In this document: positions 1 to 64,000 of the stretch, in pieces | How the letters are laid out: each line of letters starts with the position of its first letter | Numbering within the stretch: position 1 is the stretch's first letter | Source: Paramacrobiotus metropolitanus | Taxonomy: Eukaryota; Tardigrada; Eutardigrada; Parachela; Macrobiotidae | DNA length: 64,000 nt | Direction of reading: 5' to 3' | Assembly: GCF_019649055.1 (NCBI RefSeq) | Contig: NW_026570256.1 | Location: 992,001 to 1,056,000 of the forward strand | The notes under the pieces: generated by a model | What the model was told of the DNA's origin: nothing | Seen by the model: only the letters and a program-made list of their open reading frames with translations | Database searches by the model: none | Translations under genes and position numbers: made by a program

Positions 1-170
1 GAAATTCAGACCATTGCGGTTTATTTCATTAGGGACTGTCGCTCAAGCTCTCAAAGCAAATAATTATCACCACGTATACGGGTGTGTCACTTTTGCACAA
101 AACACTGGTCTGATCATTTTGTGTGATGTGTTAACTAAGCGTCACTGACGATACACCGATACAGCGAACT

Positions 171-1887
171 ATGTCTAATGGGAATTCTTCCTGTCTTCTT
201 CGCACCGGTTTTGGTAAGAATCTCCCCTTGCTCCTGTTGTGTTGCGCATTATTTCTGGCAGTCTTCTACTTGTGGTACATAAACGGACCTCGTCAAAAGT
301 GTCCGAATTTCGCCGCTCCCGTGATTATTATAAGGAAAGACGTTTTTTGCAACGAAAGTGGTTTCTTTGACTCACTGACCCAACGCTCAGTTAAACTGAT
401 TGCGTTCTACGGTGGCAGCGATATGATAACCGCCACCGGCAGCGTACCAGTGTGCGAGGCGAAACCCAGTACATTGATGGGCCGACGAAATATTTCGAAG
501 TAAATAAAATCCGACGAGGAAATTGAGGCTGAGAATCCGCATGTGAAACAGGGCGGCAGCTATCGCCCGAAGCACTGTGTCCAGCGAGGTCGAATAAAAG
601 TGGCGGTGGTGGTGGCCTACCGGAACCGCACGGAACATCTGCGTAGGTTATTGGTTGTTTTCAGCGGAGCACTGACTGCAATAATCGAAGTAACGCTTTG
701 ATAGTTGCAGGTATTTTATAATTTACGATTTGTAGAAATTTTGCTGAACAATCTACATCCGTTTCTTCAACGACAGCAGCTAGACTACATCATTTTTGTT
801 GCGGAACAAGCCGGGAACACAACATTCAACCGAGGTAAAGGAAACAATAATGCCATGACTTTTATTGTTGGAAAACGTTTATGGTATGGGTCAAAACAGT
901 GTGAAGTAAATCCAATGTGAGTGTAACTTTGCTGAACAAAATGCCGTAATCGGCAATGAGACTTAATCATAGTGGCCCATTTAGGTGTCCCTACAGTCCC
1001 GTTAATGTCCGTTGGCCGTTCCAGTAGCTTTTGGGCTTTTATTAACGTTAAGGTTTGATTCTGTGCTCTTAATTGTTAGGCAAACTTTTCAACGCGGGGT
1101 TCCTAGAGGTCAACAAATTTCCCGGTTACAGTTGTTTTGTGTTCCATGACGTAGACCTCTTACCGGAAAACGACCATAATTCATACTTTTGTCCCACGAT
1201 ACCGACTCTTTTAGCCAGTGTGATGGATAAAAATCAGTACAAGCCGTATTACGGCAATTATTTTGGTGGAGTTGTATCATTTGCTCGCCGTCATTTCCAG
1301 CAAATCAACGGTTTCTCCAATGTTTACTGGGGCTGGGGTAAGCCATTATACTAGAAAATTGTGTACAGCGTTTTTGTTGATAGTAAAACGGAAAGAAAAA
1401 TAAATCGGAACACTAACATGCATTGTACGCTTGAGATTTCAACCAGTGCGCTGTGTGCAACAGAACTAATAAATCCGCTTTTCAATAAAGCGCTTTTAGT
1501 AAGATTGTTCACAATGTACGAGTAGAATTACACAGGGGTCGGCGAAAGTAGTATTATGCTATGTTATAAAATTAATAGGTATTGACCCCATCAAAAGTAA
1601 AACAACGTTTAATTTTTTATGGTTCTGAAGACGATGACTTGGGCGCGCGGGTCCGGACGAAGCTGGGGAAGCCCGGAAGAATGCCCTTCGACATTGGCCG
1701 GTACACCATGGTTAAGCACAACAGAGATCCTAGCAATCCAACCAATCCCAAACGTCATGAACTAGCCAAAAACGCCGCACAGAGAATGGAGATCGATGGC
1801 TTGTCGAATGTCAATTATACGGTGTTGCATTCCGAGCTGCGGCCACTGTACACTTGGATTCTGGTGGATCTGGGTAAACCACCGTGA
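171..1887 (+). CDS. beta-1,4-galactosyltransferase (GT7), spliced, with lesions
   Basis: Type II Golgi enzyme expected to transfer Gal or GalNAc from the UDP sugar to GlcNAc. Exons read as 171-642, 736-834, 1080-1337 and about 1617-1887, with GT-AG phases that join correctly for the first three. Seen: short cytoplasmic tail and a membrane anchor at about residues 17-36, KVAVVV-type start of the catalytic domain, QRQQLDYIIFVAEQ, the metal-binding FHDVDLLPEND motif, NYFGGVVSF, YWGWG, then EDDDLGARV and a family-typical C-terminus ending LGKPP. Oddities: an in-frame TAA at 501 between conserved blocks, and no AG acceptor where the GWGGEDDD motif should be rejoined (about 1616). The missing residues GPTKYFEVNK are present in another frame between 479 and 508, so two compensating homopolymer indels would repair the first lesion. 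It is either a recent pseudogene or a gene with assembly errors. Confidence 0.8.
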
Positions 1888-3013
1888 CTCGTTATCGTTC
1901 CAGTTGGGTCGAGAAAACTGCCAAAGTTGTTAAAATTTGCTCAGATAAAGTGTGCTCCAAAAATGTCATTGTATGGTACAATACTGTATACAACAATACT
2001 GTATACACATACGCGCCCGATCCGCAGAATGTTGACATGTCAAACAAGCGGAGGTTGATAAAAGATGCTACGTCCGGTTCGGTGGGCTATCTGAATAAAC
2101 TTATTTTGTTGTACAAACGCTGACTTTTATCGGTAAACACCTAGAATTTGATACGATTTTAATGCTTTTTTAATCACTTTTCGATGTTTACTATCGTATT
2201 TGCGAATGGCACTCTCTCGATAAGACTGTTTCCCATAATGGCTATACATAACGGTTTTGATAATTCAGCAAAGTATTGGGTTATTTATTACTTCGTGATA
2301 TCCGCAAAAAAACAAAAACTTTCATATTTACCAACTTTGCTATCGACAGAGTTGTCTTGAAACAAAGTCTTTTGAATATCGTATCCAGATAAAGGTGAAA
2401 AAGCTGCTCAGTAAATTGTGAAAGCTTTACGATAGCCACAATCGTAAGGTTTTGCAAAGATAGATCTGATTCTCAAAATGTTGCCGGCGGAATGGGAATG
2501 CACCCTTGCGGCATGCCGACTCGGCGGACTCGCTTTTGCGTTTTGCTGCATTATTCAAACGGTTGCCTTGTTTGTACGCAGTATCAGTTCGTCGAAGCAC
2601 AATAGTTGGTCGTCCAGCCGGTCCAAGCAAATTTTGCTTATTCGGGAGATATTTTCTTACACATACGTGCTGACGCGCCGGTTCTGCTACGAACTCATCC
2701 CGACGCGGCCTGGATCTGGTATCCGGAAAATGACGCCCATGAGAAGTTGAACAAGTACTTACCACTCACTTAAATGATAATACCATTCGTATTTCCTGAG
2801 CATGCTTATTATTATTTTTCGACTGGGTAATTACCCAGTCGAAAATAACAACGGGCTACTCGAAAATAAATCACATCAAATTGAGCAGTACGACATTATA
2901 CGGCTATGCACAATATCACATCGAAAAAAGGTAAGCCATTGTCACTGGACTCCAGCGTAAATCGATCCCCGTGATGCGTATCACTCTTTGGGGTTCGGTA
3001 GTCCAACGAAAAG
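1888..3013. other. Intergenic; possible lesioned membrane-protein ORF
   Basis: The + strand at 2478-2750 can encode a 90-residue protein starting with a hydrophobic segment (residues about 15-35), like a type II membrane anchor. A neighbouring frame from about 2610 to 2775 reads protein-like to a stop (HIRADAPVLLRTHPDAAW and onward), so one gene broken by a 1-base indel is possible. I recognise no family. A perfect 30-bp palindrome lies at 2816-2845. Confidence 0.25.
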
Positions 3014-3840
3014 CTAGAGAATGTAGCTAATGATGAACGCTAGAATTCCCGGTCCCACTGAAGCGCCGACACTGAACATTGGGGACGCCGTATTGCACAG
3101 ATCAACATCACAGTAGCAGATTTCCTCGAAAGACAACGAAGAATAATTAGAAAGACTTTTCACGCACTCCATATTTCCTTCCCGAACACCGCAGCCCCTC
3201 GTAATTGCTGTGAAAAAGAGAAGCGCATAATAGTTATTCAGATTTAAATACAGCATTTACATTCAACAGGGTACTTCAAACTACTGCATGAATACAACTG
3301 TAAATTCATTAATTTCAGTCGACGACTAAAATCAATGAATGGGAAAACAAGGTGTGACTATTTTTCCGCTCCAACGTTGTTATACGCGGTTAAAACTATG
3401 TAGAAGCAGAACTGAAAACCTGTACATTCGATATCCGGATTGGGTGGTGTGGTCTTCCAACACACTGGACGACCTCCATTCAAAGTGCTGTTCCAAGAGT
3501 TTGTGTCGTTGAGTGATGGGCAGATCTCTTCGACCATTTCGTTGGCAGACAACGTTTTCTTGTAACATTTCAGGGAGAATACGCCACCTGTTGTCCATAA
3601 TTAACTTAACAAATATCGTCAGGTAAAACCACGGTTTGCGTGCAAACAGACATCAAAATTGCCATTCCAATACGACAATATTAAGTACTTATTTTCTTAT
3701 GAGTCCCCTTACCACGGTTAGAGTGAAAATCTTGGAATTCGCCGTTAACGTTAAAGAATTATTATTCGACACCACATACCGCAATCAATCAAAAACAATG
3801 CCGCTACCACCATCAGAAGTCGTAGGTAGAATGCAGTCAT
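3014..3840 (-). CDS. Ly6/uPAR-type three-finger protein, GPI-anchored
   Basis: Gene model complement(join(3014..3207, 3420..3587, 3780..3840)), 140 residues; all introns are GT-AG and the phases agree (423 nt). Exon 1 (ATG at 3838-3840) encodes a signal peptide, MTAFYLRLLMVVAALFLIDC. The mature part has the spaced cysteines of a three-finger domain: LKCYKK near the start, VCWKT, ECT joined to ITRGCG, and the diagnostic C-terminal CYCDVDLCN. After that comes a short linker and a hydrophobic tail (GILAFIISYIL), as expected for GPI attachment. Family members act outside the cell as receptor modulators or adhesion factors; no partner can be read from this sequence. The donor at 3419 (ACAG/GTTTTC) was chosen because it is the one that keeps phase with exon 3. 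Confidence 0.75.
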
Positions 3841-4650
3841 TCTCCGTTTCACGAGGATGGCTGTAGTAGTTCGTACGTAAAGAAATATTACGGAAGTGCC
3901 GACAATTATCATGTGCGTTATTACTTAGTAATTTTACCGCAGTTGTATTTCCGTGCACCAATTATTTCAGTTGATCATCCGACTGGTTGTTCATTTAACT
4001 AAATGCCGATAAGATCTTATCAGCGGCCATTTTCAGTGAGCAGTCAATGTCAATAATCAAGATAATCATTATGGAACAACATAATAACGTTGCTGCTACA
4101 ATCATGTCCTGCGTTATCGTTTGGATGTTGAATCATCCTTTGGTTGCGGATTGCATTGCACTTTGTAGGAACAGGTTGCTGATGTGTAGAGGTTGCTGAT
4201 GTCAAGCTGTATGTAGTAATCGCCGATAAACAGCGAAACAATGCATTGTATCTGAAATCATTGTCTTGTTCACAACTGCATGCGAACAAGCAGTAACGGT
4301 AAGTAAAGTTATTTGGACTGCCGTTGTTGTTAATTCCAAGCTTTTGTTCGGAAAAACTTGAACGGTAACGAATCGTATTGAAATCATATGCCAGAAATGA
4401 CCGGAAAAGATAATCTGTCGCTACTTCCGATGGCGCAAACATAATTGACAAAGAAGAGTTAGGGAGTTGTTAGCCTAGCATCAAAATATTAGAGGATAGA
4501 TAACAATTACAGTAGGTAACATCTGTGACGATCGTCCGAAGAAACTGTTCCAGATGTTCGTTTTTCTAACGTCTACTTTTTGGTCCCTGAACCGTCTGAT
4601 TCTGTTGAGGCGCTGAAATGTTATTGAACCCTTCTCGAATCATGACTACC
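3841..4650. other. Intergenic, no recognised gene
   Basis: The minus strand at 4050-4451 is open for 133 codons, but the composition is not convincing, no domain is visible and no splice structure stands out. I see no RNA gene or obvious repeat. Confidence 0.4.
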
Positions 4651-5530
4651 TTAATATAGGGGGAAATCAGTTGCATAAGATACAGTGATACTGCTCCAGT
4701 CATCCGTATGGACTGCCACGTTATGGCTAAACAGGGTTTTTAAAGCACTGCATTTATACCTGCACATTGATGCAGGTACATACCGTGCAAAGCGTACTCT
4801 AGTGATAATCAACAGTGCTGCAGTCACTGCAATGACAACAGAATTTGCATTTTGTTGTGCATCGCGCAGGCAGAATCCTTCAAAACGGCACATTTACCGA
4901 TAAAAATGATTCAGGTAACTTATTCTTTATTTTGCAACCGAAGTTCCGCAGAGGAAGCCAATTTTTCGCAGGAAAATCGAAAGAGTGGAAGCTTCGAAAA
5001 CTGTCAAAAAAGTGAGCAAAATCACGGTACCACACTGGGCGGTGCTACCTGCGTCACGCCTACGTACGCACTGGCAGTCGCTTGCATTCGTTTTTCTTTA
5101 ACGTTCAGCTATCAGGTCTTCGTGAAAATGTTAATGTAACCTAAACGGAAAAGAGATTTTTCCAGGAATACTGGGCAGCCTGAAGGTAATCACTCATACG
5201 CATTTCGAGATACGCTTGCCGTGGAAATTGCAATAATTGTGCAAAATAATGTTACTACTTGTTACCAACTAAGTACAATTTGGATTTTGATTGATACCTG
5301 ATCGCAAAAGTTTCGTTCAATATTAACATTTTGATAGATTTACAGTCTGCATTATTAAAATTATTAAATTGAGAAGATTTGCACGGCACATGTACCTGCA
5401 TCAAGGCGCAGGTATAAATGTGGCGTTTAAAACCCCTGTTCAGCCATATGACGTAGAAACCCATACGGATGACTGGAGCAGTACAGAGGAAGTGTATCGT
5501 ATGCAACTGATTTCCCCCTATATCTATTAA
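4651..5530. mobile_element. TTAA-flanked fold-back / MITE-like element
   Basis: Inverted arms of about 140 bp: 4651-4800 matches the reverse complement of 5375-5530 (TATAGGGGGAAATCAGTTGC at the left end, GCAACTGATTTCCCCCTATA at the right), including a shared stretch around CAGTCATCCGTATGG. TTAA lies at both ends (4651-4654, 5527-5530), which fits a TTAA target duplication of the kind piggyBac-type transposases make. One end has a 4-bp insertion. The 0.6-kb centre encodes nothing I recognise, so it is likely non-autonomous. Confidence 0.7.
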
Positions 5531-6093
5531 GATATGGCTACAGCAACAGTGCACAGTCAAGGTGGCCGTTGTTGTATAAAGTATATCGTATGTGTGTACA
5601 CTGCATGTGGCAAATACCCAGAAAAGTAGATGAATATTGCATTACAACTCCGAAATAGTTTGTAATTAAAATTTCGTTGTTATGTTTTTGCCGCCTTACT
5701 TACTGCTGCAGTGCTCCAGTCTTACAGTTTCACAGCAAAATACTCATGAACTCATGGTACTCATAATACTCATAATACACGTATATACATATATAAAAAT
5801 TTCCTCGTACTGTTACAGTACAGAGTGGATGATGAATGGCAAGTGTATTAGCTTGACCTTTGTAATAAAGCCGCATTTTGATTGTTTGGGCTGATTACTG
5901 AGTTCGATTCTTCAAAAAGATAGTGCTTTTAAGTAGCGCCCTGGTGTGATAAAACGTGGGGAAGGATATACAACAGTGCTGAATTATAGAAGGTTATCAG
6001 CAGAATTTCTTGCAGTTTTGATGAACTAGTATGTTCTCAATACATGCTGTTAAAAGATCTTCAGTGTGCGAGTGCTGCATTGTACAGAGTAGA

Positions 6094-7321
6094 ATGTTGA
6101 GGCCTGCGTTATTGTTGACATTACTAACGGTACGTCTCTAAACAGTTAGTTTTTTTAACAGCGAAATTAATAACGAAATCGTAGTATCTGATCTGCGTAC
6201 ATTTTCTTGAAACTATTGAAATGGATCATAATTGATTATACATGGGAATTAATTTTGGGAAATTAAATAACCTGCAAAATTTTAGTTTTATAATGCTGGC
6301 TGACAAAAGTAATAATAATAACACAATGTGCAATTGTACACTGAGCACCGAATGGATGGAGCGACGCTCGTAAAAGCGATGTGAGAATAGGCTATCGGTC
6401 GCGCTCTCGTTATGGCAAGTACGAGTAATAAGTATTATTTTATGAATTCATTATATTGTATGGTACAAGACGACACCGGCGCTTTGATAAAGGGACAGTA
6501 GGCAACAGCGTATGATGAAACCGGTTAATCATAATCATACACGAGTACAAAGCCAACTATTACGTTTCGCTCCAAGGCTTGCAACTGCCTGCATTGATTG
6601 TCCTGCTAGGCTGCAGCTTGCTGTCTAGGACACAATTTCTCACACGCACATTTAAAATCGCTTTCATTTATCAGTCATTTCTAAGAAAATTGTTCTTTGA
6701 AATCAGGTGTGCACTGTTAGTATGCAGGCCGCAGTCGGAGCCTTAATCACCAAAGCCCAGTTCCAGGAAGCGGTGAGCCAGCTGAGCCATGCCTACGGTT
6801 ACGCCGCTCCGTCGGACGCCCTTTACGAAAGTTTTATCAGCGCGGCCCAGAAAGCCAAAATTGCATCCAAACGGGAACTGGCTATGTTCCTGGCGAACAT
6901 CCTCCACGGCAGCAACGGTTTAGCCACCACCGAAGAGTACGGTCCGCCCTACACCCCGGCGGAGCAGGATCCTGAGCATCCAGAACGGAGCTACCATGGC
7001 CGCGGATACCTAATGTTGCGGGGATTCCCGAATTACAAGACCGTTTCCACGGGACTGTATGGGGATGATCGGTTGGTGAAGAACCCCGATTTAGTCAGTG
7101 AGGAGGCGGCCGCCTGGGATACCGCGGGATGGTTTTGGGGGAATAAGGTCCATGGACAAGATGCGGTGCAGCAAGGACAGTTTGGGGCGTCTCATAAGAT
7201 TGTGCATGGCGGGGACGGATGTGGGACTTCCTTGAGACAGTACGAGCGATACGAAGTATATAAGAAAATTTTGGCGGTGTTTGAACCTAACGAGGTTCCC
7301 GACAATGCTGGATGTAATTAA
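6094..7321 (+). CDS. Secreted GH19 (chitinase-like) protein lacking a catalytic Glu
   Basis: Model join(6094..6129, 6707..7321), 216 residues. Exon 1 encodes MLRPALLLTLLT and ends at a strong GTACGT donor; exon 2 follows an AATCAG acceptor in phase 0, completing a signal peptide that ends near VSMQA. The rest matches the glycoside hydrolase family 19 fold: FLANILHGSNG, YHGRGYLMLRG, NYKTVSTGLYGDDRLVKNP, AAWDTAGWFWG, and cysteines near the C-terminus. In active GH19 enzymes the first block reads H-E-T-x-G and its Glu is the general acid. Here it reads HGSNG (around residue 79), so that Glu is absent. The acidic segment EQDPEHPERSYHGRG supplies possible second carboxylates. It may bind chitin or peptidoglycan without normal hydrolysis. 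GH19 is patchy in animals, so horizontal origin is possible. Confidence 0.8.
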
Positions 7322-8670
7322 CGAATTTGTTGCTTTTATTAACATCGCATTTTTCTAATTCGAGTTAGAATTCTGCTCGTTTAATTAGCATCCGGGCTGT
7401 ATAATTATTTCCACTATGTGTTTTCAGCATCCCCCTTTCAAACCAATTTTAACAAGAACTGGAGCATTGTTTTGTACGGCTCTGCAACAAACTTTTTAAG
7501 ATTGTTCAACCATTTTATTTAAAAAGAAACAGAAACGCGTTCACATAACAGCGCCGTACTGTTGATGAACATGCACCCAGCTGTTGGCTAGGGGTTCTGC
7601 CAGTCGACAGAGACCCTGTAGTAACTACAGAGGTACACTGCAGAGGTAGCTTAATGGCCTTTGCAGTCTTCACAAAAGCTCTTTCCACAGCGTATTTTGT
7701 TTTTTTTTTTGTTTCTGGAAACCGACGATAAACTTACACAACATTCTACGTCTATGCTACAAATACAGATCATACTTAAAATAAGATTCATCGGTGATGA
7801 CCTTTGCGACTAATTCCCCGTTACGAGGCTGTTCAGTCTGTTGTAGGAATGAAACTCTACTAGTAGCTCTTGCCTTCTTGTTACCGGAAGTGATTGTTAT
7901 GGCTACAGAATACTTTTTGTGTGTATTAGTGTAAGAATGAGTAATATATTACAGTAATTAATTTATTCTCATTCTAATGGCACATACCGTTGGCCGTAAA
8001 TCATTTCCTAGTAAGCAATAAGCACCTACATCGGTTCCGATTGTGTGCACTTAAGACTTTACCCAGTTGCCGGCTGCGCGAACCCGAAAAAAAAATTGTC
8101 ACTTTTAAAGTTCACCTTTTGTACTACGTTAGGGATGATTTCATTTTTAAAGAAAATTACAGATTGACTTAAGATTCTAATGACGCTAAACCCGAACTGA
8201 TCAGAGTGTCAAACGGTCGGGAAATGGCCTTGGAACGTAAATACAAATTTGACCTAATCAGTGATACATGTATTGTATTTCGTTCAAAATCTGCCGTTGA
8301 AGCAGGGATACGGTAACTTGGATAAATACAGTAATTAATTAATGGTATACTCATTAATTATTAACGTATTTAAATCTAATACATACCGCAATACATACTG
8401 TAATTGTTTTTTGTCCAGCTCATGTTAAAGTTTTGCTAGTATGCCCTCATAAATTTGGCGGACAGTAATGAAGGTATTAGTCACGATATTTTGCCACAAT
8501 GATTGTGGGTTTTCGATCAAGAACAAGGCAAGGCGTTCACATAATACAGCTTTGATTAGTCGGTTGAACAATTGTTTTGCATAACAAAAAACTTCAGAGT
8601 CAACCGATCTTGACCTTAGATGTATCGGTAAATGCAATGAATTAATGACAAAAAATTGTGATTGGAGATA
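7322..8670. other. Intergenic, no gene seen
   Basis: AT-rich spacer between the convergent GH19-like gene and the 3' end of the first BBE oxidase. Only short chance ORFs; a T-run at about 7700; no repeats or RNA genes recognised. Confidence 0.5.
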
Positions 8671-11600
8671 TTAGCGTACCCGGCAGGTGCGCAATCCCGA
8701 TAAATCCCATCCTTCGCTACCGACGCACTTTTCACAGAGGAACACTTCATTTGGATCCATTTGCCGTTTGACTGAGAGCAGTCTCTCGTAATTCGTACCC
8801 CACGAGGCTTTCTGCCAGTACGGCTCACCCAGCCCAATTTCATTATGGTACACGCCTGAATCGGGATAGGCGTTGCGCCACACTTGCAGTCCACTGTTGA
8901 GTGCCGCTTCTTTTTCTGCGATCTCTGTTGTTGAAGTTGTCGCGTTCCATGTGGCGAATAAGATGGACAGCCATGCGGCCTGGCGCCACGCTGGACTCAC
9001 TGAGGTTTCCAACGATTGCCGGTCGTAGTCTCGCAATCCCGAACCTGCCGCTCGAATAAGCGTGAAGCCGGCGTCTAAGGTGTTCTTGGAAATACCGGCG
9101 ACCATGGACTGGGCGAACGGCCATGGTTGACTGAGGGTGGACACGGGAATGAGGCGTGTGCCCAGCGTCATGCGGTATCCAGATGAGTCGAAATCTTCCA
9201 AGATCCCAATTGTGCGCGACCATGCATTCCAGGCCTGTGCACACACAAATTTGTAACGAAGTCAGCTACAGATGTTTTGCACAATAACTTACGGGAAATG
9301 TGGCAGTAATTAGCAAGCTAGCACCAGCATTGTCGAATGTTGATAGAACGGAAATTGTTGCTTTAGCGCACTCTCGAACCCCTTTTCTACTTTATGAATA
9401 TAATATGACATTTAATAATATGACATATTGCTTTATGACATTTAATTTAGTATAAACGCATGATTTTCATGCATTAGCGTGAAAACCGGTTTTATACGCA
9501 GCATCAGGGTGGCAAATTATGGAAGAAAAGAGTTTCAAAACGAAAAAAAAATGCGCTAGGGGTACTAGGGTAGAAGTCTCGAAGTGGGTCACGTTTTCCT
9601 GAAAACGCATATAATTTCAGCATTGTTTCTACCGTAGAGCAAACTACAGTTACAAGATTTACAATTAAAATATTTTTTGGAGTCTTTTAAAATCCATTCT
9701 AAATTTTAGGAGCATATGAACTTGCGGTCGGGCGTCAGAACAGTCTTATGTGCGGTTTATACAAAATTTGAAGGAGCTCGATCCATTATAAACCTTTGGG
9801 TGTACGTATTGCGTTTCAACTTTCTGGAATATTTTCACTGATAACTGTCTTAACGGCTGTTGCGCTCACAAATGGCTAAGGTTTTCATGCTATTTAGTAT
9901 AAGCTATTTACGATCAGCAACAGAGCGCCATAAAATAAATAATGCAAAAATGTGAGTGGGAGTGCGCGAAGCGAAGATTCTTTTGCAACTGCAAATACAC
10001 GATTTTTGCGGGGCAATTTAACCGGTGAATTCCCTTACTTTGAAACTAGGAAAATGTTGGGAGAATGAAGCGTTGCCGATTGGCTGCACATAAAATCCCG
10101 ACTTCGCCTGCTCGTCAACCAATACATTAATTCGCAACCACTCTCCGAGACTAGTAGGTGTGTGGGCAGCCGATGACGCCGGTTCCAGCAGCAAAAAGCT
10201 GGCTCCAAATTTTGGATTATAAATCAAATAGCCACCCCAGTCCAGCGAATCCAGTGACCGGGCAATACTTCCGAAATTATACACAGCCATTTCCAATTGA
10301 GCGGCGGTTAATTCTCCCGTTCTGTTTTCATTCACGATCACGAATGAGTGCGCCCAAAATCCGTACGGCACGGCAAAGAGCTTGTAGGTGATTGATGTAA
10401 CGACCCCAAATGTACCACCACCACCACCACGCATTGCCCAGAAGAGGTCTTTGTTCTGGCAGTCGTTGGCGGTTAAATGTTGGCCTTCCGCGGTTGCTAC
10501 TGTTAACTCCAGCACGTTGTCTACGGCCAGTCCAAATACTGGGGACAGAATGCTGTGCCCGCCGCCGAGGGTGAACCCGCCAGCGGCACTGATATACGGG
10601 CACATTCCGCCGATAATCCAATGCGTTTGGTTGTAAACCTCTTCAATCTGGAAGAACCATTAATAACTTAACAGAACGCTCAATTGTTTCGAGGATGCGC
10701 AGGTTATACCGGGATACCCAGCTACTTTGCAAATAAATTGCAAGCGAGGCTTATTATATACAAATGGCCATTTTACGGTACATAAGATCATCAATCTACC
10801 GATTAATCGTTTATAAATTAAATTTACGGCACACGTTATGGATTGGTTGAAGTTGCCGTTCTGGTGGATTTGGCAGAAATCGAATTTACGAAAGTCTTGT
10901 TCTGCTGACATACAGAGCATAGTTTTATTAATACCGTACATAGTTACAAACTTAAGCAAATACAAACTGACCAGTTCACACCATGCGTAATCCTAGTAAT
11001 TCCTCGGAATTACTCTACACTGCCTAATTACATATTTTGTCGCTTTCGCGGTTCAGGCTACCCGACCTAAACTTGCGGTTGAACAGCTGCGAACTTCGCA
11101 AACAAATTTAATTTTCTCGAGCTACAAACCTTGTCATAAACGTCTTTCCACACTTTGCCGGCAGGAACGATTACAACCGGATTACCCGACTGACCGCTGG
11201 CATAACAACCGTTTGGTGTGTAAGGCTCTTTCGTCTGGACTTCTCCTTGAAAGTTATTCATCCAGACCATCAGCGCCCCGGCTGCAGTACTCCGTCCTAA
11301 ATAATCATGTCCGGTACTCTTGACGACCAGACGAATATTGTGGGAAGTGGCAAACTGTAGCGCCTTTCGGATATCGTCGACGGTATGTACATCGACGGCG
11401 TAAGCCGGGACTCGTCCCTGGGAACACTTGGCATTGGCTGACTGGGCGCCTTCCAGTGAACAACGCAGGTCGTCAAATTCTTCCCAGTTGAAGTACTGCA
11501 TACTGCCGGGAATACTGCGCAGGTATCCTTCTTTGTTGTAGTTTGCCTTTACGTTGAGGCATTCGGCATTGCTAGAGCGGTCGCCATAACATGGATACGC

Positions 11601-11997
11601 TATAAAAAACATCCGTAAATCTAGTTAAAATATTATATCCGCCCATAGATTTGCACCACAGAGTCTGGTATACAGAAAAATTCAAGCTCAGTGTGCACAC
11701 AGAGTCTGGTATACAGAAAAATTCAAGCTCAGTGTGCACACTTTAAAGCAACGTGTGCGCCGTCCGGTAGGAGAAAGTCCCGTGTTCAGTGACCCGCAAT
11801 GGGAAAGCTGCGCCCGGGTCGGAAAATCTATCGGGCAGAACGGATACAGAATGTTCGCGCAATTTGATACCTTTTCCTACCTGTTGGTACTGTTTTAATG
11901 AGGTTCCCTCCCAAAGTAGAGTTAAAAGCAGTCCATTCGTTATCGGTAGGCCAACATGAATCACCGGGATAGCACCGGCACTGAGTCGATGCCTGTG
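8671..11997 (-). CDS. Secreted FAD-linked oxidase, BBE family (copy 1)
   Basis: Model complement(join(8671..9234, 10039..10647, 11130..11599, 11881..11997)) plus an unfound 5' signal-peptide exon (the first exon seen starts in phase 1). The first exon holds [11 protein letters not shown], typical of the N-terminus of fungal/animal berberine-bridge-type oxidases. Exon 2 has the FAD-binding type 4 core, [14 protein letters not shown], whose His is the usual 8-alpha flavin attachment residue. Exon 3 has [20 protein letters not shown] and [16 protein letters not shown]; the Cys could be the second, cysteinyl flavin link. Exon 4 carries the BBE domain ([40 protein letters not shown]). The substrate is unknown; the family oxidises alcohols, sugars or amines with O2. 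Exon sizes match copy 2 at 35,641-37,785 almost exactly, showing a duplication before the present arrangement. Confidence 0.85.
11658..11739. repeat. 41-bp tandem duplication in BBE copy 1 intron
   Basis: Two exact copies of a 41-bp unit (11658-11698 and 11699-11739; begins ACAGAGTCTGGTATACAG) between the first two exons seen. A recent slippage duplication. Confidence 0.9.
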
Positions 11998-13160
11998 CTG
12001 AAATCCAAAGTGGCAGAAACTAAAGAAAAATAGCCGATATCACCCACCTTTGGGAATAAATAATCTGCAGTTTGTTCATTGTCAAAGGATTACGGTTCGG
12101 CATGGATTTTCTTCGAAGCATGCTTCGGTACTTACGAGTAAAGCAGCAAGTGATCGTTGCACCACACGAGCCATTTTTGATGTTGTTTATAAGCAAAGTG
12201 TGCGTGCGGTCTATAGTAAAAACCGTGCCAATCAACAACCAGTAAAATCTGAATTCATTTATTTTCTTCACACTCGTTATTCGTATGCCCGGTAACTATC
12301 GGACTAGCATGGTAGCTGTTGCAGTTCTGTAACCCTAACTGATCATTCTGTAGGCAGTCGAAGAATTTTCTACCTGTCGCCGGCATTGCCTGAGGCTAGC
12401 ATTGTGGTAGTTACTGAAGATGAACCTAGTACGTATGTTTTGAGTTACTGTATTCAGTGTACTGACACATGCTGGCATTGCCCTTTAATACCTCCTTAAG
12501 TGGCAGACATCTTTATCTGATTTTATTTCCTGCAAGAAAAGCTTTACCGCATTCGCCGGCTGCAAGATACCGGCATCACGATACATATTCGGCGAAATCT
12601 TGCAGAAATTTCAGCTATAGTCAGAAGCGTGTTAATTCAGTGAGTATGTTTACCAGTATCCACCTGTTTGTGTCGTAAAGTATCTATATATGCGCCTCTC
12701 ATGCTGTACTACTTTACCAAGATATCTGATATTTGATAATAAGAAAAAGTACAAGGTTTATCAAACCAACATTTCAAAAATTAAACATCGCACAACATCA
12801 ATAGACAGCCGAAACAGGCGGTTGAATCACAGAAAACATTTGAATCTAATATGAACATCTTAGAGAACAGACTATATGGATCTCATAATTGAATCTAATA
12901 TTATTTTTTGCACTGGATTGGTGCACTTATCTACAAACGATCTGCTTGTTTGCTCTAACAGTGTATCCACCCGGTTTTCCGGGGTTAAAAGAATTAAAAA
13001 AAACTGTCAACATCTTTTTTACCATAACGATTGGGGCTGTCTGTATGTCTGTATTCTTTGTTGAAATAAAGATAGTACTGCAGTTTGTTCTTCGTTTAAC
13101 TTTATTGGCATTTGTATTTTAACTTGATTAGCATTTGCACTTGTTTAGCATTACATTAAG
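11998..13160. other. Upstream of BBE copy 1; no gene resolved
   Basis: Should contain the missing signal-peptide exon and promoter of the minus-strand oxidase. I looked for an ATG, a hydrophobic run and a phase-1 donor on the minus strand and found no convincing candidate. Confidence 0.4.
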
Positions 13161-13754
13161 GTGAGAACTCCGTACACACCCTTTCACTACCTTTTACTCC
13201 GTGCATAACCTTTTGCACTACCTTTCATTACGTGCACAACCTTTTTGCGCAACCTTTCATTCGGCACAATGTCTTTTTGAGTACTAGGTATGTACCTTTG
13301 GCTCCGTACACAACCATTGTGCACTACCATTTATTTTTTAAATTTTTTCACAGCGAAGTTACTTCTGGAACTGCCGTTTTTCGTCAACAGCTGTTATTGC
13401 TGCATCATCATCGGCAGTTATAAAATCGAATTCCGTGAGAAGATAATTCTAGGCGCCCATGTGCCGGTTTTCCTTTGCTGGGTTTGGACAGTGCCGTTTT
13501 TGAACGAATTTTCGACCCAAATTTGTAGGTCTCTCCTTGTATAAGTATTTTAAGTAAATATAAAAGTATGGTAGTGCAACGAGTGAAAGTACCGTGGATT
13601 GGTACCCGGTAGTGTATTGAGTGAATGGTAGTGTCAAAGGTAGTCTACCGAGAGAAAGGTGGTGCCCGAAAAGGGTTGTGCACGGAATGAAAGGTAGTGC
13701 ACAAGGTTGTGTACGGAGTAAAAGGTAACGAAAGGGTGTGTACGGAGTGGTCAC
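13161..13754. mobile_element. Inverted-repeat (MITE-like) element with internal subrepeats
   Basis: The left end (GTGAGAACTCCGTACACACC at 13161) and the reverse complement of the right end (GTGACCACTCCGTACACACC) match, and the similarity continues for about 90-100 bp. Within each arm, roughly 30-bp subrepeats of the type AACCTTTTGCACTACCTTTC recur. No protein is recognisable in the centre. Confidence 0.65.
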
Positions 13755-14190
13755 TTTACAATAACTACGGTATCTAACAGCGACAACGGGAATTAAATAA
13801 AAAATGACTTAAATGACACTGAACACCCTAAGTTTAGGCGCTAATGAAATGGGTACCTGCATAAATATACGCCATGTTTGGGGTTTCTCTTTTCGGAATT
13901 TATAACCATAGAAACAAAGTTCACTGGCGCAATGTGATACTTACCATTGTTTGCAAACCAGATAAGGTTGTGATCAGTGTGTATCGGTGTATTTATCATA
14001 AGTCGCGTGATAGATTCATTGCTGTGGTATAATCAAGCTGTCATACGTATCGTGACGCCGGCAATCAGCCACAAAAGAGAAATTAGATACATACAGAGTT
14101 CGCCTGTACCGGTGTTCGTGGACCATTAATTTATTACGCTGAAGGGGTCGTACTTCCAACTATCTGTAATTTTTCAGTTACACTTCCAAT

Positions 14191-16001
14191 ATGCCTGGGT
14201 CTTTCTTCACCGACAAGAATAAGCCGACAAAATGTGCTGCTTGCACTGCTAAAAAATGTCAGAGGAAACGAGCAAATCGAAAACTGTGCGACAATCCAGG
14301 AAAATGCTCGTGCGTCTGCCAGGATACCGGCGAAACCGTCGCAGCTTCCTGCATATCCGCTGCCTTGGGCATAGGTGCAGTTGCAGGTGAGCAGTGTATT
14401 TCAAGATTACAAGTGAAGATTTCTTGAACTTTTCTACTTTAATGGTAAAATGATGAAATGAAATTGTAAAATTTAACGAAATGATAAATTGTTTGGCTTA
14501 AGCAACTAAAAAATAGCTAGCTAGCTCATTTATATACTCATAAGTTAAGCACTCGCTGACTGCAATGCGCAATAACAACAGGACATAATCACAGCTACTA
14601 GTTACTGTAGCTGCATTTTTTGCTGCAGCTGGAGTCGGATTAACCGTAGTAACCGGTGGAGTGGCGGCGGTCCTAATTGGTGGCGCCCTGGTAGGGGGCG
14701 GAGCATCGTGCATAACTAATCCGATTGCCAAGGCCATGTCCGGCGAAAGGATGCGCGGTGACGACCTGTTAAAGGAGGTAGCCGTTGGAGCAACCATCGG
14801 TGTTGTGTCAGGTGGTCTTAGCACGGGTGCCTCACTTGCTGCCAAGGGAGCAAGTACGGCTGTGAAAGCCGTGGCTCAGGTGAATTTTGAACGCCGTTCA
14901 ACCGGTTTTTTGTCTGGCGTCTGCTTTATAACGATTATCCTGACCTTAACTTGAGTGATGTGCTAACCTTTTCCACATTTTACATGTGTAATTGAAATTG
15001 TAAACAACCGTAGCAAAAATCGCTATTTATTGCATACTGATTATATTGCCGATCAGTTTGTCTAAAGCTGCTCATTTTTCCAGGCGTTACTTCCGATCCT
15101 ACCATTCATTAAAGTTCGAACAACTTCACTGTAATCATTAAGTTTATAATTAACGTGCGCATTGCAGATTGGCGCTGCGACAACATCAGGTGCCGTGGGC
15201 GGAGCGGTCGGGGAGGTGGCTCGCGCCATTGATGGCGAAGAAGTGACTGCAAAGTCCGTCGGTAAATCTGTGCTTATTGGCACCTCATTGGGCATGGTGG
15301 GAGGAGCCGGCGCACAGTTAGCCGGTGTCGCAGCGCAGAACATTTCCAACGGAGTTGCCAAGACAGCTGTGAAAATCGGGGCACAAACTGCCACAGCCAC
15401 CATGGCTGATGCCGGTCTGCAGATGGCGGAAACAGGAGAAATTGATCGCAAAAGACTGCTGACAACGGCGGCCACAGCGGCCACAATTTCGGTTACGGCA
15501 GAGACTGCGAAAAGTGTCTCTATGAAAACCGACGCATTTGCTACGCGGCGAAACGACGACCTTTTAAGCGGGAAGACTGTGGAGGGAGAACAGTTAACAC
15601 CGGATGAAAAAAAGAAAATCGGGCAGATGATAAAAACCGCCCAGAATGATTTACCACCGGACATCTTAGCAAAAGAGCAGGCGCGTCTGCAGGACGATCG
15701 AAGTGCCATACGTTATTCTAAAGAACATAAGTATGGAAGCACCAATGCTCACGCGCTGGATCGCCAGCATACCGGGCAGATAGCCCTGGAAGTGGACGCC
15801 AAAACGCGGGTTATCTGTGACGTTAAGGAGGGCAGATATGTGGTTTCGGATGTTACCAAGGAGCATAATTATAGAGGTGCTCGTTCAGCTGGCCAGCGAC
15901 AATACACAAATCCCAAAGTTCCGGCATCAAATAATATTGCCACCATGGGAATCAAATCGGGTAAAGATGACGACGACGAGGATAAAAACAAAAAAGACTA
16001 A
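14191..16001 (+). CDS. Unknown Cys-rich / Gly-Ala-rich protein
   Basis: Model join(14191..14386, 14611..14879, 15168..16001), 432 residues; acceptor 14628/14629 is an equally phased alternative that removes six residues. I do not recognise the family. Order seen: a basic, cysteine-rich N-terminus (KCAACTAKKC, then CDNPGKCSCVC; residues about 15-48), a long Gly/Ala/Val-rich stretch with glycine-zipper spacing that could insert in or line a membrane (about 50-130), further Ala/Gly-rich amphipathic helices (150-260), then a soluble C-terminal part with YSKEHKYGSTNAHALDR and CDVKEGRYVVSDV, and an Asp/Lys tail (KDDDDEDKNKKD). Such a layout is seen in pore-forming or membrane-disrupting proteins, but that is inference. 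There is no clear signal peptide. Confidence 0.7.
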
Positions 16002-16410
16002 TCCTTTGCATTTGAGCAAAAACCTTTGCATTTGCAAATTTTGACTACTTTATCTGTCGGTTTTGGTTATTCGAATGTACGGATTTCTCGATGACTGGCT
16101 AGTAACAAATGACGACACATATTTTAAACATCTTGATAAGCAAATTAAACCTACGTCGTTAGGTTACAGCAAAGGAAATAAAAAAATCGTTAATGTGTGC
16201 GCTATTCTTGGTGTTTGCCTGATTTATGTGCTTTGTAGATCAAAATACAGAAAAGGGTCAAATGAAATAATAGTTCTTTCAGTCACGCTTGTTACAGCAA
16301 AACATTTGCCAGATTTCAATAAGTATACGTTGCGGAGTAGCATTTGTCATCCTAGGCGCGACCGTTGCAACCGATCATCTGCACCGCACACTTCCATAAC
16401 GAAGTGCGCA

Positions 16411-19400
16411 CTATATTTCCACCGCTTTCTGCTGGAGCCAGAACGTTTGCATCTCGCCACGACCTTTCAGGTGTATCACTCCGCGAGGCTCCAACTGAAT
16501 CTCGGGAAAGTGCTCCCGCAGGATTTCCGCAGTAGGCAGGCTCAGCTGGATCTTGTCCGCTTCACTATTGGCGCATACACGCGAGGCAACGTTAACGGTA
16601 TCTCCGAACCTATCAAACAAGGAAATACGCTTAAACATTTATTTAACATTGCCACGATAATCGTGCTACATACAGGCAGTATCGCGGCCTATTGAGTCCG
16701 ACGACGCCAGCTGCACACGACCCTAAAAAAAAAATTATGTACTGCGCTTTGTCAAGATCAGAAAACAAGTTATAGCTTGAAACATTATGCAACTCACCGG
16801 AGTGAACACCGCCGCGTAAATATAACGACAACCTCCCAAGAACTGTTGACCGTCGGAACTGTTTCAGCATTTTGGACGCCATCAGACAAATCTCGTTGGC
16901 ATGTCGATGTCCGTTATGAACTGGTACACCACTAGCAACCTGAGGAATTCTTAATTGGTTGCTGGCATAATTTAGGGCAGAATATTCTTTTCTTAAAGTT
17001 TGAAGTCGAAGTGTGCACTTGAAATAAGCGTACCATGTATACATCGCCGATGGTCTCCACTTTATACACATCGTAACCCGCCACAGCCGTGTCCAGTGCT
17101 CGGAAAATATGCGACAGAATCTGCAGCGTGTCCATTGGTGTGGATTTGACCAATACTTCAGCAAAACCGACAACATCGCTGAAGAAGACACTGATGCTCT
17201 CGTACTCTTCCGCCATAACATGCTCGCCTCTGCGCAGTTTATCCACAATGGGACTGTAAAAATATCTTGTTTTTTATATGCAGCAATAGTAACGATGGGT
17301 GTTACCATGTCACTGCATTATTCTGCATACCCAGGTAAGAGTTCGTGCAACAGGCGTTCGCTGCGTTCGCGTTCGTGAATCAATTGGTTGGTCTTGATCA
17401 GCACTTCGTTCTCCAGGCGCACCGAATACGCTTCTAATCGCCGCAGAATCCGGTCGACTACCGCACCGGAAAAATCGGCAGTGCGGGAGAGAATATCATC
17501 CAGCTTTCGTGTAGCTGCCTTGGCGGTTGGTCGCCGGGAAACGTCGTTGTCCTGACAGGATTGTGCTAAAGCTCGAACAGCAGCGCCCATTGGGAAATTT
17601 TCTATTCCGCTGATAGGCGGTGGAAATCCAGATATATGCTTCGAAAGGCTTCCCATTGGATCTGCAATCAAAACATGAGATTTGTTCAAGTAACCAAAAA
17701 AAACTGACCAAAAATCAACCCACAATACAATCCACTGCAAAATTATTAATATTAATAGTTTACATACCAATTTTTTCTAAGTGGTCTTCTGCGTGCTGCC
17801 AGTGCAGAATTTCCATGATGACCTTTCCAACTCGCAGCATATCCTCGACTTGTGCGTGTTCTGGCATGCTTGCATCTAATGCAGTAACTTGTGGTTTCGG
17901 AGTGTGTTCGTTAATAGTCGTTTTCGTGATCTGTTCGATTTGCTTGCGGATCGCATCACAACCGAAGCCAGATAACTTCAGCGTAAAGTGCTGGTCCAGA
18001 AGACATTTATGGGCCGACAGCGAACCATGGGATTTAATTCCGCTTGAATGCACAAAATTGATTGCCTAGAAATTTACAGTTTTGGTTATGTCATGTAGGT
18101 ATGCCCAAATCAGACTACGAATATTTGCATACACTGAGCAGATTTTGGATAAAGGACGCTCGAAACAGCCAATCCAGCTCTTGCTGTGATTCAATCAAGT
18201 CTGCAATGGAGCCGCGCGCTGACCATGCGGTTACGGTGTAAATAAAGAATAGCTCTTTCATGGTGTTGCTCTGGTACAGTCCCAGGAAACGGTTCATGTT
18301 GGGATGTGAGCATTCTTTTATCTGAACAAATTTACAGCATAAATAAAAATGCTGACTTGTTTGCTGCTAGTTCTTTAAGTGCAGAGCACACCGTTAATTA
18401 TTTACAGCATTTTACCTCGCGTATGAGCATTTGGAAGGGCAGATTGAATTCGTACAGGACTTTGTATGCAGCACCGCGTTCCAGTGCGGTACCATGCAGA
18501 ACCTGTATCCACACTTCCAGTCCGTTCCACCTTCGCTTATATTTGTTTTTCAGGGAAACCATCTAAAATTATTAAATCGGCGGTTAGAGGAAAACTGTAG
18601 AGATATTACATTCTCAGGAATTCGCTTTGGGACTAACCATGCTGTAGTAGGCGCTGACCCCGTGCGGTAGCGACATGAAGGTAGCTGTTGAATCGGTCAT
18701 GAACAAGTCATTTTCTTCCAAGACCCAAGCGCGATCATTCAAAGCCATCTTTGTTTCCTTTGACCTATTTAATCAGTTCGTGGACGCATTTGTTACTACG
18801 AAATAGGCCAGGATTCTCACTTGATGATATAGATCGTTAAAATTACGGCCACAGCGGAAACGATCACGAGCGCTCCGATTGTGCCACCAATTATCGCATT
18901 CTGGGCGCCTGCAGAAAATACTCGTACATACTACATACCAAAACGTTCTGCAAATTTTTTTTCGTGAAAACAGATTTAGGCAGCCAGATGGGCACTATTT
19001 ACAATATTCGCATACTTTAACGACGGAACAATATTTATCGGATTAGAACACACGAAATCAACTGCAAAATGCCATAGTGTCGCACACGATTCATGACAAT
19101 ATGGTGAACTACTGCTATCCTCCGTTTTATTTTCTAACAAAGAACATAAACAATCTAAAAGCTCCGTACGGTTTTTAAAACGAAAGCTTCGCGTGTCATG
19201 CAGTGTCTTGTTACACATACGTACGCGCACATGATTGTCACTTGGATAACAGAATGACGTAAATGAACCATTCGGATGCCGTAAACGTAAATGAACCATT
19301 TGGATGCTTTGTATTATGTGAGACTTATTTCTTTTAATAATGTTCTTTTTTATTAAGGAAAAAGGCGGGATCTGGTGTCCATTGTAAGCCCTTACCGGCA

Positions 19401-22266
19401 TTAGAGCAAGCCGGATCGTCACCCATATAACCACACACCGGCCGGTTCGACGGCGGTCCATTGCCCCAGGTTATGTTGGCCACATGCACATACTGCTGTC
19501 TCACTCCATCCCACTGCTTTACCACCTATAATCACGGGAAATTCTTCAAAACTCGTTTCTTCCGGAATACTAACGATGGGAAATTATCCATTCAACAGCC
19601 ACAGTCCATTATAGTATTATACCCGTAATTCGTGGGTTGCGGCGTCAGGATAACGGAGACTAAGATTGACCAGAATATTCCCCTGCTCTCCGATTGCCAC
19701 CCGCATGACCTTTGTTTCGAAGCCTTTCCCCAGGAAAAAATTGGCCAAAGCGGTTCCGTTGCGGTAATCGAAGTCCGGGTTGGTGGTATAGGTGTTATTT
19801 AACACCTGCAACAATTACACTCATTTCTCGCATGCTGCTGAAAAAGTATGGTGGTGTCATGTAGCGGATAATCGCTCGCTTGAAATGTCGCGTTTATTGT
19901 TGTGTTTTGTGCATTAATTGAATAATTCGTCTGCTTTATAGAATTTTGACTGATGTCACGTTTCTTTCTTGGAACACCGAACAATATTCAAAGATGATGG
20001 TGGCAGAAACTTAGAATTAACATAGGTTCACAAACCTGTGCTAACATCGTTATGGCGGCATAGCCGGTGCGTAAATATGGTGACTGCAAAAAGGAAACAC
20101 GTGAAGAAGAAATATACACAGAAATTATTTTAGCAAGAAAACATACCGGTTCGTTATATGTGAAATTCCATTTTAATAATGACTGTCGTCTCCATTCCCG
20201 CATTACCGGATCGACAAGATCGACCTCGGTCTGATTGTCTAAGTGTTCGGCACCGAGTAGAAGCACGTTTCTGTAAGCTTCCTTTGCAATCTAAAGTACC
20301 AAAACGTTTTTGTTACAGGATTACGCTTTGTTGTGGGATATCACGTACCGCATCATTTGCATCGTTAAATCTCCACGAAAAATTGCCAATAGAGCCAAAG
20401 TGATACAAAGGTTGTACTCCAATATAGACCTGGAAAAAATTACATATGAAAGAGCCGGAATAACTAATTCTTATAAAATGCGTAACTGAAAATCGATTGC
20501 GCTTCTTACATATTCGTCACTTGTCATGTTCATTGAGTAAGCAGACAACTGAAAATAATTCAGATAGTTAATTGCATTTGTTATGAAAAACGCAATTAGT
20601 CTATTAAGTTGCGGGGCGTACCAGTGTTTTTCGAAGATAGTCGGAATGCCCGAAAAACAGCATGACTACAGCAAACAAACGCCATTATATATTTATTATG
20701 CGTAATAGTTAATAAAATTGGACTAAAACCGTTCCGTGCGTACCGCGACTCGTCTGCCTGAATTCTTCCAACAAGGACCGTAGTTGTTGATTTGTGTCGT
20801 TCTGGCCGTTCATGGCCATGGAACGGTAGACCGGCTGCATCTTCGGCTGGGCGCGCAGCGCTTTCGACATGACGTCCGAGAGGCCGCGAAATATCGGGTT
20901 TGAAGTGTTCTCCCACACCATAAACACATTGGTCCACTTATAGTCCTGCAGCAGCTGTTTGTAAGCGCTGATAATATTAGTGAAGCTGCCGGTAGCCAAG
21001 GATATCCATACAGGATTTAATTTCCGGTCCGCTATAAAGCCGTTATCAGAAGCTCTACAATTAAATTGTCGTCATAACTATAATAATTATTTGTTCAAAC
21101 ATTTCCATAACGTGCTCAGTAATTCAGCGTATTTATATTTAACGTTATATATTTCAGTTTTTAGTAGTATATATTCCATTTTCCAAATTATGGTATGCGT
21201 ACGTGGACATTTGGAGGACGTTCCATTGCGCGGCCAGTTTACTGCTTGCACCAATTTCATTACATCCTGAAACGAGACGAAGAGGTTGAATTAGTCGTGT
21301 CATCTTTTCGTGTGTGATGAGCGATTAGGGTTTTTCTTGCTGCGATCAATTACACACAGGTTATAACGTGCAATATGAGCCTTTTTTAATCGAATTACCA
21401 CAGAAACAGAATGAAATAACAGGAAATCAAAAAGCAAATCTCAGGAATGCGTTGGCTCGCACGTAGATTTAATCTGCATCGAAAAATCGCATCTGGCTTT
21501 CTTACGACTGCCTGTGTCTGAACTTTTTCCTGCGAGTTAATTTACGGTAACAAATGTGCGTTAATTGTAGTGGTTAAATAATCAAAAATTTACACCTGAT
21601 GTTCTGGTATAGTAACAGAATTAGTGTACAATGGAAAATAGAGCGTTTTCGCCAAGCCAGGAAATGATTTTGTGGGTAATGACTAATAATTCAAAGGTAA
21701 AACCGACTTAAACTTTGGTCACAGAAAAACCGGTTTTTCAGAAAAAGTTTATATACTTTATCTGCACTGTAGCCAGAAATCCTTAAGACACACTTCTGTG
21801 CCGGTTTAAAAACTGATTTATGTAATGATCGCAATATTTGCGCGTATATTTACTGAAGTATGCGTGGAAAAAACGTAAAAGAAAAGTAAATAAAGCACGT
21901 TCTCTAAAAGGTTACCCCAGGCTTACCGGGATTGATGAAGACAGTCAAATCCGCCTGCTCTCGGGTTCGGTAATAAAAATTCGCCATCAGATCGTCAGCG
22001 GTATCCACCAGCTCCGGATCACAGCTGAGCAGTGACCAGTTGGAGATGAACGTATGATTGATCTGCAGCGTATCCGCATACAACGTCCTCACTTCGTCCA
22101 GCGCCATATCAATCGGTGGTCCGGTGTTGGGAAAAGATCCCGGAATGATATTCTTATAGAATCCCACGCTGCCAATGTTGACGCGCAACCGACGCTGCAG
22201 CGTCGCCGCACTTGCACACCCGTTCAGCAAAATCAATAGAATCGAAGCACACGTTATGCGTAACAT
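16411..22266 (-). CDS. Receptor guanylyl cyclase (membrane)
   Basis: Multi-exon gene (about 15 exons) running from ATG at 22264-22266 to a stop at 16411. Order: signal peptide (MLRITCASILLILLNGCAS); ANF-receptor ligand-binding domain over exons at about 22266-19334 (INHTFISNW, CNEIGASSKLAAQW, DYKWTNVFMVWE, YLRTGYAAITMLAQV, YRNGTALANFFLG); one membrane helix at about 18835-18905 (IIGGTIGALVIVSAVAVIL); kinase-homology domain (18,720-17,490), apparently lacking a catalytic HRD; coiled linker LLHELLPG; cyclase domain 17,246-16,411 with VFFSDVVGF, YKVETIGDVYMV, RPRYCL joined to FGDTVNVASR. The Glu of KVETIGD and Cys of RYCLFGD are the guanine-specifying residues and the metal-binding Asp residues are present, so it should be an active GTP cyclase making cGMP in response to an extracellular ligand. 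The gene appears intact where I checked joins (21,927/21,266 and 21,266/21,050). Confidence 0.88.
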
Positions 22267-23174
22267 TCTGTCTCAATTGACGTTAAGGAAAAAGTATAGA
22301 ATGATGTTATTCTTCAGTCAGCTGTGAATTATTAAGTACCAATGCAGCCGTCCAACAGAAAGGTTTTCTTTCCTTCTCCGTAATTGATTTATAATTATAA
22401 AAATGCCGATACTGACAGCTGTGTCTTGAGAATGACACGGCGTATCCGATTACAGGAATTTGTGTGTATATGAATGTTATTGTGCGGAATCTGTAGCGGG
22501 TGTTTTTGCATGGAAGACACACACCCCAATCATCCGGATAATTGTTTGGCAGTGCTGTCATCCGGATTCCGCTGCCGGCGGCAGCGTGATATGACCTGTC
22601 ACAGTGTGACGCCGGCTTTCTCGCGCCACAGCCGACGTCGTTAAGAAGTGTTGCACAATTAAGGTCAAACCCTTTTTACCAAAACTGACCACTGTGTTTT
22701 TGTTGCTCCGTGTGCGTTGACGCGCTGTTTGGTAGGATCAAATGGTCGTCATTACAGCCGACATTTGGTCAGCGCAAAAGGTTAACAAGCCGAGAAAAAT
22801 AATACTGTGACGTTATTTCGCTGGATGTTTGTTAACATCATGCTGCGATATGCACACTACTGAAAACGTTGTAAGCATGGCTGGTTCATCATTGTTTTCC
22901 AGGCGCTGACGCCATAAGCAAAACATGTTACTGTGTACTTCCTAGTTCGATGACATTTTGCAAGAAAATTATGATATTTTGATCACTTGCTCAATTAACT
23001 GATATTTCCACATAAAAAAAGGGAAGGAAATGCGAGCTATTACGGTTTTTTTCCGCATATAATTATGCCTTTAATTAGATAATTGTAAAAGCAACGATTT
23101 TATATTCTGTAAACAAATGTTCGAAAATTGGATTATTTTGCAGTTTGCGATTGAATTTCAATGAATCTATGACG
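22267..23174. other. Promoter side of the cyclase gene; no gene seen
   Basis: Holds the 5' flank of the receptor guanylyl cyclase. The minus strand at 22,307-22,561 is open for 84 codons without recognisable features. No repeats noted. Confidence 0.4.
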
Positions 23175-24590
23175 TCAGCTTTTCCGAACGCGATTGTTTG
23201 GTAGATTATGACCTTCGTATTCCCAGAGGTCATGGCAGGAACGCCGGATATCGTATGCAATGGCATGCACTATTCTTTTTAGTTTGTGCAACAAATTGTG
23301 AGGCGATTTCAACTGAGTGGTTATACATCCAATAATTACGGCCATTTTCTCAAGACAAACAACAAGGTCTTCCTTATTACCGAATATTACGTACGGACTG
23401 GACTGTGTGTTGCAGTCGATGCAGTTGCGGGACTTGGGTTCCGGTAAATGAGTGAATAAATACATCCACCTGCTTCTCACTGCAACTTTGGCGAGATTAA
23501 TCATACTTTCCAACCGGAAATAACAGTTCGTGAACAAAAGACACATATTTGTATAGACGATAGAAAAGAGCATAGAAACGGCAAAACGGCGACCGAGTAG
23601 AGCTTTGTAGTGGCACCACATTATACTTAACAAGCCCGTAGATTATTCTGTACTTAACATTATACTTAATTATAACATATAATAACGTTATACTTAATCA
23701 TAGAACGAGGTGAACGAAGAAAATCCACAGACGAAGGATGATAATACATTGTTGAAAAAGTTAGAGTGGATTACAGTAAAACTATGTACGAAGATGTTTC
23801 TATCTGTACTGGTCTTAATTAAGTGCAGTATTAAATTTTATTTCTTGTGCTAACGGCCAAAGCCGAACATTTATTCCCGAAAGATGTGTCGAGAAAGGTT
23901 CAGAGAAACAAGTTTAAGCTTCCGTCATTTATTTACAAAGGGTTTCGTTCTATCGTCAGCCGAGGAATACCGAGGAATACAAGCAGCTGTTATGATTTCC
24001 TTATAAAATGTTTGCCCAACAACTTCCGCACCAACAGTTACCGGTACTACTGATAATCTTAGAGTTTCTGTGTCCGTAGCTCAAAATGTGACGTTTTTTG
24101 CCCAATTTGGTGCCCAGGTGTCTGCGATGAAGAAGGGCAGCTCACTTGCTTCACCCAAACCCAATGCACTGGCAGCCTCGCGGTTGGGGACCACAGTTGG
24201 CTCCTCCATTCTTCGCCAAGCATAACCATCACGCGGCGCAGTTGATGGTGCACATCAAGTCTGATTACAATATTGCAGTCAGTACACAGCCAACAAGCTA
24301 TTCGGCACAGTTGTGTTTAGCAAATTACCTGGACCCGGCGTGGGTGGCGGCGTTACCAGCACTGGCGGTGCCGTTGGCCGTCCGATAGCATCCGTCTAAC
24401 CACACGAGACTACCACAATCAGCATGCACAGCTTCCACATGCTACTGATTTCTTCAAGCTGTTTACCGCTATAACAATTAATACTAGACTTTTCCAGAAC
24501 AAGTTTTGAGCTTTCAAAATTATACATTATACGAAGTCCGTAAAACGCAGCAAATGCAACACACACACTGCAGAAGTGACCGAGCGACAC
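23175..24590 (-). CDS. Possible multi-exon membrane protein, unrecognised
   Basis: Two minus-strand open stretches look protein-like: 24,396-24,590 (hydrophobic, with GLRIMYNFESSKLVLEKSS) and 23,175-23,633 (152 residues with hydrophobic helices near RRFAVSMLFSIVYTNMCLL and LEKMAVIIGCITTQL). They could be exons of one chemoreceptor-like multi-pass protein, but I could not define joining splice sites and no family motif is visible. Treat as tentative. Confidence 0.25.
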
Positions 24591-25165
24591 AACTTTTTTT
24601 TAGCGTGCTGGCTCTAAATACCGTTCGTAATATCGGGATTTGCTGGCAGAGAGCGTAGCGAGGTTCTACAATAAGGTAATGTCAATGAGTAAATTTATTC
24701 TGCTGGATGCAAACTGTTTTCAAATGCCACAAAATCCAGTACCGCTTCCCCGCGCTACTCGAAGAGACGCGGCGCGGCGCAAAATCAATGGCAAATAACC
24801 TTCACTAACACTTTAAAAAGCATTAAGCATTTAAAATTTCACTGACGTGTTAACCAGCTTCGTAACGTAAACTCTGCTCACAAAAGGTTGACGCTTTTGA
24901 AACCGTTTTGGCGGAGTGCTTAAAAGTTGTGAAGCTCCTTTTGTATTATCGACTTTCTTAAAGGTGGTTGACCAATTGCAAGACTAGAATGCAGCAGAAA
25001 AATAACAACAAAATAAAGCGTACAAGAAATGACGTCGGCTGCGCCTCCGCATTTCTTGTGGTCCTCAGCCGGTCTAGATTAGTATATTGATAAACTGCTA
25101 AATTTTCCGAAGCTAAAACTTACGTTCCCAAATGTAAGCAACAGTTACTGTCTAGGTCCCAGTAA
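24591..25165. other. Intergenic, no gene seen
   Basis: AT-rich spacer with short chance ORFs only. Confidence 0.45.
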
Positions 25166-25330
25166 CTCATTCGTCTATATAACGGGCAGTGTACATAGGA
25201 TAGCCGTTGTAGTTTGGCCACTCGTTCACCAAACGGACAGTGTGCACCAAATAGCAGTGGTAGTTTGGTCACTCATTCACCTAACGGGACGTGCGCAATG
25301 TGCACTAAGTAGCATTAATGGTAGTAGTGT
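25166..25330. repeat. Imperfect tandem repeat, about 51-55 bp x 3
   Basis: Three diverged units starting near 25,166, 25,221 and 25,272, each ACTC(A/G)TTC...AACGG...AGTGT...GTAGTTTGG. Non-coding. Confidence 0.7.
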
Positions 25331-25653
25331 TAGGCTGTTAGCACGGTCGCTTCCTGCCATCGTTTCTGTGTAATGGGGAGTAATGGCAAGCACCAGTTGC
25401 TTATAACAATTCTTACAACACAACTGTGACGTGTAAACAAACCCCTAAAAAGTTATTTTATGGGCTTTTTGACGAGTTTTAAAAAAGAGGCGCCGCTTGA
25501 CCAAACTTCTTGCCAAAAAACGTCAGACGAATGGTCAGGAGCGAAAGTCCGGGTAATGAAAGGTATTGAGTTGTGCGACTGAAAAGCGTCAAACGTCGCC
25601 CATCGCGTACAACGTAGCGGGTTAGAGTACTGTACAGTAATTATTTGTAAAGT

Positions 25654-26160
25654 GTGATTACTAATTTTGTACTGCTGCATTCTACTAAGAACGGAACATT
25701 CAAAACAGAACTTTTGTCATCCATTTTCATGACTTTTGTCATCGATTTACCGATTTGTTATCGAAACTTTCTGATTAGCGTAATATTTTCGACGTTTCCT
25801 CGAAATGTTCTAAATGAAATGTTCTATGTTCTATGTTCTTTTACGTTTGCGCATTTTCTTATGTTCGAAAACTGGAGGTGCAATTTGCCGGCTAAGACCT
25901 TATATCTGGCTTCTTTAAGGTCGTTTATTTTCATACTTAATATTTCTAAACGTAGCAACAGCGTTTCTAAACGTAATTTCTTATGTACAGACGTACTATT
26001 CTTAAGTATGGATGTAAGTACTTTAACTAGGTTTATATGGCAGACCCGGCTTGTTGAGGTGATTTGTTTGGTCGCTCCAATGCATTTTTTTAAAAAACGA
26101 ACACTGTCTGGCCGGGTTTTAGAACGTGGGCTTTCCGATGATAGCAATGATTTTTGTTGA
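25654..26160. other. Region open on both strands, identity unknown
   Basis: The + strand is open for 168 codons (25,654-26,160), the - strand for 107 (25,824-26,147). The minus reading, Lys/Arg-rich and Leu-rich with a short coiled segment, looks slightly more protein-like. No domain recognised; either could be chance or the relic of a repeat. Confidence 0.2.
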
Positions 26161-26474
26161 TTCTGTCTGGGATACCGCCACTGGTGTACGCAATTTGTTT
26201 TGTTCGTGGTAATAAAGATCTAGAACTAGATAGTCCCAAAAAATGTTTTCGTTTATAGGACAGTTAGCTAGCTAAGTGAAGCTAAATTCGTGGCAAATTC
26301 CCTGTATTGATTTGTTTCGCGTTGGTTCAGCCTACTTCCTTTGTCATGCCTTGGGACCGCGTGTGACTTGCCGCCGGCCGTGCACACGGCCCGATTACCT
26401 TGTGCATTCTGTTCTGATCAGTCGCGCGTGCTGACTAGCTGTTATTTTATCAGTCCCCTGATTTAGCTTTCTTT

Positions 26475-26795
26475 GTGGGTTCTTTTACCACCCGCCCACC
26501 CTACATGGTGGCCTTTGATGTTATTGCTTTCGCAACTGTTCTGTTACTCAATGCAATAAATGGGGGCAGTCGGGTGGAAGTGGGGATATCGGAAGCTCGA
26601 ACTGGTGAGGTCATCACCTGCACCTTCGATTTCGCATATGCCGCCGCGCCGCCTACCCGAAAACGCCCAGTTACTTCCGATGTGTTTCGTACGGAATTTC
26701 CACAAGAATTTAAGTTGCAGTTAAAAAAATTAAACAAGTATTTGATTGTGTCTCAGCACAAGTATTTGATTCTGTCTCGTACGCGAAAAATCTGA
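26475..26795 (+). CDS. Small ORF with hydrophobic N-terminal segment, unknown
   Basis: A 106-codon reading; the in-frame ATG at 26,505 begins MVAFDVIAFATVLLLNAING, a possible signal sequence or anchor, followed by a polar segment with no known motif. No splice partners identified. The overlapping minus ORF is probably its shadow. Confidence 0.25.
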   Translation: MGSFTTRPPYMVAFDVIAFATVLLLNAINGGSRVEVGISEARTGEVITCTFDFAYAAAPPTRKRPVTSDVFRTEFPQEFKLQLKKLNKYLIVSQHKYLILSRTRKI

Positions 26796-27252
26796 CATGC
26801 AGTCTTATTCTTCTGTAAGAGGAAAACAAAGCTGTATGAACGAAGTTAATACAAACATTAGTACTTACTCGTTTAAGCAAGGCTGCAAGGAGACGGAGCA
26901 GCGTTTGCGAACTCATACTAATACTGTGATGTAATTTGTCTAATAAACTGTCATGTACAATATCTGCACAAAACAAATCGCTAGTTGTACACCTAACAAG
27001 CAGACTCTCACCGTGATATTAACGTTAAACACGATTGCATTTGACCCTTTGTCCTTCAGATACTTAACTACTAATTTCGAATTTCAAACTACCGTTATCA
27101 AAACTGGAACAGGAATAAACACCAGCTATTCATTACCGCACAGATGACCAAAGTGCACTATTCGCTGAACTCTCAAACGTTATCGAAAGTTCGCAGGTGC
27201 GTATTATTTTAAATGGCAAAACCTTTTTTTAAGCTGGGTCAGCTTTTTCAGT

Positions 27253-27879
27253 TCACCAAGCCTGGTTTGTACGAAAGCGCTCATAATACATATTCATCCT
27301 GTCCAGAAACAGTTGCTCATCGTGTTCCCAACTGCTGCGATTAGCCAGCTCTGTGCCGGCCGTGAGCAAGAAAGCGTTGACGTTGCTATACAAGTTTCTG
27401 TTTAAGTACGCATTAATTTCTCCATCCACACCGGTGCTCGGCTTCCTACTGGTCAGTATGGACTTAGTGGCAGGTGCAGCGTGGCTAAGGACAATCAATG
27501 GCAGTGGATGCGGTGGCTTACTGACCATGTGGATTATTTCCTGATCATGTTCTCGAAAGCGGTTGCCGACAATCAGTATGACCAGGTCATACCCACCTAT
27601 CTGATAAGCATCGCAAAACTCCTTGATGGGACAACTGGCTTGTCCAATCGATGGAAGTTTTGTCACAAACAAGTCTTCAGCCAGTTGATACTGTAACACA
27701 TCACCGGACGCTTGTTGCACGTTTCCAGGATGCGTTCGTCCGTGGAGTATAAGCAGATTGTCGATCAGAAGGGACTTTCCAACGCCTTCTCGGCCAACGA
27801 CGGCGATAGTGAACGTGGTTTTTGACTTGGTTTTGGCCATGGTGAGTTGCAGGTCATGTTTGCGGATCGATTGAGACAT
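27253..27879 (-). CDS. IRG-like / degenerate P-loop GTPase
   Basis: Single-exon ORF, 208 residues, ATG at 27,877-27,879 (a second ATG, giving MAKTKSK, lies 13 codons in). It has a clear G1 P-loop, VVGREGVGKS, and hydrophobic beta strands at YDLVILIVGN and LPLIVLSH where Walker-B/G4 strands are expected. The switch II DxPG is replaced by LPSIGQ and no TKxD is evident, so nucleotide binding is likely but hydrolysis is doubtful. It lies divergently, 1.8 kb from the more canonical IRG-like GTPase at 29,655, suggesting an old local duplication. Animal IRG proteins act on vacuoles and membranes in immunity; that role is only inferred. Confidence 0.65.
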   Translation of the reverse strand: MSQSIRKHDLQLTMAKTKSKTTFTIAVVGREGVGKSLLIDNLLILHGRTHPGNVQQASGDVLQYQLAEDLFVTKLPSIGQASCPIKEFCDAYQIGGYDLVILIVGNRFREHDQEIIHMVSKPPHPLPLIVLSHAAPATKSILTSRKPSTGVDGEINAYLNRNLYSNVNAFLLTAGTELANRSSWEHDEQLFLDRMNMYYERFRTNQAW

Positions 27880-28540
27880 GTTAGGGCTGGCGGAAGAGAG
27901 CTCGCTCCTTTTTAGTAATACTGCATCCTAGAGCGACACGAGTAACTTATGAGTTTGGTTCGCTTGATGCGTCCCAGTAAATAGTAATCTGCTTCTCTTG
28001 CTACATTTCAATGTGTAATCCACTGCACAACTACGGTAATGTTTAAATAGCGGCATCATTTGCGCTACGTCTGCGGTAATACACTGAACTAGCCTTTTTT
28101 GTCTTTTACACTACTCACTTGGTGGCTCCGCTTGAACGGGACTCGAAGTAGAGCGTCACTAAAATAAATACAGTTAAGCTTATTTTGCGAGATTGGTTCA
28201 TTAGCAAAGTCTGTACAATCATTTTTTAAAAAAAATTATGATCATACCTAACTGATCACGAACTCGGTTTTGCAACTTTCCCATTAATGATCTTAATAAT
28301 TCCTTTGTGATTGATTTATCTGCTTGTGTATTCTGTATTCGAAAGCGATGATGGTGTGACAGAAAATAATGACTGCATTGTCTCTACACGTACTGCTTGC
28401 TACCACCAAGTACAGATAGCATTTTGGATTTACTAGCTATTGCATGCACACATGCACTAACGGAAAGGATGAATGGTGTTTTCTTTGTTAACTGATATTC
28501 TTGTAATACATTTTCTAATATGAATTGTTAATATACAATG

Positions 28541-28697
28541 TAGGACGAAATGGTCGCATAGCCCCATACCCAGCATTCTGTACGCAAGCGGTGCAGTGCA
28601 CTTGTACGAAACGGATATTTTGAACACAGTCGTACAGTGCACTGCGCTGCATACGTACTGAATGTGGAGATGTTGGGTATGCGACCATTTTGTCCTA
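28541..28697. mobile_element. Small fold-back (hairpin MITE)
   Basis: 157 bp that fold nearly end to end: TAGGACGAAATGGTCGCATA at the left, TATGCGACCATTTTGTCCTA at the right, with matching GCAGTGCACTTGTACG / CGTACAGTGCACTGC near the centre. Confidence 0.75.
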
Positions 28698-29117
28698 AGC
28701 TGTAAACTGAGTGCACATTATTTTCCTCTGCAGTCTTATTGCAGGTAACAATAAGAATACTCGTAGTAAACGTCCGTACCTTGTAAGACTTTTCGATGCC
28801 ATTTCGCCAGAAATTAATACAGCAGCATAGCTTATAAATTCCTGATCTTTTCCAGATTCCATCAAGCTGATCAATAGGTTTCTTTGCTCGCTAATGGCGG
28901 TCCAGTTGTCAAGAAAACCGTAAAGTGCAATAGCGGTGTTTTGATTGACGCCACGGAATAGTCGTGTTATATGCTCTCTAAGCCGCACATTCAAACCAGC
29001 CGGGTTTACGCTTTCGCTACCGGTAGTTGTTGGCAATCCTGCTGCAAAATTCATGTTGTGCAAAAGCCTGGGCCACAAATTTTTTAATAAAACGTTTTCA
29101 AGTGCATCGAAAATCAA
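28698..29117 (-). CDS. Possible helical protein fragment, unknown
   Basis: Minus-strand reading of 140 codons. It looks protein-like (LRRHI-type helices, LFRGVNQNTAIALYGFLDNW) but has no recognised motif, and its 3' end runs into the fold-back at 28,541-28,697. It could be an exon of a gene whose other exons I cannot place, possibly upstream of the minus-strand GTPase. Confidence 0.3.
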
Positions 29118-29654
29118 TAATTATGTGTACAGATATGACAGCGTGAGTCTGTTAAATACTAAATGTTACTTTTCCCTAACATTGGCCGGAAATGCGGACT
29201 GTTGTTATTGGTCCAAATGAAACGCTAGGGCTAGGCAAGGTGCGGCAAATGAGGTAATGCCTAACTACGTATTATGAAACGGCAGCTGAAGACGTTACGT
29301 TAGTCAGTCATATTGATCAACAATCTAAGGTGTTCGTCAAGTTAGTCTGAATGAATAATATCCTAAATATGTGGGACGGTTTTTGCAATACAGGATGGGC
29401 TTTCTGACGCATTGACTTTCGGCTATCGAAGTCAGCAAACCGGGCATGTCTATTTCTATTTTTGGCTCTGCATTACTTACACAATTTTCGAAACAAGTAG
29501 AATTAAACAGTAAATAAAAGCAAGACACCACTTCATTTTCTTTCTACTCATAGTAGCTTTTGCGGTTAGCCGGTCTCATCCTTTAAGCAGCTTTTGTACC
29601 ACGGTATTACCACCCACACTACTTGAACGTTTTTCTGTTTTGATCTGCACCACT

Positions 29655-30383
29655 ATGGGTAACCTTCTCGGCCCTGCATTTGCACCACCTCGACTTTCTG
29701 CCGCCGAGCGCAGGGAGCTACAGGAAAGCCTAGGCATGGACTGCGTTAATTTTTACAACTTCGGGGTATGCGGCGAAACGGGCACCGGGAAGTCGACTCT
29801 CGTTAACGCTGTCTGTGGCTACCAAGAGGGTGAAGCGCCTGCAGCTGCGATCGGACATTACGGAGTCGGAACAAGGCATGCCCGTGCATATAAACCAGCT
29901 AAGTATCCACATGTTGCCATTTGGGACATGCCTGGCACAAACCATGTCGACAATCCCATGAACACGTACTTCTCCGATCAAAAATTGTCTGCCTTCGATT
30001 TGCTGTTTATCGTCAGTAACACCGTGCGTTTTACGGAAGTCGATGCAAAACTGGCTCTTCGCGCCCAACAACAGGGCGTTCCTGTAATTTTTATTCGGAC
30101 TCAAGCGGATGTTACCATTAACAATGCTTATGAACGAGCTATGAGATCGGCGCAAACTCAGAACGCTGTCATAAAAAAGACCATGGCAAAAGAAGTGCGA
30201 AAGGAGCTGTACATGGCCATGGTGAAAGAGCTGAACAGCATTGGAATGGCTAATGTTGCACTTTTCATCGTTTCCGCCTTCGCCTTTTACGATGAATACG
30301 ACTCCGAGCTTTACCCGGAGCTTGACAAGGAACACCTTCTGGATCGAATCGAAGCACTGGCGCAAACTCGGGGAAGAAAATGA
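29655..30383 (+). CDS. IRG-family (p47-like) GTPase
   Basis: Single-exon gene, 242 residues, from the ATG at 29,655 (MGNLLGPAF). G1 P-loop GVCGETGTGKSTLVNA at about residues 36-51; G3 WDMPGTNH; G4-equivalent FIRTQADV, where vertebrate IRG proteins have RTKxD. This arrangement (a P-loop preceded by a short N-terminal helix, and DxPG followed by a loop) is characteristic of the immunity-related GTPase family. The usual C-terminal helical domain is shortened: the protein is about 240 residues against about 400 in mammals. MGN followed by a hydrophobic start is compatible with N-myristoylation (Gly2), which would tether it to membranes; that is inference. It is divergent from the degenerate GTPase at 27,253-27,879. 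Confidence 0.8.
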   Translation: MGNLLGPAFAPPRLSAAERRELQESLGMDCVNFYNFGVCGETGTGKSTLVNAVCGYQEGEAPAAAIGHYGVGTRHARAYKPAKYPHVAIWDMPGTNHVDNPMNTYFSDQKLSAFDLLFIVSNTVRFTEVDAKLALRAQQQGVPVIFIRTQADVTINNAYERAMRSAQTQNAVIKKTMAKEVRKELYMAMVKELNSIGMANVALFIVSAFAFYDEYDSELYPELDKEHLLDRIEALAQTRGRK

Positions 30384-31388
30384 AGTTCTCTTCTGAATTT
30401 TTATGACATTATCATAATGCCTGAATTTTATCCTGCCCTAAAATATTTCCATTATATTCCCATCCAGTTACTTTGTACACCTCCAAAATAATAACTGGTA
30501 TAATTAATTACCGAACAAGTGGTATCACCTAACTTGTGGGTACCGGTATCCCGATTGTTCCTGTACGTATTGTACGCCCACGAAAAACATACGTCCGGCA
30601 CATACTTCGGACCTCGGTAAAATAATAATACTATATTACTCAAAATTGTGTACCAGTAGAAGTGTTGTATATCAGTATGCCGATGTTGCGCGGCCTCTTC
30701 CTTTTTCGGGAAGTACAGCTGAACGTTCCCACCCAAAAGTTACAGTATTAGTATTGTTATTATTCTATTTTTTAAAAATAGCTTTTAAAAAGCCATTTGT
30801 ACATGAGTCATAAATATGTTTGAAATTTCTTAACAGCCCAGTATACGTCGCAATTGATTAAAAAGTACACAGGAAAGACTTTGCACTCATAAACCGCCAT
30901 TCATTGGTAGAGGATCATTTGTTGTGAATGCTGGATGCAACGACAATTCTGTCACCTATTTTACTTTTTCACATATCTGTTTTTTTAACATATATGATGC
31001 AAACTATATCTTTAAATAACAGTGGTGGCGTTGGGTAATGGAGACGTGCACTCGTAGTAAAAGAAAAGTTTCTTGGTAAACAAGTAATGTTGGGCCTACG
31101 AAGAAAAAGTTGAAAAGAAAGACGCTTGCTTATTCCACGTCACCTCAAGTACTGAAACATGTTTATTCCTGAAGTGCGTTTTCTTATAGAAGAGTTTGTA
31201 GAACCGCCGACAAGTCGGCGTAAAAAGAATAAAATTCAGCGTGATCGCCGAACCATAGTAGCCTCTTGCAAAATATTGCCAAAATGTCAGCCATATAAAA
31301 TGTGAAAATAAAATTTTTAAAGAGTTGACACTACAATAAAGGAATAATTTCACAGGTTACAGTGCACGACGTGCCTAGATTTTATCGG
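30384..31388. other. Intergenic, no gene seen
   Basis: AT-rich spacer between the IRG-like GTPase and the 3' end of the SleB-like gene; short chance ORFs only. Confidence 0.5.
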
Positions 31389-32995
31389 TCATGGTTCCTT
31401 TCGGAAAAGTTGCCCGCCTATGCAGACTGCTGGCCAGCTGCACCTGTTCTCGGTGTTGTCGTACAAATATAGCGCTCCTTCCGTCGGATCGGGATTTTCG
31501 TACACCCAGTAAAGCCAGTTCTCGATGGACCGACGCCGGGACTCGTCTATTTGGTTATCATCTGTTCCAGTCCAGCACGGAAACTCACGGCACACTTCAA
31601 ACACACTGGTGCCCCGTCTGTCCGCCCGGTTCTTGATCAGCCAGGCTAAGGCCATTTGAAGAGCCTGGGTTTTACCGTCACACTGCCCGTAGATTGTCCT
31701 TAGCAGCACTTGGTAGTCATCTGACGTCGGATCCAGATCTAACACGCAAGTTTATAAAATATTTAATAATAAAAAAATAAGTAGTGTTGACTCATCGGTT
31801 TACTTGCGTGTCCACTGTCCTGCTTATTTTAACCGGCTTTCGATGGGCACAGCATGACTACACATTATCAGAAGCAGGTTTTAATCCTGCTGTAATAGCA
31901 GTATTTGTTTGCTTATGTATGAGACAATATTAACGTACTTAAACCGAGCCTGGTATTTCATGTCTTCCTGGTTCTGGGAAACGCCATTGTAGCTGCTTTG
32001 ATGGTATACAGTATACCATAATATTACTAAACACACAGGTATCCAATCGACTAACATGACGTCACGGCAGCGCACCTGCACTGTGCGTCGGAGTGGGCAA
32101 CCCCTGCGGGTTTGGTACTTTTCGAAACTCCCAAATTCATACAACTTGTTCGTACTATGGCTCAAAAAATGGAGGAAAAAATTTCAAGTTTGTGAAGCGA
32201 AAGTTGGCTAGTAAAAAGTTATCAGGGAAACGAAAAGTTTGCGATTTATGTATTCAGGTTTAGCACTGCGGTCTATGAGGCTGTTTGCCATAGACCTCTA
32301 CGGTAAACAAAAATATTGATTTTTGTCATTGTGATCAAATCAAAACAATTAAATTGTAATAACTTAATCAAAACAAAACATCCAGAACTCTAATCAGCCA
32401 ATTAAAACAACCAAACAGTTAGATTTTTGATCAACTGAAGTGATTTTGTTTAGCATTAATGTCTATGGCAAGCTGCCTCGTAGACTAGACCTCAATGCTA
32501 AACGAGAATTACATAATCGTGAAGTTTTCGCTTTCTTGATAACTTTCTACTCGCCAGCTTTCGCATTGACAACTTAAAATTGTTTCCTCCATTTTTTTAG
32601 CCATAGTACGAACAAGTTGTAGGAATTTGAGAGTTTCGAAAAGTACCAAACCCGCAGGGGTTGCTTACTCCGACGCATGGTGCAGGTTATCTACCGTGAC
32701 GTCATCGTACAAGGTGCAAGCTCGATTGGATACCTGTCAGTTCAGTAATTTTATGAGTATGCACATCATTTTCTACCTTAAACAGCTAGAAAATCTCTCG
32801 AAGAGCTAAGCATTTCGAGTGTTCTCTATACAATCATGTCATATGACTGAACATAGCGAATCCATTCAATGTGTAATTTTTACTGTCCGCACAAACTGTA
32901 CCGCAGATAGTGTTCACAAGAAAATAAATAGTGCCGGAACTAACAGTTTATTATCCTGTACAGATAGGTAACTTACGTAAATTGTCGCCGGGCAT
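31389..32995 (-). CDS. SleB-like cell-wall hydrolase domain protein
   Basis: Model complement(join(31389..31738, 32977..32995)), 122 residues. Exon 1 is ATG plus MPGDNL, ending at a consensus GTAAGT donor; exon 2 follows a GTTAG acceptor and phases agree (369 nt). The core LLRTIYGQCDGKTQALQMAL, then AWLIKNRADRRG, SVFEVCREFPCW, follows the SleB hydrolase pattern known from bacterial spore-cortex lytic enzymes (Y-x-E-A-x-G, AWVVLNR, EVC, qF). The catalytic Glu position reads Gln (YGQC), so peptidoglycan cleavage is uncertain. There is no signal peptide in this model. The 1.2-kb intron is occupied mostly by a fold-back element (32,035-32,737). Such bacterial-type domains in an animal genome suggest horizontal acquisition. 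Confidence 0.65.
32035..32737. mobile_element. Palindromic fold-back element in an intron
   Basis: About 700 bp made of two long inverted arms: ACAGGTATCCAATCGA at the left end pairs with TCGATTGGATACCTGT at the right. The match continues (with gaps) through ACCCGCAGGGGTTG / CAACCCCTGCGGGT and TACTATGGCT / AGCCATAGTA, almost to the centre. No coding content; non-autonomous. Confidence 0.75.
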
Positions 32996-33007
32996 CGTTA
33001 ATCCCAG

Positions 33008-34449
33008 CTACACAGTGCGCCCAGTTCCACCGCTAGCACTAAGCGTTAAAGTATGGGTGTGGTGGTGTAGCACAAGCGAGCCGGGAGCGGACCACGAATA
33101 CAGGGGGTAGATTCCCAGCTGCTCCCACCACGGTTCCCCATCAATCTGCAGTTTCAACGTGGGATGGTGCTGCGTGTACGCCGCCGGGTATTCCACAGTC
33201 TGGTAATGGCCATCACTGCATAGCTGCACTCCCGGGCGGACATTTCGCAGCAGTTCACCGGTAATCCGCAGTCCCTCGATGGGTGGGAACTTGTTTTCCA
33301 CTACCAGACGTATCCACTTCTGGTCAAGTCCTGGATGAAATGGAAAGCGGTTATAGTGCCGCCTTCTCCAAAAGACGGCCAAGAGATGCTGTCGGCGAAA
33401 TGACACGGAATACCGATATTGACGTCGGCAGATGATTAATCCGCAGTAGTTTCCCGCTGAGACCACCCGGTGTTGCGGTGCATGCATCGCGTCGGGCGTG
33501 GAAAAGATCTTGAAGTGCGCGGATTCCGCCAGGAATATATGCTCCGCTAAACCAGAGCACTGTATGGAAATGTTGCTCATTCTTCCGGGACGATTGGTAT
33601 ATACAATCACAGCCCACTCCATCCTGCATGGATACTTCTCGCTCAGCGGTTCGCCCAACTGGTCAGCGCATCTTTGACTGTTCGTTTCATTTTCGCAGAC
33701 ATTGACGAAATGCGCGTCGATGGCTCTCATCAACTCTGAGTTATCGCCCTGAAAGAATTTGCAACTAGCCGTGAATTTGGCTTCTTCCAGTGACACGGAA
33801 ATCTGTTCCACTTTCCGTGCCGCATCCTCCATGTCTTTTTAATAATCCGAATGATTCCAGGATCTTCGTCGGCAGCTGCAGTCATAATCGTCAGGTAGGT
33901 GCTCATACAAATGCACATCTTCATCACATCAAACCGTACGATTTCGCACCATTTCTCAAAACTGGAAAAAGCATAAACTTTTAAGACCGTAGTTAGCAGC
34001 GGTTGATTGACCCCGGTTTCCGTGAGGTCCCGGCACAGGATGCTGAGCAGCTGCTCGGGATCGTTTTCTTTATACAGTTGAAGGAATTTCTCTTGTCTTC
34101 CTGGCCGAGTAACTTTGTCGGCTGTATTGAATTTCCGTAATGCCTCCCACAATAGATGCAAACGATGATCAACGGACTGGTACGCACAACGTGCATGGTA
34201 CTTGGCATTCTCACTGTTGATGGAGTTTTCTGCTGCCTGAATGGCTTCTTCCAGCCGTTGCTCGATTCTCCGTAATTCCTCTTTTTCGTCATATGTCAAG
34301 AGATACCATATGGCTACCTGTCGAGCCGCCGTGGAATCAGGATCGTGCTTCTCCAGAGTTTCGTTTAGGCTGTCTACAGCTGCTTTGATAACTTTGTCTT
34401 TAACCGCTCCGCCGATTTTCGTTATCATCCACAGGGGAAAAGAGGCCAT
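33008..34449 (-). CDS. Unknown helical plus beta-domain protein, split by a frame break
   Basis: Two overlapping minus-strand readings appear to be one gene: 34,449 down to about 33,840 (ATG, MASFPLWMITKIGGAVKDKV) and 33,832 down to 33,008 (to the stop). Adding one base in the T5 run at 33,836-33,840 would join GIIRIIKK to DMEDAARKVEQ in one frame; as written the first frame runs on into a Arg/Trp-rich tail. The N-terminal half is charged and helical (EELRRIEQRLEEAIQAAENS). The C-terminal half is beta-like, with another dubious Arg-rich stretch at about 33,300-33,430 that reads better in a different frame (HFADSISWPSFGEGG). I recognise no family. No signal peptide or membrane segment is evident. 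Confidence 0.55.
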
Positions 34450-35640
34450 TTCAATTTGTATATTTAGAAAAAAATTGTATCAGTGTAGCTAAAACGATAT
34501 TCAAATGACGGAGTGCATATGCAATAGATAGCAGTGTGTTGCGCACACAATTTCCAGTTGCGAAGATAACTGATTTACTTCTCCGTTGTCACATTCTGCC
34601 TGTTTCGGTAAATTGCCTGCTTGTCTGCATTTTCGTGCCCTGCAGCAAGCCACCATTTATCTTGCATTAGAATGTGCGTATTTGATGCGTGAATCACGCG
34701 TCTAGACACAATGCTGTACGCATTTAATGCGCACAACGACCGGAAATTATGGCCTTTAACGTAAAAATTGTTGCGCTGTTCTGCGCCCTTGTTACAGCGG
34801 TATCGCGGCTTTCGTTTTCGTTGCTGAATTATATCGTCATTGTATAGGGCAGCGGCGAAATTTACCGAACATAATAAATAATCCTTTACTGGTTACATTA
34901 CACGTAAATTTTAATGGCAAGTCATATTTATGCATCAGTGTGGTATACCACAGTGCTGCATATACATGACTTGTTATTACGATATCTACATACGTAGATC
35001 ATCGGTGACTTTCATAAAGATAAATATTAGATTACCGATATTTAGACAAGAAAGCCGGTAAACTCTTGTTGCGCATGCACCAAAAAAGAAAGCGAAAAGC
35101 ACCTCCAAAGTGGGAGTTAACTAAGGCCCTGCAGACCGAAGGAATTGTTTTATTGTAAACAATACTCTACTTAATTGTTGTTGTTTTCTCTAAACGAAAC
35201 CCTGCGTTATCGTTATAAACTAATACGTCTGGTTCAAGCTTGAGCGTATATCACCATTGAGCTAGGGGCAATATCTCTTTAGAAATCTCTTTCCTTAATC
35301 ATAATATTTTGATCTTGAGCCATTTCAAACCAAAACGACCAACTGTGAGATCAAAGCTGTCTGATAAAATTCAGCTGATGTTACCAAAGTCCCGCTTTTA
35401 AACTTTCGAATAAACATTGTGAAAACCATTTGCGATTTCGGCATTTTTAAAATAGGAACAATTGTTAATGCAATTTACCCTTTTCAATAGAAATACATTA
35501 AAACTTACAATACATGGATTACAATAAATTTACACACAGCGCCTTGGCTCTATTGGTAAAATTATTTTACCTCGCAGTAAAAATCTTAGATCACCATCCT
35601 TCCTAATTTTTGTAGATTTCATTATCCATCACTGTAGTAG
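34450..35640. other. Intergenic; upstream of BBE copy 2
   Basis: Contains a 56-bp imperfect palindrome at 34,918-34,973. The signal-peptide exon of the plus-strand oxidase should lie here or just upstream of 35,641 but I could not identify it. A stretch at about 35,535-35,580 resembles part of a tRNA but does not fold as one. Confidence 0.4.
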
Positions 35641-37785
35641 CGGACACAGCCAGATGTCGTTGTCTCCCGGGTGAACCATGCTGGCCCACCAAAGAGCAAG
35701 AGGCAGCATTCAATGAAACCATCGGCGGCCGGCTTATCTTCCCAAAGCCCACTGGTATTGTTGAAATACGTTGCTTACAAACACAGCTTTATTACAGTAT
35801 TTGTTTGAAATTTAATGTTATTATGAATTTAGCCTTTCCATGTTATGCGGGTAAAACCAGAAATCCACGTGAATGTGCGGAAATACAGAAGAACTATAAC
35901 AAACCAGGCTATTTGGTCAACAGACCGGGTAGTATGCAGTTGTTCAACTGGGAAGACATGGGAGGGATGCGGTGTTCACTGGAAGGCGTCAGTGTATGGA
36001 ATACAACGTGTTCGATGGGTCGTACACCGTATTACGCTGTGGATGTCCACACGGTTGCCGATATCCAGAAAGCGCTGGTCTTTGCGGAACAGCACAATAT
36101 TCGCGTTGTAGTGAAGAGTACGGGTCATGATTACCTGGGACGGAGCACCGGATACGGAACATTAATGATTTGGATGCGGAATTTTCAAGGAAACGTACAA
36201 ACGAATTTAACCTTTATGCCAACCTGCTGTGATAGCAGCCATCGGTTTAATAGTCCAGTTATTACGGTGCCGGCTGGAAAAACATGGAACGATGTCTACC
36301 CAAAAGTACAGTAATCCTTCTTTTAAAGTCAAGCTGAATTACATAAACCCCTCAGCAAATTAAATAGTCTTATTCATATTAAGTTACTTAACACTCGTAG
36401 TCGTATGAGTATTTAAAGATTTCATGTACGTACAGCTAGAGGAGGACTTTAACGGAGCCTACGCAATGATTGGTGGGTACTGCTACGACATTAGCGCAGC
36501 GGGTGGTTTCACTTTTGGCGGCGGGCACAGTCCACTTTCCCCGGCATTCGGCTTAGCAGCGGACAACGTCCTACAAGTGACAATGCTAACGGCAAACGGC
36601 GAACTTCTGACCGCCAACGCTTGCCAGAATAAAGACCTCCTCTGGGCGATGCGCGGCGGTGGGGGCGGGACTTTCGGAATTGTCACCTCCATCACCTACA
36701 AACTGCACTACATTCCTAAGGGACTCTTTGCGTACACGATGCTGGTGCTCCACGCAAACCTAACCGGTAAGCTGGAAACGGAGCAAGTAGGACAGGTTGT
36801 GGGAGTCCTCGCGGAATATACTACAGCACTGGAAGCGGCTGGGTGGGGCGGGTATTTAAATTACCTACCACAGTTTGGAATTAGTCTCATGTTCTTGAGA
36901 CCGGCGGATCGTCTGGATGCGTTGGACGCTATGATAGATTTCAAGGAGGGATTGGTTGCGGTGCAGTCCAGAGTGGGGATTGCCGTGGGACCAAGTCCGA
37001 CAGCTGGCGAGAATTATTTACAACATTTTAATTCCTTCGAAGTAGGTTTCCGAATGTATATTTTTTACGCTATGAGTCTATGACGCAAATCAAAACGTTA
37101 GCAATTTCTGGTTGCAAAGCGTTGAGTATATGGTTGAGCATATGGAATACGAAGTATACGTAGTATATTCCATATATGGTTGAGTATATTCATCGTATTT
37201 ATTTTTTACTCTTTTTTTAAGGAATGGCGGATTTGGACAGATACGATCGGCGTCTTCGACATGTTTTACTCTGGATTCCGTGTGACATTGGGATCTCGCT
37301 TCGTCCCACGATCAGCTTTGGCGGATCCCCAAAAGTTAACAGCCGCCATCATGGCGGGTGTCAAACAGAATGGTGTCGCCAACGGACTGGCGATCATGGT
37401 GGTGACCAGTAACGTCGTGCGTACTTTCGATCCAGACTCTTTGGAGACCTCCCTTACCCCAGCCTGGCGACGGGCAACGTGGATCACGCTGATGTTTACC
37501 GGCTGGGATGGGAGGACACCGCAAGCAGTTATCACAGATAAGATGGCGGCGCTGAATCGGGGATTCCAGGTGTGGCGCGATGCCTACCCGGATACGGGAG
37601 TGTATTCTAACGAAATAGCATTGGAGGAGCCTAATTGGCAGAATGCGTCATGGGGAGTTAACTATGACAGACTGCGTAGGATTAAAAAGGCGGTCGATCC
37701 TAATGGAATTTTTGTGTGCAGAATGTGTGTGGGCAGTGAAGAGTGGGAGGAGGATGTTCAGAATCGAATGTGTCGTGTCCATTAG
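35641..37785 (+). CDS. Secreted FAD-linked oxidase, BBE family (copy 2)
   Basis: Model join(35641..35754, 35833..36305, 36436..37041, 37222..37785) plus an unfound 5' signal exon. Introns GTATTG..TTTAG, GTACAG..TACAG and GTAGGT..TTAAG keep phase. Exon 1 gives CRCLPGEPCWPTKEQEAAFN; exon 2 has [14 protein letters not shown] with the flavin-attachment His; exon 3 has [17 protein letters not shown] (Cys candidate for a second flavin bond) and [16 protein letters not shown]; exon 4 has the BBE domain (PDTGVYSNEIALEEPNWQ, SWGVNYDRLR, CRMCVGSEEW). The last exon is 564 nt in both copies and the others differ by a few nt. Both copies should be soluble secreted flavoenzymes using O2; the substrate is not predictable. 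The gene ends 0.5 kb before the giant retroelement. Confidence 0.87.
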
Positions 37786-38296
37786 AAAAATTATGGCCTT
37801 GTCGCTTTTTATAGACTGAATCGGCTAGTAATTCGTCATAATTTTGCAATAAAGTTAGTTCCTTCATGTCAGAATTTAAAGAGTCATAGGCTTCAAGACG
37901 CCGCCTTTTTTGGCATTTTCGGCTGACATGTATGCATTATACGCGTACATGACATGTATGTATGCACAATATCGCATAGTTGTATTCAGGTTAACGTATT
38001 TTCAGTTGAACGCGATCGAGTTTATCGAAAATAGAGTTTCTCAGATCAGCCGATACCACTGTAAACTGTAACACGACATCGGAAAGTTTCTTAATTGCAG
38101 TGATTCCTGTCTTTCTTATGCAACGCATATCATAAAAACGAGAAACCACTTGACCTGTAAACCTTTAATCAGTCAAACATCGAACAATAGTTGCATAACG
38201 ATTTTGTAGTTTTTAGGCATCCAATAATACTGTAATAACATGTTTTGAGCACCTGTACTATACGCGTAGCTCGAAAAGCGGCTGCCGGTCTTTAAG

Positions 38297-38300
38297 GCCG
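38297..38300. repeat. Target-site duplication, left (GCCG)
   Basis: GCCG lies immediately before the 5' LTR and again immediately after the 3' LTR (63,114-63,117). A 4-bp duplication is typical of many Ty3/gypsy integrases. Confidence 0.85.
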
Positions 38301-38654
38301 TGTGAGACGAGGCTCACTAGCGTTCACGTCCGTGGCGCTAGGCGCTACGCCTTTGGATTACGGTCTGTGTTGTGTCTCGCTTCTGATTGGCTTGCGCTTT
38401 ATTAGTGGGCGCGGCTTAGCACGTGCTGCACAGTGTTACACACTGTTGAATTGGCTCTACGATTTGTGATCGAGCTGCGCCGATCACTTGTTGATTTCTG
38501 GTCTCCAGACTTTCAATATTATTAAAAGTCAGCTATTAGCGGTGCGACGTTTCGCGATTCCGCGTAGTTCGCTATACTGATCGCATAGCTCACTCCACGG
38601 GATCTATTCCGTTTAGGTCTCCGTATCTGGATCACAGTCGGATCCAGCATTAGA
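38301..38654 (+). repeat. 5' LTR
   Basis: 354 bp, begins TGTGAGACGAGG and ends CAGCATTAGA; read base by base it is identical to 62,760-63,113. It begins with TG but does not end with the usual CA: the repeat and the duplication set the end at TTAGA. No AATAAA is visible. It contains none of the AAAGGTCA motifs that fill the internal part. Confidence 0.97.
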
Positions 38655-38665
38655 TGGTAGCAGAG
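38655..38665 (+). promoter_or_regulatory. Primer binding site (initiator tRNA-Met type)
   Basis: TGGTAGCAGAG starts directly after the 5' LTR and is the complement of the ...CTCTGCTACCA 3' end of animal initiator tRNA-Met. The match ends after 11 bases (next base C where G is expected). Confidence 0.8.
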
Positions 38666-39540
38666 CCGACAGCGGTTCTCTGATTTGAATTGATCTGATC
38701 TGATTTGACTGGTGTCAGGCAAAGTTGGCCTGTTATTTGACGTGTTACCCGCGACCAGCAAGGCGCAGGTCTGTGTGACAGCAAAGCGCACACCACAAGC
38801 GGTGCAATTTCCCCCATCGGACGCGGATTTCCAGCTTCGGTTTTCGGTACGGTATCTTCAGCGAAGAACCGTGCTGTTTCCTTAGCTGTGCAAGAGTGCA
38901 AGAGTTTCAGTCGTCAGTGTTCCTCGGTGTAGAGTCTTCAGCGAAGACCTACACTGGTGTCACTGATACTCGGCAAGGATTCAGCGAATCCTAAGCCGTG
39001 GGCCACAAGCGGCGAAGCGCCAAAAGGGGCGCACGGAAAAGACCAGATCAGACTCCTCCAAACTGGAGTAGAGCACTACTACTGTTGCTACGGCAGTCAG
39101 CCGGCACAGTAGCAGATTAAAAGCGTGCGGCACAACCGCTACGGAAAAGCGGCAACGCGGGAGCGGATTTTGGAGAAGAAATCGGATCATCTGGATCACT
39201 TCCCCCGTGGAACGGACGGTCAACAGGTAGAAAACCGTTATTAATTACGGCATTGGTTAGACGGTAAAAGTTGCAATTTCTATTGGCCGATACTGAGCTG
39301 AGCGTAGACGTAGGCGGGATTTTGCACACGGTGCGCAAGTCTGGCCGTTGACCGTGACGTCAGGCTGATATAAAATTTAAGCGGACTAACGTGATTGGTC
39401 AGTTATCTGAGCTGTGATTGGTTGAAATTTGAACTGAGTAAATCGAGCTAGCGGACCAATCAGAACGAAGTAAACAACCCGAATGGGGATTTTCCGTTGA
39501 ACTCGAACTGTAAAAGGGAAATTTGAATTGAGACGAGATA
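38666..39540. other. Element leader, first part; conserved hairpins
   Basis: Untranslated. Holds hairpins also found in the 3' UTR: GGATTC/GAATCC near 38,978-38,992, the string GTGGGCCACAAGCGGCGAA at about 39,000, and a nested hairpin at 39,079-39,112 (CTACTGT/ACAGTAG outside, CGGC-AGTCA-GCCG inside). Confidence 0.7.
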
Positions 39541-39800
39541 TTTGAAAGGGAGAGTGACCTTTAACCTGAATTGAGCTGGAAAGTGACCTTTAACCAAAAT
39601 TGAGCTGGAAAGTGACCTTTAACTAAAATTGAGTTGGAAAGTGAACTTTAACCTGAATTGAGCTGGAAAGTGACCTTTAACCAAAATTGAGCTGGAAAGT
39701 GACCTTTGACTTAAATTGAGCTGGAAAGTGACCTTTAACTAAAATCGAGCTGGGAAGTGACCTTTGAGCTGAGTTGAGTTTGGAAGTGACCTTTACCAAA
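39541..39800. repeat. 29-bp tandem array carrying TGACCTTT
   Basis: Nine units at exact 29-bp steps: TGACCT at 39,555, 39,584, 39,613, (39,642 as TGAACT), 39,671, 39,700, 39,729, 39,758 and 39,787. Consensus GAGCTGGAAAGTGACCTTTAAC plus a variable stretch. Further copies of the motif, at 39,832, 39,953, 39,994, 40,037 and 40,079, are spaced 41-121 bp. Confidence 0.95.
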
Positions 39801-40161
39801 AAGTTGGAACTGATTAAGTTGAACCAAAAAGTGACCTTTTAACGAAGTTGAAATTGAGTCAGTTAGTAGTACAGCGATATCAGCAGCTGTAGAATTTTAT
39901 TCGTAAAAGTGTTCTGAACTGTAAAAAGGCTCTCGAAGTTTTGTCTGAAAAGTGACCTTTAGGGCAAATCTCTCGAACTTTTTATTGAAAAAGTGACCTT
40001 TAAACGGAACTTAACCGAAATTTTTCAATCGAAAAGTGACCTTTAGCAAGGACTTAGAAAAATTTCGAAAGTACAAAGTGACCTTTAGGACAACTGAATA
40101 AACCATACAATAACGCGTGTGTGAGAACAATTGGCAGGAGCGTCCAAGTTATCCGATCAAC

Positions 40162-43100
40162 ATGGACAAAGACAACGACGAACCGACATCAAATAACAGC
40201 CAGGGAAGCAGGAGCTCCCGAGGATCACAGCAAGGTGCAGCTGATCCTTATAAAAAGGAATACAAGTCGCTCGCACGTCCAGTCGGCCACGACAGACAGA
40301 CCCGAGCGGCTGTGACCTTTGCAAGAAAGGACAGCAAAGGCAGCGATAGCACATACCAAGTGGCGCTGGGAGCTACACAGAACGAAGAGAGCTCCAGCGG
40401 AGACGGAAAGCAAACCCCCGCGTCTGTGGCGGGAGGAAAACCGATGAACCAGAAAAAGGTCACTGGGGAGGACAGAACCACAGAGAAGGAAGAGGAAGCA
40501 GTCGGGGCATCACAACTGGATGCTACCACTGTCGGAACTGACGAGCAGGATAAAAATGTGAACCTGACTCGATCGGAAACGGAAAAGACAAAGGTCACCG
40601 AAGAGGAACTTGCCGAACTGGGACTGGATGACCTTTCACTGAACGACAGGACTTCAGCCGATGACCTTTGGGCAACTCCAATGGTCTCAGACGAGTCAAA
40701 TGAATCGTATTTCACGGATGATGAAACGACGATGAATATGTCCTTCCAAACCGCGATAAGAGAAGCCGACCGTGCTGAAGGGATGACACCCTTCAAGGAA
40801 ATACCCGAGCACCTCATTGAACGGACAAAAACAGGAAAGGTCATTAATGTACGACCACCATCACCGAATAGTCCCACAACGACTTTGAGGACTCGTGTGA
40901 GGGAGTTGGAAAGCGAACTCGAAGCCAAGGAAAGTCAGGCAACGAAACGAACAAAAGAAAATCGGGAAAAACTGTCGTCGCTGGAAGCCCGAATATACGT
41001 ATTGGAACAACAACAGGTTGACCTGGAGAGCACGGCGGACGAATGGAAGATTAAGTATGAACGCCAAAGAGAACTCGCGGAAGAATACTTGAAAATGGTC
41101 GATGACAGAGAAATGGAAGGTCATCTTGCAGTCAGTGACCTTAACGAAAGTATGTCAGAAGAATCAGCGGAAAGGTCACAACACTTAGCCGAACTGAAGG
41201 ACGAATGCGACGCATTGAAACAAAAGGTTACCGAAGCTGAAGCAAAGAGGGACGACTATGCGACCAAACTCGCCGAAGCTACCCAGCGACTGTTAACAAA
41301 CACTACTGAAGTGTTCAAGCTCAGAAACGATCTGAAGCAACGGGACGAGAATATCGGAATACTCCAACGAGAATCGAAAGGTCATCAGAGAAGAGCTGAT
41401 GAAGCCGTCCAAGCGGCTAAAGATCTGAGAGACCTCACAGCTACCGAAGGCGCACGGTTGAGCAACGAAATTAAACAGGTGATGGACGAGAACCAGATGT
41501 TGAAGGAAGATAACAAAAAGGTCACCGCAGAGAACATTGAATTGAAAGAAGTCGCTAAGACAATCGCCGAAAAAGGTCTGAGATGGGAGCACGAGGCACA
41601 CCTCCTAGATGTAAAGGTCACCGCGCTCGAATTGAAAGACAAAGAGTGGCAACAAGCGGCTCACCAGAAGACACAGGAAATCATCAAACTCAACACGGAG
41701 TTGATAGATATGACCCAAACGGTAATGACAGGGGAGGATGAGCTCACCCAAACGAAGAATCAGCTGAAGGCAGCAGCCGAGGAATATACGAAACTGGAAA
41801 GAGATGTGACCCAGTTGGTGGAACACATAAAAAAGGTGGAGAATGACACTGAAAAGGTCATCCAGGAGAAAACGTTCCAACTCCACCAGCATATGTTGAA
41901 GGTCAAGGAGGAGAATCAGAACTTGAAGACCGAGAAGGAGGAATCTCAGTTAAAAATCAGACGCCTCGAAGACGAAAATAAGACGCTTAATATGTCCAAC
42001 AAACATAAAGACGAACAGCTCCTGCAATATGGAGTTCGAACCGCAATAGTGGAATCACCCCCGCCCAGTTACAGTAAAGCACATGAAACGGGCACGGGCA
42101 AAAGCTTCCACTTTGAGATGCCGCTGCGAACTGGTACCGGCAGAGGAAACGTCAAAGACGAAAAGGATGGTGAAAAGGTCAAAGATGACAAAGAGCCACC
42201 ATCAGGAGGCTATCCGCACACGAGTCATGGCGATCCCTCCCAATTTCCCCCGCATATTGAAACGAATGTGTATAATGACGAAAGGCTCAAGGACAGACCC
42301 TCCAGCCGACAAGAACGCTCTCGGAAGTCCCGTTACGGAAAGGCGAAACCAAAACAAAATGACGATGAAAATAGCGAAGAGGAGGATGACCCGACAGCGG
42401 AATCGACAGCGGCGCAATTGACAAAGGCGCTAAATTCGATGGCTAGGAAAACGACATTAGTGACCTTTGACGGAAGTCGCGATGCGGTAAATGGCTGGAC
42501 ACAATTGGTCCGAGATACACAGCGAACCTACCGACTTACGGATGATCAAATTTTAATCGAAATAGCTAGCGCGGTGAAGGGACCGGCAAAAACCTGGTTC
42601 GAAGGAGAGAGAGAAATCGCACTCCAGGAAGAGACCGAATATACGGTGACAGAATGGATGACTAAATTTAAAGACGAATATGGTGACCGTGATGAAGAAG
42701 TCCTCGGCTTACGAGAAGCCATGGCAAGGAAATTCGACCTTGGAAAAGAATCGCTTGACCAGTTTTATCAAGCGATCATGAAATACAAGGCGAAAAGGAT
42801 CATTACTGAGAAGCAAGCAGTCGGCTTCCTTATCGAAGGATGCAGAGCGGACAGTGACCTTTATAAGGCACTGCGCACACAGCAGTGTAGAACGCCAACC
42901 GAAATCAAAGATTTCTTCCGACATTGGTCAGCTGGAGAAGAAAAGTACAAAGCACCGAAAGGTCAACGCAACCAGGACTATGTCACAATTCGCACAGGAC
43001 AAGTTGAGAATGTGCCACAACAAAGGATTGCGGCAGCACCGGTTCAACAGGCGGTTGAATACCGCAGAGAAGCCCCGGTGCAAGAGGTCACAAAGGAGGT

Positions 43101-43968
43101 GACCTTTATCGATAGCCAGACGGGACAGCCACTTACATACGCAATGGTAGCTGCGATACAGGCGGCGGCTCAAGTGAGACCGGTACCTCAGAATGTGGCT
43201 CCACCGGCACCACAGAATGTGGCCCTTATGAATGCAGGATTACCACAACAAGGAGTGGGCAATGGAAATTTCGGTGGAAACGGATATGGTAATGGAAATT
43301 GGAATGGAGGTCAAGGGAACTTCCAGAATCAAGGTCAAGGTCAAGGCAACTTCCAGCCAAATAGAGGAAATCAGAATAACTTCCAGCAGAATCAGGGGTC
43401 ACGAACGGAATTCAAGTTTCAAATGATTGACGGATGGGTTGCAAATGGTGTGCAGATGTGCCAATACTGCATGTATGGCAACCACCAGACCCAGGGATGC
43501 AAGTTCGCGAATACGCCACCGGATCAGAACCCGAACTTGTTCGCCTTTAGAGAATGGCAACGGCTGCGCAATTCGGGCGGCTGGCGCCAGGCGGTAGCAA
43601 ACGGATATGACCTGATAGCTCAATGGTATCAGGCGAAAGCGAACTTTCAGCAAGGAAACGGAAATTATGGAAACGGAAATGGTGGCCAAGGCGGCGGCAA
43701 CCGTGGCGGCTTCCGAGGCGGCTTCAAAGGAAAGAATAGGGGCTTCGGCCGCGGCAATTGGAATGGCGGCAACCGAAACGGCGGAAACGGAGGTGGCCAA
43801 GGAAACTACCAACAGGGTGGTGGCCAAAATAATGGTGGTGGCCAGAATAACGGAGGCGGACAAAATTATGTCCCGGTAAATAACGGCGGACAAGGAAACG
43901 TGCAAGGAAACGTGCAGGGCGCGCAACAAAGTGGTGCGCCGGTTCAGGGAAACGGGCAAGATCAGTAG
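40162..43968 (+). CDS. gag: Gag: coiled coil, capsid-like domain, zinc knuckle
   Basis: Structural polyprotein, 1268 residues from the first ATG (40,162); the frame is open from 40,117. Order: charged, disordered N-terminus (1-220); long coiled coil (about 230-625, heptads around RTRVRELESELEAKE); basic linker; retrotransposon gag/capsid-like helical domain at about 770-930 (VTFDGSRDAVNGWTQLVRD, AKTWFEGEREI, FKDEYGDRDEEV); Q/N/G-rich tail. A canonical CCHC zinc knuckle, CQYCMYGNHQTQGC (CX2CX4HX4C, about 1100-1113), and RGG repeats (RGGFRGGFKGKNRG) give nucleic-acid binding. It is two to three times the usual Ty3 gag length because of the added coiled coil and prion-like tail. It ends at TAG 43,966, inside the stem of a frameshift signal. 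About 25 copies of AGGTCA/TGACCT lie in the coding sequence in all frames. Confidence 0.93.
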   Translation: MDKDNDEPTSNNSQGSRSSRGSQQGAADPYKKEYKSLARPVGHDRQTRAAVTFARKDSKGSDSTYQVALGATQNEESSSGDGKQTPASVAGGKPMNQKKVTGEDRTTEKEEEAVGASQLDATTVGTDEQDKNVNLTRSETEKTKVTEEELAELGLDDLSLNDRTSADDLWATPMVSDESNESYFTDDETTMNMSFQTAIREADRAEGMTPFKEIPEHLIERTKTGKVINVRPPSPNSPTTTLRTRVRELESELEAKESQATKRTKENREKLSSLEARIYVLEQQQVDLESTADEWKIKYERQRELAEEYLKMVDDREMEGHLAVSDLNESMSEESAERSQHLAELKDECDALKQKVTEAEAKRDDYATKLAEATQRLLTNTTEVFKLRNDLKQRDENIGILQRESKGHQRRADEAVQAAKDLRDLTATEGARLSNEIKQVMDENQMLKEDNKKVTAENIELKEVAKTIAEKGLRWEHEAHLLDVKVTALELKDKEWQQAAHQKTQEIIKLNTELIDMTQTVMTGEDELTQTKNQLKAAAEEYTKLERDVTQLVEHIKKVENDTEKVIQEKTFQLHQHMLKVKEENQNLKTEKEESQLKIRRLEDENKTLNMSNKHKDEQLLQYGVRTAIVESPPPSYSKAHETGTGKSFHFEMPLRTGTGRGNVKDEKDGEKVKDDKEPPSGGYPHTSHGDPSQFPPHIETNVYNDERLKDRPSSRQERSRKSRYGKAKPKQNDDENSEEEDDPTAESTAAQLTKALNSMARKTTLVTFDGSRDAVNGWTQLVRDTQRTYRLTDDQILIEIASAVKGPAKTWFEGEREIALQEETEYTVTEWMTKFKDEYGDRDEEVLGLREAMARKFDLGKESLDQFYQAIMKYKAKRIITEKQAVGFLIEGCRADSDLYKALRTQQCRTPTEIKDFFRHWSAGEEKYKAPKGQRNQDYVTIRTGQVENVPQQRIAAAPVQQAVEYRREAPVQEVTKEVTFIDSQTGQPLTYAMVAAIQAAAQVRPVPQNVAPPAPQNVALMNAGLPQQGVGNGNFGGNGYGNGNWNGGQGNFQNQGQGQGNFQPNRGNQNNFQQNQGSRTEFKFQMIDGWVANGVQMCQYCMYGNHQTQGCKFANTPPDQNPNLFAFREWQRLRNSGGWRQAVANGYDLIAQWYQAKANFQQGNGNYGNGNGGQGGGNRGGFRGGFKGKNRGFGRGNWNGGNRNGGNGGGQGNYQQGGGQNNGGGQNNGGGQNYVPVNNGGQGNVQGNVQGAQQSGAPVQGNGQDQ

Positions 43969-44813
43969 GCACCGGTGAGCCTACTGATCGCCCCGACCCT
44001 AAACCACCGGATAAAAAGGGAATGGAAAGGTCACCACTGCAGAATGGTACTGCAGTGAATGTGACCACTGCAACGGCTATAAGGATGCCGTCAGCGCGAA
44101 AAGAAAATGGACCGGCTATATGGATGCCGCAACCACAGGAAACGGCTATAAGGATGCCGTCACAGCAGCAAAAAGAACTGGTTATCGGGAAACCAGTACA
44201 AGCGGATAAAAGGTCACCGCAGAACGGTACTGCGAGTGGATATGTGCAACGAGACCAAAGGTCACCGCAGAATGGTACTGCGAGTGGAAATTGTCGTGAC
44301 GGTAGCGCGACACTGCGAACAGCGCAGCAAAATGAAAGGTCACCGTATTGCAGCGAAAAGGTGTTAGCTGAACGCCGTGCATTACGCAATGCGAAGATTC
44401 AACAGGCGTTGTTGAACCAGAAGAAACCACAGAATGGCACGACACAAGAGGAAAATGAGCAACATGCGAAATTCCGGAAATACTTGGCAGAAAACGACAA
44501 AGCGAATGAGTCATGTTGTGACTGTTACGGAGATGCAAAGCCAAAGTTCTGGAATTGCTCGGAGGACGAAGATGAGAAGTTGATGAGGCAAAAATGGATG
44601 GAGCAGAATGTCACTGCTAACAGAAGAGATGAAAGGTCACCTTCCGTAGGAAAAGTCCAAGTGAAAAGTAAAGGAGCAAGTGCGAACGCTAAAGGTCACG
44701 GCGACAGCGTCGTGTTAAAAGGTCAAGAAACAGACTTGACACTGCGAACAGCGCAGCAAAGAATAGCGAACAGGCACAGCAGAACTCCGATGACTCACTT
44801 GTGGATGCAGTAA
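43884..44813 (+). CDS. -1 frame linker ORF after gag (hairpin-rich)
   Basis: Open in frame -1 relative to gag and overlapping it by 85 nt; an internal ATG lies at 44,022. The product is low complexity, rich in Asn, Gln, Thr and Ala, with repeats such as PQNGTASG and TAIRMPS. No domain is recognised. At the RNA level the region is a series of small hairpins (see findings), several directly after AAAGGTCAC. It ends at TAA 44,811; the same frame then continues open to 45,068 and overlaps the protease frame from 44,888. It probably serves as a gag-protease linker made by frameshifting rather than a separate enzyme. Confidence 0.7.
   Translation, partial: RRTRKRARKRAGRATKWCAGSGKRARSVGTGEPTDRPDPKPPDKKGMERSPLQNGTAVNVTTATAIRMPSARKENGPAIWMPQPQETAIRMPSQQQKELVIGKPVQADKRSPQNGTASGYVQRDQRSPQNGTASGNCRDGSATLRTAQQNERSPYCSEKVLAERRALRNAKIQQALLNQKKPQNGTTQEENEQHAKFRKYLAENDKANESCCDCYGDAKPKFWNCSEDEDEKLMRQKWMEQNVTANRRDERSPSVGKVQVKSKGASANAKGHGDSVVLKGQETDLTLRTAQQRIANRHSRTPMTHLWMQ
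43947..44010 (+). promoter_or_regulatory. Programmed -1 frameshift site at the gag end
   Basis: Slippery heptamer GGGAAAC at 43,947-43,953, phased G GGA AAC in the gag frame. Spacer of 6 nt. Perfect 11-bp stem, GATCAGTAGGC (43,960-43,970) with GCCTACTGATC (43,979-43,989), 8-nt loop ACCGGTGA. Loop bases CCGGTG (43,972-43,977) can pair with CACCGG at 44,005-44,010, forming an H-type pseudoknot. The gag stop (43,966) lies within the stem. The -1 frame is open from 43,884 through 44,810. The heptamer is the one used at the gag-pro junction of type D retroviruses. Confidence 0.93.
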
Positions 44814-44911
44814 CGCTGCAACGGAAGGAAATATGGCAAAAGTGGCCTACAGACCGAATGGGAATCACGGGATGTGGATACCCGTGACACCGAAAGCGAA
44901 ACAAAAGTGGA

Positions 44912-46828
44912 ATGTCACAAGAAGATTACTGGGACATGCGAGAACTGCGAACGCAACATGAGAGAAAACGACTGGAAGAATTGGTTACCGGGAAAGAAGT
45001 TAAAAGGTCACCGAACCTTGCTCCAGTATTCAACGCAACTGAATACAAGAATGCACAAGCTGACCTGAATAACCCGCGAAACGCACCACCGAAAGATAAA
45101 CCGTCGAATTATGGAGAAAAAGTTCCCATACAAAAGCTGTCAAACGGCGGATTTGTCATAAAGCGCAATGAAAGGTCACAGGACTTAGCGCAAAATGAAC
45201 AGGAAGGAGGGTCAAATGAGATGGCGCAAATGCAACAGACTAGCGCTGTCGAAAGGTCACGGGACTTCTCACAAGCACTACAAAAGGATGCCAATGACAA
45301 GTCACCAGCCCGAACAGACGGGATGTCTTCGCAAATCGACCCGACGAAAACGAACAATGAAGTGTCTGCAAAGGTGATTGAATGGATGACCGAAAAGGGA
45401 TATGATATGGTAACATATGAAAGGTCACCAAATGAGATGAAAGACAGCGAAGCAGACGAATTGAAGCAAGCTGACCAAATAACAAGTGAAGTCATTGAGA
45501 AGCTGCGGGATAAACGAAATGAAAACCGCAAAGAGGAACTGATCCACGAGACGATAAATGAAGTGACTAAAGGTCACGGGGATAGCACAAAAGCAAATCC
45601 GCAAGTGCAGAATGTTGAAAAGGTCACCAGCGGTAAAATGGCTGCAGAGAAGCAAGCAGACAAGAAAAAACCGCAGAAATTCTACGATGTTCGAACTGAC
45701 GTGCCACACAGGATTGACAAGTTGAGGGAGATACTGAAAGGTCATAGTACTCCAGCGAAAGGACAAGTGCTTCCCGACATGGATCCGGGACCGGTATCTC
45801 TAATCCCTGTGAAATGCAAGATACACACATTGAAGATTCAAAACGGAAAATTACCCAAAAGAATTGAAGCGTACACTCATGAAGTGAAAGTGGGAGACAT
45901 AAAGGTCAACGCAATGTTGGACACCGGCGCTGAGACGTCGCTGATCAGCAAACCGTTTTGCGAAAAGAATGGACTTCATATGCTCCCATTGCCACCAGAC
46001 AGACTGGTGAAGATAAACGGAATTAGCGGAACGTCAGGATTCCTGGTGACGCACTACTGCGTAGCACCAGTGACCTTAAGGAAAAAGACTAGCGAACATT
46101 CATTCTACGTCCGACCGAAATGTGATGACGTCCAGGTGTTATTGGGATTTGACTTCTTGGAGAAGAAGTTTGTACTGATGGATAACGAAGGTGAAGAAGA
46201 GAAAGAAGATGACCCGAAACCAGTCGCCAAAGTTCAAGTCGGAAAGGTCACCGAACTTGTAAAACAGACGGGAAATGCTCAAACGGCTAATAAAACGCTA
46301 ATCCCAGTACCAGAGGCACCGGGAATCGAGCAGAAAAAGACGGTGCAAAAAGAATTGTCAACATTTGAACAGCTGAAAGTGATCCAGCAGGAAATTGAAA
46401 ATACATTAAACCGGACAATACTGACACAAAAGGGAAGAGAAAAGGTCATCCCAGTACCAGAGGCACCGGGAATGACGAGAATGCAGCAGAACGAAATTAC
46501 CCAACGAATAATCCCGGTACCAGAGGCACCGGAGAAGAAAAGTGAAAGTGGAAATGTTAAAAAAGCGAACGAGAGGAAAAAGGAACCGCTTGCGCCAGAC
46601 ACGGATGAGGCGATCATATTTCTCCCGGACGGGAGAAGTATGATCGCAGACAACTGCAAGCAAGGAGCCACAGAAAAAGAATGTGTTGACAAAGTTATCC
46701 CAGTACCAGAGGCACTGGGAACGAAAGATGAAAGGTCACCAGTTGAACTTGTGCCAGAGCTGGATCCGAAAACGTCAGCAAGACCTTTTTCGAACCACGA
46801 CCTGCTACCGAAAATGAAACCGAAGTAA
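44912..46828 (+). CDS. pol: Pol part 1: retropepsin-type aspartic protease
   Basis: 638 residues from the ATG at 44,912 (frame open from 44,888). A charged N-terminal region of about 300 residues precedes the protease: VNAMLDTGAETSLIS, catalytic Asp at residue 337, then the glycine-turn GFDFLEKKFVLMD region that corresponds to the second half of the fold. Retropepsins dimerise to process Gag and Gag-Pol. After the protease come four copies of the motif IPVPEAPG (46,302; 46,448; 46,511; 46,698), with a fifth in the next ORF (46,996). The frame is -1 relative to the linker ORF. A GGGAAAG heptamer at 44,990-44,996 with a 5-bp hairpin at 45,004-45,019 could move ribosomes from the extended linker frame into it, but only if the UAA at 44,811 is read through. 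Confidence 0.88.
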   Translation: MSQEDYWDMRELRTQHERKRLEELVTGKEVKRSPNLAPVFNATEYKNAQADLNNPRNAPPKDKPSNYGEKVPIQKLSNGGFVIKRNERSQDLAQNEQEGGSNEMAQMQQTSAVERSRDFSQALQKDANDKSPARTDGMSSQIDPTKTNNEVSAKVIEWMTEKGYDMVTYERSPNEMKDSEADELKQADQITSEVIEKLRDKRNENRKEELIHETINEVTKGHGDSTKANPQVQNVEKVTSGKMAAEKQADKKKPQKFYDVRTDVPHRIDKLREILKGHSTPAKGQVLPDMDPGPVSLIPVKCKIHTLKIQNGKLPKRIEAYTHEVKVGDIKVNAMLDTGAETSLISKPFCEKNGLHMLPLPPDRLVKINGISGTSGFLVTHYCVAPVTLRKKTSEHSFYVRPKCDDVQVLLGFDFLEKKFVLMDNEGEEEKEDDPKPVAKVQVGKVTELVKQTGNAQTANKTLIPVPEAPGIEQKKTVQKELSTFEQLKVIQQEIENTLNRTILTQKGREKVIPVPEAPGMTRMQQNEITQRIIPVPEAPEKKSESGNVKKANERKKEPLAPDTDEAIIFLPDGRSMIADNCKQGATEKECVDKVIPVPEALGTKDERSPVELVPELDPKTSARPFSNHDLLPKMKPK

Positions 46829-49800
46829 AAGGTTTGCAGAGAGTACCAGAGCGTACCCCGAATCTTTTCGAACCTCGATCTGCTACCGGAAATGACGAAA
46901 GGTCACCAACACTTGAAGAGATAGCTGCCACACAGAAAGAAGCGACAGCTGCAGCGAAACAATCGCTTGTGCCTGGCATGGAGTGGGCAAAGCCTATCCC
47001 AGTACCAGAGGCACTGGGAATAAAGACGGCCAAAGTCGGGAAGGATAAAAAGAGTGAAAGGTTGCGGATATTGAAACGAATAGCCGAAGAAGAACAGATG
47101 TTCGCGAGCGAAATCCGCAACAAAGCGCTTGAACAGTTGAAAGGTCACCAACTGAACAATGAAACAGAGATTATTGAAATATCCTCCGACGAAGCGAGTA
47201 TAACAGAAATCGAATGTGAGCAGAAAGCCACAACACAGGAGAAGGAGATCATCAAACCGCAAACGAATCGGAGGATATTAACTCCAGAAGAACGAAGGGG
47301 GAGCTGCGGACACGGTTACTACGAGGACCCGTGTAGAGTGCAACCACAATGGGAATGCACTGAATGTTGCCAAGATGCCTCCCAAGATGACCTTTCAGAA
47401 TGGCCGAGATGTAACGCTGCAATAGCAGATCTTAAAGGTCAAGTCCAAAAAGAAGTGAAAAGCATCATGCGGACAAATGAAATGTGGAAACCACACATTG
47501 AACGGTACCATTGGAACAGATACCGGACTTGGTTGTCATGTGTGAAAAATTTCATTACGGGGAGAGGAAAATGGCTAAACCATTGGCAGCAACGTGCGGA
47601 TAACGGAATCCAAGATCCCTTTGACCCGGTAAAAACGGAACGGAAACTCGAAAGAGAGATTGACGTAATGAACGAAGAAGTACAGCTATGGGAAGAAGCG
47701 AGAATAGAACTGTTCTGGGACTTTCGCATAAATCATATGTACAAAGGTCAAGGGAGAACAGTCATATTCCCAACAGGACTCGGTACACCGGTTTATGAAT
47801 CGGTGGTGGTATTCTGTAAAGCACTCAAAGATGATAACTGGCAGATATTCGACAAATACTGGAGGAAATTCGAAACGGAGATCCCAATATTCGACGCAAA
47901 GGAGATGCGCGAATTGCAAGTAACCCGGAAAAGAAGGTTACCGGGATTAATGGAGAAGAAAAAGGTGACCTTTGCACCAGATCCAGATGGAGTCGACTAC
48001 CCAGAACGAGGTGGTGATACTTGGTACATGTACGAAACGATTCCGAGTGATGACTGGGTCACTGAAGAGCTGATGGCAAATTGTGTCTTTGTCGGTCCCA
48101 AACGGCCTAAAGGTTACGAGACGGTCCGACAGGATGAAGTTGATAAAGAGACTATGAAAGAAGCGGAGAAGGAAGAAACAGCTAAAGAGACAGCTGAAGG
48201 AGGATCGAAAGAGACGGAAGAAAGTCCAAAATCAGCCTTCGACATTGCACAGATGTTAACGGACAGAGGAGAAATGTGGAAGAAGTTCAAAGAGGAAGTT
48301 GAAAGGATATCGAATGAACAGCAAAACCCAGTAACAGAAGCAAAAAACGGGGAAAGGTCACTCGATAACGGTGAGGAATGCCCGCCGGTCGAGTCGACCG
48401 AAAAGCCATTAATGAGCCTTAAAAAGATTGACGATTTGGAAAGGTCAAAGCAGGCAGAAGAAAGGTCAAACTCTGATCAGTCGGAAAGGTCATCAACGAG
48501 AATCCGGGTAGCAAGGAGTCACCCAAGAGTCGCTGCACGAAATGGAAGAAAAGCAAAGGAAACGGACAAACCTCTGCTCAAAAATTTAAAAACGAAAAAA
48601 CTTAGTGATTCACGAGAAAATGAAAGTGACCTTTCATCAGACGATGAAGGAGTTGATGAGCGTCCACTTGAAAAGGCTGACAAAGGTCAAGCCGCTGCAC
48701 AAGAATATGAGAGCAGCGATTCTGACTCGGAATGGACGAGTTCAAGCGATAACTCAACGACTTCAGAAGATTCGGGTGTAAGTGACCTTTCAGAACAAGA
48801 GGACTTACTAGATTTGGATGAAGACGACGAGGTGGATGAAGAAAAAGAAAAGGATATTAAAGTCAGAAGATTGAAAGTGGAAAAGGCTAGAATGTCGAAG
48901 GATGTGATCAAAGTCTACAGTGATCAAAGAATCAAATTGAAACCGTCAAACTGCACACGGGTAAAGGTCAAGATGGGAAAATATGCACCGGCTCAGAGCA
49001 AGTTGATGTTTACACCGGTCCCACAAGTGGAAACTGAAGTGCAACCGTTGGCAGGAGTGACGGATCACAGGGGAAAATACTTTGAAATCGTCATTGCGAA
49101 TCACAGTAGCAAATACCGAGTCGTGAAGAAAAATCAGCTTCTCGGATACGTTGAACCGTACGAACATATGGAAAATGTAAAGGTCAACGCTGGGACAGTA
49201 AAGAACGTGCTCGAAGACCCAGAGGTGGATGACACGACGAAAGCGGAACTGACAAAAATAATTGGAAATCTGAAATTAGGACCTGACCTAACTGAGGAAC
49301 AAAAGAACGACGTGTACAACGCGTTCTGGGAATTCTGGAAAGTCTTACCGACGTCAAAGAAACCGTACGGAGATGTGAAAGGGTCACTCACGTTATCGAT
49401 ACGGGAGACGCGAAACCAGTCAAATGTAACCCGGCCAGAACGAGTTGGACAGGCCGTGAATTCATTAACAAAGCATATAGAAGAGATGTTGGCACAAGAT
49501 GTGATCGAACCGTCAGACGCCGAGTGGAGCTTTCCAGTCGTGCTGGCTGTGAAAAAGAACGGCGACGGAACGATGGGAACAAGATTTTGCGTCAACTACA
49601 TTATGCTGAATAAGTTGACGAGGAAGAATAACTACCCGTTACCGAATCCGGACGAGTTGCTTGATGCGTGTGCAGGCAACAAATACTATGGAAAAATGGA
49701 CTTACAAAGTGGATTCTGGCAGATCCCAATGGATCCAGCGTCAATCAACAAGACGACCTTTGTAACGCAAGACGGAATGTATCGATTTAAAAGAATGCCA

Positions 49801-50934
49801 TTTGGAGTTTGTAATGGACCAGCAACATTCCAATTGTGTATGGATAAAGTACTGTCGAAAGCGAAAAGAAAGGGTTGCGTTTTCGGGTACATTGACGACG
49901 TGATTTTCGCCGGAAAAACTTGGGCGATCTTCATGCAGAATTTGAGAAACGTCTTAATGAGTTTAGTCGAAGCGGGATTCACGATCAAACCGACCAAATG
50001 CGAATTCGGAATGAGACAAATGGGATTCCTGGGACATATCCTTAGTGAAGATGGAATTCGAATGGATCCTGAAAAGGTCACCGCAGTATCCGAATTCAAA
50101 CGACCTCAAACTGAACGACAATTAAGGTCATTCCTGGGACTGGCGAACTATTACCGCAAGTTCATAATGGGATATGCACAAAAGACTTGCCATTTGTACG
50201 AACTGTTGAGACAAGATAAACAAGTGAAGAAGGACTGGACAAAGGTGCACGAAGAGGAATTCAACAGTCTGAAACAACTGTTATGCGAAGGTCCAGTATT
50301 GGCGAAATTTGACCCGGCAAAGCCGACCGTTATTGAATGTGACGCGAGTAAAGAGGTAATCGGAGCGGTATTATCTCAAGATGGCCACCCGATCGCATAT
50401 GCGAGTCGCGTGTTACATGGAGCTGAAAGAAATTACGGCGTAACGGAATGGGAATGTCTGGCGGTAGTGTTTGCTGTCAGAAAATTCAAGCCGTTTATTG
50501 ATTATGCGGAATTCACCGTAAGAACGGATCACCAGGCGCTGACCAACCTATTGAGGTCGGAAACGAATAAAGTTGGAATGAACCCGCGCCTGACGAGATG
50601 GGCGATGGCATTACAAGGTCATCAGTTCAAAATTGAATATAAACCGGGAAAATACTGCGACAATGCGGATGCGTTATCGAGAGCACCAATCGAAGGTCCG
50701 ACGTGTCAGGAAGAGGAATTTGATGAGATCCCGAACTTCGAGGATTATAAGAAGGAATTTGACACAAAAGAACCAGCAATTGAAATTGGTCAGTTGTTCT
50801 TACAGATGGCGGAACAACGAGAAAAACGATTAAAGGTCACCTCAGCTACGGCAAACGAGTCGGCTGAAACGGAAGCAAAAGTGAACCGGGTAAAAAGTTG
50901 GTTGCCCACCGTGAGTGACCTAAAGGTCACCTGA
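46747..50934 (+). CDS. pol: Pol part 2: reverse transcriptase and RNase H
   Basis: Open from 46,747, overlapping the protease ORF by 82 nt in frame -1, with no ATG until about 46,978, so it is probably reached by frameshifting. Numbering from 46,834: a long charged region (1-850) with acidic segments; RT at about 885-1075 (DVIEPSDAEWSFPVVLAVKK, YYGKMDLQSGFWQIPM, FKRMPFGVCNGPATF, YIDD at 1019-1022, GFLGHILSEDG); thumb/connection; RNase H at about 1165-1285 with Asp1170 (ECDAS), Glu1207 (EWECLAVV), Asp1232 (RTDHQAL) and Asp1279 (NADALSR), all four catalytic carboxylates present. The enzyme should be active. The motif FGVCNG with YIDD is a small variation on the usual Ty3 FGLxNA/YLDD. It ends at UGA 50,932, followed by CUU. 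Confidence 0.96.
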   Translation, partial: TCARAGSENVSKTFFEPRPATENETEVKGLQRVPERTPNLFEPRSATGNDERSPTLEEIAATQKEATAAAKQSLVPGMEWAKPIPVPEALGIKTAKVGKDKKSERLRILKRIAEEEQMFASEIRNKALEQLKGHQLNNETEIIEISSDEASITEIECEQKATTQEKEIIKPQTNRRILTPEERRGSCGHGYYEDPCRVQPQWECTECCQDASQDDLSEWPRCNAAIADLKGQVQKEVKSIMRTNEMWKPHIERYHWNRYRTWLSCVKNFITGRGKWLNHWQQRADNGIQDPFDPVKTERKLEREIDVMNEEVQLWEEARIELFWDFRINHMYKGQGRTVIFPTGLGTPVYESVVVFCKALKDDNWQIFDKYWRKFETEIPIFDAKEMRELQVTRKRRLPGLMEKKKVTFAPDPDGVDYPERGGDTWYMYETIPSDDWVTEELMANCVFVGPKRPKGYETVRQDEVDKETMKEAEKEETAKETAEGGSKETEESPKSAFDIAQMLTDRGEMWKKFKEEVERISNEQQNPVTEAKNGERSLDNGEECPPVESTEKPLMSLKKIDDLERSKQAEERSNSDQSERSSTRIRVARSHPRVAARNGRKAKETDKPLLKNLKTKKLSDSRENESDLSSDDEGVDERPLEKADKGQAAAQEYESSDSDSEWTSSSDNSTTSEDSGVSDLSEQEDLLDLDEDDEVDEEKEKDIKVRRLKVEKARMSKDVIKVYSDQRIKLKPSNCTRVKVKMGKYAPAQSKLMFTPVPQVETEVQPLAGVTDHRGKYFEIVIANHSSKYRVVKKNQLLGYVEPYEHMENVKVNAGTVKNVLEDPEVDDTTKAELTKIIGNLKLGPDLTEEQKNDVYNAFWEFWKVLPTSKKPYGDVKGSLTLSIRETRNQSNVTRPERVGQAVNSLTKHIEEMLAQDVIEPSDAEWSFPVVLAVKKNGDGTMGTRFCVNYIMLNKLTRKNNYPLPNPDELLDACAGNKYYGKMDLQSGFWQIPMDPASINKTTFVTQDGMYRFKRMPFGVCNGPATFQLCMDKVLSKAKRKGCVFGYIDDVIFAGKTWAIFMQNLRNVLMSLVEAGFTIKPTKCEFGMRQMGFLGHILSEDGIRMDPEKVTAVSEFKRPQTERQLRSFLGLANYYRKFIMGYAQKTCHLYELLRQDKQVKKDWTKVHEEEFNSLKQLLCEGPVLAKFDPAKPTVIECDASKEVIGAVLSQDGHPIAYASRVLHGAERNYGVTEWECLAVVFAVRKFKPFIDYAEFTVRTDHQALTNLLRSETNKVGMNPRLTRWAMALQGHQFKIEYKPGKYCDNADALSRAPIEGPTCQEEEFDEIPNFEDYKKEFDTKEPAIEIGQLFLQMAEQREKRLKVTSATANESAETEAKVNRVKSWLPTVSDLKVT

Positions 50935-51086
50935 CTTGAAGTGGAACCAGAACCTCAAAATGGAAAGGTCACCGGACTTAACGCGGAATTCGGAGATCAA
51001 AATGGAAAGGTCACCGGACTTGACGAAACGGTGGAAAGTCGGAATGACCTTTGGGAAAAGGACAAAGTGACACAAGCGCTGAATGA

Positions 51087-53036
51087 GTGTCCGATCAAGT
51101 TGTTGAGATTCCCAAAACAGACAAAAAGAGGTACAAACCGTTACCGCGGTGCAAGGTCATCAAGGATTGGAACGAACTCAGTACGGCAACAGTCCGCATT
51201 GTTAACATTCAAGGTGACGAGGAGGAAGAAGATGACTCGAACTTGCAGTTGCGGAATAAACAGCTGAAGGATCCCCATCTGGCGATGATAATAGATGAAT
51301 TGGAACATCTACCAGATGCCGAAACGCGATCGAAATTTGAAGTTCATTACCAGTTATGGAATGGCATACTGTACCGAGTAAAGGATAAAAATGGAAAACT
51401 TGAAAGGACATATGTGGTACCGTTGTCAATGCGAAGAGCGATAATCCACGCATTGCACGATGAGAGAGCAGCGGGACATTTGGGATTCGAGAAGACATTG
51501 ACAGCAATCCGATTGAGATATTATTGGGATCGAATGAGTACCGATGTAAAGAATTATATAACTGCCTGTCAAGGATGTCAGTTTCGTAAGACACCGAGGA
51601 AATGCCCACCCGGGAAATTGCAAGAGATTAAAGTGGGACATCCGTTCTTCCGAGTTTACGCGGATCTGAAAGGACCGTTGTTACCAACGAAGAAACGCGG
51701 ATATAAGTATATAGCAGTATTCATCGACCAGCTGACGAAATACGTGATAGCAGTACCAATGAAGACAGCAACGGCGAAAGAGTTTGCAAAAGTGTTTGTC
51801 AAGCACGTGATACTGGTGCACGGAGCACCGCACATCCTACATACGGATCGTGGACGACACTTTACAGCTGAAGTATTGGCAAAGGTCACCAATGTGTTTA
51901 AGATCAAACACACATTCGGAACAGCATATCATCCAGAAGGTCAAGGCCAAGTTGAAAGACAGATGCAAACTATTGCGGATGGCTTGGCGCAATACTTGAA
52001 AGCGGGGAATGAAAGAAAGTTCAATAAGTACCTCCCATATGTCATTTCGGCGATGAACAGAGTCGTACACGCCACGACCGGATATTCAGCATATTATATG
52101 CTGCACGGCAGAGAAATGACAATGCCGGAAGACGTGGTCACAAAAACGAATATACCCGATGATTATGGAACTCCAGACGAATGGGTAGAGACCATGAAGA
52201 AGAATTTGACCTTTGCCGAAGAAGTGGCGAGATGTAACATCAAAGATGCGTACGAAAAGAACGCGGAAATCTATAACAAGAAGAAATCGGAACCGAACTT
52301 CAAAGTCGGCGACCTTGTGTTGATACGACTTCCAAAGGATACGAAACAAGGAAAGAAAGAGAACCAATCGGACTTCAAATCGAAATATGACAAGGTATGG
52401 AAGATCATTAGCTTCCCGCGAGCAAACGAAGCGGAGGTTATTGAACAAAACCCAAAGAAAGGAGCGGACTTGAAGGTGGTCTCGATCGATCGCTTGAAGT
52501 TATGGCACCCGCCATTGCCGGATGAAGACGCAGAGCTTAAGCCCCAAAAAGAGACTCCTTTCGAACCACCTCCCCTACCCGAAACGGATGAAGCTCGGAT
52601 GAACAAGAGTGAAAGCGAAGATAAACCAATAAAGAAAAGAGGAAGAAAAAGGAAAGAAGATAAGGATTTTGAAACAGCAGTTACAATCAAGTTGAACGCA
52701 GAAGCTGGGAATTTGGCAGAAAGGTCACCAGGAACTGAAGATGAAGTAGCCAAACGCGCTTCGCAAAAAGAACTCGAACCGAACCAAGATCCTTTTTTCG
52801 AACCACGCACCGCTACCGGAGACAAAGATGACCTTTCGAAACAGCGAACTGGCGCCGAGATATCAGAGCGCGATTCGAATTTTTTCGAACCACGCACTGC
52901 TACCGGCAATGAGAATGACCTCATAAAAAAGATAAAGGAGGAGATAGAAGCGGTCAAATCAAAAGCTGAACAATTGGGCCGCGATATAGCGAAAGTCATT
53001 GAGGAGAGAAAGGTTAAACAGAAGAAAAGAAATTAA
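51087..53036 (+). CDS. pol: Pol part 3: integrase
   Basis: Open from 51,087 right after a stop in the same frame, without an ATG nearby; -1 relative to the RT frame, which stays open (past UGA 50,932) to 51,267. A heptamer CCCAAAA at 51,111-51,117 is phased C CCA AAA in the RT frame and could be the shift site. Domains: HHCC zinc-binding module (HDERAAGHLGF ... CQGCQFRK, residues about 115-165); DDE core with Asp193 (VYADLKG), Asp254 (HTDRGRHF) and Glu290 (GQGQVERQ), 35 residues between the last two as in the canonical D,D35E core. A C-terminal SH3-like region (VGDLVLIRLPK to VSIDRLKLWHP) follows. There is no chromodomain. The tail is acidic/basic low complexity with two copies of FFEPRTATG. 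Confidence 0.95.
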   Translation: MSDQVVEIPKTDKKRYKPLPRCKVIKDWNELSTATVRIVNIQGDEEEEDDSNLQLRNKQLKDPHLAMIIDELEHLPDAETRSKFEVHYQLWNGILYRVKDKNGKLERTYVVPLSMRRAIIHALHDERAAGHLGFEKTLTAIRLRYYWDRMSTDVKNYITACQGCQFRKTPRKCPPGKLQEIKVGHPFFRVYADLKGPLLPTKKRGYKYIAVFIDQLTKYVIAVPMKTATAKEFAKVFVKHVILVHGAPHILHTDRGRHFTAEVLAKVTNVFKIKHTFGTAYHPEGQGQVERQMQTIADGLAQYLKAGNERKFNKYLPYVISAMNRVVHATTGYSAYYMLHGREMTMPEDVVTKTNIPDDYGTPDEWVETMKKNLTFAEEVARCNIKDAYEKNAEIYNKKKSEPNFKVGDLVLIRLPKDTKQGKKENQSDFKSKYDKVWKIISFPRANEAEVIEQNPKKGADLKVVSIDRLKLWHPPLPDEDAELKPQKETPFEPPPLPETDEARMNKSESEDKPIKKRGRKRKEDKDFETAVTIKLNAEAGNLAERSPGTEDEVAKRASQKELEPNQDPFFEPRTATGDKDDLSKQRTGAEISERDSNFFEPRTATGNENDLIKKIKEEIEAVKSKAEQLGRDIAKVIEERKVKQKKRN

Positions 53037-53255
53037 CTCCTACAGAATTGCTGACCCAGAAAGGTGAAGTGGAAGATGCGGCCGACAAAGAACTCCTTGA
53101 TCGGATAACTAAAGGACGCAGAGAAAATTAACCCACATAAATACGAATAAGGGGTTTACCTCACTTAAAATAGGAGTTGGGAAGGTGTAAAAAGGTCACC
53201 ACCGTTAAAAAGCTAACCAGTGTTGTTTCATTGTTACAGAAGGTAAGCTCAGTTA

Positions 53256-54317
53256 ATGGACAGATTGGAACGACAGAATTCAGAGATTTCGGATTCGGAA
53301 AGTATCGGAAACCCATTAAAGACATCGACTCCAAAGAGAATGGAAGGCGAATATGAGTATGACACCTCATATGGTGAAGGGTCGACGTCGTCAGTTGGAA
53401 CGGCACAGAACGAACCAGGCATAGGAGGTTATTACGGCGGCCCGGGGTATTATGTGTATAACGATCCAGGACAGCCAACGAATTATCAAGACACGGTTAA
53501 CTGGGTGCACCACGGCTTATCTGCCGGAACCCAGTATTCGGGACAAATAACGAGCGCCCCTTATCAATCGCATCCGGGATCGTATACCCCACTGATGGGA
53601 CCACCGCAAGTGATGGGATCGGCAAGAATGTTGATGCCGCCACCGCAACAGACTACACCGAGCCGATTTATGGGACACGGAGGATTTGGCGGAATGTTAG
53701 CGACTCCAGTGCAGTCACAAAGGGCGTCGCCGATCTTGCCACCCTTCCCGGAAACAGGAGGTTTGTCACTATCGGACATTGGAGCACCGCGTTTGAGGAC
53801 GCCACAGCAATTGGGAGCGCAAAGACCTCATCGGAACTCGCCACAAAAAGGAGGGAGGCGAGGAGGAAACCGGTTCGATTCACCACGACTGCGAGGCGTA
53901 CTGCCGTCGCTGGGCCCAAATTTGGAGCAGGTCGGACCAGATGGTCTACGGGCAACGCCCCCGGGTGAACCAACGGTGCATGATAATTCACCGCACCTTC
54001 CGCTAGATATGAAAGACGATGATGCGCGATTAAACGTGATAGTGAGCACCGAAGAAGGATTGACAGCGGCTGATACAGCGGCCATCCAGGATTTCAACCG
54101 TATGTGCCGGGATCTTTATAGAATCCATATGCGAGTCGAGGACGAACATGCATTCTATGGAAGATTAATGAGCCTGGATGCGATCATTGAAGCAGTCCAT
54201 ATCGCGATGAAGGAAAAAACTAAAGTCATCGAAGTCAAACGTAAAGAGTTGGCGATCAGAATCGCCTCGATGAAACAGTACCATCCGGCCTTAACCAACA
54301 GAAATGGCCGCCGATGA
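53256..54317 (+). CDS. Accessory ORF A, disordered with a C-terminal helix
   Basis: 353 residues from an ATG at 53,256, 220 nt after integrase. The first two thirds are disordered and rich in Gly, Pro, Tyr and Gln (GGYYGGPGYYVYND, PPPQQTTPSRFMGHGG). The last 90 residues form a likely helical domain (DTAAIQDFNRMCRDLYRIHM ... MKEKTKVIEVKRKELAIR). It contains no AAAGGTCA motif, unlike most other parts of the element; one copy lies just upstream at 53,193. Not recognisable as env: no signal peptide or membrane segment. Function unknown. Confidence 0.75.
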   Translation: MDRLERQNSEISDSESIGNPLKTSTPKRMEGEYEYDTSYGEGSTSSVGTAQNEPGIGGYYGGPGYYVYNDPGQPTNYQDTVNWVHHGLSAGTQYSGQITSAPYQSHPGSYTPLMGPPQVMGSARMLMPPPQQTTPSRFMGHGGFGGMLATPVQSQRASPILPPFPETGGLSLSDIGAPRLRTPQQLGAQRPHRNSPQKGGRRGGNRFDSPRLRGVLPSLGPNLEQVGPDGLRATPPGEPTVHDNSPHLPLDMKDDDARLNVIVSTEEGLTAADTAAIQDFNRMCRDLYRIHMRVEDEHAFYGRLMSLDAIIEAVHIAMKEKTKVIEVKRKELAIRIASMKQYHPALTNRNGRR

Positions 54318-54437
54318 TCGAGAAGATACAGATATTCCTTAAGACGATTCCTAAAGAAAGGGGACACCTGACAAGCAGCGTGGCGGGGCCCATCACAGGC
54401 ATTAGTTCGAAGCACCCGTAGAGGAGATGTCGGATAG

Positions 54438-56105
54438 CGTCCTCCTGAAACAAAGAGAAAAATTGAGACAGAATTAACCGAACGAGCAGAAAGGTCACGA
54501 GCCAGCTCTACTGCAGGGTCGATACGCGGACGTACTAGTTCGGTCACGGAGCCATCTAGCGGGACCGTGAAAAGCGGAAAAAGAGTAAGGTCACCGACGA
54601 CAAGTCCAAAGGAAAGTGACAAGAAGGAGCGGCGAACGAAAAAGGTCACGACGAGTAAACCACCGATCCCAGTGGGTAGAAAGAGTGCACCACCCACGCC
54701 GCCGGACCCTGAAGCTGCTTCAGTTCGACTTCCAAAGTGCCGGACTTTTACAGTTAAATACACTGGAACTGACCATAACGAACGAAAGGTCACCGCTCGG
54801 ATCGTTGATAAAAGAACGAATAAGGAGATCGAGTCATACAATCCCCTCGCGGACAAGTCAGTCAAAACTGAAATTGGAGAAAGAGCGAAGACAGAAGTTA
54901 ATGAGGCATTACAGTTCATTCCCCCGGAGGAACGTCATAACCCGAGAGTCCTCATTCAGATGATGAAGCACGTGGTGTCCAAAGTTGCGGTCGAAGAAAA
55001 CGCATGGATCCGTATTAAGGTGGGCACAAATGACGACCACTTAGCATATACATACACAGTGGACGGGAAACTGCTGACGAAAGAGAGAATTCGGCCGAAA
55101 CCGACAGCAGACCCAGACCCGAGCAAGCGAACATTAGACGATTACGAGCCGATCCTGAAATATACCGATGGAACGTGCAGAAAAGTGACGCTGACAATCC
55201 ACTACGGCGATGGGACAACGGAGTGTATAACCGCGGTAATTGTTGATCCGATCACAGGAGATCCGATTCCATACGCTCCATGGGACGTGTCAGAAGAAAG
55301 CGCCGAGCACGCCAATCGGGAAGCACTTGAACAGTTGTGGAACTTAATACCAGTAAGCCAACGTCAGGATCCTCTAGTTCAAGCGAATACGCTGATCAGC
55401 ATGATGCGACATCGAGCGGAGATAGACGAAGCTCATTTCCGACTCACAAGAAAAATGGAAAACGGAGCGTACAAGACGGTGTTTTATGACGCAAAGAAAA
55501 ACCCCTTATGGGAGATCGTCACACAGGGACAAACGAAAGAAACACCGCACTTGGAAGGTCAGGCCCTAGACCCGGCACAAGAAGGTGGAGCCGGAGAGAT
55601 GGCAGAGGCCTCTGTAGCCGAAAAGGCAGGAACGGAGAGTACCCGGAGACCATCGGAACTGGAAGAATCAGAAGAGGAGGAAGCTAACGATGATTCGGCA
55701 GAGGAACAGGCCGACGAAGACGACGACAGGGGCGAGGAGCACGAGGAAGATAAACAGCCCCCAAAAGTGGTCGTCAAACCGAGGAAAGCGGCTAAACTAG
55801 AAGAGGCCATGAACCGTGAGAAGGTCAAGAAAGGTGAATTCCTAAAGAAACGGAAGGAAGAAGAAGATAAGAAGAAAAAGAGTGGTGATGAAAGCGAGAG
55901 TACGAGCGCCCGGAAGAAAAAGGGAGAAAGAAAGAAGAAAGACGAACCGTCGTCCCATGATGTCGAGATATTGGATGAATCAGTCGGTGAAGCGGAAGAA
56001 AGGTCATCCGTACCTATTATCCCAAAGAAATTCGTTATCGAATCGGCGCATCAAAGTCAAAGGTCACCGAGCCTGAGCCGTCAACATCCAAAGGAAAGGT
56101 CATAG
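54438..56105 (+). CDS. Accessory ORF B, internally duplicated domain plus charged tail
   Basis: Open from 54,438; no ATG precedes the conserved part, so initiation is non-AUG, or the ORF is reached by splicing or recoding. Numbering from 54,438: basic, Ser/Thr-rich start; two related domains at about 100-220 and 245-365, sharing a beta-rich pattern (TFTVKYTG...VTARIVD..T...I..Y.P and VTLTIHYGDG...ITAVIVDPITGDPIPYAP), each followed by a helical segment (EALQFIPPEERHNP / EALEQLWNLIPVSQRQDP). Then an acidic block (EEANDDSAEEQADEDDD) and Lys-rich helices. No known family. It overlaps the next ORF by 115 nt in frame -1, with CCCAAAG at 56,021-56,027 phased C CCA AAG. Confidence 0.75.
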   Translation, partial: RPPETKRKIETELTERAERSRASSTAGSIRGRTSSVTEPSSGTVKSGKRVRSPTTSPKESDKKERRTKKVTTSKPPIPVGRKSAPPTPPDPEAASVRLPKCRTFTVKYTGTDHNERKVTARIVDKRTNKEIESYNPLADKSVKTEIGERAKTEVNEALQFIPPEERHNPRVLIQMMKHVVSKVAVEENAWIRIKVGTNDDHLAYTYTVDGKLLTKERIRPKPTADPDPSKRTLDDYEPILKYTDGTCRKVTLTIHYGDGTTECITAVIVDPITGDPIPYAPWDVSEESAEHANREALEQLWNLIPVSQRQDPLVQANTLISMMRHRAEIDEAHFRLTRKMENGAYKTVFYDAKKNPLWEIVTQGQTKETPHLEGQALDPAQEGGAGEMAEASVAEKAGTESTRRPSELEESEEEEANDDSAEEQADEDDDRGEEHEEDKQPPKVVVKPRKAAKLEEAMNREKVKKGEFLKKRKEEEDKKKKSGDESESTSARKKKGERKKKDEPSSHDVEILDESVGEAEERSSVPIIPKKFVIESAHQSQRSPSLSRQHPKERS

Positions 56106-56806
56106 CTGTGAAACAGATTGTTCCAGTTGTCATCTCGGCATCTACTCCGAAAGAGCGTAGGGAAAAAGGAGCGCGAGAAAAAGCAAAACGAGAGACGTCT
56201 CGTGAATCGGAAGCATCGGAAGTGAGCCTTCCAAGTACTTCGACGGTTAGTACGAGGTCACACACGGACCCGAAAACGACAAGATCAAGAACCGTGGAGC
56301 CAGGAAGCCTAGCGGAGGCTCTTGAAAAAGGGAAAAAGGCAAAGAGCGAACCCACAAAGCCGAAAAAGAAAGGAAAGGAGGCCAGGAAAATTGATGCATT
56401 GGCGATGGCCAATTACATCGAACCGGATGGAGAAAGTGAACTCGATTACTCGGGAGATGAAGCAGAATTCGAAGATCCAGACAGTGATAATATGACCACG
56501 ATTGACGAAATTATTGATGCGTTCAATGGAGCGGAGAAGCACTTTACACGAGTAAGAACCACATCAGTAACGTCCAAATTCAGAACGGGTTTAAAGAAAT
56601 ACCTGAGGAAGGATAAACACCGTAGTTTTACCAAACAGAAATTCGATGTGGTATTGGAATACGCTCGGAATGCGGGAAAACTTCTCCAGAAACATCCGAA
56701 TTTCGCGTATAAGGCTAAACTATTCAGACCGTCAAGCTCGGACAAGTCGCTGACGACTCCAAATGAAGACACCTCAATGCGAGTAGAAAGGGCAGTCGCG
56801 GAATGA
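55991..56806 (+). CDS. Accessory ORF C
   Basis: Open in frame -1 relative to ORF B from 55,991; there is no ATG at the start (nominal GTG at 56,108), so a frameshift fusion with ORF B is likely. Basic low-complexity N-terminus, then MANYIEPDGESELDYSGDE and a helical domain of about 100 residues (IDEIIDAFNGAEKHFTRVRT ... FDVVLEYARNAGKLLQKHP). Unknown function. Its UGA (56,804-56,806) overlaps the next ATG as AUGA. Confidence 0.65.
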   Translation, partial: SGRKVIRTYYPKEIRYRIGASKSKVTEPEPSTSKGKVIAVKQIVPVVISASTPKERREKGAREKAKRETSRESEASEVSLPSTSTVSTRSHTDPKTTRSRTVEPGSLAEALEKGKKAKSEPTKPKKKGKEARKIDALAMANYIEPDGESELDYSGDEAEFEDPDSDNMTTIDEIIDAFNGAEKHFTRVRTTSVTSKFRTGLKKYLRKDKHRSFTKQKFDVVLEYARNAGKLLQKHPNFAYKAKLFRPSSSDKSLTTPNEDTSMRVERAVAE

Positions 56807-57276
56807 CAAGCCCGTTGGGGTCAACGAGTCACCGGATCAGCCAATACATTAACGCCGTGTGGAATGACGGAAAGGGACTGATAAAGGAAATCGACACGGC
56901 CACTGAACGCGTGTTGCCCAGGATGATAAAACAGAACATCCTCTCTACAACAAACGCACATAAAGGTTACCCGATTCGATATACGAGAGTAGGCCTGATA
57001 CCGCCGGAAAAACAAGTCCACTGTCATATGTCCGAGAGTCAGGAGATGGATAAGGTGCCATCGAGTGGAGATCCAACAACTCCCATACTGAATCGGATCG
57101 CGCAGTTAACAGCGGAGGAAGAAACAGTTCGGGTTAAAGCACAAGCACCGAAAGTGTCGAAAAGAAGGGACCCATGGATACTGAATCGGAAGAAAGTGAC
57201 GATGACAAATCAGCCCCAACGCCTTTGGAACCGGCGACAGAAAAGCCTAAAGGTCAAGAGACATCTGGAACTGTGA
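56803..57276 (+). CDS. Accessory ORF D
   Basis: 157 residues from ATG 56,803, in the AUGA overlap typical of termination-reinitiation; frame open from 56,767. The first 80 residues look folded (ISQYINAVWNDGKGLIKEID, NAHKGYPIRYTRVGLIPPEK). The rest is basic. -1 relative to ORF C and overlapped by ORF E. Unknown function. Confidence 0.6.
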   Translation: MTSPLGSTSHRISQYINAVWNDGKGLIKEIDTATERVLPRMIKQNILSTTNAHKGYPIRYTRVGLIPPEKQVHCHMSESQEMDKVPSSGDPTTPILNRIAQLTAEEETVRVKAQAPKVSKRRDPWILNRKKVTMTNQPQRLWNRRQKSLKVKRHLEL

Positions 57277-58172
57277 CGGAAGAAACTCAACCGAAAGGTC
57301 ATGGGACTTCAGAAAAACGGGAGAAAGAAAAGGTCATGCTCCCAATGGACAAGGCAGCGGCAGAAGCAGAAGCTGCATCTGCGCGACAGGTGTACCAGAA
57401 ATCATTGTTCACACCATTGAAGGAGGCTTTTGAGAAAGAGCGGCCGAAGTCAGCAGATGAAGTGGGAGGTCACGAGACTTTACCACAGAAGGAGAAAGCT
57501 GATGAACCGAAATCGGCACAGTCATCATCTGGTTCAATGGCGAAATTGAGGATTGACGAAATGGAGAGAACAGAAGCAACGGACTCGGCAATATCCCCCC
57601 AGAAAACGGAGAATAGCGGTACAAAAACGAAAGAGCCGACAGATTACACGTTAGGAGCACCGTTGGATGTTAATAACCGGACATGGAACGAAGTCCAGGC
57701 GGCGATTCAGATTACCAGAGAACACGAGATGCTTGGGACGGAACTGAAAAGACAAGTCGCCGAAAATTCTAAAGGAAGATCGTCACTCAGCATGAGCGAG
57801 CGAGTCCTTAAACGGGCGTATAAGGAAGGAAAGTTGGGATGCAAATATAGCAAGGACAACAAAGTTATTTACTACCTTCCGAAACAGGGCACGGATCGTA
57901 CACCGAGACTTAAAATGGAGCTGGAGGCCTGGAAGATAGCCATCACAGATGTGGCTTTGGACGCCATTGGCGGTACCAATGGAGCGTCTTGGAATGACCT
58001 TTCGAACTTCATGGCCGTCCATTACGAACTGGGAGATTTGAACATTGAAAACGATAAAGAGTGGATCAAAAACGCCGTTGAAGCTCTGATCGCGGAGAAT
58101 GCACTGCATATTAATAAGGACGGCCGAGTGGACTTCAAACCGTATAACCCGCCGGCGAAAGAGTCTGAGTGA
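57174..58172 (+). CDS. Accessory ORF E, two winged-helix-like repeats
   Basis: 332 residues from ATG 57,174 (frame open from 57,138, overlapping ORF D). After an acidic/basic disordered half there are two similar helical modules, about residues 164-240 (TWNEVQAAIQITREHEMLG ... GKLGCKYSKDNKVIYYLPK) and 250-328 (SWNDLSNFMAVHYELGDLN ... ENALHINKDGRVDFKP). Spacing of helices and a terminal beta wing recalls the winged-helix fold of linker histones (H15), and the second copy resembles it more. This is pattern resemblance only. If right, the protein could bind DNA or compact the element's nucleic acid. Confidence 0.7.
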   Translation: MDTESEESDDDKSAPTPLEPATEKPKGQETSGTVTEETQPKGHGTSEKREKEKVMLPMDKAAAEAEAASARQVYQKSLFTPLKEAFEKERPKSADEVGGHETLPQKEKADEPKSAQSSSGSMAKLRIDEMERTEATDSAISPQKTENSGTKTKEPTDYTLGAPLDVNNRTWNEVQAAIQITREHEMLGTELKRQVAENSKGRSSLSMSERVLKRAYKEGKLGCKYSKDNKVIYYLPKQGTDRTPRLKMELEAWKIAITDVALDAIGGTNGASWNDLSNFMAVHYELGDLNIENDKEWIKNAVEALIAENALHINKDGRVDFKPYNPPAKESE

Positions 58173-58444
58173 ATGGGACGAGTGTAATATGCAGCGAGTA
58201 ATGAACCCTGCATATTACATAAAAAGCATAAAACAGTTAAAAACGAATGAGAAAAGTTTTACGGAAAAATGAAAGTGAAAAGTCAATTCGATTGATAAGA
58301 CTAATAGAAAAGGTCACAGTAGTCAGAAAGTACTGATAACGTGAGAAAGGTCACCACGTTACAGTGATAGAGAGGGCAGCAGGAGCTAGGAAAGTCTCAG
58401 CTCAGTAACGGAATAGGCGTAAAAATGATAGAGAAGCCTTGATA
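58173..58444. other. Short spacer between accessory ORFs
   Basis: 272 nt with two AAAGGTCAC sites (58,311; 58,348) and an inverted pair, ATATGCAG (58,189) with CTGCATAT (58,208). Possible internal promoter, RNA element or intron; undecided. Confidence 0.4.
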
Positions 58445-59170
58445 ATGGATAAGATGGAAAGATTAACGTGGAAAAGTTACTATGATGGATTGTTTTCTGA
58501 TTGCAGATTCAAAACGGAGAAAATGGCACAGAAAGGTCAAGCCACTCCTAAAAGCTCAGGATCCGCATCGGAGATAAACAGATCTACGGGCTATAACCCA
58601 AAGTGTCCGGACTGTTTAAGGAATAACAGGAAAGTTGATAAGAAGTTCCCGTGCTACACATGTGTTCACAAGTTGGGGGACCCACACATCGTCTCACTCG
58701 TGGGACTTATGGAAGCTAAACGCGGGAACATGGATGTCTTTCGAAACCTCATTAGTGCGAGGAATTACGGCAGTATCCCAGTTGAAGAGCGAATGCTACT
58801 CGAGGATCGTTATCGGGAAGCGATCCGGAATAACGAAAGTGGCTGGGACGAGACCTTGGAGCCGTTAAAATGCCCACAAACGGACGCATACCGGAAGAAA
58901 TTTGAAGAGGATCAGGAAAAGATGCGGCGGCAACAGCTGGAGGACGAACTCCGGGCAAAGATTAATGCGGCGAATCAAAAGGCGAGCGAACAGGCCGCAA
59001 GAGAGGCGATGCCAAAACCCTCGAGTTCAACTGTACCGACAGCCAGCCTCAACGAAGAAGAAGCGCAACTTACACGTCAGTCTCTTATCATCCAGATTGA
59101 CACGCTGACGAGTGATCCGGCCGCTATGCAACAGGAACTATTTGATGCGCTGTTGCGGGAGAAAAGTTGA
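58445..59170 (+). CDS. Accessory ORF F with a CX2CX12CX2C cluster
   Basis: 241 residues from ATG 58,445. A four-cysteine cluster at residues 54-73 (CPDC ... CYTC, CX2CX12CX2C) followed by His suggests a zinc-binding module. Then a helical region (VSLVGLMEAKRGNMDVFRNL) and a long charged helix (EEDQEKMRRQQLEDELRAKI). Function unknown. Despite the element's wealth of nuclear-receptor-like half sites, this is not a nuclear receptor finger: spacing and P-box differ. It ends at UGA 59,168, overlapping a -1 frame opened at 59,146. Confidence 0.7.
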   Translation: MDKMERLTWKSYYDGLFSDCRFKTEKMAQKGQATPKSSGSASEINRSTGYNPKCPDCLRNNRKVDKKFPCYTCVHKLGDPHIVSLVGLMEAKRGNMDVFRNLISARNYGSIPVEERMLLEDRYREAIRNNESGWDETLEPLKCPQTDAYRKKFEEDQEKMRRQQLEDELRAKINAANQKASEQAAREAMPKPSSSTVPTASLNEEEAQLTRQSLIIQIDTLTSDPAAMQQELFDALLREKS

Positions 59171-59511
59171 GACTGCAGAAGGGTTTCGCTCCGGCACCAT
59201 ACATAAAGAAGGCAGTTGAAGAACGTATGGAAGACTGCGCAAATCCCGTCAGAACGAGAGTAATGTTCTACAGGCGCTCAGAGGATTCAGACGAGATGAC
59301 GTGTTCACACGGCCCCGTTCCCCTCCGCATAGAGAAAGGTCACGCGGACATTCAAGGGAACACGAGCGAATCTCTGAAAGACGGAGCGAAAGGTCACGTG
59401 AACATTCTCGTGAAAGGACACGGGATTACCGCAGCGAAAGGTCACGCGAACGTTCCCGTGATCGCGATTACCGTGGCGGAAGAGGATGGGTGCGCCATGG
59501 AAATGAGATAA
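59146..59511 (+). CDS. Accessory ORF G (bridging -1 frame)
   Basis: No ATG at its start; open from 59,146, overlapping ORF F by 25 nt and ORF H from 59,220. Only its first third looks folded (KGFAPAPYIKKAVEERMED). The rest is probably the shadow of ORF H's RS-rich region, where AAAGGTCAC reads KGH here and ERS in ORF H. Likely a bridge used between two -1 shifts. Confidence 0.4.
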   Translation, partial: CAVAGEKLRLQKGFAPAPYIKKAVEERMEDCANPVRTRVMFYRRSEDSDEMTCSHGPVPLRIEKGHADIQGNTSESLKDGAKGHVNILVKGHGITAAKGHANVPVIAITVAEEDGCAMEMR

Positions 59512-61304
59512 CCGAGACAAGTATTCAGCGGAAAATCGATACGGCAAAGATCTTGGCCGCGACAAGAGGACGTGAAGAACAACGGCGTGCGGAGACTTAC
59601 CGTACAGAGCCTGAAAAGAAAGGTCATCAGGTGCCGTTGGAAGTTGGATTCCGTAACCGCAATGTTAGAATGTCAACACCCGAAAGGTCATGGGATAAAA
59701 GGCGCGAACACACGCGAAATCGAACGCCAGACCCACAGGATAAACGATGGCAGGAAAGAGCCAGGTATTATGCGGGTTTTGAATCTGGCGCAAGCAAAAG
59801 GTCATCGAGCGCAGAACGGGAAGATTCACCCCCGAAGTATCAGCGGATGGAATCGACAGTCCATGTAGTGAATCCCATCGTGAGTGCGGTACAGGAAGAT
59901 GACACGATGGAAGGGCCCGGCTCAGTCGCAGAAGCGCCTGCGGCGCAAGAAGATGATATGATGGAAGGGCTCGGTTCAGCCGCAGAAGCGTCCCAAGATA
60001 ACGTGATACACCGAAGAAATGTGGTCCTTGACAGTGACCCCCAACCATCCACATCGACGGGTATTGAACCGCCGCAGAGCAGACGACGCGAACAAGAAAG
60101 TCGGCGCGAACCGGATGAACGTCGCGAAGTCGGTCGGCGAACGACTTCCCGATTCAATAACCGACACCCCGACACAATCGACATGGTATACGATATGCGC
60201 GACACCGATGAACAAAAGACGGAAATCTGCCGATATATGGGGATTGAAGACGATTCGGCGGATGCGAATAAGATCCACACAATTTTGAATCAGCTGCGTC
60301 AATTTTTATTCGATTCGGGCTATGCGAAAGAAATTAAAGAGGGAGTGGAACAAGGAATTTTCCGTCAATTATACATTCCCCGCGACTCAGCAAGGGATTG
60401 TTACCTCCCTATCCGACGAAACGGATTACATAGCCTATTGGATTTGAATTTGTTGGACGTGCCACTGGATACGACTGACCCAATCGGGATGACACAATTC
60501 TATTATAGAGATTATCCCGAACGACAAGAATATGTGGCTCAGTTTGTCTTACGACACGTGAATCCAGCCTTCAAGTTGCTTGCAGCAAGAGCATCGATCG
60601 GATTACACTTGGATCCTAAAGACCATGCCGCAAGAAGGATGGGGCAGAAGGTCTTCGCTGCGAGATTGGCACACTATAAGACACAGAACCAGTTGGTGTC
60701 AAATACTATGAAGGACGATATCCCACCGCTCTTCCGACCTCACGTGGCGAAATTGGGAGAACCGATGGAACATGTCGGGATAGCCCATACGGCAAGAAAG
60801 GCGTTGAAAAAGTGCAAGATACGAATGGAAAAGGGCAATCTTACACAACGCCATGCCTCCCAAGTGGAAGAGAGGATTAATAAGATTAAAGACACCATGG
60901 GAAGTGACTACGTCGAACCTTTTGACGGAGTTGAAATGTACATCGACGAGTTCCTTGTAAAGAAAAGCGATCGGCGCCCAGAACGCGCTCCTAACCAGAT
61001 TGGACGACGTGGCCTACGGAACCAGCAACTCCGCGATAACCTCGCCGACGTGCAACGGAGATTGGCGGATGACCCTAACAACCGGAGACTCCGGTTGGAG
61101 GAAAATGACGCACGCTATCGAGTCGAGGCGGTTAAAAGAAGTCGCCAAGGTAAAGGCCGTGGTCAGCGAGAAGTTGACCCCGAAAAGGTCATGGCAGTTG
61201 ATTCCATGGAACCAATTGACCGGACGTCTGACCGTAATCAACCGGAAAACGCTAAGAGGCGCCCGCCAAGAGATGGCGAAGGCGACTCAAATGAAATGGA
61301 ATAA
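59220..61304 (+). CDS. Accessory ORF H: RS domain plus unknown helical domain
   Basis: Open from 59,220 with no early ATG (nominal GTG 59,301), about 694 codons; -1 relative to ORF G. N-terminal arginine/serine repeat domain (RERSRGHSREHERISERRSE, then RSERSRERSRDRD; about residues 35-90), the hallmark of SR splicing factors, here partly encoded by repeats of GAAAGGTCACG. A disordered middle contains a duplicated EDDTMEGPGSVAEAPAAQ / EDDMMEGLGSAAEA unit. A folded domain of about 350 residues (QLRQFLFDSGYAKEI, PIRRNGLHSLLDLNLLD, VAQFVLRHVNPAFKLLAARA, MEMYIDEF-like segment) has no family I recognise. No membrane segments. A possible RNA-binding or capsid-associated protein. Confidence 0.75.
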   Translation, partial: RTYGRLRKSRQNESNVLQALRGFRRDDVFTRPRSPPHRERSRGHSREHERISERRSERSREHSRERTRDYRSERSRERSRDRDYRGGRGWVRHGNEITETSIQRKIDTAKILAATRGREEQRRAETYRTEPEKKGHQVPLEVGFRNRNVRMSTPERSWDKRREHTRNRTPDPQDKRWQERARYYAGFESGASKRSSSAEREDSPPKYQRMESTVHVVNPIVSAVQEDDTMEGPGSVAEAPAAQEDDMMEGLGSAAEASQDNVIHRRNVVLDSDPQPSTSTGIEPPQSRRREQESRREPDERREVGRRTTSRFNNRHPDTIDMVYDMRDTDEQKTEICRYMGIEDDSADANKIHTILNQLRQFLFDSGYAKEIKEGVEQGIFRQLYIPRDSARDCYLPIRRNGLHSLLDLNLLDVPLDTTDPIGMTQFYYRDYPERQEYVAQFVLRHVNPAFKLLAARASIGLHLDPKDHAARRMGQKVFAARLAHYKTQNQLVSNTMKDDIPPLFRPHVAKLGEPMEHVGIAHTARKALKKCKIRMEKGNLTQRHASQVEERINKIKDTMGSDYVEPFDGVEMYIDEFLVKKSDRRPERAPNQIGRRGLRNQQLRDNLADVQRRLADDPNNRRLRLEENDARYRVEAVKRSRQGKGRGQREVDPEKVMAVDSMEPIDRTSDRNQPENAKRRPPRDGEGDSNEME

Positions 61305-62759
61305 TGTTGATCGTTAGGATCACACTATTAAAAAGGACGTCTACGGCATTTTGTCGGCACGTCACACAAATGAAAAATGGTGTTGTATATGAGGGCGTTA
61401 TGACTTGTTCACATAAACCGTATTCGTGTATTTGTTGTTTTCAGCATTTATAGCACAGAATCAGAAAGGGTAAAGAAATCATGTGGAGCATCGATTGGGG
61501 TTGAAATTGATTCGGTCTATAAAGCCGGCCCCAAAGGAGTTGCTACGGCAGTTAGCCGGCTCTCCTCCTTACGCGATTCAGTGTCATAAATTGGCAAGAG
61601 AAACTACGGTAATCAAGCCGGATCTCTTGCATACGAAAGTGGGCCACAAGCGGCGAAAAAGAGAAAGACAGCAGGTGGAAATTTTGATGGGGTAAACTTG
61701 ATGCGGCAGTCAGCCGGCCTCATTAGAGTTGCTACGGCAAACTATGCCGGCAATCTCTCCGAGCGATTCAGTGTTGAAAATTAACGAGAGAAATAGCGGT
61801 AACCAAGCCGGATCTCTCGTACCGAAGTTGGGCCACAGGCGGCGAACAAGAGTCCAAGATCGGATGTGGAAGCGTCATGGGGTAAATTTAATGCGGTAGT
61901 TAGCCGGCCCCATCAGAGATGTTACGGTAAACTCTGCCGGCACTCTGGCCGCTCGAGGCATATTGAAGTGGGATGTGCGACGGAAAGGTCAACCGGCAAG
62001 TTCTACCAGGGAGGCAAGCGAAGAAATGCTTGACGGCCGCAGAAAATTGGCTAAGTTCCTCCATGACCTTTGATGGAAGTTTGAAGAGAAGTTGGATGAC
62101 CTTTGGGATCATTACCGCCCAAGAGAGTCACCGTAGCAGAATTTAAGTCGCATGACCTTTTGGGACCATTAACCCAAACCGAGTCGCACATCACAACGGA
62201 TCATCTCAACAAAGGATGACCTTTACCAGGGAGGAAACGAACTACGCTTGTCTATACGACGTCCCTCCGTGACTTTTAACGGATCTCATTTGAAAGTCGT
62301 ACAATTGATACGCACCGTATTCCAAAGATTGAAGCAGTATTCCTAAGTCGTACTGGATACGCACCTGATTCTCAAGCGGATTGTGATGAAAAGTCGCACT
62401 ACGGATGCGCGGGATCGCTCAACAGAGCGGAATAGGCCAAAAAGTGCGGAAAACGGTGGACAGGACCTGTGACCTTTACGAGTCAGAAGTGGAGGATCCT
62501 AGTCTACATTTGATTAATACTTTTGTTGATCTTTTAACTGTTGATCTGTTTTGTATTAAAATTGATATGGAATAGTATTTTTATAAATGGATCTCTTTAT
62601 TCACATCGTATTAAATGGAATTGTGCCTTATGGAATTGATGTGATAAATGGAATAAGAGAATTTGATGTTTTTGAGCACGCACAGACACCGGCGACCGTC
62701 TTTTCGTGGATTCGGGAGTGTGTCCAGCCTCAACGGAGCTCGGCATCCCCCCAGAGGCA
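61305..62759 (+). other. Element 3' UTR
   Basis: About 1.45 kb without long ORFs. It contains 190-bp repeats with conserved stems (61,536-61,960), a run of TGACCTTT sites (62,063; 62,096; 62,152; 62,217; 62,470) and one AAAGGTCA (61,986). No clear polypurine tract abuts the 3' LTR (the sequence before it ends CCCCCCAGAGGCA). Confidence 0.8.
61536..61960 (+). repeat. 190-bp tandem repeats with conserved hairpins
   Basis: Two full units and a partial third, offset by 190 bp. Each has a TTGCTACGGC...GCCGGC hairpin and an 8-bp stem: GCAAGAGA/TCTCTTGC at 61,594-61,630 and ACGAGAGA/TCTCTCGT at 61,784-61,820. Both are followed by GGGCCACA(A/G)GCGGCGAA, also present in the leader at about 39,000. 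Confidence 0.9.
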
Positions 62760-63113
62760 TGTGAGACGAGGCTCACTAGCGTTCACGTCCGTGGCGCTAG
62801 GCGCTACGCCTTTGGATTACGGTCTGTGTTGTGTCTCGCTTCTGATTGGCTTGCGCTTTATTAGTGGGCGCGGCTTAGCACGTGCTGCACAGTGTTACAC
62901 ACTGTTGAATTGGCTCTACGATTTGTGATCGAGCTGCGCCGATCACTTGTTGATTTCTGGTCTCCAGACTTTCAATATTATTAAAAGTCAGCTATTAGCG
63001 GTGCGACGTTTCGCGATTCCGCGTAGTTCGCTATACTGATCGCATAGCTCACTCCACGGGATCTATTCCGTTTAGGTCTCCGTATCTGGATCACAGTCGG
63101 ATCCAGCATTAGA
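62760..63113 (+). repeat. 3' LTR
   Basis: 354 bp, identical to the 5' LTR by direct reading; followed by GCCG, the right target-site duplication. Confidence 0.97.
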
Positions 63114-64000
63114 GCCGTAAGCCGTTTGGCCGCAGCACGAAACCGGAACAGATCTTTACGGAAACGAAAATATATCAAAGTGTCAATTTATTATTGCGCA
63201 AACTGCTGTCTGAAATCCGGAAAGCAGGGTTATGTACACGGTTATTGATAATGCAAATAACGCCTCCTGATCAAGAAGTATATCTTATTGTATTCGGAAA
63301 GTTTCAAAGCAGCTAGCAAGTAGTTTCCAGAACGTATGCGGTGAATTTCGAGCGAAATCATGCAAATATCAGTGCAATATAGAAATGCTAAGGCGATTGG
63401 GGTTAGCATGATCTGTAGAGGGACAGCATAATACGAGTAAGCCGCCCAGGCTGATTATCGCTTAGTTGTCAGTTGCGTGACCCAATCTGGGTTCCGGCTG
63501 GGCAGCGGGTTGCATTTATTAGTTAGTCCCGGCTTCTGTGGTATCGGCTTGCGCTGAAGATTACATCGCTCTGCTCCACTGCTGCAATGGATTCTCTTGT
63601 ATGCGAGACATGCACGTCCAAGTATTTCTTAGAACTATTTACTTCCAAGTATATATTGGAAACCATTCTACGTTTTGAAACATTTCGACATATGTTAAAT
63701 GATATTTAAGATTATGACCATATTTATGATTTAATTTCATAAATTTCGTGGTAGTAGGTCAGTTTCGTGCGGCAATGAATTTTTTTATCATGGATATCCT
63801 GCTGACGCTGGTGATTCTGGTGAGGAATGTACATAATTGTTTTATTTGATAGCACCGTTCAAATGCACTCTAAGGTACAGTTCGTAATAAAAATAGCTTG
63901 TCAATTGCAGACTGCAATTGACAAGCTATTTTTATTACGAACTGCAATTTGCAGTAAATGCGAACGTGCTGCAACTGCCATTTCTTAATTATTTATATTT
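63114..64000. other. Right flank, no gene seen
   Basis: Begins with GCCG (right target-site duplication) and the continuation of host DNA. Only short chance ORFs. It carries a perfect 67-nt inverted repeat at 63,878-63,944. Confidence 0.6.
63878..63944. repeat. Perfect palindrome, 33-bp arms, 1-nt centre
   Basis: 63,878-63,910 is the exact reverse complement of 63,912-63,944 (arm starts CAGTTCGTAATAAAAATAGC). Could extrude as a cruciform or be the end of a fold-back transposon; an assembly artefact is also possible. Confidence 0.95.

What the first reader, a model, noticed from the sequence alone, without database searches (positions are those of the whole stretch)
39541..62480. AAAGGTCA motif saturates the element in every frame and on both strands
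By hand I count about 120 AGGTCA or TGACCT hexamers between the LTRs (about 82 as AGGTCA, 40 as TGACCT), mostly as AAAGGTCA(C). Chance expectation for 24 kb is about 12, and the 38 kb of host DNA in the window has about 15. In coding parts the motif reads ERS, KGH or KVT in sense and SDL/DDL or VTF in reverse, so no protein motif explains it. It is absent from the LTRs. A nucleic-acid-level function must have been imposed on the whole internal sequence. AAAGGTCA is the monomeric nuclear-receptor site (NBRE, NR4A/DHR38; close to ERR and FTZ-F1 sites), so host receptors could drive or insulate it. Alternatively it is an RNA tag for packaging, nuclear export or splice control.
Basis: partly seen in the sequence, partly recalled or inferred. 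Interest (0 to 1): 0.95.

Follow-up and report, generated by a model that had tools for sequence, protein, structure and literature searches.

The report
Conserved octamer saturating a giant retrotransposon
A 24.8-kb jumping gene in a water bear carries about 100 exact copies of one eight-letter DNA word, on both strands and inside its genes, and natural selection keeps most of them in place, which suggests that a DNA-binding protein sits along its whole length.

Summary
The element is a Ty3-type LTR retrotransposon (38301-63113, 354-bp identical LTRs) in a tardigrade, evidently Paramacrobiotus metropolitanus. Its interior holds 67 AAAGGTCA and 32 TGACCTTT; in ORFs 61 and 13 against 5.8 and 0.4 after codon shuffling. 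In seven other copies (82-91% identical) 78-86% of octamers survive, against 26-57% of other octamers. Four-fold sites inside the motif differ in 4.8% of comparisons against 35% outside (three most diverged copies). Conservation stops at the octamer's edges, a ninth base is almost never G, and both orientations are kept alike. In families 66-72% identical, 16 of 22 sites persist, against 7.5-9.8% of control octamers. Two sampled places of a sister clade have none in 7.7 kb. Genome-wide, close pairs are about 100-fold in excess; with C, G or T first there is no excess. I read them as double-stranded-DNA sites for a monomeric protein, taken up by one clade of elements. The octamer is the NR4A site (NBRE) and the host has an NR4A gene, so host NR4A is my best candidate; an element-encoded VANC-like factor is the main rival. 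Binder and benefit (I infer keeping the element transcribable) are not shown.

The parts
38301..38654 (+). 5' LTR (354 bp), no octamer
   Evidence: 354/354 identical to 62760-63113
62760..63113 (+). 3' LTR; flanked by GCCG at 38297-38300 and 63114-63117 (4-bp target duplication)
39541..40161 (+). 5' leader with 13 TGACCTTT, 8 of them in a 29-bp tandem array (39542-39831)
   Evidence: 9 of the 13 kept in at least 5 of up to 7 aligned copies
40162..43968 (+). ORF, Gag-like by position; 10 forward and 6 reverse octamers
   Evidence: no Pfam family at 0.001
44022..44813 (+). ORF with 7 forward octamers
44912..46828 (+). protease ORF, 11 forward octamers
   Evidence: PF13975 3.3e-08, PF13650 3.7e-08
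46834..50934 (+). reverse transcriptase / RNase H ORF, 14 forward and 4 reverse octamers
   Evidence: PF00078, PF17917; Ty3 RT best PDB matches
50922..51047 (+). three 42-bp repeats each starting with AAAGGTCACC
   Evidence: D5
51087..53036 (+). integrase ORF, 2 forward and 2 reverse octamers
   Evidence: PF17921, PF00665
53256..54317 (+). accessory ORF A, no octamer
54567..56105 (+). accessory ORF B, 5 forward octamers
57174..58172 (+). accessory ORF E; C-terminal half possibly tandem winged-helix / linker-histone-like (candidate element-encoded DNA binder)
   Evidence: PF00538 below cut-off, E 0.053; fold unreliable, pLDDT 36.8
58439..59170 (+). accessory ORF F: C-x2-C-x12-C-x2-C, then coiled region; by frame length it appears joined to RS-rich ORF G in one ~930-aa frame in many copies
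   Evidence: fold pLDDT 55.5
59301..61304 (+). accessory ORF G, RS-rich start, 7 forward octamers
61305..62480 (+). 3' untranslated region with 1 forward and 5 reverse octamers
39555..62477. the 99 octamers themselves (67 AAAGGTCA, 32 TGACCTTT); 73 lie wholly in ORFs; each site and its retention listed

Best explanation
The octamers are double-stranded DNA recognition sites, read as AAAGGTCA[C/T/A] in either orientation, for a protein that binds as a monomer, and selection keeps them individually over most of the transcribed body of a clade of giant Ty3-type elements. Shown here: enrichment, octamer specificity, nucleotide-level purifying selection at synonymous sites, like treatment of both orientations, sharp edges, persistence across families, absence from two sampled places of a sister clade. 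Inferred: the binder is most likely the host's NR4A receptor (orthologue of insect HR38), whose known monomer site is this octamer. Inferred: the benefit is additive along the 24-kb body, that is, bound receptor keeps the element's chromatin open and transcribable (anti-silencing and activation from inside the gene body), perhaps starting from the tandem array in the 5' leader and spreading into the genes.
For: Codon-shuffle excess 61 against 5.84 and 13 against 0.36. Retention 78-86% in seven copies against 26-57% for all octamers and 27-59% for permuted octamers. 47 of 99 sites kept in every aligned copy against 1605 of 22915 control octamers, 7.0%. Four-fold sites 10/209 in motif against 1965/5594 outside (C3, C37, C96) and 6/320 against 1798/9425 (C1, C32, C9, C167); identity is at background one base before the octamer and two bases after it; reverse sites in ORFs kept 77/89, forward 340/398. 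Most one-base variants are not enriched; ninth base C 60, T 24, A 15, G 0 of 99. Families 66% and 72% identical keep 10/15 and 6/7 sites against 7.5% and 9.8% of control octamers. In an unbiased ranking of octamers by conservation AAAGGTCA comes first in both family alignments. Genome: 42562 octamers against 15522 for the reversed word; pairs with 13-42 bases between 3896 against 34, while BAAGGTCA pairs are 100 against 128. NR4A binds AAAGGTCA as a monomer (PMC4777543, passages); the host NR4A DBD exon is closest to NGFI-B 1cit (4.1e-21), with RTDSLKGRRGRLPTKPK downstream. The exact octamer is shared by families 28-34% diverged, unlike the differing targets of element-encoded VANC proteins (PMC5735166, passages).
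Against: No binding, chromatin or expression datum exists here. The P0003 clade lives in the same genome with 0 octamers in the 7.7 kb sampled, so the host factor is not needed by all elements; clade restriction would also fit an element-encoded binder. The need for A at position 1 genome-wide is stricter than I would expect for NR4A (expectation recalled), although within this element the three position-1 variants are mildly enriched (ratios 2.9, 2.1, 3.8) and half kept (19 of 37). About 100 sites is far more than any receptor-driven promoter is known to need (recalled). Reverse-orientation four-fold sites taken alone are few: per-copy Fisher P runs from 0.0018 to 0.71, under 0.05 in two of seven copies. 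Two ORFs have hints of DNA-binding folds.
Confidence: 0.42

Rival explanations
1. An element-encoded DNA-binding protein (for instance the winged-helix-like part of ORF E, or the cysteine-pair domain of ORF F) binds the octamers and protects the element from silencing, as VANC proteins do for Arabidopsis VANDAL transposons.
For: Clade-restricted motif as far as sampled; tandem array plus dispersed sites, as for VANC targets (PMC5735166, passages); ORF E C-terminus weakly like linker histone, E 0.053, below the cut-off; ORF F pattern C-x2-C-x12-C-x2-C present in this element and in L069; ORF F has 150 scored matches of 342 candidates in the genome.
Against: The octamer is identical in families 28-34% diverged, while VANC21 and VANC6 targets differ. 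VANC21 sits in non-coding parts; these sites are mostly in ORFs. In L069 about 1 kb lies between the integrase and ORF F, against 5.4 kb here, and a tblastn with all 12 ORFs found only RT, IN and F, so ORFs A-E are missing there, yet it has 47 octamers in 10 kb. Identity with a known animal receptor site would be a coincidence.
Confidence: 0.25
2. Another host DNA-binding protein (ERR, FTZ-F1/NR5A, HR39-like, or a non-receptor factor) is the binder, with the same body-wide effect.
For: The host has ERR-like and NR5A domains among 63 zf-C4 matches, which are exons and not genes; a host promoter-like cluster of four octamers exists at C1:331801-332200.
Against: NR5A and ERR sites carry C or any base where AAAGGTCA has its first A (site definitions recalled); BAAGGTCA pairs show no excess, 100 against control 128, and T is not favoured before the octamer.
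Confidence: 0.18
3. RNA-level signal: sites in the genomic RNA for packaging, export, splice control, or duplexes between forward and reverse sites.
For: Within this element the sites lie in the interior and not in the LTRs, and forward sites outnumber reverse 67 to 32. ORF G is RS-rich; three of five database relatives of ORF F are named RNA-binding protein 25-like.
Against: A single-stranded RNA motif would use one orientation; reverse sites in ORFs are more over-represented (13 against 0.36) and kept alike (77/89). Duplex pairing would tolerate G-U variants; AAAAGTCA and AAAGATCA are 0 observed, 3.3 and 2.3 expected.
Confidence: 0.1
4. No function: mutational or copying by-product (tandem duplication, gene conversion, codon bias).
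For: Some sites are in tandem repeats (39542-39831, 44196-44291, 50922-51047).
Against: Conservation stops at the octamer edges, so conversion tracts do not explain it; codon-preserving shuffles fail; a sister clade with likewise T-poor pol has none in 7.7 kb.
Confidence: 0.02

Closest known systems
VANDAL transposons and VANC anti-silencing proteins (Arabidopsis; PMC5735166, passages seen)
   Same: A mobile element carries many copies of one short exact motif, partly as tandem repeats, maintained for a sequence-specific DNA-binding protein.
   Different: There the motif sits in non-coding parts, is bound by the element's own protein and differs between families; here most sites are in ORFs, the octamer is constant across three families, the element is an animal LTR retrotransposon, and the binder is unknown.
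Drosophila gypsy element with its Su(Hw) insulator array (recalled; search returned nothing)
   Same: Ty3-type LTR element with a tandem array of host-protein sites in the 5' leader.
   Different: About a dozen sites confined to the leader in gypsy; here about 100 over the 24-kb interior, and a different site.
NR4A response element NBRE (AAAGGTCA; PMC4777543, passages seen)
   Same: Identical octamer, monomeric layout; host NR4A domain present.
   Different: Known NBREs are sites in promoters and enhancers (recalled); saturation of a coding element is not in the passages seen.
Bacterial DNA uptake sequences and Chi-type dispersed signals (recalled)
   Same: Short exact word scattered through coding DNA in several frames under selection.
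   Different: Chromosomal, bacterial, other machinery.

Membership tests
Ty3-type LTR retrotransposon | LTR pair, PR-RT-RNaseH-IN order, Ty3-like RT | tested here: met
   354-bp identical LTRs; Pfam order; Ty3 RT 6.9e-61
NR4A/NBRE-regulated sequence | Exact AAAGGTCA octamer laid out as single sites, not dimer half-sites | tested here: met
   spacing never below 18 bp in 655 intervals of fetched pieces; genome-wide gaps of 1-9 bp 199 (control 23) against 3896 at gaps of 13-42 bp, about 6-fold fewer per bp, not forbidden
NR4A/NBRE-regulated sequence | NR4A receptor encoded by the host | tested here: met
   C45:296780-298780
NR4A/NBRE-regulated sequence | Receptor bound to the element in cells | not testable with these tools
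   no chromatin data
VANC-like anti-silencing system | Element encodes the motif-binding protein | tested here: inconclusive
   ORF E and ORF F hints only
VANC-like anti-silencing system | Motif changes between related families together with the protein | tested here: not met
   identical octamer in families 66-72% identical; in the sister clade no word of pol is both enriched and conserved, other parts of it not seen
VANC-like anti-silencing system | Targets in non-coding parts | tested here: not met
   73 of 99 octamers wholly in ORFs
gypsy-type insulator | Cluster of host zinc-finger sites in the 5' leader that blocks enhancers | tested here: inconclusive
   leader array present; blocking activity not testable

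The most novel reading that the evidence does not exclude
A eukaryotic mobile element has written a protein-binding code over its coding body: about 100 individually selected monomer sites for a host nuclear receptor, so that the element's genes double as one continuous enhancer or anti-silencing platform tied to host receptor (possibly stress-induced) activity.
Probability: 0.35. Interest if true: 0.95.

Novelty: new variant of a known kind. Interest (0 to 1): 0.86.

Why it matters
It is a clean natural case in which selection for protein sites overrides synonymous freedom over 24 kb, with about 100 replicate sites, many copies, and motif-bearing and motif-free relatives in one genome. That makes the open question of how very long transposons stay transcribable against silencing directly testable, and ties it to one named host transcription factor. 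NR4A genes are induced by cellular stress in vertebrates (PMC7901948, start of abstract in the listing), so a link between tardigrade stress and element activity could be tested.

Tried and rejected
Nematode host: guessed from genome size; SL1 family and pattern searches gave nothing (one search says its control rang nowhere), then integrase relatives named Paramacrobiotus metropolitanus.

Protein-motif origin (ERS, KGH, KVT): rejected by codon shuffles and four-fold sites. Gene conversion: rejected by the sharp edges.

Strict exclusion of close spacing: no interval under 18 bp in fetched pieces, but a genome-wide search found 199 pairs at gaps of 1-9 bp against 23 control, so it is depletion, not exclusion. 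Helical or nucleosomal phasing: none of six periods tested stood out.

A substitute motif in the motif-free clade: some words exceed the shuffle null modestly (L075 TCCGAG/CTCGGA 13 against 2.9, z 5.6 against 4.2; L074 GAGCCAAA 4 against 0.12, z 6.0 against 4.2), but none of these leads the conservation ranking between L074 and L075, where GAAGA (15 of 25, p 4e-06 uncorrected) comes first and no octamer stands out; not pursued.

Element-encoded binder by fold: ORF E pLDDT 36.8, ORF F 55.5; both too poor for a fold search, so none was run.

Absence of motif pairs near ORF-F elements at C1:99249 and C1:676297 (my notebook entry) is not used: the place lists are capped and seem to under-list the minus strand, since a 92%-identical ORF F copy at C1:846874 also shows none in its body.

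Rows dropped: HSPs under 200 bases and HSPs reusing over 30% of already used subject bases; copy C96 is represented by two of three pieces. Copies are related, so pooled counts are not independent. Family comparisons used the ORF parts that tblastn aligned (RT, IN, F: 5337 nt for L069; RT, IN: 3888 nt for L072).
Full report
WHAT IT IS. The window lies in a 169.8-Mb genome. The closest relative of the integrase is an annotated protein of the tardigrade Paramacrobiotus metropolitanus, P0001, 95% identical over 99% of the query, so I take that species as the host (taxonomy). The feature is a Ty3-type LTR retrotransposon at 38301-63113: LTRs of 354 bp, 100% identical, GCCG on both sides, protease, reverse transcriptase-RNase H and integrase in that order, RT closest to Ty3 among solved structures, then about 8 kb of accessory ORFs without Pfam families above the cut-off. 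Reading frames are interrupted in this copy between the RT and IN ORFs and between ORFs F and G; the first pair is continuous in P0001, and the second, judged by frame lengths of about 930 residues, in many copies. Forty LTR matches were scored among 250 candidates. LTR pairs of ten other copies are 98.9-100% identical, so many lineages moved recently.

The unit is the octamer AAAGGTCA / TGACCTTT: 99 in the 24.1-kb interior, 4 in 39.2 kb of flanking DNA, 0 in the LTRs. Shuffling synonymous codons within each ORF predicts 5.84 and 0.36 where 61 and 13 are found; no shuffle of 200 exceeds 12 and 3. The octamer appears in all three sense frames and, read backwards, in the two frames where it does not create a stop.

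IT IS UNDER SELECTION AS DNA LETTERS. I compared seven other copies (C32, C167, C1, C9, C3, C37 in three pieces each; C96 two pieces of three), 82-91% identical to this one. Octamers at the same place survive in 78-86% of cases in each copy; other octamers survive in 26-57%, and octamers made of the same letters in 27-59%. 47 of 99 sites survive in every aligned copy, against 1605 of 22915 control octamers. At four-fold degenerate codon positions, 10 of 209 comparisons inside motifs differ, against 1965 of 5594 outside (C3, C37, C96), and 6 of 320 against 1798 of 9425 in the four closer copies. In the three most diverged copies identity is at background up to the base before the octamer, 0.91-0.98 over its eight bases, 0.88-0.89 at the ninth, and at background from the tenth. 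Losses are largely balanced by gains: the pieces of the six wholly fetched copies, small flanks included, hold 90, 90, 93, 90, 95 and 92 octamers (sums) against 99 here; ungapped gains per copy number 4 to 11.

SPECIFICITY. In ORFs the exact octamer is 74 against 6.0 expected. Of its 24 one-base variants the three at position 1 reach ratios of 2.9, 2.1 and 3.8 and are kept in 19 of 37 comparisons with the diverged copies, against 213 of 263 for the octamer; three others exceed twofold on counts of 1 to 4, and AAAGGGCA (4 of 4) and AAAGGTCG (3 of 3) are fully kept on tiny counts; the rest are neither. The ninth base is C 60, T 24, A 15, G 0 of 99; among 545 intact-site comparisons it was G in the other copy three times. 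In the L069 family G occurs in 2 of 47. Genome-wide, direct pairs of AAAGGTCA with 13-42 bases between them number 3896, against 34 for the reversed pattern; the same search with C, G or T as first letter gives 100 against 128. So A at position 1 is needed for the clustered use, which separates the signal from ERR and FTZ-F1/NR5A sites as I recall them.

DOUBLE-STRANDED DNA RATHER THAN RNA. Inside ORFs forward sites are kept in 340 of 398 comparisons and reverse sites in 77 of 89; outside ORFs 36 of 46 and 92 of 122. Relative to codon shuffles the reverse orientation is, if anything, more enriched. A single-stranded RNA reader would not do this. The caveat is that reverse four-fold sites are few (14-16 per copy); alone they are significant only in C3 and C37. 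The layout is that of monomer sites: in the fetched pieces no two start closer than 18 bp in 655 intervals, and genome-wide gaps of 1-9 bp are about six-fold rarer per base than gaps of 13-42 (199 over 9 values, 3896 over 30). Some arrays with 10-11-bp spacing do exist elsewhere, so this is depletion only.

DEEP IN ONE CLADE, NOT FOUND IN THE NEXT. Two further families on contig C1, 65.8% (L069) and 71.8% (L072) identical in aligned ORF DNA, carry 47 octamers in 10 kb and 16 in 5 kb. Of the octamers of this element that could be aligned, 10 of 15 and 6 of 7 are present at the homologous place, against 7.5% and 9.8% of control octamers; 4 of 14 and 5 of 11 of theirs are absent here. When octamers are ranked by conservation without naming a motif, AAAGGTCA comes first in both comparisons. 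By contrast the P0003 clade (P0003 is 46% identical to this integrase over 71% of it; 60 of 2279 candidates scored), sampled at C68 (P0003 itself) and C37 (70% identical to P0003), has 0 octamers in 7.7 kb; the corresponding RT-IN part here has 9 in 3.95 kb, so about 18 would be expected. It shows no word of its own in pol that is both enriched and conserved. As far as sampled, the motif is a property of a clade of elements, not of all elements of this host. The genome-wide excess of about 27000 octamers (42562 against 15522) is of the size expected if a few hundred such elements carry it (ORF F alone gave 342 candidates); that is a rough inference.

WHO READS IT. The octamer is the NR4A monomer site (PMC4777543, passages). 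The host genome has 63 zf-C4 matches, exons and not genes, including an NR4A gene at C45 whose DBD exon matches NGFI-B best (1cit, 4.1e-21) and which is followed by RTDSLKGRRGRLPTKPK, the A-box region as I recall it, besides ERR-like and NR5A domains. A short host promoter-like stretch (C1:331801-332200) has three octamers just before an open frame and one just inside it, one hint that the host uses the site. Against this, nothing here shows binding, and the element has its own candidates: the C-terminal part of ORF E (linker-histone-like at E 0.053; predicted helices and strands in two blocks of three helices and two strands, the second with strands of two residues, but pLDDT 36.8) and ORF F (C-x2-C-x12-C-x2-C, also in L069). 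I prefer the host receptor because the octamer is invariant over families in which an element-encoded reader might drift, as VANC21 and VANC6 targets differ (PMC5735166, passages), and because the L069 copy has only about 1 kb where ORFs A-E stand here yet keeps the density.

HOW IT LIKELY WORKS. Inferred: receptor bound every few hundred bases keeps the 24-kb body accessible and transcribable, each site adding a little, which is why single sites are selected although there are about 100. The leader array would be the strongest cluster. Repression, insulation or import of the long cDNA by bound receptor are not excluded.

NOVELTY. Searches for giant LTR elements in nematodes (no paper) and tardigrades (no paper), for retrotransposons with P. 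metropolitanus (no paper), for tardigrade Gypsy elements (8 papers), for dispersed sites in retrotransposon coding sequence (8 papers) and for NBRE with retrotransposons (6 of 67 papers listed) showed me no description of such a pattern; I saw listings only, apart from passages of PMC11071193, and subscription journals are mostly not held. PMC11071193, on tardigrade TEs, does not name this genus in its main text. The nearest kind is the VANDAL/VANC system; hence 'new variant of a known kind', with a real chance that it is more.

Noticed in passing
L070 (C1:331801-332200): Four AAAGGTCA within about 150 bp, three as TATAAAGGTCACC upstream of an open frame starting MSPSRSVNVIMMTF and one inside it (read on the minus strand); possible host promoter using the same site.
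   Followed up: partly
C36:805305-805727, C19:212008-212103, C22:165768-165967, C16:789811-791323: Arrays of AAAGGTCA at 9-11-bp spacing, some repeated every 81 or about 90-100 bp; not known whether host satellites or elements.
   Followed up: no
window 46280-47021: Five copies of a repeat coding IPVPEAPG/IPVPEALG-type peptides in the protease and RT ORFs, unrelated to the octamer.
   Followed up: no
window 58439-61304: ORFs F and G appear to form one ~930-aa RS-rich frame in many copies; three of five annotated relatives of ORF F are named RNA-binding protein 25-like. The RS codons are partly written with the octamer.
   Followed up: partly
window 62741-62759: The stretch before the 3' LTR (CCCCCCAGAGGCA) looks a poor polypurine tract for a Ty3-type element (by eye).
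   Followed up: no
L071 (C1:565101-566400): A different repeat, TCTGCAAAGGTCATCCACC, contains the octamer; no good match to this element or L069.
   Followed up: no
window 8671-11612 and 35805-37785: Berberine-bridge-type FAD oxidase genes: the second stretch matches FAD_binding_4 and BBE, the first looks alike by eye; unusual in animals as I recall.
   Followed up: no
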